Below are positions 1 to 64,000 of a stretch of 64,000 bases of DNA, piece by piece. The position numbers and the translations under genes are program-made. The stretch spans positions 3,844,001-3,908,000 of the forward strand of contig JAVLRN010000004.1 in NCBI GenBank assembly GCA_032821775.1, in the 5' to 3' direction. The stretch is from Sanguinoderma infundibulare (taxonomy: Eukaryota > Basidiomycota > Agaricomycetes > Polyporales > Polyporaceae). Within the stretch, counting starts at the first letter, position 1, and each line of letters opens with the position of its first letter. The notes under the pieces are model-generated. The model was given only the letters and a program-made list of their open reading frames with translations, did not search any database and had not been told where the DNA came from.

Positions 1-92
1 CCTACACGCCCCCCACCGCCCCATTGACGCCTACACCATGGCCGGGAAGCACAGCTTCAACGAGGCGGCCATAGCGGTCTTGGGGCATCTCT

Positions 93-236
93 TGGCGTAC
101 AATTTCTCCACCCTTACTGATGAGCTGATGATCAAGGTGGGCGTGGTCTACCTCCGCCGCCTGGTCGACGAGCAAATGGCGGAGGTAGACCGCGCCCATC
201 TTGATTGTCAGATTGTCGATAAGGGTTGATAAATTG
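93..236. repeat. long imperfect inverted repeat (palindrome)
   Basis: Two arms of about 67 nt face each other around a spacer of about 19 nt. The left arm begins TTGGCGTACAATTTCTCCAC and the right arm, read on the minus strand, begins TTTGGCGTACAATTTATCAA; both end in GTCTACCTCCGCC. By eye about four bases in five agree. Both strands are open over the arms and encode similar peptides (an AYN.STL core). It abuts the methyltransferase fragment exactly where homology to the intact copy is lost, so it may mark a rearrangement junction. Confidence 0.75.
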
Positions 237-432
237 TACGCCAAAGCCACTTTCGTACGTCGGGATGGCTTGCCAAGTCGAGAATCCAGGCGCACGTCCC
301 GGCTGCAACATCGAGCACGCGGCCAATGTGAGAGACGTCGACAGAGGAAGGGACAGCGCTTGCCCAACCCGTGATGCTCTTTTTCAGGACGTACTGGGCC
401 CTGAGCCTGCATTCGCTCATCAGTGACCAGAC
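233..432 (-). pseudogene. SAM-dependent methyltransferase fragment (copy 1)
   Basis: The minus strand encodes about 60 residues closely matching the start of exon 2 of the intact methyltransferase at 30963-32131, including the SAM-binding motif I stretch VLDVAAGTCAWILDLASHPD. Similarity begins at AQYVLKKSI and stops after DVRK, where the sequence runs into the palindrome at 93-236. The rest of the catalytic domain is absent, so this is a truncated relic. It was presumably a small-molecule methyltransferase of the large basidiomycete family. A third fragment lies at 47640-47968. Confidence 0.8.
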
Positions 433-679
433 GCTGCTCGCGTCGCGCTGAGGCATTCCTTCGCGCACGACGTGTGCGACGCTCGGAAGAAGGGCGATCG
501 CCTCTTCCTTTCCCTGTTTGTACCAGTCATGACCTATTTTGTAGTTTGCGGGCTTGGGTAGATGGCGTTCCCAGCCGCGAGTACGGCTCGGCGAATCGCT
601 GCGCACGTATATATATTACTGTACCGCAGCATATTTTGCTGACATCGTTTTCTGACTTTTCCGGACAAGGAGTTCGCAA

Positions 680-1337
680 AGCGAACTTCCCATTCATCTC
701 TGCTATAGTACGCCTCTCCCACAAGTACCAGATCGACTCACTGCTCGAGCAAGGTCTCAGCATTCTCAAGGACTACTACACCACGTCCTACAAGAGCTGG
801 GTACGCCGTGACCAGAACGTCCTCCTCGCAGAGCTGATTCACGCCATCGACGCCATCCACATCGCCCACCTCACCGAGACGCCCTCCATCCTCCCCGCCG
901 CTTTCCTCCAGTGCGCCTTCCTCGGCGGACAGCTCGTCCAAGGCTGCCGCAAAGAGGACGGCTCGATTGTCCGCCTCTCCGACGAGGACCTCGAGCGGTG
1001 CCTCACGGGGCGCGACCGCCTCAACCGGCGCATCGACGAGAACCTCCGCTTCATGGCCGGTGTCGTCGGTAACGCGGAGGGCTACCATGGCTGCCCGTCC
1101 ACTGCGTTCTGCTCGCGGTTCATCCACCAGTTCTGGATGGCGGCCAACGTCGGGGACGTGGGCCCGCGGGACGCCCTGCGGCCGTGGCTGGACCTCCTCG
1201 CCGAGTTCACGAGCGAGAGGCTGTGCAAATCCTGCTTGGCGTTCCTCAAGTCGGACTCGGGGATCGCGGGGGGCCGCACAGTTACGTGGGCTTTGCTACC
1301 GCAGTTTTTTGACATCGACGTCCCAGACTGGTCGTGA
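680..1337 (+). pseudogene. BTB/POZ-domain protein, C-terminal fragment
   Basis: The reading frame encodes the C-terminal half of a basidiomycete BTB protein. The hallmark is a segment reading ISAIVRLSHKYQIDSLLEQG followed by LSILKDYYTT, then a helical region with paired cysteines (ERLCKSCLAFLK) and a natural stop. An exon-like start follows an AG near 679. The BTB fold itself (LASQSTVF type) is not found upstream, where the sequence passes into methyltransferase debris. BTB N-terminal fragments of the same family lie at 50.7-51.5 kb. A remote upstream exon is not excluded, but a 5'-truncated copy is the simpler reading. Confidence 0.65.
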
Positions 1338-1636
1338 TGACTTCGTATACGATGCAGACTGCCGTACCTGCCGCTGTACATGTACCACTAGCAACATCCC
1401 GATGTATCATTTCCGCCATGCTAGTTGAGCCGCTTCGCGCGTCATACTATACGTATTCTACGCTGAAATTCAATGCCGGTTGCCTCATCGTCCAGTTGTA
1501 GCAGAGCCATTGCACAACATCTGAAAGTCACGTGATGTGAGACTATTCCCGGCCCGGCCAAGGCGTCAAAGGACATGTTCGAAGCCCTTCCGCCCTGGTC
1601 TCGTACCCCGCCGTAGTAAACTCGCACCCCATCACG

Positions 1637-2645
1637 GCAGATATTCCTGTCTCGTCAATCATCCTCCGACAGCTGCAGGTAATGCACGGTGTGTTTCGCC
1701 GAAGGACATCCATCACTCAATGTCTCCACTGTTGACAGACATGCCACTGTCTGGCGAGCATCTTGAGCTGCACATCTGGTGGCAGGCGTGCATTGACCAA
1801 GTGCTCCTCCAGGTCTATCCATTTCCCATCCATCAACTTTGTGAGCTCGCTACCTCACCCACATCCAATCTCGAACGACTAGTCATTAGTGCCCTGCGCC
1901 TCGGGGCTTTCTGGACCTCCCCGAGCGCAAACCCTGCTCCCCGGTCGCTCAAGTTTCAGGCGAGCATGGGAGCCGGCGTATCGCACGTCCGATTCCTCGC
2001 AGGGCGTGGGGTATGATATCTTGTGACAGCATACAAAGGTATTTGGTCCATGATATCCTGCTGGGATATTGGCGATCCCTTCAGGCCTGCAAAAGTACTC
2101 GAAGTTGGGGTGTCCCAAGAATACCATCTTCTCCGGCTTCATCGCGAATTCCGATCCGCATTCTGCGGCTGCGCTGGCTATTGCCGTACAGCACGGAGGG
2201 TAAGTTGGTCTGATCAGTGTCACCGGATTGTTATGCTTATGGTTCGCTAGTGGGACCCGGAGCATAGAGGTCCTAACCGTCACGGTTGAGGACTGGGCGT
2301 CGTGCTTCGAGCTCATTTGCGACATTGCAACAACGTTTCGGCCCAGCACTCAAAGGAGAGTTGATCGCCTTTAGCGACGACGGATCCGAGACAATTGTGA
2401 TGAACTGGCGCCAAAACACGTTCGCGCTCCTCAAAGGCTCATAGCGGCCGATCGATGAGCGGTTTCAGGTGCGCCTCCCTTCCAAGCGCGTTTTCTCCAG
2501 CCATTTTGACGAATTGTCGCACCAGTACAATCGCTGTTTGCAAGTGGTCTTCGCTTACAGGAGCATCCTCGTCGTTCAGGCTCGCTCAATTGAACTGTTC
2601 CCCGATCCCGAGCTTCGACCAGCCCACGGAGAATCACACAATTCC
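1637..2645 (+). pseudogene. F-box protein pseudogene, 5' part (interrupted by transposon)
   Basis: This stretch matches, exon by exon, the intact F-box gene at 38493-40207. It includes the intron at ~1680-1738 with a GTAATG donor, the phrase RLVISALRLGAFWTSPSANP, and the later block VFAYRSILVVQARSIELFP. A small deletion near 1765 shifts the frame within the F-box region, and later exons lie in different frames with stops, so it cannot encode a full protein. Similarity ends in the codons for PELRPAHGE, at ~2635-2645. It picks up again, with only about ten codons missing, at ~25645 after the KDZ element. The family role would be substrate recognition by an SCF ubiquitin ligase. Confidence 0.8.
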
Positions 2646-2929
2646 AACGTAGTACACTGTATATGCTGGTCAGCCGGCGGGGATAAAATGATATAAGTGC
2701 TGTTGGGCCGGTCGGGGCCGGCCTTTGGACTGTAGTCGAGACTGTCTACCGGCCGAGCAGTTCTGATATTATCAAGACTATCCACCGGCCGAGCAGTACT
2801 GATATAATCCATGTTCTAGGGGTGTACCGTCGCTGTTTTCACCCCTGATAGGTGCCAATTAAATCTACCATTCAAATTTGCTTCAGTGCGCATTGATATG
2901 AGGAGCAGTTACCCGACTATCGGAGATGC

Positions 2930-3140
2930 AATAGGGGCCCTAGGTATGGAAACATCTGCCCATATCTCCACCAATTCTTCACATAATTGTGCGCTGAAGG
3001 GTGGGTTGGAATCGTGATTTTTATCTGGTTCCAGCGAGCCCTTGATTGTAATGATGCTACTGTTGGTTGCCCAGATATTGCGATCCTGTCCTTCCTGGGA
3101 GGAGGAGGGGTCGCCATATCTCAGCAATCAGACCTCGGAT
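2930..3140 (-). repeat. dispersed hairpin-bearing repeat, copy 1
   Basis: On the minus strand this reads GAGATATGGC, then a CCTCCTCC/GGAAGGACAGG hairpin, then CAATCAAGGGCTCGCTGGAA. The same order of elements occurs on the plus strand at 33895-34100 inside the 1.5 kb TIR element. The sequence is diverged but clearly related. Its position just inside the left edge of the KDZ element suggests either a nested insertion or a shared module. Confidence 0.55.
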
Positions 3141-3992
3141 CGCCTTGTTTTTGGTTCCTACTCGTAGTTACTGATGTCTAGTTTATGGGACCATTAATGT
3201 TGCCTCGCTGCATTCGCTGTATGTATGTCAGCTATGCGGGCAAATACTGCTTTCCGGCCGGGTGGCATAGCCACACACATGCATCGGCCGGCCGGCATGC
3301 AACTGTTAACGCAGGTATACTTATCGCTTTTCGCAGAGCCATACTAATATTTCTGTGGCTGGGTTCCATCCATCGGAGTTCACGAACCTACATGGATTCT
3401 CCGGAGTACTATCCGCGGCACCGCATACCAGGCGAGTAGTGACGTCCGGCCATGCAGCGTAGCCCCGTACATGTACTCGCCGGCCGGAGTGCAACCTTTA
3501 ATACAGGTATGCATCTCTTCCAGGGCCCCAGAGCGCTTCTGCTTGATTGGTGTACTCCGGCTGAATGACATTATGCTCTGTTGCCGTTAGGCTTGCTGGC
3601 AGTAGGCATCACCTTCCTCAGTCCGCCATACCTCAGGCATTCGCTCTCCGGTGACCGGCCGCATGACATTTCCCATGACTGGTTAGCCACGGCCGTGCGG
3701 CATCGACATTTGCACCAGCTGACCGCCCGGAGTGTGATGTATTATTTAAAGTAAGTATTCATTGGAAGTCGCATGTTACATAGCAGTGCTACACCGGGGA
3801 GGGTCTGGGACTGGATCTGCCCACTCCGGAGCACATGTCAACTAACATTGAATTTCTTCTCGCCCATTTCATATACATGCTCATGCCTGTCACCCATCTG
3901 AGCAATATTCATCGTGGTACAAACCACCTGGCTATCGAAGTCTGTTTACACATTTCATAATGTGAGTGACTTAATAGTGCCACTGCTACAAG

Positions 3993-4071
3993 CTGCCATG
4001 GCGTAGTGGTCTACGCGTCTTCATGAGCGCTACCTGCACTCGTGAAGCTCTGGGTTCGATTCCCACCACGG
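3993..4071 (+). other. tRNA-like sequence in left subterminal arm
   Basis: An A-box-like TGGCGTAGTGGTCTACGCG and a perfect B-box GGTTCGATTCC are spaced as in a tRNA gene, and the D-arm can pair (GCGT with ACGC). No normal acceptor stem forms; instead sequences outside the boxes pair partly with CCACCACGG. Two related copies lie inverted in the right arm (23641-23716 and 23985-24060). It is probably a tRNA-derived module or pol III promoter carried by the transposon, not a functional tRNA. Confidence 0.5.
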
Positions 4072-4242
4072 TCCTGAACCACAATTGTAGCATGTTTTTT
4101 TCTAGATGAACCGTGCTCAATAGCACGACCGGGGTGTCCGCTCTGCAATACCCTCGGTCGCATGTTCGATTACTAGGGTCCATTTGCACAATTATTAATT
4201 TGAGCAACTCAATAGGTCTTTAATAGTGAGGCGACTGGTACT

Positions 4243-5100
4243 CGCAAATGTCACCCGCCCTGGATGCGACGTCCCAAAACAGGTATGTGTGCACGTCGAC
4301 TCTCCAACTGACATTTCATTGTTCTGAACACATGTATTGCCGTACACTAGGTCATGCTGCCTGACGGGAGGGGGGGCCGGCTGGATGGCGTTCGTGGCAG
4401 CTGTCTGCGTCCGGCCGTGCGTGGTTCGTACACACAGATGTCACCCGCCCGGGATGCGATCTCGTATTCCAGTTATGTGTGCACCTCGACTCTCCGAAAA
4501 TTCTCTGTGTGCTCTGACCGCTCAAGTTACTGATATTTTATTCATCCGGACACGTTTATTGCAGTACAGAAGTTCGTGATCCCTCATCGGGGGGGGACCG
4601 GCCGGATGGCATTCGTGGGTGCCCTCTGCATCCGGCCGTACACGGTTCGTACTGGCAAATGTCACCCGCCCGGGATACAACGTCGTATTACAGGTATGTG
4701 TGCACCTCGACTCTCTGAATATTTTTTCTGCATCGTCTGACGGCTCCGACTAACTTTTTATTCTTCCAGACACATTTATTGCAGGACAGCAGTGTGCGAT
4801 CCCTGACCGGGGTGGGGACCGGTCGGATGGCATTTGTGGCGGCTGTCGGCGCCCGGCCGTGCACAGTTCATACACACAGATGTCACCCGCCCAGGATGCG
4901 ACGTCGTATTACAGGTATGTGTGCACCTCGACTGTCCGACCTTTGTCTGCGTCATCCGACGATTCCAACTGACATTTTATTCTTCCGGACACGTTTATTG
5001 CAGTGCAGTAGTTCGTGATCCCTCACCCAGGTCGGGACCGGTCGGATGGCACCTGTGGCGGCTGTCTGCGCCCGGCCATGCGCGGTTTGTACGCACAAAC
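4243..5100 (+). repeat. tandem ~215 bp subterminal repeat, four units
   Basis: Units begin with a form of TGTCACCCGCCCGGGATGCG at about 4243, 4440, 4663 and 4880, and run to about 5100. Each contains CAGGTATGTGTGCACCTCGA, a T-rich stretch ending near TTTATTGCAG, a GTTCGTGATCCCT block and the CCGGCCGGATGGCA motif. At least two units recur inverted at ~23100-23530. GTATGT and TTGCAG match fungal splice-donor and acceptor consensus, so each unit could be read as exon-intron-exon. Confidence 0.8.
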
Positions 5101-5309
5101 GTACTAATTCTTCGCTGGACATAAGTAGATACTGGGGTGAGATGTAAGTAGTAGCGTGAGGTGGAACGCAAATAAAATCAATCATCAGTTGCCAGCCATG
5201 GTCACATTGGAAAAAGAAGGAGTCCAGAGGTGGTAAAAATGTCCACCCCCCACGTGCAACATTGTAATATAGGTAGCTATGCATGTCAAGTCCGCGATGC
5301 TCCTCTGTC

Positions 5310-6345
5310 TCAGCGATCTTCTCCATCCTCTGCCAACCCCGTCTCCAATGTACTCCAGATGGTCATGGCTATGTGGGCTCTCGACGTAACGATAACGCCG
5401 TATGCTCCCCAGTGTTCAGGTGCGTAACTGAGGGCTGCAGAACGAGCAGTGCGCATCCGAGTATCGAGCGCTTCCAACTCAGCAATGTCAGCAGATAGCT
5501 CTGCCTGCTGCTCCCGAAGATACCGGAGCACGTCATCCCTATGTCTGTCCATGTACCCCTCTTGAGCGAAAGGCTCCGGAGCAACACCGGTGGCCGGAAG
5601 TTCCGGATTCGATATCTCCTCTGGAGATGACATATTACCTAAATGCGAAAAGCTAGGCCTCCTCGGGTCACTGACATGGTGACAACCTAAAACGCTTAAT
5701 GATCACGTACCTAGCATCTATTCCTTGGCTGGGAGCCCCATCCGGAGCTCCGGGGCATACGCTTGCAGTATCTGTTGCGCCGGCATTCTCGTCGAGGTCT
5801 TCATCCGTCCCGTAATCCACCAACATTGATGTCGCGAGCTGAGGGTCGCAGCTGTCTTTGTCACGCAACACGCCAGCCAAGGTATCACACCCGTAATCCA
5901 CGAATGCGGATTGGCAGTCTGTTGTCGAAGCCGGGGGCTCCGAAGGAGAGCCGTCGCCATCACCCGGGTCGGAGTCTGAGCTGTACATGACCATCGCGGA
6001 TATGTTGGCCCACTCCTCACTGTCCATGAACAATACAAATTATAATCCCGCCGTCTTATGAATCAGAACGCATATTTACCTAGTTTCGCGACCCGACGAC
6101 TGGCCATCCGGTATGTTCAGCCTGTCTTCGGTATCTTCGACCACCACAGTGTCCGGGCGCATGCGGGGGGGTGTGGGCAGTGTCAAATGCATGCGCTTGA
6201 CAGACACCCGACTTTCTGAGCCTATAGATTAATTCACATCATAAATCAGTCAGTAACGAAGCACCGGTGACCACGAACCCTCTGCAGCTGGGCCTTCGTC
6301 AACGTCCCCTCATGGGCGCTTTGAACGGCGTCGTTTACTCCCCAT
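5310..6345 (-). pseudogene. uncharacterised KDZ-element gene A (in-frame TGA)
   Basis: Reading leftwards from an ATG at 6345, the product would begin MGSKRRRSKRP, a strongly basic nuclear-localisation-like start. It then meets TGA at 6310-6312 and continues in the same frame into an acidic, Pro-rich segment across introns with good GT/AG sites (SESRVSVKRMHL, then EEWANISAMVMYSSDSDPGD). A last open segment (MSSPEEISNPELPATG to LAEDGEDR) has a coiled-coil-like middle. Its joining phase to the previous exon could not be reconciled, so it may be a separate small gene. No family is recognised. The basic start suggests a nuclear or DNA-binding helper of the transposon. Real coding with one lesion is favoured, but a different upstream exon structure is possible. 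Confidence 0.5.
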
Positions 6346-6618
6346 GTACGGATCGAGCTAAAATATACGATCAGTACATCATCGTGTTGCTTGAAAGTTC
6401 CGAAGTTAACTCACCACTCTGGTAGACCGACCACGTGAACTTCGACTCACACGAGGAATGGCAACAGGCAGAACACAGAACAGATATCCTGGTCGGATGT
6501 GCCACCGGGACCGGCGTCCGGGAGGCCCCGGACCGTGGCGGACCTGTAGACCACCATGCTCTGATCGCCAGGCAGTTTGCCTACACCTCCACCCCATCCC
6601 ACCACATATCTTGCCATC

Positions 6619-9600
6619 ATGTCCACTCGCGGAACCACTCAGAAAAAACAACCGCCTCCCGCGCCAACTCCGGAAGAGATTCAAGATGTCCGGAGGCTCG
6701 CAAGTGAATTGCACTTCGCATGGGCCGCAAAACCCCGCCTTGATTCCCCTCACCGCCAGAGCTGGGACACTTGCTTTTGCCACACTCTCGCTACTCTTAC
6801 CCAGCGGCTTGCAAGGTTGTGCTTCAGTCGCCTTCCGAGGCTCACGATGGGTGCCATCTGGGAGAGTAACTCCGCCCATCGAGAACGTCGCGCACTCATT
6901 AACATTAAGTCCATCGCACCCGTCGACGTCAGCCACCCATCCCTCAGCCCCCCCCCGGGTGTTCCCAAGCTTCCCTTCACACCGGATGATCAAGGAGACG
7001 TTGGGCTTCTCCACGAGGAGGAGCTACCGAACAGGTGGTGGGTTTATGAGGCCTCAGGTGCGCACCTCGTCTTTTCTGGTGATAGAAAAAACACTCACGC
7101 CCGCGCATACCCCTCATCAGCCCCACCTGTGACATCGGGCGCGCCGCAGATGAAGCAAGCCGCCGCACAGCCATCTACGGGCCATCAAGAGCCTATCCAG
7201 CGGCCCAATCAGTCCGCAACGTCCCTTGATCAACGTATAGTCCCCGGAGGTATGAAGAAGGCCAACAGTACGGGGAGCCCATACGTTTTGCTTCCCGTTC
7301 GAGCCCCTCCCAGGCAGACCTCGCAGTCGCCCACTAGCACTGTGGCGGAGCCCAGTGCAGCTCCAGCCACCTCCATCGGAGGGAACTCCACGCCTCGTCA
7401 CGCTCGATCTGCAAGTCGCACTCGATCTGCAAGTCGTGCGCGAGGTGCAAGTAGTGTGCCCCGCGCAGCCGTGGCCGTCGACGTCGACATTGCGCCTCTC
7501 GCTCCCCCGTCTCCGAAGGCTACCTCATCCAAGGCCAAGGGCAAGGGGAAGGCCGTTGCGGCAGTGGCTCTCAAGGCTCTGGAGCCATCGATCGCGCAGA
7601 CGAAGGGAAAGGTGACAGAGCGTGCTCAGCCTCAGTCGTTCCCGGACAAGTACGTCTTGCCGGAGGAGAAAGTGCATTGGGAATGGCTTCTTCACGTACG
7701 TCATGTGCTATCATCATATATACAACTGCATCATATCATGTTCCTCCAGCCTGCTTCATGTAAAAGCTGCTCCACCGCGTCTCGCCCGTGTTATCTCTGT
7801 CCTCTCGTGTCATCCAGCTGCCATGCGTGCCACAAGGGCAGGACTAAGTGCTCCCTTACTGTCCATGCTTCTCACCCAAGCACTGCGGCCTACCTCGCCT
7901 GGGTCTACTGGCGCACGCTCAACGATCCCCAGCAATACCCTTCACCTCCCTTCTCCCCCGGGGAAGAGGCTCCTTCCCAGTATCCTCCGCAGTGGTTCTC
8001 CGACCAGTACAATCTATATGATGCAAACATGCGCAAAAAGGGTCCCCCTCCACCTCGTGATCCCCCCTCCCCTCGTGCTGGGACTGCTCTGGCCTCATTT
8101 CCAATTGGGGGAGCCCACTCGCACTCGCCCATGCTGTCTGTTGGTCCTTCCGCCGTTGTATCATCTCCTCGCCCCATGAATGTTCCGAGTTCCCTGCCCC
8201 CGACCCTCTCTTCTGCCGCGCCCCCTCGAATCACGTCCGAGGTCGACATGGATGTTGATATGGCGGATGATACTTTCGCTATGGAGCTCACCGTTGACGT
8301 CGATCGCATCTCACATGCGTTGGATATCGAACAACTGGAGGTCTCCATGCAAGATGCTCCGAATGACCTTGTCGAAGAGAGCGGGTCTCATGGGCTGCCG
8401 GATACGGACCGTCATCTGCAAGCTTCCGGCTCCGAAGTTCCAATTCATTGCGGATCTCAGCTCGACGACGACGGGCCCTTGACGAATGAGGCTCCGGTGG
8501 CCCACTCCCCGTCTCGGTCCCGCAGCCCGAGGAAGGACGATCGCCCAGTAAGGTACGTCAACGCTAGCACCATGCCATCGGAGTTCGTGCGCACCGATAC
8601 CGCGCGTGTACCCCCTGAAGAACTGGACTCCGGCTCGGAGCGTGGGGAGGCTCTCCTCCCGCAACAGGTTCCCCCATTGTCAGGTATGTTACTCGAGACC
8701 TTTAATCTGATTATATGCCTTCGTCCTCTTTGTTTTCACATGTACAACCTGTCAACGTCGTACGTGTATCTTCCGGGCACGCTGCAGCTGCGTTCTACTT
8801 CCTCCCGCTTGCCCTTGTGTGTTTGCTTGGTGCCTTTTGTCGTCCGAGTTCCAGTTGCAGGGCAATTGATTTATTCACACTGTTCTAGGAACATGGTGGG
8901 ATCTCCCTTGGCTCACAGGGGACGCAGATCGTACCCGTTGCGCTCGCCCCGAAGCCACGCCGGAGACCCGTGAAGAGTTTCTGCATCTTCGTGGACTTCC
9001 CCTTGAGGCGCCGGAGGGTCCCTCAAGCAACCCCTTGAGTCGTCCCTCCACTCCACCCTCCAAAGTGTTCTATCTCAGATTGGAGACACTCAAGTTGGTG
9101 GACGACGCGCGTGAAGGTTTTACAGACATCGAGGGTCTCCCGGAGGCCTCTCAACGTGTTTCAAGCCGTCTCCGGAAGCTCGAGGACGGGGTTCGCACGG
9201 CTCGGCGCAATGCGATGCTCACCGCAAACGAAACGACCAGCTTTCAAGCGTGTTATGAGCAGTTGTTCTTCCAGATGCAAAACACCGCAAAGGACCTTGC
9301 CGAGACCACCACGACAGTCGCCACTGTCTCCGACAACGTCGGGCGACTCGCCAAGGCGTTCCGTCACGTCCCTACGATCCCTATTCACTGGCCTGCGCTC
9401 CTCGAAATGCTGGAGGTGCTGCAGCGGCTCCACAGCTTGTACCATGAGATGTGGCGTCGATACAACTCTTTGCGCGAGGACATCCGACCCATCCGACCCG
9501 ACATCGCCCGCATCGACCAGCTGTTGTTCAAGATGGGACTTCAGTTCACCGAGCTCTCAGTCGACGCCAAGTACATGTTGGCGCCCGAGCTTGAGTCGCT

Positions 9601-10288
9601 GAAGGCCAAGCTCATAGAGGAGGTCAGGGGTGTTGGCCGCTCCGCCGCAACATCGCTTCAATGCATGGCCGACGCGCTTGCCGATGGTGGTACCGCCTCC
9701 CAAGAGGCTTCGGATCGGCTCCGGCAGGTGCTCGAGACAACACTTACTTCGTTCCAGCATGCGGCCGGACGACTCAACGTGCATATCTCGCAAACTACGC
9801 ACTCGGCATTCGAGGAGATTCCTGGTTGGATCCAGGACCTCAAGGGGCATGTACGGGTCCTCGAGAGCCTCCATTCATCACCTCACCATGATGCCGACAT
9901 CCTTCCAACCAGCCCGTGGGCGTTGACATCAGCCCTCCCAATGCCCCCGCTCAGCAGCACTTCATCCTTTTCAATTCCCGCCCGGAATCTGGCCCCGAGT
10001 GCCTCTCGAACCTCTGAAGTCGTGGAGGCCCTGCACAGCCTCACGGAGCGTGTGGCGGCCCTCGAGACTTCTCAAACAGATCAGTTCAATGCAAGCGTAG
10101 ACGCACGGATTCGGGAGTTTTTGGGGCAGTTCAATCTCGGAGACCGCGCGCTTTGCCTGCTCGGAGATCCAGTGACGCAGTCCCGTCTTGCATGGGGCTC
10201 CGGAACCCCAACTGGTGGGAAGGTGGTGCCGGACACCTGCAGCGGGACTGGATTTTCGTTTGGCATGTCTCATTCCTCAGACACGTAG
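6619..10288 (+). CDS. uncharacterised KDZ-element gene B: low-complexity, Cys-cluster and coiled-coil protein
   Basis: The ATG at 6619 (MSTRGTTQKKQPPP) opens a frame of about 1150 residues. A small in-phase intron is likely at 7696-7749, and a clear one lies at 8684-8888 (GTATGT to TTCTAG), joining SG to TWWDLPW. Order of parts: a Pro/Ser/Ala-rich N-terminus with repeated SASRTRSAS-like units; a cysteine cluster (CKSCSTASRPCYLCPL, then CHACHKGRTKCS) just after the first intron; an acidic middle; and a C-terminal third of long helices (roughly residues 700-1000) typical of coiled coils. The Cys cluster resembles the binuclear zinc clusters of fungal proteins but is not a canonical Zn2Cys6. It is convergent with gene C, with 103 bp between stops. 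Function unknown; a structural or DNA-binding partner of the transposon is inferred only from context. Confidence 0.7.
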
Positions 10289-10391
10289 CTACCATGCATG
10301 TCCTATATCATCCAATCAAATCTGTTCTGCTCACACTCAACCTCAGAGATACACGTCGATGCCATTGATTTAGAGTCCATACAAAAAAAAC

Positions 10392-13300
10392 CTACGATTT
10401 CGTCGATGCCACCCCTCCCTTCTTGGATGCCCTCTGTGCTGCCCTCGGGGCAGGAGCCGCAGGCTCTGTAGCAGTCAGTTTGGCCTCTGCGGCCCTTTGC
10501 TTACGGGTGCGGATGACAAGGTCGGAGCTGGCTGACGTCCGGGCCTGCTTGGTGTTCATGTCCCGATCTCCAGACTCTGTCGGCGTACCGTCCACCGGAG
10601 CTTGCGCTCCTCCGGTTGCAGCCACGCCATCTGTTGCAGAGCGGGGAACGCGAGAGGGGCCAGCATTTGTGGACCGCGTATGCTTGCGCGGGCCATTTCT
10701 CCGCTCCTTGCGACCTCCCGATGAGTTCCACTCGTCGACGTTCTCCGGACTGTCCTCCACGTCTCCCGGGTCCTTCTCTTCCCCATCCTCGAGATCCGGA
10801 GGCGCTCCAGTTGGCGAGGTATGCGTCCCTGTGGACGGCAGCCCCGTTTGCCCTGCGCTCGGGGCGGCGTCATTTGCCGGAGATGGGGCGGTGATCTGGA
10901 CACCGTTCCCTTTCCCGGCGGCGGCTCGTTTCACCGGATGAGGCACCACAGCTTCCTGTTTCTTGCACACAGTGAGCAGTTCGCCCACGTTGGTAAAGCT
11001 CAGGTGAGTGCCCTGAAGGTAGTGGGGGATCTCGTCGGGGAGCGGTTCACCGTCTTCAATGAAGTGCGATATGTGGATATCTTGCAGGGCCATGCCCATG
11101 GCCAGACAGTACCGCTGACAGTCCTCGGTAGTCGATCCAGGCGGGATACCGTCGGCGAGCCACTTCATGAGCTTTGCAGCCCCGTCCGGATCCTCATGAA
11201 TGTCGACGGGCATGTGCGGGGTGGAAGTCGACCAGCTTGCCCATCGGAGCCCGTCAAGAGGCGGAACTACAACCGGAAGCTCAAGCTGTAGGGCACCATC
11301 GATTAGCACTCTATCAGCAGGCCGCGGGACATGGCCTACCTTCCCGCGGAGCCTGTCGAGCATGGCAAGATACTCTGCAAGGTTGCACAAACCTTGCAAG
11401 AACGCGAACCGTGCTGGCCCACTGGCTCCGACGGAGGATGGGGAGAGATGCTTCGGGGTGTGAGCCACGTCGGCGTCCGAGATGGTTGTCGCCTTCGCCT
11501 TCCCTTTATTCGCACGGGCGGCGTGCTTCGCAGAACGGCCAGCCAACGGCTCTTCGGCTTCATCATCGGGGAACTCACCACCAGAGGCCTCATCGTCCAT
11601 GCCACCAAACAGCTGCTCGAGCGCGTCCTCCTCCTCCTCTTCCTCGTCCTCGAAATCCCCGTCCAAATCGTCCGGGAATGTGAACTCCTCCCCCTCCTCC
11701 GTCTCCGTCTGCGTCCACTCCCCCTCCTCCTCCTCCTCCTCCTCCTCCTCCTCTTTCTTCTTCCACCTGCCCTTCTTCTCACTCGTTCCCTTGCCCTTCC
11801 CCTTCCCCTTCTTGGCCGGCGCCCTCCCCTTTCCGGCCTTCTGCCGGAGACTCTTAAGCACGCGATCAACCGAACCCCTTCTCTTCCGCATGGCTGTCGT
11901 TGGCGCGCCGAAAATAGGACGGCGAGAGGACGAAGACGAAGAGGGTTCACCAGCCGTGCCGACAGTGTCCACATCGGGAGAATCCAGGAAGGTTGGCAGG
12001 TGAACGGTGCGGCGCTCACGCCGAGGACGCCACTCTCCCGGGAGGCCATTGTAGATCGCGTCGTGGAAGACGTCTTGGCTGTTTTCATGGGTGAGATACG
12101 CTTTGAAACGGAAGCGAATCGCTGGTACCTCGTCACCCCCTTTGACGGGATGTTCGAGGGCGTGGATGTGTTCGAACAATCCACGGAGGGGTGTGTCGTT
12201 CAGCTTTTCAGGGTCTGCCCACATAAACCCCTCCGGAAGCATTCCGTCGTCGAAGAACTGGTCTGGATAGGTGCGCATGCCAGCCCACGGGGCCCCCTGA
12301 ACCTGGTGCCCGTTGGCGAAGCCTATTCACATGTTAATAGGGGTCCTGACCCACATACATACTGAGCACCAACCGTAATGGATCCTCATGTATTGACAAA
12401 GGATTGCCTGGCACTTGGGGTGCGTGAGCACTCTGTCCTTCTCCACTGGGTGGTTGAGGGGAAGGATCGGGGTACCGTCGTCATATAGGGAAAACGCAAA
12501 GGGAGCGGGAGGCGCACACCGTGTAGCCTTGACAGCCTCCAGGTTCTCTGTGGGGGCAGACTCGGGGTACAAGACAGTGGAGAAGAAGTTCCAGAACTTC
12601 CGGCGGACGTTCACATCCCACTCGTCTATCTCTCGGAAACGAGGGAAGGTTTTGTCCCTCTCCGCAAACAACTGCGACGAGTCGTAGCTGCAATGATCAC
12701 ACAATTGGGATTCAACCACCCGTGTACGCATTGGTAGTACTAAACGCGTGACGTACATGACCGCATTGATTTGCTTGTTCTCGTTTGGGAAAACGCCGTA
12801 CATGAATAACGGCATCCCGAATTCCCGCCAGAAGAGCATGGAGATCTTCCGCATCCACGCCCCCGCACGCTTCCGAGCTTGTCTATCAAGACCAGGCATG
12901 AGTACAGCGGAACGTACAGTAGACATGCATCACGCACTGAGGCTTGTTGGTATCCTTCGGACCTTCCTCATTCCACATCCTCACCAGCTCGACCCACTCA
13001 CGCTGCTCGTCCTCCGGCATAGCCTCCCAAAGCCTCTTGCGCGTCGTGTTCCACGTCGCCAGGTAGTCTTTGTCCTTCTTGCTTTTTTCTGGAGGCATCG
13101 CCACCTTGATGGTATGTTGATTCCGCCGGCCCCAAACCCGTTCGCCATTGGTCATGCGCCCGGGATTGACAGGCCCCCGTGACGATTTTTTTTGGCAGTG
13201 TTGTTTCCGAACCAAGTCCCAACTTTCTACAGTGTGCGTTAACAGGGAAGCTGTTGGCCTCCGATAAACAGGCCACATACTTTGCTTAGAAGGCTAACCG

Positions 13301-13460
13301 TCAACAGGGTCTCCTGCTCGCCACGTTTCTTGATCATCCACTTCGCGATTGCCTCGCGGAACGCTGTCTTGTTTTTGGCACTCGTCCTTCGATACTCTGC
13401 GTGACGAGCCTCGAGCATGGCTTCGTCCTCCTCGGTGAAATCATCAATGTTGGTGGTCAT
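10392..13460 (-). CDS. uncharacterised KDZ-element gene C, large acidic/basic-tract protein
   Basis: The minus-strand ATG at 13460 (MTTNIDDFTEEDEAMLEARH) starts a gene of about five exons encoding roughly 950 residues. The N-terminal third has a conserved-looking globular part (WGRRNQHTIKVAMPPEKSKK, then RKFWNFFSTVLYP). The centre has Lys/Gly- and Glu-rich tracts (EEEEEEEEEE), and the C-terminus is Pro/Ser-rich with basic patches ending GGVASTKS. Introns with good sites lie near 12320, 12720 and 12900. Exon 2 contains a run of eight A (13186-13193 on the plus strand as T8) at which the frame must change to continue; nine A would keep it open, so there is either a lesion or a homopolymer sequencing error. 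It is divergent from the TET/JBP gene across 458 bp. The charged tracts suggest a nuclear protein. No family recognised. Confidence 0.6.
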
Positions 13461-13918
13461 GCTGCCGGCAGATGGTGGGGACACAGGGAGCCAAACAGGA
13501 AAAACCGGAAGTGAGGAGAGAGCGGCGACCAGCAGATAGCAACCCGGTAAAGAGCTAGAGGCAAACGCCGCCGCGGGGCCACAGTGAGGAGCACAGTAAG
13601 AGAGCGAAGGGGACGTAGGCTCCAAGTGATTTCTTCTGTGGAGCTCACCGGGCAGAGAGCAAATGGTAGGCACAATTTTCATTCGGCCGCGACCACGAGT
13701 CCGCCTGCGGGTTGAGTACAAGATGACCGACCGGCCGCACGGCAGATGTAACCACAAACCTCCCGGACCGCTCCATCCGATGAGCGCCAAAGGCGGTGCA
13801 CGATCGAAACACACTGGTGCGCCCCCGCTCGTCTCGCTTCTAACCTCCCCGCCACACCCTCTCTGATTCGTGCTTCTCTCTGGGTGCCGGGACCGACCTC
13901 GCATTGGAATTGTCGACG
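13461..13918. promoter_or_regulatory. shared divergent promoter region of gene C and the TET/JBP gene
   Basis: 458 bp between two divergent start codons, with no convincing open frame of its own. CT-rich and GC-rich tracts are present, but I see no clear TATA box. It is inferred to drive gene C leftwards and TET/JBP plus transposase rightwards. Confidence 0.4.
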
Positions 13919-15234
13919 ATGGACGATGCAGGGCCGTCGGGCCTGCTTCCACCCTTGTTTCAGCATCGGGCATGTGTGGCGCAATACATTCTTGCGCTAT
14001 TCCATTTCCATCGCAACCGGGCGATGTCCGACAAGTCGGTCAGCTGGTCTCGCCCCACACCGCCACCCATATCTTTCGCGCTAATGGAAGAATCCGATGC
14101 TATCACTCGAACGCTGGCCCGCGCTGCCAAGAATAAATGTGAAGATTTTTGCATACCTTGGAGGGCTTGTTGCTGATTTTATTCAGATGCAGTGACGTGG
14201 ACGGCGGAGGAATACGCCATGGCCCTCCCGAAGAAAGCCTTGCTCGGGGAGGAGAGGGAGAACGAGCTGCTGCAACGCTTTCCCCCCTTGATCCCATCTG
14301 AACAAGTTATCGGACGCACAGATTCCCTTCCGGTGGTGCCAGATCCCGCCCTCTTTACCGACAGTAAAGGGAATATTCTAGCGTGGTCCCTGCCTGGAAT
14401 CATTTCCCGATTGCGTCAGGTACGGGTACCCTGATATGACAAGAGCTCCGCTTGATTACAAGTCCCGTAGGACATCATTCTTCGGGCCACAGAGTATCTC
14501 AAGCCTTGTCTCCAGGTCAAGAAGATGCCCGAAGATGATGCGCCCACGAAGAACTGGCGGAACTCTGACCGGTTCGTGTCCAAGACGCCCGAGTGGGGTG
14601 GAGGGACGTTATTGCTCTTTCCGGCAGGATTTCAGCAAGGTCATACGGTATGACACGCGACTCCGGTTGATTGTCACGTGTCTGATCTCTTCTGAAACAG
14701 GGTAAACGCTTTGAGCCCATGCCTTCGAAGAACTGCGAGACTGATCAGTGCCGCGAGTGGATGGCTGCTTTGGAAGAGTCTAGCGGCTTGCTTGATGGGA
14801 TTCTCGCGGTAACGCACCCTCGGCTGTACATTGCAGCGCAGGCACTTATTTCCAAAGTCCTCGTTCATGGTGGTCGATCCGGTGCAGCTATGGCTCACTG
14901 GCCGTCATTGTACAACTCCGTCCATCTCCTTGTCAACCGTTCGACTCTGCGTCATCGCGACGTCGGTGCATTGCCCGGTTGGTTGGACATGCTTCTGACA
15001 TTGGGAGATTATGACCAGCGAGGGGTACTGGAGCTCCGAACGTTCGGAGTGTGCATGCCATATGATAGTGGGACGGTATGCATGCTATCATCTCGGGTCG
15101 TGCAGCACGGTGTTCCCACTGTCCCCGGTGACAGGATTTGCTATGCATTCTACATGGTTGCGCATGTTCAAGCATGGTTTGATATACCTGATCCGGGCAT
15201 GGTGCAATTGGATGATGTACATCGTATCGCATAG
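13919..15234 (+). CDS. TET/JBP-family 2-oxoglutarate/Fe(II) dioxygenase
   Basis: Predicted to oxidise 5-methylcytosine (or thymine-type bases) in DNA in the nucleus, as known for TET/JBP enzymes. Four exons (13919-14138, 14187-14419, 14471-14647, 14701-15234) splice in phase to 387 residues from MDDAGPSG. The double-stranded beta-helix active site is visible: HxD as H295-R-D297 (context STLRHRDVGALPG), the distal iron ligand H346 (VVQHGVPT) and the 2-oxoglutarate-binding arginine R355 (PGDRICYAFYM). Introns are 48-53 nt with standard sites. There is no CXXC domain, so it is the short basidiomycete form. It ends 92 bp before the transposase on the same strand, the arrangement expected for transposon-linked TET/JBP genes. 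No stop or frameshift is seen, unlike its neighbour. Substrate and activity are family inference. Confidence 0.88.
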
Positions 15235-15326
15235 AATCTACAGCTGCCCAGATTGTTTGATTACATCCAATGTCGGTGTGCCTCTCCTCAACGCCACCAA
15301 CCTCTCCACTGACATCAACATTGGAG

Positions 15327-18300
15327 ATGTCCAGACGTCGGTTTGAGGTAGTGGAGCCATACGAGGAACTTACCGTTCATGTACGCCACTCTTCCCGCCG
15401 CAGAGAGCGGGTGATCACCAAGAAGGCCCGCCTCGAACTGCCCAGAGTTTTGCGACGCGGGGAAGCCTCGTCCGAGCCAGCAGCCCAGCCAGGACAGACT
15501 ACCGAAGGACAGAGGGCAGAACCACATGCGCATCCATCGCAACAGGCGATTTGGTTGCCTGAGGTTGGCGATGGCCAGCAACTCGGGTTTGAAGAGATTA
15601 CCTTCGAACCACAACGACGGAAGGGCAAGGTAAGTGGAACACTATGTGCCCCACGCCCGCCTGAACTCAGGCCTATTTCTTAAACGGTATTGTAGTCTCA
15701 AAATGACTTCCAGCGCGAATTCCTGGCAGTCAGGGACGAATATATGCACCGGACGATCTCTCTGGAAGCCCTGCCTTTGGACGGCATTGGAACGTGCGGC
15801 CATCCAGCGATATGACGCTGTATGACATGTCATGGCAAGCCGACGTTCTGCGCGGTCTGCTGCCGTCATCGCCATCTGGACCAGCCTTTGCACCGGGTCA
15901 AATACTGGCAGGGTGCCTACTTTCAAACTGGCTGGCTCCGTCAGCTCGGCATACAGATTCACGCAGGCCATGGCAGTCAACCCTGCCCATACCTAGCGAC
16001 ATATCCCCTTGCTGCCCACGACCCCCCCCCGAGACGCATGCCGGAGGCTCCGGAGCTCGATGAGGAAGGAGAGCAACTGCCATTCCTTATCGAGGACAAC
16101 CTTTCCGACGTAGACGATGAAGACGGTGACCTGTACTTTGATCCGGATGAAGAGACCTCTGCGCATGACACTTCCGACCTACCGTCGTTCGAACATTGCG
16201 AGCCACCACTCGGAGCCACCATGGCTCAGGCCGCAATGTATAGCGGGGACCGTATGATGGTCATTGTCGACGCGGACGGCATTCACGAAATATCAGTAAC
16301 ATTCTGTGCGTGTCCGAATGCTCCGCGCAAGGACCTGCAGCTTCTGGACCTCGGCTACTATCCCGCGTCCACCATCCGGCCTTGCACAATGTTCTCGCAG
16401 AAACTCTTAGACGACTTTCTTCTGGCCAACAAAGAGTGCAAGACTCCGGCGCGGAACTATTACAACAAATTGCGAAGGACGACCAACCCTGCGTTTCCGC
16501 ATTTGGTACCGGTGGGTCAACATTGATTAAGGCTTCCAGAGACCGCGAGATTCATACCGGAGCCACAGGATCGATACAAGGAGCTGCTCCGAATGTCCAG
16601 ACAATGGCGGAATCTCCGCCTTCGCCGCGATGCGGGATTCGGTCACCGCTCAGACCCCGTAGGGCCCGGAGACCTCGCGGTGCGATGCCCTGCATGTCCG
16701 CAACTGGACATCAATCTACCGGAGGGTTGGGAGAGTGACCCGGAACAGTAAGTAGTTAGGTTCTCAGCGTACAAGCATTTGCTATACACCTCCGAGCGCA
16801 CTAGGTTCAAGTACATGCGGTCGGTGGTTCTTGATGGCAACTTCAGCGCGCAACACCATCACATGCGATGTCCCGCTGGCGGATGGACATGGCTTCATGG
16901 TAGAAGATGCCCCATACAAGGAACATCTGAAGACAGCAGCCGAGTTTGCCGAGGTGCGGTATACGACATAAGGCTCCAGAGGGCATAGCTCACAATAGAC
17001 AGTAGAAGATCACATGCAACGACCATCGTGAGGTCCTCAATGCGTCGGTCGGGCGGGCCAAGCTGGAAGCCACTGGTATCGGGGCTGGCGCATGCTCCCG
17101 GCATGGTTTCTTTGCTCCGCACGCATGTATGGACTTCCAACTAGGTGAAAGGTAGGTTCGCATCCGAACCCATGGTGGAAGGTGGCCAAACTCACTCCCG
17201 TTCACAAAGACAGAGAAACATGGACTACATTCTGCACTGGATATTCGCCAACCTCAACGGCCTAACATGCGTACTCGTGATCTACGATGTCATGTGCCAA
17301 TACTTCATTCATCTCCTCGACCGGTTCCGTGAAAGCCCCTGCCTGCGAATGCCTCTTGGCTTGAACATCTTGCGGGGCATTGGTCAGTTTCACGTACATG
17401 GTCATGTCCCACGATGCTTTCCACAATTCTCCTGCAACTTCATCTCCGGAGCTGGAGTACAGGATGGGGAAATTCTCAAAACCCTCTGGAACAAAATCAA
17501 TGCAATCGCTGACTCCACTCGGGGGATGTCGTCAGCACACCGGAGGGAGGTTATTGACGACACGATGAATGATTCAAACTGGATGAAACTAATGCGAATA
17601 AGTACACAAATCAACAAGAAGTCGTGCCGGTCACTGATTACATACAATGACAGCAAGTACGCTCATGCGGAAGTGGCGGCGGGCTTGCAAGGAATGGCAG
17701 CCAGTCGTGGATGCGTTCAACAGGTTGTGCGAGGCGAGTGGGCCGACACAATGCAAGGAGTGGAGACAGGAAGCAGTTGCGGCCGATGAGGCTCGAACAG
17801 AAGATCCCAGTGCAATGGACATATATGATGTGATGAAGCAGCCCCGTGAGTCACCCTTGCGTTGTACTCGCCGTAGAATACTGACCGGTAAATCAGTACC
17901 CAGCCGGAAGGACAAGGAACTTGCGCTCACCCAGGAGGAGACGGGGGCAGAAGAGTCAATAGTGGGTGCGGCCTCGTGGATCTCTGCGGGAATCCGTCTG
18001 GAAGAACGGAAGTGAGTGCCTCACTATCCTAGGAGCAGCATAGAACTGACGGCAACGGTTGGGATAGGATTGGGATTGCGTATACTGCGCGCGCCATGAT
18101 GGCTACCTCTGGTACCAATGCACGATTGAGCCTGGAGACTCACCGGCAGAAACTCGCCACGGGGATTAAGGCCTTCCACAAAGCATCAGACAAGCATCTG
18201 AACATTTCCGTCAGCGCAAATGGTGTCCCTGTGACAGCTGATGTGACTGACTTCGGCGAGCAATGGGACGACGAAGAAGTGCGCCAAGCACGGGCAAGGT

Positions 18301-19150
18301 CCAGGGATATCGAAGACCTGCTTCAGCTGGAACATCAGCTGATCGCCCTTCCGTCCACGCTGGGCTACCCCTACCTCAAGCAGCGGGGGCTACTGTCGCT
18401 GGCAGAGACGGAGCGGGAGCTCCGAGAAGGTCAACTCAATGACTGCCTCCAGGGCATCCGGACGGAAATCGGATACAAGTCCCTTATTTATCGGAAGAAA
18501 GTGCGGAAGGCAACCTCATACCGCAAGAAGCTCCGAAGTTTCGACGAACTCAGGGTGACCGACGAGAGCCTGATGAAGCACGTATGAGTCTACGCCCACG
18601 CCCGCAAATGCTTACAACATCTATTCGACACGGACCCGGAGAATCGCGAGGATGCGCAGCTCCGGGAAAGGCTGACAGATAGATACAAGGAGATCAAACG
18701 CGAGGACCTGCGCACCAGCACCACGGTCCTCGAGCAGTTTACGCAGGGCCTCCGGGATGTCCATGCCTCTTGGATATGGCAAGTAGAGGACTCCAATGAA
18801 ACTGATGGGCCGGGATGGCTTCACAAGTGTGAGTGAAATGCCTCCGGTGGAGTACGTGTGCGTGCGGACTAACCACTTCTATTTTACGAATAGTCCGTCG
18901 CATGCTCTGGCTCCGGGCATACTCCAGAAAGTGCCGTTGGGAAGAGGAGATCAAGCTGGTTCCTTTCGAGATGGAAAGTACCGTCCAGTCTTTCCAGACG
19001 GCCTCGGAGCATTGGAAAACTTGGGCGGAGGCAAGCGAGACTAGGGGGCATCAAGCATTTGCTTTGCGGCAAGTCTCCTTGTGGAAGGGACTCCGTGAGC
19101 ACGCAACGGCGGCATTTGCAGCGGCGCAAGGGAGAGATCAACCATACTAA
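15327..19150 (+). pseudogene. KDZ transposase with CxC2-like cysteine cluster (degraded)
   Basis: Ten exons can be traced from MSRRRFEVVEPYEE to AAQGRDQPY. Order: basic N-terminus; cysteine cluster (RCMTCHGKPTFCAVCC) and LHRVKYWQGAYFQTG, typical of the CxC2 region of KDZ transposases; acidic insert; RPCTMFSQKLLDDFLL and CKTPARNYYNKLRR; the catalytic core with first Asp in VVLDGNFSAQH, second Asp in LVIYDVMCQY and Glu in DGEILKTLW, plus DSTRGMSSAHR; and a helical C-terminus. Lesions: in-frame TGA at 15813-15815 before the Cys cluster, a frameshift with a short deletion near 16866 after DGNFSAQH, and TGA at 18585-18587. Introns at 16512-16568, 16954-17005, 17152-17209, 17602-17653, 17846-17896, 18012-18067 and 18829-18893 all keep phase. 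The ~33 nt intron near 16735 is uncertain. Sequencing error at all three sites is unlikely but not excluded. Confidence 0.88.
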
Positions 19151-19278
19151 GCGCCCATAGCTCTTATCTGATTGCCACTGTAATATATGGATGCCGGTGT
19201 CGTTCTCTTCCATTGCGCCATCAACCGTCATGCTAGTTATTTGCTGGAGCATCTTCCCGGCCAGGTACAGTCGTGACT

Positions 19279-20014
19279 ATGAACACGACACAACCACCGT
19301 TGCAAGCGTCTACCACCCTGTGGGGGTGTCGAGCGGAGATTCTGCTTACGTTGAGACGCATCCAGAAGGCACTGGTAGCGTTTCCTTCCTCTCCGGAGGA
19401 GATAACGCTGAGGCGATGGAACCATGAAATTGCCCGGGAACTCGTGAGTCTGACTTTGGCCAGGAGGGCATGAGTTTGCTGATGTATCATGTTGCCAGTG
19501 GAGCACGATACATGCGACAGGAGTCGAGGCCGCTGTGGCGTTCGACGAGAATAAATCGAATCGTGGTTCTCAGTCTGTTCAGCTGCCCGCACCACTGCAA
19601 GCCCTCCTTTCCGGCGTGACGTGGACGGACGGCCGGATGTCATTTGATATCACGCAGTTAGACCAAGAGTCCTACCTCCGGATGACCGCAGGCCTGGACA
19701 ATGTCGCCGGAGACGTTGGACATGAATGGGGCTTCGCGCAGTGGTGGCTCTGGGATGAACGTGGGGCCCCGAGGGGACGCCCGAGCTGGTGGAGGGATCC
19801 CGAGAAGTTTGTGGTAAGAAATTGTGTTTGAGAGAGACGGGGCGCTAACTCCTGCTTCCAGGCTGCTCCGATCCCGATGTTCGAGCAAGATCTAAATGAC
19901 TGGAAAATGGGCATGGAACGTGTGAGTGACGGGATCATGAGGACTATCAACCGAAAGGAACAGCGGATGAACGCACTTACGAGCCAGATGGCCGAACTTG
20001 GAGAGGACAAGTAG
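19279..20014 (+). CDS. uncharacterised KDZ-element gene D, small protein
   Basis: Three exons (19279-19443, 19499-19813, 19862-20014) joined at good GT/AG sites give 210 residues from MNTTQPPLQAS. The middle exon has a Trp-rich stretch (WGFAQWWLWDERG, then RPSWWRDPEKFV). The last exon is a charged helix ending TSQMAELGEDK. The gene starts 128 bp after the transposase stop, on the same strand, so it may be the distal gene of the transposase block. No homologous family recognised; an accessory role in transposition is inferred from position only. The upstream in-frame GTG at 19273 is less likely than the ATG. Confidence 0.6.
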
Positions 20015-20059
20015 AGGTTTCGGAGTCGAAATGGGCGTATGGGATACCCATAGAATAAG

Positions 20060-20345
20060 TCCATCAGATGTGTTTGTAATTTTGCAGAGACTTCGGAGCT
20101 TGAAGAAACTGTTGCGAAGGTGTTGCCAGGACTGCAGCGCGGCCGGACGGCGGATGTGTGCATGTATGGCACGCGGCCGGGCACTCCGGGATAGGATGTG
20201 CCCACTCAGGAGGAAATGTCAACTAACATCGATCCATGCTCATGCCCGCTACCCGGCCAAGCGATATTCATGGTCGTACATACCACCATGCTCTCGAGGC
20301 GTGTTTACCCATTTAATGATATGATTGCAACCGTGGGGGCACGTA
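20060..20345 (+). repeat. internal direct copy of the subterminal sequence
   Basis: Matches 3816-3978 of the left arm in the same orientation. Shared landmarks are TGCCCACTC, ATGTCAACTAACAT, ATGCTCATGCC, the GATATTCAT block and GTGTTTACCCATTTAATGAT. CGGCCGG motifs sit at ~20140 and ~20173. Together with the inverted right arm it brackets genes E and F. Confidence 0.7.
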
Positions 20346-20866
20346 CGTCCTTGCCGAACTCGATGGTACTGTATTCGATCGCCCGGTCGCGGCGTTCCGA
20401 GTGCTTCCTCACTTTGCGTGAACGGAGCCACTGCTGGTTTGAACCGAGGCTTTAGACGTTGATCAAACTCATATTCGGGAGATGGAGGAGTCTCAATATT
20501 CGGGCGAGGGGAGCGAGGGGGTAGACAACCTGTCTCTCGCTGAAGAACTTGCTTGATTGCAAAAGTCACGCACAGGCCCGACGCGTGCGCGCGCACGTAT
20601 TGTGCGTTGCGCTGGGATTTGGTTTCTTTTATTTTCGGCATCAGCTCGTGTTTTGGATTCAGTTTTGTTCCGTACGGAACCCTCGCTGTTCGTCTTTCAG
20701 CGGGGGGGATGCAGACTTCACTCAGTGTTTCTTTCGACTTAATTGACGCGGGTTGAATCTCACTGCAAGACGGGGTTCGACTGGCTACGCAATTCGACAA
20801 GAAAAATGTTCGGTCCACGACCTTTTACCTCGCGCGTCGTTTGCGCGAGTCTTCCCGCGACGCTCC
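20346..20866. other. intergenic stretch, no gene seen
   Basis: About 520 bp between the internal subterminal copy and the 3' end of gene E. It has CG-rich simple tracts (GCGCGCGCACG) and short open frames without coding character. Nothing recognisable. Confidence 0.4.
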
Positions 20867-21558
20867 CTACTCCATCTCGACATCGTCCTCGCCCTTTGCG
20901 TCCTTGTCACTCCACTCGTTCTTTTCTTCGTCCTCCTCCTTGACCGTAGGCGCGTTCGGCCCCTCGCCGGTGCACCAGTACTTGCCGGTCACCATGGACC
21001 GGACCACTGTGCAACCTTTTTAGTGGTCAGTCAGACGGGGAGAACGGACGTTTACTTACAGGCGTACTCCGCGATGGACAACGCGTCCAACGCGGCCTCC
21101 AGCCGGTCCTTGGCGGTGCGCAAGCGGCCGGCAACGCCGACGGCGTAGCCAGGGTTGGTGTGCGCGAGCGACTGCGCGATAGAATGGCTGTGGAGCTCCC
21201 AGGCGGTCCGGAACTCGTCGCTCGCGCGGTCGAACTCCTTGCGAGCGGCGGCGTAGCGTTGTGTCTGGGTGTACGTCGAGTACATGGCGGTCAGGTCGTA
21301 GATTGCGCGGGGGTTGTACAACCGGTCGTTTTCGAACGCACGAAGGCCGCCGAGGAATTCGTGGAAGAGGGGGTCCGCGTCGGCATCGGCGGGAAGGCCC
21401 CGCACGATGGACATGAAGTTGGCGGCAACGGCGACGACCTGGTGGTGGTGGGGACCGAGCCGGCCGTTCGCGTGGATGGTGCCAAGCACGTCGTCGACGA
21501 GCCTGCGCAGGAGGGCAGTGGCGACGGAGTCTACGTTGGCGTCGGTGAGCGCGGGCAT
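20867..21558 (-). CDS. uncharacterised helical protein, KDZ-element gene E
   Basis: The minus-strand ATG at 21558 (MPALTDANVDSVATALLRRL) opens exon 1 (21060-21558). A GTAAGT...CAG intron (21007-21059) joins in phase to exon 2 (20867-21006), ending in an acidic tail (KGEDDVEME), for 212 residues. The body is mostly alpha-helical, with heptad-like stretches (AARKEFDRASDEFRTAWELH). An alternative start 20 codons upstream adds a low-complexity leader. It lies head-to-tail with gene F on the same strand; both have similar helical composition and may be related. Function unknown; probably transposon cargo. Confidence 0.6.
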
Positions 21559-21786
21559 GGTGGGCGGTGGTGTGAGGGATGGTGTGTGTGCGAGGATGAG
21601 CGGTGGGCAAACTGACAAGCTATTTTGTTCACGGGCTACCTACAACACGCAGGGTCTAACTGCAACCTCGCGCCTTCGCTTCCGACAGGGTCCAAACCTA
21701 GCGTCGAACTCGTCCCTTTTTGGCAATCATCATCCTTCTTACCTGCGTCCTCAATCTTCCTCAATGACTTTGCCGAGGCCTTCTTT

Positions 21787-22424
21787 TTAAAGATAGTAGT
21801 CCTCGCGGTCGGTCACTTGGAAGTTCGTCGCGCTGAACGCGCGCGCCGTTTCGATTTCGGCAGCTGCAGTTTGGGCCACCAGTTCGTTCACGTCTGCTGC
21901 AAATCCGGGGTTCGGAGGATCAAGCCGCGAGACCAGGTCCCGTAATTCAATGGCGTTCGCTTGGTCCCGACGAACTCGCACAAGGCGATCACGAGTGCTT
22001 TTGATCAGGATGAGGTCCTGCGCCTGCCCTACGTAGCGGCGCATGGTCCGGGCCATCTTGAAAGCCAGCGGAGCGAGTTCCACGATGTCACGCAATCGCG
22101 TGAACAACACCTCGACACCGATGGGAGTACTTCGAAAGCACCCCAGGACCCCGCGTTCGCAGCCAGGTACATCTTCCGGTGTGGTTCAGTAGCTGTCAAT
22201 CAACCTAGGCGCTGCGGGCGTACCAAGTCTTCGACGATGGTCTTTACCTCATGTTCCAACACTGGCCGTGCGTCGCCGGACGCGATTCTGTTCGCCAGCC
22301 CGTCCAGCCGTCGTTGGACTTGGTTTTCGAGCGCACTGTTCAGGCCGAATGAAGTCCGACGGAGCTCCTGGGCGCCCGCGAACGAGTCCTGGAAGGGAGG
22401 CAGAACTTGAAGAACCAGCGGCAT
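21787..22424 (-). CDS. uncharacterised helical protein, KDZ-element gene F
   Basis: Two open segments on the minus strand look like exons of one gene: MPLVLQVLPPFQDSFAGAQE to TIVEDL (exon 1, from 22424), then a segment around LFTRLRDIVELAPLAFKMAR ending DREDYYL (stop at 21787). A GTACGC donor follows exon 1, but I could not find an acceptor that keeps phase, so the internal boundary is uncertain. The helical, charged composition resembles gene E just downstream. No family recognised. Confidence 0.45.
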
Positions 22425-23060
22425 GATGAGCGTTACGGAATAATTGGGCGCTCGTGTGGTTCTGACTTCTTCCTTTAAGCTTCTCGGAACGTTCTCCTCT
22501 CGCGGCGTCCATTACGACACCAGCTCCTTTGGTATCCACTCAGGTTGGGCCTCGTATTCAAGCCCTAGGCCCTATTCTTCCTCAAAGGCTCCCATGCCCC
22601 TCCTCAACTTCGCCCAAACCGCTTTTGGATGCGTTCGAGTGGGTCGCACGACTGCGTGACCGTGTTAGCCGATCAAAACCTTCGTCACCGGAGATCACTT
22701 TCGAATTCCTTCCCGGATTACACGGAGCTGTGCTATTTGTACACGATGACGATCCTTACGTCATTCCTCGTCGGAACTGGCACCGTACTCGTATTCGTCG
22801 GTCTTCAGGGTGTCACCGACGCTCATGTTACTCTCGTGTCGGCTTCCCCGGACACGCTCGTAGCGCTGTTGCACGTTCCGGTAGTGGTTCAATTTGACTT
22901 CCGGGTTTCTTCGACGATGTGGTCAAGGCGCGCGCTGCGCGACGGCACGGGGACTGGCACGTGCGAAGCGGCAGGGTCCAGCACATGTGCGCGCGCGAGG
23001 GCGACTGTTTGCGCGTTCACCCGTCATTTCTGGAGCCCACCGCACGAATATAAATGTATT
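22425..23060. other. intergenic stretch upstream of gene F
   Basis: About 630 bp without a convincing gene. CG-rich, with GCGCGC tracts near 22930 and 22990 and scattered short frames. It presumably contains the promoter of gene F; no motif identified. Confidence 0.35.
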
Positions 23061-23640
23061 ACATGTCAACTGCGTGTCGAGAGGAATATGGAATGTGTAT
23101 CACGAACTACTGGACTGCAACAAATGTGTCCGGAAGAATAAAACGTTAGTCGGAGCCAAAGGACAACACAGAAATGAGTCACACAGTCTAGGTGCGCACA
23201 TACCTGTAATACGACGTTGCATCCCGGGCGGGTGACATTTGTGGGTACGGTCGGTACACGGCCGGATGCAGAGCACAGCCACGAATGCCATCCGACTGGT
23301 CCCCACCCCAGCGAGGGATCATGAACCGGTGTACTGCAACAAATGTGTCCGGAAGAATAAAACGTTAGTCGGAGCCGAAGGACAACACAGAAACGAGTCA
23401 CACAGTCTAGGTGCGCACATACCTGTAATACGACGTTGCATCCCAGGCGGGTGACGTTGGCGAGCACAACACGCGCACGGCCGGTCGCAGTGTGCCACCA
23501 CAAATGGCGTCTGGCCGGTCACCGCTCCGGTGAGCGCAATGGCCCTCTTAAAAATGTTTTGAATTGTTGAAGTTAATAGTCGTGCAAACAGACGCAGCAC
23601 AGTTATGTGGGCAAAAAAGACCTGTTGCTCGTGCATCAAC

Positions 23641-23716
23641 CGTGCCGGGAATCGAACCCAGGGCTTGACGAGTGCTGGTAGCGCTCATGAAGACGCATAG
23701 ACCACTACGCCACAGT
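23641..23716 (-). other. tRNA-like sequence in right arm, copy a
   Basis: On the minus strand an A-box-like TGGCGTAGTGGTCTATGCG and a B-box GGTTCGATTCC are present, with a pairable D-arm (GCGT/ATGC) and T-arm (CTGGG/CCCGG). There is no complementary acceptor stem, so it is a derived element, not a working tRNA. Confidence 0.5.
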
Positions 23717-23984
23717 ACCTTGTACCAGTACTGCTACCAAACGCCTCTAGTACTCGCCTCGATGGCCATAATCGTTACATCATTCCGTGGGCTCCGGTCG
23801 GGTGGCATCTTGGATTATTGCTGTTCCGGGCTGGCAGTACACTGTGGCGGGGCCGGAAGGTAGTGGCAGAATGAACAGAATACTACTTGTGCAAATGGAC
23901 CCTAGTAATTGGGTGAACACCCCGGTCGTGCTATTGCGCACCGTTCATCTGAAAAAAAAAACTTGTTACAACTGTGGTCTAGGA

Positions 23985-24060
23985 CCGTGGTGGGAATCAA
24001 ACCCAGGGCTTCACGAGCAGCGTAGCGCTCAAGAAGACGTGCAGACCACTACACCACGGG
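23985..24060 (-). other. tRNA-like sequence in right arm, copy b
   Basis: Same plan as copy a. Here the outer sequences CCGTGGTG and CACCACGG are perfect complements, closing a hairpin over the A- and B-box-like segments. The B-box is GGTTTGATTCC, one base from consensus. Confidence 0.5.
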
Positions 24061-25339
24061 AGCTTGCACCAGTACCACTATCAAATCCCTATTGACTCAC
24101 GCACATCATTAAATGTGTAAATGCACTTGCATAACCGGGTGGCATGTACGACAATGAATATTGCTCAGAACAGGTGACAGGCACGAGCATGGATATGAAT
24201 TGGGCAAGAAAACATTTAATGTTAGTGGGCATGGGCTCCGGAGTGGGCAGATTGAGTCCCAGACAGGCCCCGACGTGGGACGCTACATGCGACTGGGGTT
24301 GGATAGTTACCTTAGAGAATATGTCACGCACCGGGCGGTGAGCAGGTGCGAGTGTTGATGCCGTACGGCCGTGGCGAACCGGTCAGGGGGAATGCCATGC
24401 GGCCGGCCACCACAGAGGGAATGCCTCAGGTATGGCGGACTGAGAAAAATGATGCCTGTACACTGTCGCGGGGCTGGATGGTAGCTGCAGAACAAACAAA
24501 ACTCCCGCCAGATGATGTCCACAGTCATATGTTCGAGGGGCCGGATGGCACACGCACTGACCAATGGCGACCGGCCGGACATCAGACAACGACTCCAGAA
24601 GGCAAGCACACATCGGTCAGACAGTAGGTGTCAAAGGGCCGGGATACATTTGTAGGTATGTGTGCTGACCGGCCGGGTGGCACCAGGTTTAACCGGTGTG
24701 CATAGGTGCCGAATTGACATGATGGGTGGCATGTACCCACCATGTGCTGACTGTGGAAGAAACGACGGAAAAACTGGAATATGTGTAAGGGAGGGCGAGC
24801 AGCGGCCGTACGATAGTACCGGCGACCATGATGCCCCAGCCGGATGGTAGCCACTGCTACCACGGGTTCGCGCGCGGATGGTGGCAGCAGCTACCATGCT
24901 GAACCGGCCGGTCGGCAGCAGCAGCTACTATCACAAGCCGGCCGGACGGCATTAGTAGGCACCATCCGCCACCGGCCGGCGATCATCTATGGTTTACACG
25001 TTAATAGCACCCCCGGTCATTCACACAGGGAAGTGGAATCAATGAGTACACCATGACCTGTATGCAGAAATCCAATCTAAAAGTAAGCACGGACGGTAGA
25101 CGGCCACCGTTGGATTTTGAAAGCCCACCGGCCGCATGGCGGAATAGAGGATGAAATTGACAGCGGCCGGGCAGCACTTGCGGCAAAATCACAGGCCCCG
25201 GCCCGCGGCGGCTCGACAGTAATTATGGCATTTTCTCCCCTCCGGCTACCTTACAATTGTGGTGATTTTAGTGGAATGGTCTGGGAGAATGCCCCTCATA
25301 CGCAGCTATCGGCTTTCATAGCTTCGCATCAGTAAAGTC

Positions 25340-25640
25340 GGATTTTGCTTAACGGCTTAACGGCTTAACGGAAAATGGCCATCCTCCCCCCCGGATCTTG
25401 GTGGATATCCTGGGCAAACTTCTACCTCCAACGTGTCGAGGAGACATCTCTTTGTCCCCCGCCGTGTGCCAGTCAGAGTGCGGGCGAGCGGTGCTGGTAG
25501 AAGGGAGGTCGTCAGTGGCGGCACTTACGGGCGCTTCGAGACCTGCTTACGGCTTATCGGCTTATCGTGCTTAACGGCTGCTTAACGTGCTTAACGGTGC
25601 TTAATGGCCCCGTTAAGCACGGTTAAGCAATTTCCGGAAG
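25340..25640. repeat. GCTTAACGG-type short repeats at right edge of the element
   Basis: GCTTAACGG or near forms (GCTTATCGG, GCTTAACGTG) recur about ten times. The stretch ends in a small palindrome TGCTTAA...TTAAGCA directly before the F-box homology resumes. No counterpart is seen at the left edge, so this may be a separate insertion or the true end structure of the element. Confidence 0.6.
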
Positions 25641-25644
25641 TACT

Positions 25645-26135
25645 GATGCGGCTGGATAGATGGGGTTTCCGTGAATGCACAAAACGACCCGCTGGTCAAT
25701 GCCCGACGCGCAGGACTTCCACAGGCACTCTCCATACTCCTCCGTGCTGAAAGCGACGATCCGTGGGCGTCTGATATGCACAAACTGGAGCAGTTCGTCC
25801 TCGCTCCAACCCCCGCCTTCAACGCTTCCACGATTTCGCCGCACGTCGCCCCTGGTGAGCTGCCAAATTGACCGCTAGGCGCAGAAACTCTCCAGCCGGC
25901 TGCTGCAGCTCCTCATATTTTCCCTCCAATCCGCGTCCAACACCCCTCGCCGACCTTCCGCGGCTTCCTCCTCTGCCGCGACATCGCCCTTGGGTCCTCG
26001 GGTACTGCTCTGTGAATCCAGCCACGCACCGCGTCCATCGCGCACCTCTCGACGTTCAATCCTCTTTCACAAAGATCACGGACGCGATGAACCCGGACTA
26101 CCGGCACCCGGATGACCGCTCTCAACCCTGGGGAC
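25645..26135 (+). pseudogene. F-box protein pseudogene, 3' part
   Basis: Resumes homology to the intact F-box gene at 38493-40207: VSVNAQNDPLVNARRAG aligns with its VVNVQNDPLVDARAG, then LSILLRAESDDPW and KLEQFVLAPTPAFN. Further on, GCGACATCGCCCTTGG and GCGATGAACCCGGACTA match at base level. Frame changes and a TGA where the intact copy has a Trp codon (after ACTGCTCTG near 26010) disable it. Homology fades near 26135, before the intact gene's C-terminus (GWADGGVRVLDLV). Only about ten codons separate it from where the 5' part stops at ~2645. Confidence 0.8.
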
Positions 26136-26598
26136 CCACGTCCTAACGCGACGAGCCCCGCGGGCACTGCGAAGTCTCGAATCGTACATATTGTCAAGCG
26201 ACGATTTTAGGCTGGCGCAATGGCCTGTAGGCGACGGATCTATATAGAACATGGTCGCATTGGGTTTCTGTTCCTGTATCACTCGGTATGCAAACACGCT
26301 TTTATGTACCAACGCCCTGCAGCCTGGAGGTTCGCTCGCCGGGAACGACCTCAGGCAAGACTTCCGCGGTAATTGCTCAGATTGACGAAAGAAGACGAAC
26401 TCACGAACTCAGGGGACTCAAGCGAGAAGCCTTGTTGCCGAGAAGAGGTCGCCGGGTTTTGCCGTGGTTGACACTACCATAGCTAACGTTTCGCCCTCCG
26501 ACCAGACGAGCGTCGTCACCCCTTGTCCTCATCCCACTCCCCAGCATCGACGGTACGTCCCCGATGCTGCGCTGGTCGCAATTTTGCATGTCTCATGC
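26136..26598. other. intergenic stretch between F-box and MYND copies
   Basis: About 460 bp, no convincing coding sequence. It is the expected location of the MYND gene promoter; no motif recognised. Confidence 0.35.
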
Positions 26599-27776
26599 AT
26601 GATTAGTCGCAGAATGGTGGCTCACAAATGCGCCCGTTGCTCCATCGAGGCCCTTAGCGCCAAACGATGCACAGCATGCAAGAACGTCTGGTACTGCAGC
26701 ACCGAGTGCCAGAAGCAACACTGGCCGCTCCACACCTTCGACTGCAGCACCGGAAAGCCAATCGACACCGCCTACCACGTCGCCCGCGCATGCTTCTACA
26801 ATACTGTCCTGTATCACGAACAGACCAAGATCGACTACGGGTTCAAAACGGCTTTCACGATGTTGGGCTCCACTGGCTACGGCATGGTGCGGGAGATGTG
26901 GATGGAGGTTATCGTTCACCATGCCGTTCCTCCGCAGGAGGTGCGCAAGTGGAGAAAGGACGGACGACTTCTGGAAGGCGTCAAGGGCGTCTTCGAAGCC
27001 CTTCCGGCCGACAGCCGCGGCGCATGCTACCCGTGGCTCCTCAATCACCAGTGGCTCTTCGACGCAGTGCATGTGGACCAGGATCCAGTTGAGTTGGCGG
27101 GGAAGGTAAATCGGGACGCCTGGACTTTCATCGGCGGCTCCCCGACGAGGAGCTGAAGAACAAGGTCCGCGCATTCCCCCGCGCCCGCAGAAACTCTTTC
27201 TCTCTCTATGCCATACTCCTATTCCCAGTGGACCCCCACCCTATTACTCCGGAAGCGGAGGACATGTGGATGACCTTCGGCTTCGTCGCCGGCAACGAGG
27301 CGGAGCTCGCGCGCGCGTACCGGAAGCTGATCCAGCGCTGCACCTTCGACGAGTTCTGCGCCTCATTCGAGACTTCGAGCATTCCTGCCCTCTTCGACCG
27401 CTGCAACGTTTCCGTTCCACGGTCGCGTCACTTCCTCGATGTCATGGCTGGTTCCCCGAGATCCTTCAAGTCCGTTTGGTACCTCAAGCTCTACGTCGTC
27501 AAGCTGCTCAGTGTAATCCCGGGAGACTCTCCGACGCCTGCGCGATCTGTCGCCGTCGACTACGGCTTCACGAACTGCAAGAACGACGAAGACACGAAGC
27601 TGCTGGACGATTTGTACAAGCGGATGTTCGCCACGGGGCTCGATCCCCTCGACCTCCACGAAGCGTGTATTCGCGGGCAGCTGTTGGAGTGGGCGAAGGG
27701 ATTTCTGAAGCTCGCGCCGAACACAGCGAAGTACACGCGTTTGCTGAAGAACCCTCACTCCCTTCGCGAGTTGTAA
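26599..27776 (+). pseudogene. MYND zinc-finger protein, frameshifted copy
   Basis: From ATG 26599 (MISRRMVAHKCARCSIEA) the frame encodes a MYND finger with all ligands (CARC, CTAC, YCSTECQ, WPLHTFDC) and then about 150 residues matching the intact paralogue at 36488-37723. Near 27140 the frame meets a stop (GGSPTRS), while a one-base-shifted frame continues the homology (EELKNKVRAFPRA) to a natural stop at 27776. A few residues are also deleted there. Without a splice site to explain it, this is a frameshift. MYND fingers mediate protein-protein contacts; the remainder is a basidiomycete-specific helical domain of unknown function. Confidence 0.8.
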
Positions 27777-28251
27777 AATCAAGAGGTGCGCCATGCTAAG
27801 CTGTCCCTGTCGCCGCCCCGTCCCCATGTATGGCCGTCCTCGTTGGTGCCATTAGCCGTGATTCTGATGAGTACTTTGTTCTATCTCAGTTGTCAAGATG
27901 GCCACGCTCCCCGTGCTGTTCGAGTCGACTTACTAGTGTTCGCGGTCTTCACCTTCATGCCTGTCGCGCTGTTGAACACGTCCCCAGCGGTCTGAGCTGG
28001 AGCCGGTCTCGGTAGTCCTTGGGTTGGCGCGGATGTATTCTCAACATGAAGAGTGTCCAATCGAGCCTGATATTACCCAATACTTTACGCACTCTAAGGG
28101 ACGGCAGGTCGATGGCAGGTGACTTTATCGCGATACATAGGATGATACATGGCAATAGGAAACTTGGCACATTCAGGGAGAAGGCCCGAGGACAGTCATG
28201 AACATCTTCAAAGTGGCACCGGATCCCGGCGGAACAGAGTCCTGTTCGAAG
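27777..28251. other. intergenic stretch, no gene seen
   Basis: About 475 bp between the 3' ends of convergent genes (MYND copy and DUF6534 gene). Short open frames only; nothing recognisable. Confidence 0.35.
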
Positions 28252-30447
28252 TCAAAGGGACTTATACTTTGTATCCTTCGGCATCGATATGAGTATGCGT
28301 CTCCTGCGGCTGTGGTTAGACTGGGATGATGTATTCACGTTGATTGGACTGACCGACTCGATGGTAATCCCGCTGTTTGGAATAAACGACAAAGGGATAT
28401 CGATGGGACCTGTTGTCGGCACGGTCACCGCGGTGGTATCTTCACGGCGGGATCTGAGGGTCTTGCGGACGTTCAGCCTGAATTTCAAAGGTTAATATGC
28501 TGTGACTCCAAGCCAGCGCGATTCGTTGGGCTCACGAAGCGAGGAGTGCGTTGAAGTAGACTTTCGCAGATCAGATGTTGGTCAGCGTTCTTACTTCTGG
28601 TGGCAGCGTGGACGTACATTTGCCGCTGGTAAAGTAGACTGGGTGACAGCGGTTAGTGTGGTGAAATGTGCTGTCGTACGGGACTGTCCTTACTTCCTAC
28701 AAATATTAGGGTTTTGGGTAATGCAGCCAGCTATGAGATCGGAATTGATGGTCAGTAGTGGACTAATCGTATCCGTACGGGGACTCACAGTTACGATGCA
28801 TGCGAGCATCACGGCACTGATGAGGCAAACCGGATTGGGTTCAGCATGGAACAGACGCCTCCGGGAAGTAGGATTCAAGTTCACCTCGTCACTAAGCCTG
28901 TGTTTACTGTGTACAACATCAGGACATTGAGGGTTGCCACGGTCCTACATCGGATGAGAGAATGGGGGTTAAGTGCTGCGTCTTCTCAGCCGCTAGGTGG
29001 ATGGTGCGCTTACTTTCGGTGGATCGTCTGTCGCTCTCTGTATAAAAGATATGACAGGCACGCGGCGATGCAGAGATCGTTGAAGATGACGAGGGATAGT
29101 TGGACGTATAGAACCGACTAAAGGATAAAAGGCCAGAAACTTTAACATCCTATCGGCGTCCGAAAGCCTATCGTGATCGGCCTACCGAGAATTCATCCTC
29201 AGCTTCGACCCATGTGTGAGATTTGGAGATTCTGGGAGAGGATGGCCGGCGGTGAGTGCGAAATGATGTTTCAAACCGCAGCATGTGCGACCCCACCCTT
29301 TGATGCTGAATGCTTAATGGAAGGATGAGCGATGGACAATTATTAGGATAACCCGGAGCTCGCGTACCAATTCCTATGGCTATCGCAGTCGTTCGTCATC
29401 GTGAGCTCAGAGTTCAGGGAACACAATTTATGGGTGGACGGGTGGACTTACCCCAGACGAATAGCAGCAGGACGCTCTACATGTCCAACTTAACGGTGAG
29501 TGATAAGGCTGAGGATAGAATCCGATGCACGTACAAGAAAGCTGCACAGCCAACGTTTTCCCCTCCTACACACTGAGGTGGGAGTAAGTTATCCGCACGA
29601 GAGCAGCAGTGAGAATGCACTGACGGATCCAAATCCTCCAGGTGAAGAAGCTGAGGATCGTCACTCGGATGCATGAGCTTGCGCGTGCTATAGTTGGACT
29701 TTATTGAACCCACCTGCGGACTACCGTGTCGCTCGTTGTCTACGCAGGATTGAGCAAATGACGGGTAGATTAGGACCAAAAACATACAGTGATCAACATC
29801 CCTGCCTGTCAAAGGCGGAAGGTGCGTAATTAGGAGGACGGTTGTTGGACGTTCGCCTGTTGAATGCTTACGAAGAAGGTCCTGGTTGAAATCGGTGAGC
29901 GGCTGGTGATCAAAGGATGAATGAATGAGACACTGACCAAGGAATCTGGTCTATAGCAGTCGTGTCCCCGAAGTTGGTGACGCTATTTCTGGGAGTTTAC
30001 AAAAGCAGCGTCTCATGAACATCCTTGGGGTCCAGTCCAGCGACGATAGCCAATTACCGGTAGGTGATGTGGGCCACCATGATTATCTGCAGCGTGTCCA
30101 GGACGCTAAACCACAGTGAAGGTCCTCTCGTTATTCAGGTACGTTTAAAGGCACGATGAGCAGGCACTCACAGCAAAAACGAGATCTGTGGTTGCCGGTG
30201 CTGATTAGCTTGAGCAGTGACAAGCGATCGAATCCGACGGTTGAGGCTTACCCCGGCTTTCATGAGTTTATGGTCTGAACTGTAATTCTGGAAGTACAAG
30301 AATGCTTGAAAGCATGTTACGCCGAATAGCCTGTGCGCGCAATATTCAGTATCCCCACAAGACATAGAAGAAAGCTGGAACTCGGACGTACGCCGTAGCA
30401 CATAGGCAGCCAATGAAACATGCTCCAAGGGTGCTGTCGAGACTCAT
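28252..30447 (-). CDS. DUF6534-type multi-pass membrane protein (copy a)
   Basis: About a dozen short exons on the minus strand, separated by 50-200 nt introns, can be followed from ATG 30447. They begin MSLDSTLGACFIGCLCATA, joined by a GTACGT...CAG intron to LFGVTCFQAFLYFQNYSSDH, then VLDTLQIIMVAHITYR, VTNFGDTTAIDQIPW, a block near SVLYVQLSLVIFNDLCIAAC with LSYLLYRERQ, TVATLNVLMLYTVNTGLVT, VYFNALLAS and LNVRKTLRSRRE. This order (first helix, YFQNY loop, cytosolic LYRER, YTVNTG helix, N.LLAS.LN.RK tail) is that of DUF6534 proteins, which have about seven membrane helices and unknown function. Several central boundaries are uncertain, so integrity is not proven. A paralogue lies at 43007-44808. 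Confidence 0.65.
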
Positions 30448-30962
30448 GGCAGGATGGGGTTGAACGCGACGCTGCGGCGCTTTCGTCGCAGGACGCCGAG
30501 TCCCATCTATAAGTAACTTGAAAGCGAGACGTGTCTCGAGAAGACCTGGGCCTGGTGGGCAGTCCGAGAGAAAGTCCGAGACATGGCGATGTCACCGGGC
30601 TCGGCGCTGATGGATGGTTTTCAACAGATGTTGGACAGCTTACAAGCGCATAAAGGCCGCACTTCAATGCCGGTGGAAGTTGTCGAGAGCAGAAAGGAAG
30701 ACAACGGAACGCCGATGTGTTCGACACAGACCGCACTGGGTGCGCATCAGGCAGCAATATTTATAGTAATCAGGATGCGGCTCGAGAGACCCCGAGGAGC
30801 TCAGGAACCAGGCCCAGGATGCATGCATGGAACCGCATTTCATGGGCGCTGAGCGTGGCTCTCGGAACGTATTGACTCGGGATCCCACAGCTGGTATTGG
30901 CATCATTCACAAATATTAATGCCGGCACAGGTAGATTCGGATACAGTGCAGTGTACCATCGT
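30448..30962. other. intergenic stretch, no gene seen
   Basis: About 515 bp between the DUF6534 start and the methyltransferase stop, both on the minus strand. It probably contains the DUF6534 promoter; no motif recognised. Confidence 0.35.
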
Positions 30963-32131
30963 TCAGAGCTTCCGAGCGACAAAATACGATCCAATCGAGA
31001 AAGCCCCCTCCTCTTGCATCTTCGTTTCCACCTCGCCCAACATTTGCATCATGGCCTCCTCATTTGGAACAGGGGTTCCATCTGGGTAGACGAGCTTTCC
31101 TTTCGCGAGCAACGATGCAGCGAGATGCTTGAAGATGAGCTTCATGTTCGTCACCGTGAACTCAGCATACTCGGATAGGTCTGCGCCAGCACCACCCTTC
31201 ATCGTGCAACAGAGCCTCCCCCATGGTACTGGAGAACGCCTTGATTCGACGATCGCAAATCCGGCATCTAAAAGCAGTCCCCCAAGGCGGTATGAGAGCC
31301 TACAGTACGCCGTCAGCATACGAGATCGTGCTTTGGGCTGGTGAACGAATAGCAGCTCACTCGACGATGAACCCACTCTCTAGCGAGGTGCGCGTGTATA
31401 TTGCGTTCGCCTTGCCGATCCACCCAGGGTTCTTGAGACACGAGTCGAGGTCATGTCCCCCGACCCACTCGGAAGGAGGCTCGACACCCGTGTACAAGAC
31501 CGGATCCGCCTCCTCGAGCATGAGAAGCCCACCCGGTTCTGAGTTGCATTGCACTCAGCTCAACACATCGATGCGATGGCAGTGGGAGGGGGACGTACTC
31601 AGAATCTGGCAACAGTTACCCAGCGCGGACATCCATCCCTCTCCAGTGAGACACAAGAGCAACATGCTCATGTGCACGAGGTCGAACGTCCCGTGGAGCT
31701 CCTGTGGAAACGGCTTCGTGACGTCTTGTTGGAAAGTTGCGATCCCGAGCGGGTCGGTGATTGTGGGACTGGGGAGGAACTTGAGATCGATGTCACAGGC
31801 TGAGAGGTGGATGGGAGGAACAGTCGCATCTCGTCCTGGGACGTTAAGCCGCTTTCGTACATCTGGATGGCTTGCCAAGTCGAGAATCCACGCGCACGTC
31901 CCGGCTGCGACGTCGAGCACTCGGTCGACGCGAGAGACGTCGACAGAGGAAGGGACTGCGCTTGTCCAACCTATAATGCTCTTTTTCAGGACGTACTGGG
32001 CCCCGAGCCTGTATTAACTGATCAGTGAGCATAGGCTGTCTATGTCGCACAGGGACTAGTGCTGACCGTTGCTTCTCATCCTCCCCCGCTGGGATCACGT
32101 AGTTTGAATCGTCGACCACCGCTGGTAACAT
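30963..32131 (-). CDS. SAM-dependent methyltransferase (intact copy)
   Basis: Four exons on the minus strand. Exon 1 from ATG 32131 (MLPAVVDDSNYVIPAGEDEK) is joined by a ~57 nt intron to RLGAQYVLKKSI. Exon 2 carries SAM motif I (RVLDVAAGTCAWILDLASHP), the acidic HLSACDIDLKFLP and the motif II/III area GTFDLVHMSMLLLCL. Exon 3 begins with the post-I motif LKPGGLLMLEEADPV, and exon 4 runs from LSYRLGGLLLDAGF to SYFVARKL. All junctions keep phase and no stop interrupts, giving roughly 320-330 residues, normal for this basidiomycete family of small-molecule or LaeA-like methyltransferases. The substrate cannot be told. Fragments of the same gene occur at 233-432 and 47640-47968. Confidence 0.8.
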
Positions 32132-33030
32132 CCTAGTCACTTCACAGAACAATGAGGTAAGGTGGTAGCGCAGCGAAAGGTTCAGTTCATAAGAGCACAG
32201 AGTAACTATTATGCGAAAACTCACAAAAATGGAGACCGTTGCGGGTTGTAATGGGGCGCCCAACACTTTTTGGTATCGGACTCGGGTACGACCACATACC
32301 GATCATCGTCCAACTGTCGGGCCTTCTCCCCGGAAGCGGCGGAGTCAAACTTGCTGCTTCTATTAGGGTATCCACCGCCTCGCTCAGGGCGTGTCTTGAA
32401 TGAGCGACGTTCCTGATTGATGACTGCAACAGGTTGAGACATGTCGCTATCAGCAGAGCAGACGCGACCTTCTTCAACTCAGCACTGAAGGCCTGGGATT
32501 TGAGTGCCACTCACGGAGGTGATCACACAGTTGGATCCAGTCAGAATTCAGTCCAGTAATGCTTCGTGAGGCAGCTTGCTCTTCAATCCGGGGTTCGGTC
32601 GACTTTGAGTGGCACTCGACGGCCTCATGTGGACAGAGACTAGCCTTTGGTCGGTCTAGGGTACCTAGCACGTACTAGCCGCGAGCCTCAAATAGCACCA
32701 AAGGACGAGCGATTCCGTGGGTAAGCTGAGTGGGGGAAACGGTCACCCTGCCGATAGGAGAGCAAGCGCTCGTCGGAGTAAGGTCGGAATGAACAAGCGC
32801 CGTCCGCGTGCACTTCCGACCTCCTCCGACTCGCTTGCACCTCTCCTTCTCCCCTCCACCGGTTGTTCTTCTCTCCCACTCACTGCCCTTCCATCTCGCA
32901 GGGGCGGCCACTGGGCGGTCTCTCGCAAAGTTCTTCACTCGAGGATCTGCTTCAAGTTAAACAAGGAGTCCGTAAACACGAGCAAACCCAGGAACAACCT
33001 CGAGCTTCTTCAGCTTCGAGAGTAGGTATT
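32132..33030. other. intergenic stretch, no gene seen
   Basis: About 900 bp. A short inverted pair GAGTGCCACTC (~32502) and GAGTGGCACTC (~32604) is present, and a CT-rich tract around 32820-32890. No convincing gene. Confidence 0.35.
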
Positions 33031-33266
33031 CAGTAGTAGGGATGCATCCCTAGTGGTACTCATCCACTCTAGGGATGCATCCGAACACGGATGATGGATG
33101 CATCCCTCCTACACGACTTACTGTGCATAATGGATGCATCCAATGATACACGGTAAGTCGAGTAGAACAGATGCATCCAGACACAGCGCCAATCTGTATG
33201 CTTGCTCGCATCACCACTGTTCGCCCGAGCGTGCAATTGCCCAATCAATTAATGGCTTTTAAAAAA

Positions 33267-33337
33267 GCAAACACAGGATTCAAACCCCTGCAGTCACACC
33301 AAACAGTCACCACAAGTAACCACTGCGCCAACAAGAC
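33267..33337 (-). other. tRNA-like sequence inside TIR element, left
   Basis: On the minus strand TTGGCGCAGTGGTTACTTG resembles an A-box/D-arm, and GGTTTGAATCC is a B-box one base from consensus, at tRNA-like spacing. No cloverleaf acceptor stem is evident. Confidence 0.45.
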
Positions 33338-33894
33338 TTTACATTGCTTGCGTTGGCTTACTCTATGTCATGAAATGCTGAGGGAAACATACGTTTTTAG
33401 AGCCCGGATGGCTGTATAGTGTCCAGGTAGCATTGCATTGGGTTGTGGCTGCCTAAAGCTAGCTCCTGCGCTCTGAAATCCATATCTTGGCAAGTTCCTG
33501 GTCGATTTTGGTCGATTTTGGCCTGTTTGAAAGCAGTATATTGCCTGCTTCTAATGGGGTATAGTACATGATGATTGGTAACCATTTGGGAGAGCTGTAT
33601 GCGAAATATTAGGCACACAGGGGGGAGGAGAAAGGTACTGGAATACTGGCTGTTCTATCAATTGGACACAGGCGTTATGGGGCTCATTGGAAAGCCCTGA
33701 ATCATGGCTTTCAGATGAGGTATAGAAATCCGAGGGGACGCAATGTGGGACAGAGATATCTTGGTGAGAATGAGATAAGCGCCGGAATACAGGACTCACC
33801 TTCCTGGAATCCATACAGGTGACACAGCGACCGCAAATGGAGGTTCCCATGCTCTGAAGACATGTATATATTGGTATCAACAAAAAAGATGCAA

Positions 33895-34100
33895 ATAGGA
33901 GGTCTCAATCCCGAGATATGCCCACCTGTCCTCCTGGTAGGAGGAGAGGGTCAGCATATCTCGGGAACGGATGGACAGATTCCTACGGTCAAGGCCTCGT
34001 TGGAACCGCATTACGAATGCGGTTCCAACGAGCCCTTTCGCGAACAGATACGTGCAGAATTGATCGTGATACATACCATTCTTTACCTACTTGAGGCGAT
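33895..34100 (+). repeat. dispersed hairpin-bearing repeat, copy 2
   Basis: CCCGAGATATGC and GCATATCTCGGG form a 12-13 bp stem around CCTCCTGGTAGGAGG, followed by GGTCAAGGCCTCGTTGGAAC. A diverged relative in the opposite orientation lies at 2930-3140. Confidence 0.6.
33996..34032. repeat. perfect 17 bp hairpin, 3 nt loop
   Basis: CTCGTTGGAACCGCATT (33996-34012) is the exact reverse complement of 34016-34032, with loop ACG. In the related repeat at 2930-3140 only one arm is recognisable. Confidence 0.85.
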
Positions 34101-34340
34101 CATTGTATCCCTGATAACCCAGTCAATAGCTCACTTGATAATACGCTGTTGGACGCATTGGAAACACCTTAAAACCACGAACGAAAAAAGCCTAAAACAA
34201 ATGAAATCAGATTAGTATTGACCTCAGAACAATCCCAAGAACCTCTGCTACATAGTGACCTTGCCTATAGGGAAGAAACATGGTCGAAGTGTTGGTTGGC
34301 TGACTTACAGTCTATAGATTGATTGCTTACAATTGTGTAA

Positions 34341-34421
34341 AGGCATGTTAGTTCAACAGTTAGATGGGCTGATGCACTTGATGGATTGGTCGAGGTCGGT
34401 GGTTCAAACCCCGGCTGGTGC
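34341..34421 (+). other. tRNA-like sequence inside TIR element, right
   Basis: GTTAGTTCAACAGTTAGATG resembles an A-box/D-arm and GGTTCAAACCC is a consensus B-box. It is opposite in orientation to the copy at 33267-33337 and equally close to its TIR, so the two form part of an extended, diverged inverted-repeat plan. Confidence 0.45.
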
Positions 34422-34536
34422 TTTTGGTCGAAATATTGGCTGTTTGATGGGCGCTTGCCACAGATGCATCCGTCATCCGCATTCGGATGCATCCCTAGAG
34501 TGGATGAGCACCGCTAGAGATGCATCCGCCCTACTG

Positions 34537-35030
34537 AAGCTGCTCTTCGAGACGATGTACCTAGGCCCACCATCACCGCTCATGCAACAGAAGCCAATCG
34601 GCCGCCGGGCAGTGCGGAAAATGGCACTGTCACTGGGTTCTCTGGTAATTCTCTCTCAGATAACTCAAAAGTTCCATGGTTGGCAATTAATGGATCGCGC
34701 CTCAGTCTACGTGTACGGTTGCATGTTAGGTCGCCGGCCAGGTTCGAGCTCGACATCCATCCGAGCAAGCGGGCCGCCTATGTATTGATGGCAGCCCCCT
34801 GTCACCAGGTGAGTCGGCGACTTCGATTTATTCAACTTTGTAATCGTTTCGATTTGCGAGGTGGGCGGGACACCGGTGGATCCCCGAACACATTGGAGGC
34901 TGCAACCCATCTGCGATGCTTCCAGTTTGGCAGGACAAGGCAGGCATCGATTGAGCGCACCTTGTGGCGTACATAATCGGTTCAGTCCTTCATTTTCAAT
35001 ATGCTCGAATCCGTCTTGATATCAGCATCG
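34537..35030. other. intergenic stretch, no gene seen
   Basis: About 490 bp between the TIR element and the NRPS-like fragment. Short frames only. Confidence 0.35.
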
Positions 35031-35525
35031 ATGACCCCGACGTCCGCCGTAGACAAGCTCAAGTCTCAGATACGTACCCAGCCGGGTGCGAACTGCAAGA
35101 CGTGGATTCCCCCCCTTTCTACGGACCACTTACGATCCCTCATCGTCTACGGTAACGAGGATGGGTCTGTTGAGACTCTGCGGCACAAAGACGTCTTTCC
35201 TGCGATGCGGAGAGCGGCACAACTTCAAGTTTCAAGCTATGTGCTATCTTCGGCGAATGCACACGACGGCTCTTCCAACCCTGTAGTCGCTATTCTTGCT
35301 GTTGCAGGTACGCTTCCCCTTCTCTTTTTGGAGATCCATTTTGATCCTTGCATCAGACTTCCTGGATTATTTCTCATTGATACTCGGCGCGATGTACCCT
35401 GGCCACATTCCCTTTCCTATCGCGCCGAGAAACACTGCGCCGGCCGTCGCCCAGCTTCTCCGCAAGACGTCTGCCTCCGTGCTGTTCGTTAGTCCGGATT
35501 CGGCAATGCAGCGTCTCGTGTCGTT
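35031..35525 (+). pseudogene. NRPS-like enzyme, 5' fragment (adenylation N-terminus)
   Basis: The ATG at 35031 and codons for AVDKLKSQIRTQPG match the start of the full NRPS-like gene at 58827-63052. About 45 nt of the exon are deleted (after TTCTACGGACCACTTACGATC), then NEDGSVETLRHKDVFPAMRR and VVAILAVAG follow. The intron after AVAG is retained in place, and the next exon is recognisable at base level to ATGCAGCGTCTC (~35520), where homology stops. Retention of the intron means a DNA-level duplication. Frames no longer connect. Confidence 0.75.
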
Positions 35526-35599
35526 GCGGCACGCATCATTCTTGTGGTGAATATTTAAGCTGGTGCACTGGACATCGGCTCGTAATAAGTATGGCGTCG

Positions 35600-35870
35600 C
35601 TCGAGGCAGCTTTCAAGCTTCTTGCACTCATGGCTCGTCCTCCTTACATGGATTGGAACTTCCGCGATTGTTTTTATGAGACTATAGCGAAGTCGTTAAG
35701 GCGACAGCTATGGATATATAGTCAAGCTTGTGATGATATATGTTCGGGTTCGAATCTTGTACTGGTGTCATGTTCCCCCATGGGTCCTTTTTGCATGTTT
35801 TTGCCTCGACTATACGTCGTTGAAATGCTGAGAGGTTGATCCACGGGAATCCATCGACTGCCATTGTGCA
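35600..35870 (+). repeat. duplicated tRNA-containing block, copy 1
   Basis: Shares with 41505-41771, in the same order, GGTCGTCCTCCTTRCAT-like sequence, a tRNA-like segment (here 35680-35769) and GTTGAAATGCTGAGAGGTTG. The tRNA-like segment has an A-box TAGCGAAGTCGTTAAGGCG and B-box GGTTCGAATCT, but its acceptor stem is mispaired, so it is a tRNA pseudogene. Confidence 0.6.
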
Positions 35871-36487
35871 GACTCGTACCGCGGGCAGCGGACTTCCAGA
35901 CGTCATACACTGCCTGGGCCTTCATCAGATGATTGAAGTGCTGTAATTGAAGCATCCGTCGGCGCGACGTTTCGTGTCCGTTGCCGAGTATGATATAAGA
36001 CATACAAATGAGCCGAAGTGCATTGTTCGAATAGTACTAGTAAGCTCAGGTAGCGACCACCTGCACTAGCACTGGCATCTCCGAGTCGTGCTTCGTATCT
36101 GCAAGCTCTCAAATATATATATGCGAGTTTTACGGCTTCTTACCAGTGTCGTAAGCCTTACACGCTCGTCCACTCACCATCATTGTAGGATTCAAAACGA
36201 AGTTGGTTCGAAGATGAAAGGACTGGTCATCGCCGATTCGCTCCTGGGGACGCCGAGTCAGAAGGAAGCTGCGAAACCCTTACGGAATAGCAGCCTCGTA
36301 GGATATTGACTTAACCGCTCGGAGGCCCGGGGTGTATTAAATTCAAGACAACGAGACGGTACTTGGTAGTTTGACACTAGATACTGCACAAAGGTGGACC
36401 CTGGTGCGACGTCCTGAAAGCAGGCACTGGCACAGCGTGGTGAGGGCTCAAGTTCGGGCTCGGCTGCATATTCAATGTACATTAGCG
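35871..36487. other. intergenic stretch, no gene seen
   Basis: About 615 bp downstream of the tRNA block and of the MYND gene's stop. No coding sequence or RNA gene recognised. Confidence 0.35.
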
Positions 36488-37723
36488 TCAGACTCGTCTG
36501 AGAAGAACACGAGCGCACCTCTCGCGACGAAGGGGGTAGTGGTTCTTCAGCAACCGTGTGTACCTCGCCGTGTTCGGCGCGAGCTTGACTAATTCTTTAG
36601 CGTATTCCAATAACTGCCCGCGCATGCACGCCTCGTGGAGGTCGAGGGGATCGAACCCGGTTGTGAAAAACATCCGCTTGTAGAGGTCGTCTAACAGCTT
36701 CGTGTCGTGATCGTTCTTGCAGTTCGCGAAGCCGTAGTCGACGGCGGCAGATCCCATGGGCGTCGGAGAGTCTCCCGGGATTGCACTGAGCAGTCCGACG
36801 ACGTAAAGCTTGAGGTACCAGACGGACTTGAAGGATCGCGGGGGACCAGCCATGACGTCGAGGAAGTGATGCTGCCCTGGCATGGGAACGTGGTAGCGGT
36901 CGAAGAGGGCAGGAAGGCTCAAAGCCTCGTAGGCGGCGCAGAACTCGTCGAAGGTGCAGCGCTGGATCAGCTCCCAGTACGAGCGAACGAGCTCCTCTTC
37001 CTTGCCGGCGACGAACCCGAACTCCATCCACATGGCCTGCGTTGCCGAAGTACTAGGATGGGGTTCCGCTTGGGATAGGAGGATTGCATAGAGACAGAAA
37101 CAGGTCTTTTGGGGGAGGGAGAATGCGCGGAGCTGTTTCGTCACCTCCTCGTCGGTGTCGTTCGAGCAGCCGCCGATAAACACCCAGACGTCCTGATTCG
37201 CCTTCTCGATGAGCGCAGCTGAGCTCTGGCGAATCAGCGCCTCGTCCACATGCACTGCGTGGAAGAGCCACTGGTGATCAAGGAGCCACGGGTAGCATGC
37301 ACCGCGGCTGTTGGGCGGAAGGGCTTCGAACACGCCCTTGACGCCTTCGAGAAGTCGTCCTTCCTTCCTCCACCTGCGCACCTCTTGCGGAGGAACGGCA
37401 TGGTGAACGATAACCTCCGTCCACAGCTCCCGCACCATGTCGCGGCCAGTGGAGCCCAATATCGTGAAAGCCGTGTTGAACCCGTAGTCGATCTTGGTCT
37501 GTTCGTGATACAGGACAGTATTGTAGAAGCATGCGCGGGCGAGGTGGTAGGCGGTGTCGATCGGCTTTCCGGTCCTGCAGTCGAAGGTGTGGAGCGGCCA
37601 GTGTTGCCTCTGGCACTCGGTGCTGCAGTACCAGACGTTGTTGCATCCTGTGCATCGTTTGGCGTCGGGGGCCTCGATGGAGCATCGAGCGCATTTGTGA
37701 GGCAGCATTCCGCGACTAATCAT
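36488..37723 (-). CDS. MYND zinc-finger protein (intact copy)
   Basis: A single uninterrupted exon of 411 codons. Residues ~10-50 form a complete MYND finger: CARC, CTGC, WYCSTECQ, HWPLHTFDC. The rest is a conserved helical region (CFYNTVLYHEQTKIDYGFNT, FCLYAILLSQAEPHP, DEFCAAYEALSLPALFDRYH, SFKSVWYLKLYVVGLLSAIP) shared with the frameshifted copy at 26599-27776. MYND fingers bind proline-rich partners; this basidiomycete family, expanded as here, has no established function. It is the inverted partner of the copy beside the KDZ element. Confidence 0.82.
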   Translation of the reverse strand: MISRGMLPHKCARCSIEAPDAKRCTGCNNVWYCSTECQRQHWPLHTFDCRTGKPIDTAYHLARACFYNTVLYHEQTKIDYGFNTAFTILGSTGRDMVRELWTEVIVHHAVPPQEVRRWRKEGRLLEGVKGVFEALPPNSRGACYPWLLDHQWLFHAVHVDEALIRQSSAALIEKANQDVWVFIGGCSNDTDEEVTKQLRAFSLPQKTCFCLYAILLSQAEPHPSTSATQAMWMEFGFVAGKEEELVRSYWELIQRCTFDEFCAAYEALSLPALFDRYHVPMPGQHHFLDVMAGPPRSFKSVWYLKLYVVGLLSAIPGDSPTPMGSAAVDYGFANCKNDHDTKLLDDLYKRMFFTTGFDPLDLHEACMRGQLLEYAKELVKLAPNTARYTRLLKNHYPLRRERCARVLLRRV

Positions 37724-37842
37724 CCATGAGCTATATGCGATCGCGGCCAGTTCAACACTGGAGACAAACCATTGACGATGGGAAGTGGGATGAAGGTAAC
37801 GGGTGGCGGCGCGGAGGGCGAGATGTTAGGTGTGGTTGTGTC

Positions 37843-38588
37843 AGCCCGAAGGCAAGTCCCGAAAATCCCAAGTTCTCGGCCAGATCCAAATCCCCTGCAC
37901 ATCCAACACTGGCTGCGAATACGACCGTATCCAATGAAAGTACTGTAGGTCTCTTGAAGCTTAAGATCATAAGCAAAACCGTGGGAAAAGTTACGTGTCA
38001 ATACGATTCTGTACAGGCCAAAAGGCGACTGATCATACAGCCATTGTCAACGCACCGTTTGGACACTACCGAGACCGACAACCCAAGGCATCAAGCCGGG
38101 CCGTCCGGGGCCTCACACCAAATCCAACGCTCTCACACCTCTGTCGGCCCACCCGAGCGCAACCCACGCCCTCTCCTCATCATAGTCGAATGAAGTCCAG
38201 TGGCGGCTCTCCCTAGACGTTAGCTATGGTTGTGTCAACTCGAAGGCAAGTCCCAAAAATCCCAAGTCGCTCTCGGCCAGATTCATATCCCCTTCCCATC
38301 TGACACTGGCGCCCAATGGGACCGTATCCAAAGAAAGCGCCGTCTGTGCGTCACTAAGGACTTTGCGAAGTGTTAAAATGTCAATACGATTCTGCTCAAA
38401 GCCAAGAGACGACTTATGATAAAATCATTGTCAACGCACCGCTGGGATGCTACCGAGACCGACAAGCAAACGCACCAAGCCGCCCGTCCGCCTCACACAA
38501 GATCCAACACCCTCACACCTCCGTCGGCCCACCCGAGCACCACCCGCCCCCTCTCCTCATCATAGTCGAACGAAGTCCAGTGGCGGTC
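37843..38588. repeat. tandem duplication of ~370 bp (two units)
   Basis: 37843-38208 and 38218-38588 share GGTTGTGTCA, CGAAGGCAAGTCCC, GTCAATACGATTCTG, CATTGTCAACGCACCG and CTCCTCATCATAGTCGAA in the same order. The second unit overlaps the 3' end of the F-box gene, so the first is a detached duplicate of that gene's last codons and 3' flank. Confidence 0.8.
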
Positions 38589-40207
38589 CTCCCGCTGTGG
38601 CACGCACAGCGTGCGCACCCGCGTCTGCATGTCTTGATGGGACCTCTGCAACGGCCCCGCGAACACGGCGGCACACAACGTCTCCGCACTGCGTCCGTCG
38701 TGGTCATGACAGTCCGGGTTCATTGCGTCCGTGGCCTGCGCGGGGTGTGCCGTCCGTGCGGTGGGCGGCTGGATCCACAGCGCCGTGCCCGCCGGTCCAA
38801 GGGCGATGTCCCGGCAGTGGACGAAGCCGCAGGGGGTGGGCAAGGTGTGCTCGGTGGGGACGGGGGGAAAGAGGTAGGGAACAGCAGTTGGCTGGACGTA
38901 GGCTTCTGCGCCTGGCGGTCCGTTTGGCTGCTTGGATGGAACGACGTTCGGGGATACCGCGAAGGCATGGTCAAAGACAGGGTTTATGGAGAGCACGAAC
39001 TGCTCTAGTTTGTCCACCTTCGACGTCCAGGGGGCGTCGTTTTTCGCACGGAGGAGTATAGAGAGCGGCGCGTGATTCAGCCAAGGGCCTGCGCGGGCAT
39101 CGACTAGCGGGTCGTTTTGCACGTTGACGACTATGTCTTCCATCCGGCCAAAGCTATGGAAACCGATAGGGTGGTATGTGGCGTATTCCCCATCCCCTGG
39201 TCGGAGCTCAGGTTCAGGGAACAGTTCTATCGAGCAAGCGCGAACGACGAGGATGCTCTTGTAAGCAAAAACCAGCTGCAGACATGGATTGTACTGTTCC
39301 GACAGTGGGTCAAAATGCTTGAGAACCGTTTGACATGGACGCGTACCTGAGACTGCTGCGGGAAGCTTCTGAGGAGAGCGAACGTGTTTTTGCACCAGTT
39401 CATGATGACTGTCTCGGACCTTTTGTCGCTGAACGCAATCAGCTCTCCTCTCAGTGCGCTCAGCCGAAACGTCGTTGCGATGCTGCAGATGGACTTGAAA
39501 CACGACGCCCAATACTCGTCCGTGACCGACAGGATCTCTATGCTGTGGCTCCCACTAGGCAACCATCAACAAGTTGATCAAGCAACAGCGACAAGATCGA
39601 CGTACCTCCCGTGTTGTACCGCGACAGCCAGCGTGGCGGGAGAGTCCGGATCGGAATTCACGAGGAAGCCGTCGAGAGTGACATCCTTGTAAGACCAATC
39701 CCCGATTCTCTGCACGTTCCCGGGGTCTCCGATGACCCAGCAGGTTATGGTCGACCAGATGTGGCCTTTGTAGACAGTAACTAGATATCGTCCGCCATGT
39801 CCTGCGAGGAATCGGACGTGCGATAGACCGGGCTCCTCAGTTGCTTGAAATCCGAAAGACCGAGGAGTAAAGTGCACACTCGGGGAGGTCCAAAACGCCC
39901 CGAGTCGCTGGGCACGAACGACCAGCCGTTCGAGATCGGTCACGGATGCGGTGGAGAGCTGACGCGGAAGGGCGGGAACGGGGTAGCCCTTGCGGAGCAC
40001 TTCGTCAACGCACGCCTGTCGCCAGATGAAGCGGAGCTTGGAGATGCTCGCCAGACGGTAGCATGTCTGTCAATGGCAGAAGCGTTGAGTGATGCACTTC
40101 GCGAGAGACACATGGTACATTACCAGTCGTAGGACGATGATCGACGAGCCGGGTAAGAATCCAAGGATGAGGATGAGGGTATCGTCGTCCATGTGCAGTA
40201 GATTCAT
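38493..40207 (-). CDS. F-box protein (intact copy)
   Basis: The ATG at 40207 gives MNLLHMDDDTLILILGFLPG, joined by a GTAATG...ACAG intron to TCYRLASISKLRFIWRQACV, together a typical F-box. Then come RLVVRAQRLGAFWTSPSVHF, a short intron before GSHSIEILSVTDEYWASCFK, and another before YNPCLQLVFAYKSILVV. A long last exon ends FDYDEERGRVVLGWADGG...DLV. The C-terminal part looks beta-rich, as in basidiomycete F-box proteins with propeller-like domains, but I see no clear WD repeats. Its role would be as substrate adaptor of an SCF ubiquitin ligase. The split pseudogene at 1637-2645 / 25645-26135 is its inverted duplicate. Confidence 0.75.
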
Positions 40208-41504
40208 TGCGGAGCTATCACATTACGCATCAAAACCAGTCGCGGTAACGGTCCACGTCGACGAGGGAGACAGGGAAAAAGGAACAACTCTGAACCAGTA
40301 GACTCACAGGAAATAGGTGTTAGCGTAGTCAACGTACACAGTGCCGAAGATGGCGATGATTTGGACTACAAGCAGAGATGTCTTTGTTAGAGTGCACAAA
40401 ATCTGCTGGGATGGTAGAGCGTAGTCACCTCATGGTCAACTTGTAAGGACTCAATGAAGTGCTCGGAGAGCGCCACCCTGGTCTGTGCGTGGAACTATTA
40501 TATATCAGCCGTTGTCAGACTCGTATTGCGCGGTTGATTCTTCCATGATCATCACGAGCCCAACTTGATGCGAGATGGGCGTGATGGTCTCCGGACGGAG
40601 AGCGATGGCTTCGCAAGCTGAGGCACCGTGTCGCATTTTTGTTGGAAGCGTCTGCCATATTTTCACAACGCGTTATCGAAATAAGCCAAAGGTCAAAGGT
40701 TAGCTTGTGGGCGGACGGGAAAACTGACATGTGCACTCACGGAACATGTAGTCGAGGCCACATCCATCGCCCAGGATTGCCAATTTGAAAGAGGGTTACC
40801 ATAACGTTACTTTAATTAACACCGTGGGCAAGCGAATGCTGGATCTTCGACCGACGGGCCTCTTTTACTAGGAAAGGCGGGTTGAGCTTGTGCCTTCTAT
40901 CAGGATGTTCAGCGGCTCGCTCAGTGGGACGTCCCTGCCGATGGTGTCGGGAATGCAGACTTCCGATCAATAGTAACCCCGGCAGTGGACCGACGAGCGT
41001 TAGGTTCTGCAAGACAGCCGTGCTGTGAAGAGGCGGATATGTGAATAATCTTCCAGAGCAGTATGGAGCAAGATGGGGGGGGGAGCAACGTGTCGGTCGA
41101 GAGGAAAACTGCAAGCGCCGGTCGTTCAGTTTGGCGCCGAAAACTGTGCTCCTCGGACAAACAGGGACAAACCCAGCCTTCCGTCCTTCCTTCACCATCG
41201 CCATGCGCACACCGCTGTATGTAAAGCAGCAGTCAGTACGGCCCACCTCATCCTAATATTACCCATGCTAAGCTGAATCTTACGGGATTCCATCGACAAA
41301 TTCAAAGCTGTGCTCCGCTCATCCGAATGACTCTGGCCCTGGCACGCGTTCTTGATTACGACTCGATGACAGTTCAGCAAGACGCGGATTGTTTGGCGAA
41401 TATGGGCCTTATTGTTGTGTCCAGTTGCGCGAGCAACATGTCCGTTTCGCCGTATAGGGAGCCAATGGGCGTTTGGAGGTCGCGTTCAAGCCGCCATAGA
41501 ACGG
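40208..41504. other. intergenic stretch, no gene resolved
   Basis: About 1.3 kb. Some hydrophobic open segments on the minus strand around 40330-40420 (VQIIAIFGTVYVDYANTYFL) could be an exon of a small membrane protein, but no gene model could be built. It also contains the F-box promoter. Confidence 0.3.
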
Positions 41505-41585
41505 CGTTTCACGCCGCTCTGAAACTCCTTATATTCACCATGGGTCGTCCTCCTTGCATCATTGAAATTCTGTATGTCAGTTCAC

Positions 41586-41678
41586 GACATTATATCCAAG
41601 TGGTTGAGGGGACGGTTCCGAATGGCCACTAACTTTGGTTGCCATCTCGGAGTGTAGGTTCGAATCCTGCTGGTGTCG
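41586..41678 (+). tRNA. tRNA-like gene, possibly with intron; anticodon uncertain (CCG visible)
   Basis: The ends GACATTA and TGGTGTC pair over seven positions allowing G-U. A D-arm (TCC...GGG around AAGTGGTTGA), a T-arm (GTAGG TTCGAAT CCTGC) and a consensus B-box are present. A loop TTCCGAA would give anticodon CCG (Arg), with the 3' half of its stem ~19 nt further on, implying a short intron; one stem position would be mismatched. It sits in a block duplicated at 35600-35870. It could be a genuine tRNA or a recent pseudogene. Confidence 0.55.
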
Positions 41679-41771
41679 GATCGTTGCGTCGCGTCTCTTT
41701 TTCGTATTTTCCGAGTCCCTCAGCGATGGTTGAAATACTGAGGGGTTGCTCTACAGGAATCGGAAGGCTTC

Positions 41772-42631
41772 AAGCGCCACCATTTGTGCATACTCCGGCA
41801 AGACGACCGCGATCGTTCGAACGTTGAAAGAGATGGGGTATTCGTTCACCCACCTCCTAGAAGCTGCCGTCGCTCTCGCCACATTCAACCTCAAGCCCGT
41901 TTTACCGGAAGACGCCTCCACCGCACACATCACATATGACGGTACAATGTACGTCTCCACCCACCACTCCGAGTCGCATTGCTCACCCCATGTTCAGGGT
42001 CTCTCTTACAAGACGGCTGTCTCCCGAGTTCGAAACCAAGTCCCGATTCCTGTGCTCCTTCGTCTTCGTTCCCATCAAGATCGAATGGGCCACGCTGTCG
42101 GCACTCGGAGGCAAAGAGCGGCTCGTCGCCGCGATGGAGCAGTCCAAGAAACAGTACTCCGACTATCTCGATCACCCATGCACCCTGCAGCTCTTGGCGG
42201 AACAGATGCGACTCGCTCCGCCTCGCGACGCCATTCCGCCCAGGGCGGCGGCGTGCCTGGTCGTTACCAACCTCGGCAGGATAGAAGACTATCTCCCTAC
42301 CTCTTGGCCAACCACCGGCGGCTACCCCCCGCTCTTCAGGTTGGAGGACCTCTTCCTTGGACTTCGGTCCCCGCATCCGTACCCGTAAGCGTTGCACGTC
42401 CGTCCGGGTTAGCCTTGCCCTCTGACGAGCGTTCACTTCCTCAGGATTCTTCACGGTTGGACGATGCAGTCCCGGTTCAACTTGCAGATGAAGGTATGTT
42501 CCTCTTTGGACCCCGTTGATCGAGCGACATTCTGATGATTTTGATGGTAGGGGGTTGATACGCCGGACGGTCATTTCTTGCAACGTTATATGGATGAAAT
42601 CATGGATCACGTCGTCTCCTTGATTTTATAG
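41772..42631 (+). pseudogene. acetyltransferase (trichothecene acetyltransferase-like/condensation fold), 3' fragment
   Basis: Exons on the plus strand encode the C-terminal half of a CoA-dependent acyltransferase. They run KTTAIVRTLKEMGYSFTHLL, ALATFNLKPVLPEDAS, then RFLCSFVFVPIKIEWATLSA, CLVVTNLGRIEDYLPTSWP, RLEDLFLGLRSPHPYP, an ILHGWTMQSRFNLQMK exon and YMDEIMDHVVSLIL before a stop at 42631. The arrangement resembles fungal Tri3-like O-acetyltransferases of the condensation-domain superfamily. The catalytic HxxxD half is missing: the sequence begins abruptly right after the tRNA block, so the gene is 5'-truncated. The assignment is from memory of family motifs and moderately secure. Confidence 0.55.
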
Positions 42632-43006
42632 CAGACCAGCAGGACGTATGGAAACTACTCTCTATGGCACTCATAAACGCTATGGAATTCATGCTTTATC
42701 CTGTAGCGCGCATGGAAAGGAACGCGAAAGCTTCAAGAAATCCAATCCTCTCCCGATACAATATCCGCCCTCGACTCGTACACGCATGCAGCTGCACGAC
42801 GGGAGATGGGGCAGAAATATCAGGCCATTTCGGGCCGCTTCATATGCTCCAATGTAATTTCCTTCAGCTCGAGTCAGCTCAGCCACGATGAGAGATAAAT
42901 ACGCGCGACACACGTTGGTTGTAGCATCGTGTTCAACGGCTCCTCCTGTGTTGCCCTCATCTCCGCTGATCATGATCGTGGGCTGTAATATGTTGAATGT
43001 CGAATG

Positions 43007-44808
43007 CTAAATGAGCGAATCTGTTATATTTACAGCAGGACAGGGCGCGGGGAAGCTCACGGCTCTAGGAGCATCGATCGAGGAACAGCCTCTGATGTCG
43101 TTAAAGTTGCTCCGTATGAAAGAGCGGGCATTCAGACTGCAGCACAGAAATTCGTGAACAATGCGTAATATTGCGACGTGAGACCACACTTTCCGAGGAA
43201 CGAGTTGGCGTATACTATGCATGGGGGCAATCAGCTGCGATATCGGAGAAAAGCGCGAGCTACGCACACTTGGTCTCCACTGCGAGTACGCCCAAGAATG
43301 TAATGTTATCCTTCTGAGTCACTACCTGGGAAGGCTTGAGCTACGCCGTCTTGGTTGAGTCCTGAGATGAAGGGGCATACCAAGATGAAGGTTACTACAG
43401 CTGCAATGCTGTCAAGTACATTAAGCCACGGATCATCGTGGGGAGGCAGTACGTACCTTGTAGCAGCTCCAGAATTGATGGTGTACAATACGATTATATT
43501 GACTGTGCTTTGTGTCGACCTGGCAGATTCCGAAGTCACCTCCATGGAGCCCAGGGTGAGTGAATCGAGGGTACTAACTTAGGCAGTTCACTGCGTCCTC
43601 GTGAGACGAAGTAGCATATGTTGGCAGCGAGGGCGACATCGACCAGCGCGCCCAAACCCAGGCCGATTCCAATCGTGATCTACGACGGCTGTTAAAACAT
43701 CTGCCAAATATGACTGAGGGACGCTTACTTTGATCGTTGTGCGAGAATGAAAATCGACCCATGTTACCAAGTGAGAGCTATGACATACCAGGTTGAGCAC
43801 GTCGAACGGTACTTGACAAAGACGGGACATACATGATGACGGTGTTTGTGATCCCGACACCTATGCAAGTTACAGTAAGTTCTAGCAGAAGGGTTAGATG
43901 GTTCAATGGACATGCAAAATCGGACGAATGTGAGGAATCCCTGCAGGGCCTCAGCTTGGCAAAATATAATTGAGCGGGTAAACGACCCACGAGAACACCA
44001 ACAATCGCCTTCGACCTATCGCTCACTTCAATGTGTTGGTCAATAGTTGGTGGATAGCTCGCATACGAGACTTACAAATCCAGACTCTTCGCACCAGGAA
44101 GCTGTTCAGAGGATAGTGTTAACGGCCTTACCATAACATACTAAATAATGCAAACATACCCTTCCACTAGCGATGAAGTAATAACCTACAAATGACCGGT
44201 TGCGAGGAGGGTTTATGGCCAGAGGCATGAAAACGCACCGCTGTGACCATTGTGCCCTAATATACATGCGAATAGAATGAGTCACTGATTCACACAAGCT
44301 CAAGGAACGTACAGCGGATCCCCTACAGACGCCACCGTCGGTTTAGCACTCAACGGTATTGGAAAAACTAATCATGGCGCACGGGGAAATCAGCGATGCA
44401 AACTCCTGATCTCCGAAATGCCTAATCAGGTAGACGTAGACGACATCGATGCAAAGGAAAGTGTGCACGGTTTCGATGGCCCTGAAATGCAACCGGTATG
44501 TTAGCAAGCCAGCTGAGGCCAGATGTTTGAAAGTGTACCAAACCGTCGCCACCTAATCCCCTCAAAGTAAGGATAGTAAACGAAGGTGAAAATGCAACCA
44601 TACAGAACTTACCAGAAACTTCAGGAGCTTACTGTCCTCCGGATAATTTTGATAGTAGATGAACGCTTGGATACAGGAAGCGCCATACAGGCTGCCGGCC
44701 TCCCGGGGATAAGCAGTCTTGCTGTGAATAGAGAGGAGGACTGACGCACATGCAGGCAATGAGGATCCCGATGTGAGCACCTCCAAGCAGAATCGCGGAG
44801 TCGGTCAT
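43007..44808 (-). CDS. DUF6534-type multi-pass membrane protein (copy b)
   Basis: Multi-exon gene on the minus strand from ATG 44808 (MTDSAILLGGAHIGILIAC). It continues with LYGASCIQAFIYYQNYPEDS, AIETVHTFLCIDVVYVYLIR, FLVRRVWI, RSKAIVGVLV, IGIGLGALVDVALAANICYF with VSRGRSELP, NIIVLYTINSGAAT, VYANSFLGN and LNARSFIRSNFNDIRG, ending ITDSLI. These are the ordered landmarks of DUF6534 proteins (seven-helix membrane proteins of unknown role). Many introns, some with weak sites, make the middle uncertain, and partial decay is possible. Paralogue of copy a at 28252-30447. Confidence 0.6.
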
Positions 44809-46057
44809 GGTTCTCGAGGCATGCAAAGAGAATCTTCGACCAGCTTTTCAAACCTGATGTTGAAAGGCACTGCCTGCTGGTGTTTGGTATTAGGTTAGCG
44901 CTTAGCTGTCAGATGTCAGAGAGCATCCGATTAGGTTTGTGCGCTCCGCTCGGCTCTAAAGCATTGGAAACGTACGTAGTTCAAGGCTCCGGCTTCGAAT
45001 GAGCGGGTAACTCAGATCCTGAGAGAAAGAAGCCGGTCATATACCTATCGGCATGGGGCGAGAAGCCTTCTTCACTACCTCATGTTCCATGCGTTCACAA
45101 GTCCTGCGAGCAGGAAGTAGGGAAACCTAAGAGGAGTGTGTTTTAGAAATAGTTCGGCGCCACAACGATCGGTGAGAGGACCGTCTTGAACGTTTCAAGG
45201 GATTGAGTACGGTGGTCGGGTTAAACGCAAAATTCAAGGCACTCACCGATCCCACGTTACGCATGCGGCTCAACACGACCTCCGAGCCTGTTCGCCCGGT
45301 GGTCACGGTGCAGTAGACGTCGGGCCTGCAAAGAGCTCCAGGAAACTCGGGTCGAGACGGTAATCGAACATGTATAGGGTAGTGAGGTGAGCGAGCTTCT
45401 CTCCGAACGAGGCGACGGAGTCGGTGGGCAGAGAGACAGCGAGGATGTCTTCCGACAGGGAGAACGGAGGCCGTGACCGCTTCGAGTGTACGACATGCCG
45501 GCCACCCAGAGCCTTGGTTATCTGCTGCCGTTGTGGGCGCCGCACAGATCGTGAGAGGATCCCCCTCGAGGCAGCGATAAAGCGTGACTTGCTGAAGAGC
45601 ACCCCAGGGTCAGTATAGTCCATCCGACAGGGCGAGGAGACTACGCAGGAAAGTGTCCTTTTGGCAGCCTTCGTGCCAGAGGGATCGGAATCCTGTCAAG
45701 GACAAGTGGTCAAGCACTGGCGAAAAGGGCAATCCATAATCTCTTCACGGTGATCGTCGTAAAGTCGCTGCGACCCAGTCGGATATGAAAAGACGCACAA
45801 ACGCCACCAACTGAGTTAAATCCAACGGAATGCTGCGAAAGTCTCTCCACGGACACATCCAAGTTTGCGCACTGGCAGGAACGTCGTTAGATACTAGGAC
45901 ACGGTGGCAACTTGACAAAACGTGCATGTACCTGAATATTGTTGTACTCTGCTGAGTAGACATTAATTTGCACATGATCCACTCGGCATCGGGAAGAACG
46001 AGAAAGAGGAAGTTCAATAAGCTCAGCCTGAGGCTGAACCTCAGGCTGCAGTTGAAC
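44809..46057. other. region with unassigned open segments
   Basis: About 1.25 kb. Minus-strand open segments at 45303-45623 (LSEDILAVSLPTDSVASFGE) and 45745-46017 may be exons of a degraded protein gene, but I recognise no family and could not link them. A small palindrome AGCCTGAGG/CCTCAGGCT lies at ~46024-46046. Confidence 0.3.
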
Positions 46058-47307
46058 CATCAGCAAAAGTGCAAAACCATCGGCTATAATTGGGCCAATT
46101 GGCTCTGAGACTCCAAATCGGGCAACTTGCGCTCACATACAATTAGAGCCAATTGATCGTAGCATGGCCGATTGAGCTCGATTTGCCGGAGAGGTCGGGT
46201 TAGACAGAATTGCTCGGGACAGATCCTACTCTTATGGGTGTGAATGCACTCGATTTGAGTATCTATGTATTTCCTTATGCTCACTAAAAAGCCGAACTCG
46301 ATAGAAATAAGGTCGTTCAAATGTCTGCACTGTTGTTACTCGTGGGCCAAGACTGACGCTCGGCAGGGCGTGCACGACGCGGAGGCAGCCGCCCGACGTC
46401 CGAGGCTCTTCCTGATTTGGCCCCGCGCCCTGATGTATGACGTACCTTCGTCGCGCCCCATAAAACCGGTCGCCCGTCCCCAAACTTGCATCATTGCGCC
46501 TTCGACCTCGACCCCCACCTCTCTCTGCTCTCGTCTTGGCCCCCTCTGAACACTGTGTGGGACACCCTTGACTCTAGCGTTGCTCTCGGGGTACAGTACG
46601 GTGCGTGACTACTTCGAGTCCATCTAGTCCTGGCCGCACTACTGGTAGATCCGAGCGCCGGGGCTGCATATATGCGCGTCGTAAGTATCTTTTTCACGGG
46701 TCCAAGGCAAGGTGAGTTCCCTACTGCTTGTTGTTGTATCAGGTATGTCCATTCCCTTCCATGACGATGCCCTGTAGACAACCAAGGTACGTCAGTGCGT
46801 GCTCACCATCCTTCTCGGATGCATTTCGAGCCAGGTGAGTGCCCTCTTCTTGAGCCATGCCGCCCCCTTGTCATATTTCCTGTATTTGTGCTGTCCTGTA
46901 TGCATGTATGCATGTCTGCTAGTAGTAGACCTCCAATATATTTTTATTTGATGTTCACTATTGCGATTGCACACCGCGTATATATATTTATGATTCTATC
47001 TGAATATACTGGCTGATTTATTGTATTGTCAGTTTGTCCCATTCGTACGCGTGTGCCCCCATTGGTACGCAATCCACCCAATTACTCCCAATCACACCGT
47101 GCCATCGCGTCAATTAGCCTGAATTGGCTCAAACGGGCCCACACCCCTTCAAGCGTGCTTCGTGCACCCAAATCGGGCTCAGGCGGGTATTAACGGGAGA
47201 TGAGTAAACTCGGCGGCTTTGTGGCCGAAAATCGTGCCAATCGACGGGAGTGCACTTAAGTCCAATCACGCCTGTTCAAGCCCGCATGTTCTGCACTTTT
47301 GCTGATG
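46058..47307. mobile_element. putative 1.25 kb TIR element
   Basis: The left end CATCAGCAAAAGTGCA at 46058 is repeated exactly, inverted, at the right end (ending 47307). The next bases remain similar (AAACCATCGGCT versus GAACATGCGGGCT). No transposase is visible inside; the interior has AATTGGCTC-type repeats and a CT-rich tract near 46500. No target-site duplication was found, so this could also be the remnant of a larger element. Confidence 0.5.
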
Positions 47308-47639
47308 ACGCTGGGCGCACTCCTTAACGGGATAGCCCGGTGGCGGTGCCGGCCACCAGCCTGCGCGCTACGGACTCCGCGACACCGACATCCGAAGTGG
47401 ACTAAACCTTTCACCCTCATCTCCTTGACTCCTCTGACACGTCATATACGACTGCGCTGCTCTGCGAAACGATGTCAACACTGGATGTGGTCGACTATTC
47501 GAGCTACGTAATCTATGGGGGGGAGAACGAGAAGCAGCGGTGAGCGTTGTTTACCATGAGAGGATGCGTTCGATGCTGAATGACCAACTTCCAATGCAGA
47601 CTCGGACCTAGTACGTAGTTGTGGGCTGGACACCGCAGT

Positions 47640-47968
47640 TCCCTAGTCTATCGGCCTCTCTCGCCTCGATCGTGTGGTCAACGTCGCAGCCGGGGCGTGC
47701 GCATGGACTATCGACTTGGCGAGCCATCCAGACATACGACGTCGTCTCAAGATCCCAGGACGAGATCCGATTTATCCACCTCTCTGCCTGCGATATCGGT
47801 ATCAAGTTCCTTGTTGACCTGATTGCACCGCAAGTCAGTGTCAGATGGACTTCTCATGAGTCATGCTCGAGGAGGCGGATTCAGTCTTGTATACCCGTGT
47901 CGAGCCTCCTCCTGAATCTGCCGGGGGACATGACCTCGACTTGTGTCTCAAGGATTCTACCTGACTAG
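47640..47968 (+). pseudogene. SAM-dependent methyltransferase fragment (copy 3)
   Basis: At base level it follows the intact gene at 30963-32131: the motif I region (GACTTGGCGAGCCATCCAGA), then ATTTATCCACCTCTCTGCCT (LSACDI) and CGATATCGGTATCAAGTTCC. It then jumps, with roughly 200 nt of exon 2 missing, to the codons for LMLEEADSVLYTRVEPP and the GGHDLDLCLKD block. Frames are broken. It faces the opposite way to copies 1 and 2, as expected for the inverted arm of the segmental duplication. Confidence 0.75.
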
Positions 47969-48231
47969 GAAAGGCGTTTGCGCTATTGTTGACCTGTCAC
48001 TCTATTTGGGATCGGTACGCAAACACTCCTCGGTCAGATGTATCCCCCGTCAAGCTCCAGATCTCACCACGTCGTCGACGTTCGTTACATAAAAAGATGC
48101 GACTATGATACATGCTACTTTTACTTTCTAGTCCACAGCAAGACGTCATGATCATCGTAACAAAGAACTAACCCAGGCATGCGTATGCGACGTGTGCACC
48201 AACTCCGAGAGCCGACGACTCTCCGCCTTGT

Positions 48232-50289
48232 TTAGTCTACCTCCTCGCCGCCACCTGCACCAGCACCAGGGAAGCCGCCAGGCGCATCAGCAGGCGCGCC
48301 AACCGGGGAAGCCGCCGGGCGCACCGCCTGCAGACGCGTACAGCTTCTGTATGATCGAGTTCACGATCGCCTCGAGCTCCTTCTGGTGTTTCTCGTATTC
48401 CTCCTTCGACGCCTCCTGCGCATTGTCCAGCCATGAGATCGTGTTGTTGACAGCGCCCTCCAGCTTCTCCTTGTCCGCCTTGTGGTCTGTGAGCCAGTTG
48501 CGCAGGTTGTACGCGCACGACTCGAGCCCGTTCTTGGCAGACATACGCTCCGTCGCCGCCGCGTCCTCGGCCTTGTACTTCTCGGCCTCGGCCACCATTC
48601 GCTCGATCTCCTCCTTCGATAGCCGGCCCTTGTCGCCCGTGATCGTGATACGGTTCGACCTGCCGGTCGTCTTGTCGGTGGCAGAGACGTCCAGGATATC
48701 GTTCGCATCGATGTCGAAGGTGATCTCGATCTCAAGGCCACCACGAGGAGCGGCGGGGATACCGGAGAGCTCGAACTTGCCGAGGAAGTTGTTGTCCTTC
48801 GTGCGCGCACGCTCGCCCTCGTAGACCTGAATGAGCACACTGGGCTCGTTGTCCCAGCACTTCGAGACGATGTGGGCCTTCGAGAAGATCTCGGCCTTCT
48901 TCGTCGGGACTGTGGTGTTGCGCTTGATGAGCGGTGTCATGACACCGCCCACGGTCTCGATACCGAGCGACAGGGGAGTGACGTCGAGGAGGATTATGTC
49001 CTGATTCTTCTCGGACGTGTCACCGGTGAGGATAGCGGCCTGCACCGCGGCACCGTAGGCGACGGCCTCGTCGCGGTTGATGTACGTGGTGGGCTCCTTG
49101 CCGTTGAAGAAGTCCGACACGAGCTTGACGATACGTGGGATACGAGTGGACCCACCGAGGAGGACGATCTCGTGGACCTGGGACTTGTCGATCTTCGAGT
49201 CGCGGAGAACCTTCTCGATAGGCTCGAGGGTGGAACGGAAAAGATCCTTGCAGAGCTCCTCGAAACGGGCACGGGTTAGGGAGGTGTAGAAGTCGATGCC
49301 GTCAAAGAGACAGTCGATCTCGATGGTGCTCTGGGCAGCGGAGGAAATAGTGCGCTTCGCACGCTCGCAAGCGGTACGGAGACGACCAAGGGCACGGGGG
49401 CTGCCGGACAGGTCCTTCTTGTGCTTGCGCTTGAACTCCTGAGAGAAGTGGGTGACGAGGCGGTTGTCAAAGTCCTCACCGCCCAAGTGGGTGTCACCGG
49501 CGGCGGCCATAACCGCGAAGATACCCTCCTCGATTGTCAAGAGAGACACATCCAAGGTTCCTCCACCGAGGTCGAAGATGAGGACGTTGCGCTCACCGGT
49601 AATCTTCCTATCGAGACCGTAAGCGATAGCCGCGGCGGAGGGGTCGTGAATGAAACGAAGGACGTTGAGACCGGCGATGGTGCCGGCGTCCTTGGTGGCC
49701 TGGCGTTGGGAGTAGTTGAAGTAGGCGGGGACGGTGACGACAGCGGAAGTGACGGTGCCCCCTAGGTACGACTCAGCGACCTCCTTCATCTTGAAGAGGA
49801 CCATTGAGGAAATCTCCTCGGGGGACTGGAAAGATGACGTCAGTGTCTGGGTCGGAATGTAAGGAATATGACAGCCTGATACTCACGAACTCCTTCTCCT
49901 CCCCACGGTACTGAACGCGGATGTAGGGCTTGGAGCCCTTGTCGAAGACGGAGAAGGGGAAGTGCTTGATGTCGGACTGGACCTTTTCATCGGCGAACTT
50001 GCGACCGATGAGGCGCTTGGCGCCAAAGACGGTGTTGTGGGGGTTCATGGCGACTTGGTTCTTGGCGGCATCGCCGATCAAACGCTCGGAGTTGGTGAAG
50101 GCGACGTACGAGGGGGTAGTGCAGTTACCCTGGTCGTTGGGGATGATCTCTACCCGATCATTCTGCCAGACACCGACGCGACTAAAAGTTTTGTCAAAGT
50201 TAGTACAAAGTCCGGATCTGGCAGGCATTGGCGCAAAAAAACACGTACGAGTAGGTCGTGCCCAGGTCGATACCGACGGCTTTGGTCAT
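48232..50289 (-). CDS. cytosolic Hsp70 chaperone, divergent, frameshift before EEVD
   Basis: Three exons: [14 protein letters not shown] from ATG 50289; [19 protein letters not shown] to YRGEEKEF; then [20 protein letters not shown] to the C-terminus. ATPase-domain signatures ([38 protein letters not shown]), the linker [16 protein letters not shown] and the substrate-binding domain are all present, ~640 residues, as in Ssa-type Hsp70. Oddities: Arg where CVGVW is usual, LDVS for [14 protein letters not shown] for INEPTAAAI. One extra base at ~48301 also ends the frame at GGFPGWRAC, while the +1 frame continues through [17 protein letters not shown] to TAA at 48232-48234. It is therefore either an assembly indel or a real loss of the co-chaperone-binding tail. 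Confidence 0.88.
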
Positions 50290-50699
50290 TTTGCGGATTC
50301 GGAAGCGGAGGATATGAGAGAGTAGGAGAGATCGTAAAGGGAAACGTTGAAAAGAGCCGTGATTGGAGCCATGACAATTAACGGTGCAAGATGGATGTTT
50401 GACCGCGTTCGAGGACCTTCCACCTTTCTTGCCCTTTCCAGAGCATTCCAACCCTCTCTCACCCCCAAACGTCACGTGTGTCACAGCCATCCCCCGCGTC
50501 TCGCGTGTTCTCGCGCGTGCGGAGGACAGGAATTTGAAGGCCTTTGCCAGAGCCACGCAGATCACCCACCAAAGCTCCCGAACGCACCACAAGGCACGGC
50601 ATTCGATTGTTCTCCACGGTCATCTGTACAGTCACGCTTTCTCCTTCAGTAAATCTGCGCCTCGACTGGTGTCTCCTCGTAATTCATGGAGGAGACTAC
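50290..50699 (-). promoter_or_regulatory. Hsp70 upstream region with heat-shock-element-like site
   Basis: TTCGAGGACCTTC at 50408-50420, about 120 bp upstream of the start codon, is a heat-shock-factor site of the nTTCnnGAAnnTTCn type with one mismatch (GGA for GAA). Pyrimidine-rich leader sequence precedes the ATG on the minus strand. No TATA box was identified with certainty. Confidence 0.4.
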
Positions 50700-50975
50700 T
50701 CACAGCCTGAGCGCAATTGGAAGGAGCACACGGAGGAAATGCCTGACGTCTTCCGGGGAGTCGGTGAGCCTGACGACAGGAGAAACTTCATATAGCTCAT
50801 CCGGCCGCGTGAAGGAAGAGACGGACATGTCCGCAAACACCGTTGATTGCGAGGCAAGGAGTCCGCGGTAGGTTCGGAAGGCTGTGTCGCAAGCGATGAG
50901 GACGATGTTGCCGTCTTCGAGCCAGAACTCCTCATCGTGCCTCAGGTCCTGGTGTACGATTCGAGCTCTCGTCTT
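50700..50975 (-). pseudogene. BTB/POZ protein, N-terminal fragment (copy 1)
   Basis: The minus strand encodes the start of a BTB domain: RHDEEFWLEDGNIVLIACDT, FRTYRGLLASQSTVFADM, VVRLTDSPEDVRHFLRVLLP, then a stop. This is the usual exon 1 of basidiomycete BTB proteins; the rest of the domain and the C-terminal half are missing. The tandem relative at 51185-51480 and the C-terminal piece at 680-1337 belong to the same family. Confidence 0.65.
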
Positions 50976-51184
50976 CAGAAGGTGGTGATTCTCCGTCTCC
51001 GGAGGCGCGAGCACGTTTTAGGGGCCGACCAGATTGCGACATATAGAGTATGCGAAGATGAGAGTCGTTGGCAGCCCATGAGCGCTAGCTGAGCCACCAC
51101 ACCAGTCACTGATACACGTGACATAACGCGATTGGTGATATTTAGCGCCGCTCGGACTCCGGTCACCGCGCCGTACTCACGATG

Positions 51185-51480
51185 TTATGCGCATTCAATC
51201 CCCCAACGAAGCGATCCAGCATGACTGACGAGTCCCGCCTCGGATGCACCGAACACGCCAGGTCATACTCGCCGTGGGACTTGGGCAAAAGCACCCGAAG
51301 AAACTGCCTCAGGTCCTCAGGAGAGTCGGAAAGCCACACCATCGGGCACTCGTCACTGAAACCTCCTCTTCACTGGCGCTAGCGGAGCGCGACATTTCGG
51401 CGAATACGGTGGACTGAGAAGCGAGAAGGCTGCGATACAAGCGGAAACTTCCGTCTTCAAACCAGAGAGTTGTTGGACAA
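51185..51480 (-). pseudogene. BTB/POZ protein, N-terminal fragment (copy 2)
   Basis: FEDGSFRLYRSLLASQSTVF on the minus strand is followed, after a frame change near 51360, by MVWLSDSPEDLRQFLRVLLP and SSVMLDRFVGGLNAHNI, ending at a GTGAGT donor. It is thus one BTB exon with a frameshift and no matching next exon, since the other BTB fragment lies immediately downstream. Confidence 0.65.
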
Positions 51481-51588
51481 GCTTTCTCTTCTATCTAGCC
51501 CCATCCCATTTTATCTTGACAGGCTTCTACATTCTCGACAAAGTACATGTAGTTCCTCATGAACGGTCTTGGATGATCCGATGCAGAT

Positions 51589-53986
51589 TCAGACCTCGAA
51601 ACTAGAAAGGTTCGCCATGATCGCGGCGGTGTTGACGCCCTGGAAGGGCTCAAAGTCGTTGTCGACCTCGCACACGGTCACCCCGTCCCCATCAGGCAGC
51701 TGCGTTCAGCGGCCGTCAGTTCACCTGGTACACCCCAACATGGGAGCGTATAGTAAGCACTCACGGTCCCGTTCGCGAAGTATGCCTGAGCGAGCGCCAG
51801 GATGCAGCTAGAGGGCTCTGCGGTGCTCGTGTGCTGCAATCGCAGACGTATGTTAGCACACGTATCACAATGACGGCCGGAGTCTCATACCCCGAAAGCG
51901 TTCAGCCGGATAAGGGAGGCAGAGTCCCCGAGCATGCCCGCGAGTGCCTGGGCGCCGGTGAACGGCGTTACAGGGTCGTACTGAAAACAGAGCCTCGCAT
52001 CAGCACTCGAAGGACAGGCATCGCACAGAGAATCGCTCGAGGCTCACCGTGTTCCCGACGAGCGCGATCTTGTTCGCGAGCGTCTTGTTGAACGGGCCTT
52101 GGTACCGCTCCACTGCCCGCACCGGCCAAAACGGGCAGTAGTCGAAGGCCTCCGGCCAAAGAGCGCCGACTGGCGAGGCTCCACGGCGTCAGATATGCAA
52201 AGGAAAGGTGCAAAGACGAGAACTCACACATGTGGGACACGTTCTGAGCACGAGCGATGACGGCGTCGAAGACGGTCGACATGCTCGTGCCCCTCGGATC
52301 GACATTGTCAGAGCAGAATATGGCGGGCGGTGTGTACGAGACGGTGCTGTTCTCGGCGCGCTTTCGAAGACTGGACCAGCATCGAGACATGAGCATCCCG
52401 AAGGAAGGAAGGAAGGAAACCCGAAACCCACTTGTGTCGCAATGCGGCGGTCCTCCGCTCGAGGCGCTGCCCGGACTCCGCGGACACGTTCTGTGCAATC
52501 TGCGCCGCTTCGTTCGCAAATGTCGCCCAGGTAGATGGGAAGTAGAGGGCACCGAACAAGTCCGCTGTGATCGCGTCAATACCCCTTCCTTGCGCGCTGC
52601 CCAAAGCGGATGAACACACTGACCACGAAGATGGCCTGACGTGATCGATACCGTCCCATTTTCAGTCTTCGTATCAGCGTCGTAGGCAGCCTGTAGCACC
52701 GCGAGGATGGTCTCGTGCAATTCCTCCGGAGTCTGCCCGGCGGATGCAAGCGCACATCCCTGCGGCCCTGCGAGTGCGCACCCGATCACGAACGCCTTGT
52801 AGACGGTGTCCGTGGAAGTGACTTGGTTATGCCACGCCTGGAATTCATGTCGTTATCCCCAATCCCTGACCACTGATATCAGGAAGAGACGTACGAGCGG
52901 CAGCTCTTCGGTCGCATACAGCACAGGGTTGATCACTCCATCGAGGATGACCTTTCCTACACGCTTCAAGCCTCCATAAGCAACGGCAGAAACGGTTTGT
53001 AAAGGGATGAAGGAAGTACCTCAGGGAACACTGTGACGTACGGATGGGTTAGTCAACACACCTCTCCGAGCCAACGCAGACGAAAACTCACTGTTCACAA
53101 ACCAGGCACCCAGATACGTCCCGTAAGAGGCCCCAAGGTAGTTCACGGGCGCGCCAGGACCATCAAGCACGTCCGCCATCCGCACCATATCGCGAACTGC
53201 CGCCGCCGTGCCGACATACTTGAGGAACCGCCCACTCGGGTGGTCCAGGCATCGCTGCCCGAGCTCCTCGTACTTGCATTGCATCACCGGGGCCTGCGCG
53301 AGCAGCCGCTGTATGTCCTGCGCGTCCGTGAACGAACCGGTGTAGTCGATGCCAGAAAGTTCGATCGTCCCATTGAAGAAGGTGTTGTACTCGTCAACGC
53401 TGTCGAAGCAGTAGATCTCCCCAGGGCTGCGATCAAGGCCAAGGTGTGTCAGCGCCGATGGAAACAAAGGCGAAGAAAGGATGACGGATGAGCTCACGTC
53501 GTGAGCGACCCGATCCCGCGCGGGTCCCAGGAGACGACGTCGTAGAGCCCGGCGGTGAGGGCGAGCAGAAGTTGGCTGTCCTCGTTCAAGGCTTGGAGCC
53601 CGGAGCCACCGGGCCCTCCTGTATTGGGTGACCAATCAGTCAAAGCGGCCGTAGAAATTCGGAGAACTCGCCTGGGTTTAAGAACGCCGTCCCACGGCGC
53701 TCGCCGGTCGCGTTCACCTTGGCGAGGGCGAGACGGGCTGTCCCGGCAGACGCGTCGAAGTAGTCGAGCGGAACATCTAGAAACGCGCAGGAGAGCGCGG
53801 GGTTCGTGATGACTGTGGGATCACAAGGACCCCATTCCAGCGTCGTGTTCTGGAGCATGAACGGTCAGTGCTGAACCCGTCTCCCGGAGAGCAAGCTAGA
53901 CTCACGGTTTCATTTCCCTGTGCACCGAACACTACGCTGGGTGCGAAGGCTATAAAGAGGGACAGTGTAAGGTGTTTGTACCCCAT
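51589..53986 (-). CDS. secreted alpha/beta hydrolase, TAP-like (tripeptidyl-aminopeptidase family)
   Basis: Multi-exon minus-strand gene. The ATG at 53986 gives a signal peptide (MGYKHLTLSLFIAFAPSVVF, then GAQG). Then come LEWGPCDPTVITNPALSCAF and DYFDASAGTARLALAKVNAT, the oxyanion-hole region GPGGSG, VVSWDPRGIGS, and the nucleophile elbow YLGASYGTYLGAWF with Ser in GxSYG. A Cys-rich lid (CFDSVDEYN, CKYEELGQRCLD) follows, and a C-terminal TAP-like domain (LYDPVTPFTGAQALAGMLGD, then HTSTAEPSSCILALAQAYF with the catalytic His) to LSSFEV. All expected parts are there. Likely an extracellular serine exopeptidase or esterase. An alternative start lies four codons upstream at 53998. Confidence 0.8.
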
Positions 53987-53998
53987 ATTGCGATCCAA

Positions 53999-55459
53999 CC
54001 TGCTCAGTGAGGCTCAGCAACCTTTCGAGGAATACTTATATGTCTTCCCAACATCATAGCGCCGACATTGGCGGTGCCGCCGAGCCGCAGGCCGTCACCG
54101 CTTCCTTCCGCCTGAGAGCGCGTACCGGCACATCACACTGCGCTCCGGCGGGCAGTGTGATCTGATGGCGCAGGTGCACCGGAACAGTCAAGGCAGACTA
54201 TTGAACCTGACAATTCGAATCAAATAGCGGATTGGCTAGCCAACTGATCTCGTGTTTGTGAATTGTCAATGTGAACATTCACTTGCACAACGCGAATACG
54301 AATGCAGCGGGTCAAAAACATACGAAATTGGTCCGGATAACGACAGCCTCTCCGTACCCGAGGTTTCGTGATGTTGCTTCTCCTGGCTCGCTATGCGAAG
54401 TCTACAAGGCCGTTGAGCATAAGTAAGCGGTGAGTGGGGGGAAGAGCGTGTGGATACAGACCTGATCGGTGTTCAACAAGCGTGCCAAACGTGAATGTCT
54501 GCCTGCCGTTTACGGCCCTCCTGGGCCTCCGATGGTCCAGGAAGAACGAGAGGTTCAGTGTTGATGAGGTCTTGCGCTACCTCAGTCACCAAATGAGAGC
54601 ACTCGTCGATTTTCAGTCTTGAGCTACCTGGCGTCGGTTGCCAGAGGTTTCGAAGGAACACATACTACATGCAGGCCATCCGTTGGTCGTATGATGACAT
54701 ACGAGGTAAAGAACGAGCTCCGCAGCTGCCGAATGGAGCAAGGGCTTGAGAGGGAGAGCCAGAGGCATCTGAGAAAACCGAGAAACGGCAACCGAGGGAT
54801 TCGAACTCCGTGATCCCTTTGCTTAGTAAGCATGACTAACATCACTAGACGCCCGTGTGCAACCACGATGAGCGGCCTCAGTTGCCAAGGTTTGCCACCA
54901 TCACTTATGCCATCATGCACTCGTTCATTTGGTACGTGGAACTCGAGACCGGGCTCTGATGGAGGCTGATTGTGGTATGGCTTTCACAGGGTAGCATAAT
55001 CGTGGCTCGCAGTTTCGTGTCCACCGTTGAAGCACAAATAATGGCCGTAGCGGACTTCATGATTTTCCGTTTGGTCATGCAATCATCTCAGGCGCATTGC
55101 GGATATGGGGCAAAAGGCAGCCTGACAGGTTCCGTTGAGGGGTACTGGGATCCATGGGCAAGGCGCTCTGTACGGTAAGAACTGTTGATTTTCAAGCCCA
55201 ATAACTAATCAATCCCTTGACTACCCCACCAGACGTCATGTGAAACTTGCTGTTTCGATGTTAGATCGGAGCATGGCCCTGGCGCTTGCTTCACCTGGGC
55301 TCTGTATTTGCCCTGTACGGGACGAGCTGTACAACCTGGGAGTATAACATTCGACCAGGTACCGTCAATGCCGCTAGGGTTTCATATGAACGTTTTACCG
55401 CTGTGTGGCGCAGGCAATGAGTATAACTCGTTGTAAGCACCCCTCGCTCTTCCCCAGAC
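53999..55459. other. 1.46 kb intergenic region with a tRNA-like remnant
   Basis: No protein gene seen. On the minus strand at ~54783-54860 an A-box-like GGGCGTCTAGTGATGTTAG and a B-box AGTTCGAATCC at tRNA spacing, with a TTACT loop between, suggest a tRNA relic; the acceptor ends do not pair. The rest probably holds the promoters of the divergent hydrolase and oxidase genes. Confidence 0.35.
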
Positions 55460-58320
55460 ATGCGGTCTCTATCACTGCTCACGGTTTCGCTTTCTTTAGC
55501 ATCCCTCTCTGCAGCTGCTGCCATCGAAAGCATATCCCAGGAGCAGTGGAGTGCTCTGAATGCTTCCGTGAATGGCAGGCTCTATACAGCTGTTCCGTTC
55601 GCGCGCCCATGCTTCCAAGACGTGTTCCAAGGCGTTCTCGGAGACCATGATGCGAGTGCATGCACCTCGGTTCAGCAAAACTACACCAATCCTAGTGAGT
55701 GGATTCCCCATGATCGTAGAACGGCCACTCTGATGATATCTTGTGCAGCCGTTCGCCTGGGGGTCTTCGGGTCTTACATGAACGTTAGGATGTCTGCTCC
55801 GTCGATGTACTCCATTTCTCACTGGGGCATCTTGTAGACGGAATGGGAGACCTGTCAAGCAACTTCCGAGCAGTGCCTTCTCGACAATCTGAACCCCAGC
55901 GATCCGGTCGCCTTTTCTGCACCCCACAAGTGTGCTTTGGGAAGCATTCCGCGGTATTACGTGAGTCCAAAAGTAATCGCAAATGCTGATCCAACCAGAA
56001 TTTGATTCCCATCACAGATAGATGTCCGGGAGCCTTCCGATGTGCAGGCCGCCTTTACATTTTCCAACACCACAGGTGTACCCCTGGTTGTGAAAAATAC
56101 CGGGGTATGTCCGTCGCGGTGCCTCGATTCGAGACTTCTCGCCGACATTTGCGCTACAGCATGATTACAGTGGTCGGAGCAGCGGTGCCGCCTCGCTCGC
56201 GGTCTGGGTATGTGCTGCAGTATCGCTCGTCGCAGATAATGATTAACCATCTCTTAGCTGCACAACCTTCAGGGGGTAAATATGTGCCTCACAATACCCG
56301 GTGCCGCGTTATCCATTTTTCATTATAGATATCTTACAACCCGTCGTTCGTTCCCGCGGAATGTTCGGGTGGACGCATCGTACCCGGTGTTACATTCGGG
56401 GTGCGTCGACTCATCCCTCTCAAACGTGATGGAGCCGAAACACCAACTTGAATGGACAGGCTGGAACGAGCCAAGGTGCCCTATACGACTTTGCAGAAGC
56501 CAACAATATCACACTTCCAGGAGGAGCCGAACGGAGTGTTGCGGCTGCTGGAGGATATCTGCAGGCACGCTCTCTACCGAATGCCATCTAGCCACAATAC
56601 ACTAATGTTGTCGCACAGGGTGGCGGGCATAGGTGCGTCCAGTGGGTGATGCGTTTGACGCGCAACATTGACCTCGTGTCTCCTTGTTCAGCGCATTCTC
56701 CAATGCCTTTGGCCTCGCAGTAGATCGAGTGGTAAGATCCTGGGTCTTTCGTGGTCCACGTCGCATGATTTGTTGATTTGACCCATATCCTCAGCTCGAG
56801 GTGAAGGTCGTTACTCCTGATGGCGAATACCGCACAGCGAGCCCCTGTGAGAACGCGGACCTGTTCTTCGCCGTCCGCGGGGGAGGAGGTGGGACGTTTG
56901 GTGTCGTGCTTGAAGCGACGATGCTCGCACTCCCTCAGATAGCTTTCCCAACGTGCGTTTTACCCCTCTCCAGTACCATTGAGGTTGCTTACGTGCATGG
57001 ATCAGTGCCTTTATGAGTTTCCACTCTCCCGCTACCGATGAACTTCAGAGCAAATGGATGCAATTCTCGGTGTCAAACGCTCTCCGTTATGCCGAGACTG
57101 GTTCGTCCGATAGCACATGCCAATCGTGGGACGTTGATTGATCACACCTCTTTCAGGTTGGGGTGGATACATTCTCGTACGTTGGCCTCGGAGAATATTA
57201 CAGATCCCATTTATTTGACGTTGGGTGGAAGCCCCGGACAGGAATCATCTTCGCCAATCCGCTCATCAACATGTCCCAAGCCGCGAAGGAAATGGAGACT
57301 CTCAAGCACTTTGCCGCTTCGGTTAACGCTACATTTACCTTGACCTTGCAGCCGTCGTTCCTCTCATTCTTCAATACATTCATCCTCAACTCGAGCGTGG
57401 TATGTATAGCATATCACACTTCGATATGGTGGAAACGCGGCTTTGACGTTTGCGACCTCCTGACATCTGCAGCCAGTGGGCCTTCCATCCGTGACCACAT
57501 CCCGCCTGATACCGGCGGACAACTTCCGAACGGCCGTCAAGCAGACTGAACTTGTTCAGAGGCTCAACCCGGTACTCGACAACCCGGAGCCCCCGCTCAT
57601 TTTCGCCGTCGGGACGTTCTTCTTCAAGGCTGACAACGGGACGAGCGTGAACCCGATATGGCGCAAGTCACTCTGGCATGTGGGTGCCCGTCCCCGTTTC
57701 TCTTTGGTGCGGTTGCTGACCGGCGGAGCGTCCAATTTGCAGGTCGCCGCGGGAGGGTCGTGGAACTTCAACACGACTCTGGACGAGAAGAGCGCGATAT
57801 ACACCAATCTGTCCTCGCACATGGACAGCCTGCGCCATATCACGCCGGGCTCTGGCGCGTACTTCGTGAGCGACCCTCGCGGGCTATCATTTGCCCATTC
57901 GCGGCATGATGAGGCTGACTTGACGCATCGTGCTACGTCGCAGAACGAAGCCGACGTGCAGGAACCAGATCACACCGGTGAGTTCCTGGGCAGTCCTATG
58001 GACACGGGACCTGTATCTCAGTCCACCTCCCCCAGCTTCGTTCTGGGGAGACAATTATGACAGACTGGTCGCGATCAAGCGCACATAGTGAGTCCCCTCG
58101 TGGCCGTGCCACACCGAGTCACCGACTCTGACTCTCAGCTGACAACTCCCTTCATGGTAACAGCGATCCAAATCATCTGCTAGACTGTTGGCAATGCGGT
58201 ACGTCAACCCGGGGTGCACGCTCAGCTCCGTGTACATTCTAACAACCCAACGTCTGTACAATCCTGCGAACAGTGGACTCCAGGGGCCCTGCGGATGGGC
58301 GGTTCTCGTGTTATATATAG
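55460..58320 (+). CDS. secreted FAD-linked oxidase (berberine-bridge-enzyme type)
   Basis: About fifteen small exons with ~50-75 nt introns, all in phase. The protein starts with a signal peptide (MRSLSLLTVSLSLASLSAAA) and WSALNASVNGRL. It continues with CQATSEQCLLDNLNP, IDVREPSDVQAAFTFSNTTG and GVPLVVKNTG|HDYSGRSS, where His is the usual covalent FAD site. Then come NNITLPGGAERSVAAAGGYL and GGGHSAFSNAFGLAVDRV, LEVKVVTPDGEYR, LFFAVRGGGGGTFGVVLEAT, and the C-terminal SFWGDNYDRLVAIKRT and DPNHLLDCWQC before TAG at 58320. The second covalent Cys of bicovalent enzymes is absent (GGAERS). One intron, after GGYLQ (~56555), appears to use a GC donor. Family members oxidise alcohols, sugars or alkaloid-like metabolites outside the cell or in the secretory path; substrate unknown. 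Confidence 0.85.
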
Positions 58321-58826
58321 ACTCGGGACGCATTCATTCGATTTCGTTTTGCTGGCTTGTCGAGCACAAATTCGGTTCGATGCTGCTCCGCCTCCTGACC
58401 TAATCGCCGCAAACGGCCACGTCGATCCTCGTTATGAATACCTGTACTCTCACGCTAATGTTCCACAGCGCAACACGCAGATCTGCCGCTATCCTCTGGC
58501 CCCCTCACCTTTACCGTGGCAAACATGGTCAGAGTTCCGTGCGATGAGCGCACTACGATAGCCTGCCTTCCCAAACCTGCTGCGCGATTATGAGATGCTG
58601 AGCGCGACGCCAACTCGGAGGACCCTCTGGTCGTACCGATGTCATGGCAGCACCTACCGCACTCCCATCTATTTCAAACAACCTGTGACTGCTTTTGCGT
58701 ACCTCGGGCCCGCATCTTCGCAGGTCGTGCCGTACTCATACGCATTCAACACGACAGTTCACTCACATTGCACGAGCAACCTCTATATTACACGCTTGTA
58801 GAAACTGCCAGTCACGAGTGCCACAA
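58321..58826. other. intergenic stretch between convergent genes
   Basis: About 500 bp between the stop codons of the oxidase and the NRPS-like gene. Nothing recognised beyond likely 3' untranslated sequence. Confidence 0.4.
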
Positions 58827-61800
58827 TCACGTCTTCAAGAATCCAACACGCTCCCAGAACGCGATCCACCGCAGCACGTCTTCCTTCCCGAGCGGGTCGA
58901 GAGCGGAAAGGCTGGGCACGGTCTTCAGCGCCTTCTCCATGCTCAGCTGCACGTCATTTCGCTCGGATGAGAACGCCTCTTCGAAAAACTTGAGAAGGAC
59001 GTGCGCGGAGTCATGAGGCTCTGATCCAGTTGGAGCTTGTTCCGCCGCGCGGGCAGACTCTTGCAGCTTCGCCAACCACTCGGAAGAGGGCACGAGGGGC
59101 ACGCCGATGCGTTCGGCAACCTCTGCAAAGACGGTGTTCCAGGAAGTCGGGCTGGGCGAGGACAGGTGCAGGACTTCTTCATCGCTGTGCACCATCTTGA
59201 GGATGGCAGAGCTAGCGATATCGATGGGAAGCCATGCGACGTTCTGCAACACAACACAACGGGAGCATCATCAGCCGACTCGAACTGGCTGTGAATGCGG
59301 AGAACATCCTTACGCTGTCCGAGGCCGGCACGCACCCCATCCGCTTGCTCGCGCGCACGAGCGCGGGGACCCATTCTTTCCTGTTCCACCCGCCGCCGCG
59401 TGAGTCTCCGCTAAGTTGACCAACGCGGACGGATGTCGTCCGCAATCCTGTCTCTCTGCGCGCTTGCCCGAGGATTTGTTCTGTAACCCACTTGCTCTCG
59501 CCGTATCCTTGGCCGACCGCGAGTTCTGGACCGTAGTCCAACGTCTCCTGTGCCGGCGTCGTAGCAGCATAATCTGGTACGCGGTAGTGAGAAACGAGGA
59601 AAAGGAGAGCATGAGGAACTAGGCGCACTGTGCAATGCGCTGATGGAGCTGACGAACACCACGCGCGGGCCCAGAGGTCGCGGAGAGCCCAGCGCGAAGT
59701 CGATGATGTTACGTGCGCCAGCGATAAGCGGTTCAAACGACGGGAGCGTGACGTTGAAGTCAACGCGCCACGCTGGCATCCGCATCGTCAGCGATCTCTC
59801 CGCCGCTGCGTCGCGAAGAGAGACATACCGCTGTGCACGATATCTGTCGCTCTGCCTCGGATCTAGACATCGCATGAGCATCGTCAAGACGAGTGGGACA
59901 GACGACGCACCTCCGCCGCCAAACTCTCGCCCAGCCCCAGGTCAGGCTTCGCGAAGTCCGCCACATGAAGCGAGACCTTGTCCTGCCAATCCAGAAGACC
60001 TTCATCCAAAGCCCACGTCCTGAATATATCCCTTTGCCTAGCCGCGAGCTTCGAGCTGTCTCCAGATGTCTCGCGGTTGAGCGCGTACACCCGCGTTACA
60101 CTAGGATCGCTCAGCAGTTCCGCGAGGATGTGCGATCCAAGGCCGCCGGTTGTGCCCGTGATGACAAAGACCTCACCCGTGCCCGCATCTACAGCCGCGC
60201 TGCTCCTCCACCGCGCCTGCGGGAATCCAGAGCCGTACTTGTCAACGAGCGAGCGCATTTGCGCAAGGCGCTCAGCGCGCTTTTCCGCCTTGTTGACAGT
60301 CTTCCCGGCGACGACATCGCGAATGAAGGCAGCGAGCGCGACAATGGTGGGGTATGAGTACACGAAATGGAGTGGCACGTCGTGCACCGAGACCGTCGTC
60401 GTCCGCAGCGCGTGCAGGATCGTGTTGCGGATCCATGTCGCCTGTAAGCTACTCTGCAAGTGAGCTCGTTACTGGTGATGAGCGACATGGGATAGTACCT
60501 GTCGCATCCCTGCTGGAAGAGGTCGTCCCCGTCTTCGATTCCAGGGACGTTGAGGACGGTCTTCACGACGTTCTGGACATAAACAAGAACGCCCTCGTAC
60601 GTCCACTCTGCAGGTAGGGGCACGTCCACGTGGGACGACTCCTCGGCTTTCCTATACAGCTCGTCGATCTCGTCTTTATATTCGGACAGGGAGACGTGCC
60701 GGCGCGGAGTCCCCTTCGCTGTGAACTGGAACGGCTTTGATGGGGACGTCACGGCGATCATCTGCGCTAGCGTTAGCCTTTTGAAGCATCTGCACCGAGG
60801 ATGAGCCTCACTTCTTTGAATATGCGCGAGTGGGATGGTGCGAAGCTGTTGGCACGTTCGATGGTAGACCTACACAGCAGATCAGCTCATACAATAGAGG
60901 CACCAAGGGAGAGAACCTACCAAATGAGATTGCGGAACGCCTCGAGCTTAGACTCGTCAAGGGGGTCGAACGGTTCAGTGGGTTGGATGATGACGCCGTT
61001 CTGTAGGCGGCCGCGACCAAACATCACTGCGGCGCGAATGTGAGGGTCTCGGGACATTATTGTCTCTAAAACACGCATCAGCCTGCAGGCCGCACCCACA
61101 ACGCAGAACGGACGTTACTGACCCATAGGCACCGGATTGGTCTGAGGCAAGCAGTCAGTTAACAACAACTTACCCATGGTATAGAGCGCACCTTCTCGCC
61201 CGTAGACAGTGTGATCTGGTCATCCACGCGTCCGTACACCTTGAATAGGTCCGGGTCATCCGGGTGTTCTATGAACAAATCGCCTAGCGCGTATGCACGC
61301 CGACCATCCACTTCGCAATTGAACACATTCGGAGACCACGTAGGCGATTCCTGTAGTGCGAGACACTATCAGTTTCTAGACGACCCGAAAAGACGACAAA
61401 CAGACCAAAATAACAGGCTCAAACACGCCAGGAACCCCGTCTTGATACCGGCGCACGTACTCGAGGGGCTCCGAGAATCCGAAGTATTCCCAGTTGTCGC
61501 GCGTCCTGGTTATCGGCTTGTACCGTAGGAGTGCGCCGTACTCAGTCCTGTGAGATTAAGGTAGCTCAGACACTCGCTGTGACTGAAACTACGACCACAC
61601 TGACGCTCCGAAACCCGTCACGAGCTTGATGCCTTTATCGAACAGCATGTCTCCAGCTTGCTTGCTTAAGGGCCCACCGGCGTACGTCTATACAACATAA
61701 GTCAAAGCGCCAAATGGGGCACGTGGCACTTACGATGGACTTAAGGTTGTGCAGCCGGTCTAGAAGCTTCGGGTCCCGAGCCCACGCCTGTTGCGCATTG

Positions 61801-63052
61801 ATGAATTCCGGTACTCGTTCAAAGCAGTCGCACAAAGACGGACTCTTACCTCAAGGTACGCTGGGACACAGATCATGGCCGCGCAGTTCGTCGCAACCAC
61901 CGCGTTGAGGACAGATTCCGGAGTGGCCATTATGGGGGGCGAACATGGGCGGAAGTTTGTGATGACTGCGCCCGTTCCAGCCTGCGCAGCGATGCTCCGA
62001 TTGTTAGCTGCGAGCCCGTATACTGCACGATGGAACGAGTTACGCACTGGCCAGGTTATGGCGAATATGCCCATCATGTCTATGTTTGCCGAGTGAGGAC
62101 GTACCAATTCAGTGCAAATGGTGAGTACTCACGAAACATTGGCAAACAATGCATTGACACACGCACGCCACACATGTCTGTAACATCGAAGTCTGAAGAA
62201 TATTTTGTGAACATTTCCCAGTAAGAAGATTAGGACAAACGGTCGGAGATGGGACAAACGCTCGTACAGAGAGTAAATGGCCATCTCGCGAAGTTGCGAT
62301 GCAGCAAAGTGATAGGCTTCGGATGCGCGGTGGATCCTGTAACGTGTCACTTTAGGATTGCAAAGCCGGTTTGAAAGGATACATACCAGAGGAGTGCAAA
62401 ATGAGAGCAGGGGTATCTCCGGTCACAGGCACCCTATTTATCTCCGCCAAAGCATCATCGTTGTACATCTCTAGATAGGTAGGCAACGGAAGAAGCTGGA
62501 TGGCGTACTCATCCTTTGCAAGGAGATCCTTCGCCTCGATCGCGAGACGCTGCATGGCTGAATCAGGGCTGACCAAAAGCACGGAGACCGACGTCTTGCG
62601 GAGAAGTTGGACGACGGCTGGCGCAGAGTTTCTTATCGAGATCGGGAAGGGAGTGTGGCCGGCGTACATCGTACCCAGAATCAATGTAAAAAAGGTCGGG
62701 AAGTCTGAGCGGACAGTCAGAAGGGACCGAGAATCACAGGCGAATACATACCTGCAACAGCGAGGATACCGACGACACGATTGTGGGAGGCATCGCCTGA
62801 AGGTACGTAGCTTGTAACAAGCTGAGCCGCCTTCTGTATTCCTCGAAAGACTTCCTTGTGTCGCAGAGTATGAACAGATCCGTCCTCGTCATCGTATACG
62901 AAAACGGGGTGCTCCGGACTGTGTTCCGCATGAAAGGCATACTGCTCGGGGATCGTGAGCGGTCCGTAGAAAGGTGGGGGAGTCCAAGTCTTGCTGTCCA
63001 CGCCCTGATGAGCACGTATCTGAGACTTGAGCTTGGCTACGGCGGAGGCCAT
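58827..63052 (-). CDS. NRPS-like enzyme: adenylation-thiolation-reductase (A-T-R)
   Basis: The minus-strand ATG at 63052 (MASAVAKLKSQIRAHQG) starts a gene of about a dozen exons, ~1050 residues. Adenylation domain: core motif LILHSSG|STAHPKP across an intron, SMHCLPMF, LVTGFGASVW, GDLFIEHPDDPDLFKVYGRV then DDQITLSTGEK. Carrier domain: phosphopantetheine serine in QQGCDSLQATW (intron inside the serine codon). Thioester reductase: NADPH-binding VFVITGTTGGLGSHILAELL, YALNR and the SDR YGESK. The C-terminus is SWNTVFAEVAERI to WERVGFLKT at 58827. Such enzymes activate a carboxylic acid as AMP ester, load it on the carrier and release an aldehyde or alcohol. The acid is unknown. No lesion seen. 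A 5' fragment lies at 35031-35525. Convergent with the oxidase, possibly one pathway. Confidence 0.85.
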
Positions 63053-64000
63053 CGAGGCGACGGTGAAGAGGTAAGCCCGATGGTGTGGGAAGTATCGAGG
63101 GACGCCTGAAGAGCATATCTCGCATCGAACCGGTAAATTAAAGCCACCCGGTGGCTGTAATTTGGTTGCGCGTCCACATACAGCTATTTTCAGACCGATA
63201 GGCCCTCTCGCAAAAGAACACGTCTAGGTCGGTTAGTCTTCTGATATTGATGGGAGCTTGATCTGGCAGTCGAATGCCCCAATGGACGACCCAGCGCGGT
63301 CGGCGCCCCGATGGGAATTGGGGCCAGAGTACCGCAGCGTCTGGACGTCGGCTGTCAAGCCAGTGTCAAGCCGACATGGACGAGTTTCGTTCTGGAGGGC
63401 CTATTGTTATGCAAACAGCTGTAAAAGCCTGCTATTCATCACGTAAGGCTGCAACACCGGAACTTGAGGATAATTCAGCAACGTACAAGTGGTGACCAAG
63501 GTCAAAGCGAGATAGGTATGTAACCTTAACAACTTTCCGACCGACGAAAGTCACGAGGCGATGTATCCAAGCTTCTTGGACACAGAAGACGTTGGGCGCA
63601 TAGAAGTACAAGAGGTCTGGAGAGTCATGAGGCCGCCGCAGTTGGGTGGAGGAAGACTCGGAGGAACAGCAGCCTAGTACGTGACGCTCGTTTATTTGAT
63701 CCTGTTTGTCATCCGCCCAAATTAGGCACACTTTTGGCGCCGAAAGTCTCCGTTCTCGGTCATGGTGGCCAACTTTGTGCGATGCGGCGCCTTCCTGGCA
63801 TACTACTCTCAGTCACATTAAATCGCTGTATCAAACAGGTAAACTGCTGTTCGACACACTAAACCCTTTCGTCAACATGCGTACAGGTCGTCTTCATGCT
63901 TTCTCACCTGAGTACTGCCAAGTTCCGGGGCCGGCGAAGGGGACGGCGAAGAACATGATGTATTGAAAACGCGTCGCGCGCCCACACTATCGGATCGGTA
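63053..64000. other. terminal region, no secure gene
   Basis: About 950 bp upstream of the NRPS-like gene. Open segments at 63432-63731 (minus) and 63706-63966 (plus) lack family motifs and codon support. The NRPS-like promoter should be here; no motif recognised. Confidence 0.35.

Follow-up and report, generated by a model that had tools for sequence, protein, structure and literature searches.

The window, a stretch of 64,000 nucleotides from Sanguinoderma infundibulare, carries what we identify with high confidence as a TET-bearing Kyakuja (KDZ) DNA transposon of giant size, endowed with a conserved A-B-C-TET-KDZ gene cassette. The complete explanation, in which this cassette would serve both mobility and escape from methylation, includes parts that we infer and is, taken as a whole, probable.

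The element occupies positions 2635 to 25283 on the forward strand (22,649 bp, CACACA...GGTCTG), as determined from the alignment borders against six other copies, and is flanked on the left (2628-2634) and on the right (25284-25290) by the 7-bp target-site duplication GGAGAAT. The genome contains seven full-length copies including that in the window, the other six being 97.3-98.6% identical, each at its own site and with a private, perfect 7-bp duplication, which fixes the edges and replaces the bounds 2646-25644 proposed in the first-pass annotation. All seven have the termini CA..TG in the form CACACA..GGTCTG. The outermost bases match as terminal inverted repeats only imperfectly (10 of 12, by eye), and the long inverted repeats are internal. 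The examined copy of a second, divergent subfamily also has a perfect 7-bp duplication and a right-end motif similar to that of subfamily 1, which includes the window copy, while the exact ends of the third subfamily were sought and not located. Classification as Zisupton was rejected, as an 8-bp target-site duplication is expected there and 7 bp were found in 7/7 copies. That the region is a composite or a misassembly of neighbouring elements, a concern raised from the outset and suggested by the foreign sequence nested inside the element, is next to impossible: the same architecture recurs in seven copies at seven sites with private 7-bp duplications, which refutes that reading and in practice excludes an assembly artefact.

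That the region is a single large KDZ transposon equipped with a TET/JBP gene was borne out by Pfam: single frames of the window copy match KDZ with E 8e-25 and Tet_JBP with E 7e-14. The transposase gene (15327-20014, forward strand) encodes a CxC2 cluster and a KDZ domain, which in the spliced protein of a sister copy match PF18803 with E 2e-22 and PF18758 with E 3e-44, respectively; sister copies indicate a length of about 1,100 aa in a short model or 1,270-1,320 aa in an extended one. In the window copy the gene is broken by two premature stops and a 14-nt gap relative to a sister copy, so the element is not intact as had been supposed, and the frame is open in 2/7 copies, by a model that ends before the Trp-rich tail. 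What had been described as a separate protein D (19499-20014, forward strand) is most likely this tail, encoded by the last, Trp-rich exons of the KDZ gene, judging from similar sequence on the same strand and in the same order in subfamilies 2 and 3; an independent gene is the less likely reading of a region that resembles the KDZ C-terminus in two other subfamilies.

The TET/JBP dioxygenase gene (14219-15234, forward strand; three exons, 303 aa) is open in 6/7 copies including that in the window, as its intact appearance had suggested. The protein aligns to the solved CcTET structure with E 6e-15, and the HxD motif, the second H and the R are retained, as is the residue at the position of Asp337. 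The protein's only matches in the PDB are CcTET entries; HxD is present as HRD, as in AG-type TET. The position aligned to Gly331 of CcTET is Ala in subfamilies 1 and 2 and Thr in subfamily 3, whereas Gly or Ser is given in the part of PMC12730594 that concerns it.

Our assignment to Kyakuja rests on the KDZ domain, the 7-bp duplications, the CA..TG ends and the AG-type TET. In the account of Kojima (2025, PMC12730594), as far as its relevant sections go, 7-bp target duplications are the hallmark of TET-bearing Kyakuja of Agaricomycetes, and two Laccaria families combine them with CA..TG ends. The element described here shares with those the 7-bp duplications, the CA..TG ends, the KDZ transposase and a CcTET-like (AG-type) TET; it differs in that the A/B/C gene set and the phased subterminal sites are found here only, compared with those sections of the text, and in that the subfamily-2 copy terminates in GGTCTC and not in TG.

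Accessory genes have been described in KDZ elements before. In large size and accessory genes the present element resembles the giant KDZ transposons known from Ectocarpus and Chlamydomonas (PMC12477816, in the sections that describe them), in which, similarly, unrelated transposable elements are nested and fixed among copies and the transposase is often pseudogenised and can exceed 1,300 aa; those transposons, however, are algal, and these sections mention no TET cassette in them.

Among the genes preceding TET, gene A (5310-6027, reverse strand, two exons in the gene model) encodes a small protein of about 219 aa. Gene B (6619-10288, forward strand, about 1189 aa) comprises a conserved N-terminal region, a six-cysteine cluster, a low-complexity linker and a conserved C-terminal region. 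The Zn(II)2Cys6 cluster has six cysteines with the spacing C-x2-C-x6-C / C-x2-C-x6-C, and the corresponding spacing (C-x2-C-x6-C..C-x2-C-x6-C) is present in 4/4 aligned B proteins. The Pfam Zn_clus profile scored 12.7 bits on the B homologue of Earliella, below the cut-off of 21, a Pfam scan returned no Zn_clus match in the B proteins of subfamilies 2 and 3, and profile-profile comparison of the cluster with Zn_clus by hhalign gave 11.5%. Gene C (10392-13460, reverse strand, 936-982 aa) has an HMG-like N-terminal region, a conserved middle, an acidic stretch and a conserved C-terminal region; in the window copy it suffered a 1-nt deletion in a T run (near 13185), and a T-run deletion is also found in one other copy. 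Comparison of C with the HMG box by hhalign gave 92.8% with a profile of six HMG boxes, against 8% for a homeodomain control, which lends no support to reading the WF.NN motif of C as a homeodomain. The Pfam HMG_box profile matched one of the two C proteins scanned below its cut-off (E 0.29), and a GTF2I-like match was likewise sub-threshold (E 0.003). An AlphaFold2 model of a C homologue had a pLDDT of 33 and was set aside, and in a scan of viral contigs for C none of 117 pattern matches was confirmed. Iyer et al. 2014 reportedly found that several KDZ-TET elements encode additional proteins, including one with a divergent HMG domain, and we take gene C to be, presumably, this protein. Homologues of C and B exist in other Polyporales, including Earliella (the two there each lie on a contig of 709,467 bases) and Cerioporus.

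The order A (reverse), B (forward), C (reverse), TET (forward), KDZ (forward) is common to three divergent subfamilies, with A only weakly recognizable in subfamily 2, and is maintained even though B and C are only about 24-47% identical between subfamilies, depending on the stretch. C lies beside TET and KDZ at 16/16 places where it was found in the genome, these being copies of three subfamilies and not 16 independent events, and with Earliella and Cerioporus homologues as queries no place outside the 16 elements was found. All 16 KDZ loci that have TET within 5 kb also have C, and TET lies 2.2-2.9 kb from its own KDZ in each; the other 39 of the 55 KDZ loci lack C, apart from one neighbour's copy. 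B occurs with the same 16 elements, in 14 of them within 15 kb of the KDZ match, the remaining two being interrupted. A was found at nine places, seven in subfamily 1 and two in subfamily 3 (32% identity, E 5e-9), with weak relatives in subfamily 2 (27-29% identity, E 0.003 to 3e-4).

Of the six uncharacterised genes, A to F, that the first-pass annotation listed and proposed to look for beside KDZ and TET, A, B and C thus proved real and do recur there in this genome (C at 16/16 places, B at 14/16 within 15 kb), D is most likely part of KDZ, and E and F are related to retroelements. Proteins E (20867-21558, reverse strand, 212 aa) and F (21787-22424, reverse strand, about 174 aa) lie inside a segment (20308-23006) that is colinear with two Ty3-like retroelement loci (C3:431k and C8:288k; 62% over about 2.7 kb), and from this similarity they appear to be passengers of retroelement origin rather than genes of the system. 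It is therefore for E and F only that a view of the genes as unrelated host genes picked up by chance, after the manner of giant transposons that carry cargo, holds; for the whole set A-F we find it very unlikely, as A, B and C are arranged and oriented alike in the three subfamilies (A being weak in one) and C is found nowhere else in the genome, which at the sensitivity of these searches refutes it for C. That the set forms a DNA-modification system is a hypothesis.

Both subterminal regions, left (2635-5110) and right (23099-25283), contain CCGGCCGG sites, many of them phased at about 34 bp. The left region also includes a tandem array of units of about 220 bp (about 4239-5102) and the right one a 219-bp tandem repeat (23099-23534), and a subterminal inverted repeat connects 3604-4202 (forward strand) with 23876-24457 at 77%. 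The sites contain CpG, and the phasing near both ends, which is new to us, was observed in all three subfamilies: 24 of the 29 distances between adjacent sites of up to 100 bp fall in 31-36 bp (11, 9 and 4 in subfamilies 1, 2 and 3), compared with a mean of 1.3 and a maximum of 7 in 5,000 under a uniform null and a mean of 6.3, with 24 never reached, under a null that preserves clustering. Genome-wide, pairs of CGGCCG number 162 at a spacing of about 34 bp versus 33 at about 40 bp, and the reversed pattern gives 39. CCGGCC was not the top hexamer in the subfamily 2 or 3 flanks first tried, and in subfamily 3 it is less enriched (18 found versus 6.2 expected, 19 in the interior).

Among the seven copies, 78% of variant alleles are CpG transitions, the pattern to be expected when methylated copies decay. 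Naive dN/dS values were 0.30-0.74 and were dropped as evidence of selection after a CpG-aware test on the seven copies, in which purifying selection was not significant for A, B, C or TET and reached only P = 0.05 for KDZ; the case for selection on the cassette therefore rests on conservation between subfamilies. Such decay is not special to TET-bearing elements: it is just as strong in two KDZ families without TET within 5 kb, where 91% of the differences between two loci (L003 and L004) and 51 of 55 variants in a family of six copies are in CpG contexts, so nothing shows that TET protected the present copies. Older divergence looks different, as L002 is about 15% divergent from L003 and L004, with just 35-36% of differences in CpG contexts. 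Variants shared among copies of the present element are less CpG-dominated than private ones (160:84 versus 897:208, Fisher p 3e-7; in noncoding sequence only, 39:33 versus 228:49, p 3e-6), which would agree with an active phase of lower methylation; we keep this pattern apart from TET, since the TET-less control had only five shared variants.

In the mechanism that we propose, the KDZ transposase would mobilise the element and TET would oxidise 5-methylcytosine, so that, in a host given to methylating transposons, an active element could still be expressed and mobilised. C, being HMG-like, and B, with its cysteine cluster, may be DNA or chromatin proteins working with TET and the transposase; the phased sites would be bound by at least one of B, the CxC2 cluster of KDZ or C, and their CpGs would render this binding methylation-sensitive. 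We suggest only tentatively, at less than even odds, that TET is steered by B, C and the phased sites. A self-targeted oxidative anti-silencing, in which B (or the KDZ CxC2) and C would read the CCGGCCGG sites and recruit the element's own TET, which would keep an active copy free of methylation as related copies decay through CpG mutation, seems improbable in this full form. In the sections of PMC10398659 devoted to VANDAL elements of Arabidopsis, the element-encoded VANC protein binds the element's own noncoding tandem repeats and causes silent marks to be lost; this is our model by analogy, with no homology claimed and with putative binding and demethylation, and it differs in that an oxidising enzyme is encoded here.

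A quite credible alternative, though we would give it somewhat under an even chance, is that the role of B, C and the phased sites lies in transposition itself, in end recognition, synapsis or expression, and has no link to TET. The sites are concentrated near both ends, where a transposase or helper proteins bind, other DNA transposons have analogous subterminal-binding helpers, a CxC2 cluster is present in the KDZ protein itself, and B and C are retained with KDZ. C, however, is present at 16/16 TET-bearing KDZ loci and, a neighbour's copy aside, at 0/39 others, and thus tracks TET rather than KDZ in general, although this may simply mark one clade. It is also conceivable, if rather unlikely, that the main target of TET is the host genome, or a wide set of transposons, rather than the element that carries it. 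The function of transposon-encoded TET is described as lacking experimental validation in the relevant part of PMC12730594, where a survey in Coprinopsis is cited in which oxidised methylcytosine marks retrotransposons and centromeres as well, and where oxidation that is not target-specific is discussed; on the other side, 16/16 elements carry their own TET, as one would predict for a gene of benefit to the element that bears it.

The analysis thus shows that a cassette has stayed together over deep divergence and that a retroelement and a DNA transposon have exchanged material. It suggests an element with its own means of resisting host silencing, and the idea of a transposon that steers its own demethylase is now testable, with A, B and C as defined partners and the CCGGCCGG sites as a candidate target.

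The KDZ transposase match in the window (C4:3844001-3908000, where C4 and similar labels before a colon denote contigs of the 48.9-Mb genome) is part of a family that has six more full-length copies in the genome, and alignment of the seven places the ends of the window element at 2635 and 25283, which replaces the bounds of 2646 and 25644 proposed by the first-pass annotation. All seven copies start with CACACA, end with GGTCTG and have a private, perfect 7-bp duplication. They measure 22,456-24,301 bp, are 97.3-98.6% identical in pairwise comparisons, and four of the seven carry a 671-bp tandem duplication over the predicted gene E. Outside the element, the window contains two frames with MYND fingers (26386-27156 and 36488-37825), the first of which begins about 1.1 kb from the right end, and a conserved host gene for an HSP70 family protein (48287-49882, Pfam E-value 1e-184).

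The genome search returned at least 87 KDZ matches, clustered within 3 kb into 55 loci, and 29 TET/JBP matches, with TET within 5 kb at 16 of the 55 loci. Gene C, searched with residues 1-407 of its product, was found at 16 places, each 4.8-5.3 kb from a KDZ match; one further KDZ locus has C within 10 kb, that C belonging to a neighboring element, and no C was found within 10 kb of the remaining KDZ loci. The C homolog of Earliella scabrosa used as a query recovered the same 16 places and that of Cerioporus squamosus 11 of them, and neither revealed a further place in the genome, a piece at C8:998k being counted with the C8 element. Gene B is present in the same 16 elements, in 14 of them within 15 kb of the KDZ match; zones of 15 kb around the KDZ loci make up about 3.1% of the genome. 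In one exception, the subfamily-2 copy at C8:997770-1010808, gene C itself is in two pieces about 11.6 kb apart, with other sequence between them; the second exception, on C2, has an entire copy of the window subfamily (C2:293663-316118) between B (C2:281k) and C (C2:323k), and the split pair (flanks C2:281k and C2:323-327k) looks like one subfamily-3 element, i.e. a Kyakuja nested in a Kyakuja. Gene A was found at nine places, plus a weak match in subfamily 2. The 16 elements form three subfamilies of 7 (subfamily 1, including the window copy), 6 and 3 copies, so that the independent support amounts to three lineages, between which B and C are about 24-47% identical, depending on the stretch, and KDZ is 74-79% identical over the best exon. 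The proposed association of proteins A-F with KDZ and TET is thus borne out in this genome for A, B and C, A being weak in subfamily 2. Neither the subfamily-2 element nor the 22 kb of subfamily 3 yielded a match to E or F. A further KDZ family (C10:382k, C12:100k, C18:188k, C2:4743k, C3:3953k) is followed about 19 kb downstream by a TET/JBP match, a distance beyond that in the A-B-C-TET-KDZ cassette, and possibly represents even larger elements. In other species, three protein searches, two of which limited scoring to the 7,994 candidates with the most shared words, identified C homologs in Ganoderma leucocontextum (two proteins), C. squamosus, E. scabrosa and Polyporus arcularius, and a B homolog in E. 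scabrosa; the Earliella B and C homologs are each assigned to a contig 709,467 bases long and hence probably share one contig.

Segment 20308-23006, which holds E and F, is colinear with C3:431k and C8:288k (62% over about 2.7 kb), where the adjoining frames encode an integrase zinc-binding domain at both places and reverse-transcriptase RNase H domains at C8. E and F, listed previously among the cargo genes, are therefore most likely, to judge from these sequence relationships, passengers of retroelement origin. At these two Ty3-like loci (C3:424500-434499 and C8:284000-293999, about 82% alike in translation), the E-F pair is located antisense to and downstream of pol, and its presence also in all seven subfamily-1 transposons makes this a case in which a retroelement and a DNA transposon have exchanged sequence. 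A 227-bp stretch (20359-20585), found only in the window copy among the seven, falls inside the retroelement-like segment and was thus most likely lost by the other six. Directly after the KDZ gene, 20185-20327 is a third copy of the subterminal repeat (similar to 3804-3968) with CCGGCC sites nearby, which suggests that the original right end began there, before the retroelement segment arrived.

The genes were modeled with a small gene finder that allows for splicing and was trained on open frames of the element itself, hence exon edges are predictions; the order is A (-), B (+), C (-), TET (+), KDZ (+). Protein D, annotated initially as a separate Trp-rich gene product, resembles the region following the KDZ core in subfamilies 2 and 3, in the same order and strand, and is most likely the C-terminal part of the KDZ gene. 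With the model of the reference copy placed on the others, frames are open in six of seven copies for TET, five for B, four for C and two for KDZ, the latter scored on the c2 model, which ends at 19150, short of the Trp-rich tail; A was left out of the counts, since its reference model begins in a 150-bp insertion present in only two copies. In the window copy, TET and B are open, whereas KDZ is disrupted by two premature stops and by a 14-nt gap, the gap recurring in two other copies, and C has a 1-nt deletion (common to one other copy). A 1-nt difference in KDZ near 17614 falls in a predicted intron. The copy at C4:438k has all five frames open; we nevertheless do not call it intact, because the extended KDZ model could be fitted to it only with a detour in the tail.

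The ends of the elements carry regularly spaced CpG-containing sites. No hexamer in the terminal 4.7 kb of subfamily 1 is more enriched than CCGGCC/GGCCGG (42 vs 3.2 expected), which occurs 15 times in the 18-kb interior; in the subfamily-2 element C2:3993545-4012838, whose ends are set by a perfect duplication, 21 of the 28 matches fall in the outermost 410 bp at either end; in subfamily 3, whose ends are not set, enrichment is weaker (18 vs 6.2 expected, 19 in the interior). Over six end stretches from the three subfamilies (the window copy for subfamily 1; stretches picked where sites cluster for subfamily 3), 24 of 29 adjacent distances of up to 100 bp are 31-36 bp, and 15 are exactly 34 bp. 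Under uniform placement, 5,000 trials averaged 1.3 distances of 31-36 bp and peaked at 7; with jittered distances the mean was 6.3 and 24 was never reached. Bases flanking the sites vary, with a weak GCA/TGC signal on the outer side. Since the subfamilies may share ancestry in their terminal sequences, the phased sites do not count as three independent inventions. Genome-wide, CGGCCG pairs at about 34-bp spacing number 162, whereas a spacing of about 40 bp gives 33 and the reversed pattern 39; among the 50 pair places listed, 39 fall in cassette elements (by element spans, two of them set by analogy), 8 outside, and 3 (C2:356.9-358.3k) are unplaced.

CpG transitions account for 1,057 (78%) of the 1,349 variant alleles that distinguish the seven copies; they affect 27-28% of CpG positions, compared with transitions at about 1.4-1.5% of other C or G. 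The CpG transitions are strand-symmetric, stay at 21-32% per kb throughout the element and are seen in every NCG context, TCG being the lowest, as would be expected from deamination of methylated CpG rather than from hypermutation of the TCG type. The window copy retains a CpG observed/expected ratio of 0.97, which means that the copies are either young or were shielded earlier. Two KDZ families without TET within 5 kb exhibit the same CpG dominance between close copies, hence this decay is not special to the TET-containing element. CpG transitions make up a smaller share of the variants common to several copies of the element (2635-25283 and its six sisters) than of the private variants, as if an active source lineage were less methylated than the inserted copies.

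The N-terminal region of C matches HMG boxes at 92.8% in profile-profile comparison (homeodomain control 8%), but the Pfam match stays under the threshold, with a GTF2I-like match equal or better. A divergent HMG protein in KDZ elements was reportedly described by Iyer et al. in 2014. An AlphaFold model of a C homolog was useless (pLDDT 33). B has six cysteines with the spacing of a Zn2Cys6 cluster in all four aligned proteins, with weak profile support. The TET protein matches CcTET, of known structure (7vpn, 8jkk), and retains the HRD motif, the second histidine, the arginine and the residue aligned to Asp337 (numbering after PMC12730594), with Ala (subfamilies 1 and 2) or Thr (subfamily 3) at the position of Gly331. 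According to that paper, both residues aid 6mA recognition and Asp337 is essential for 5mC, hence activity on 6mA appears doubtful and on 5mC plausible.

TET-containing Kyakuja (PMC12730594) and giant KDZ elements with accessory genes, nested transposons and dead transposases (PMC12477816) have already been published, as far as the covered parts of these papers go. No description of the A-B-C-TET-KDZ order or of phased CCGGCCGG sites was found in the covered parts of PMC12730594, PMC12477816, PMC8889193 and PMC7473861. Regarding the mechanism, selection within the seven copies gives no clear signal after CpG correction, there is no sign of TET protecting its own copies, and the domain support for B is weak, all of which count against it. 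What the sequences show is a mobile element of defined boundaries whose cassette genes stay together, with phased sites close to its termini and copies that decay at CpG; in the proposed mechanism, TET would counter methylation, B, C or the KDZ zinc cluster would bind the phased sites, and TET would be steered to them.
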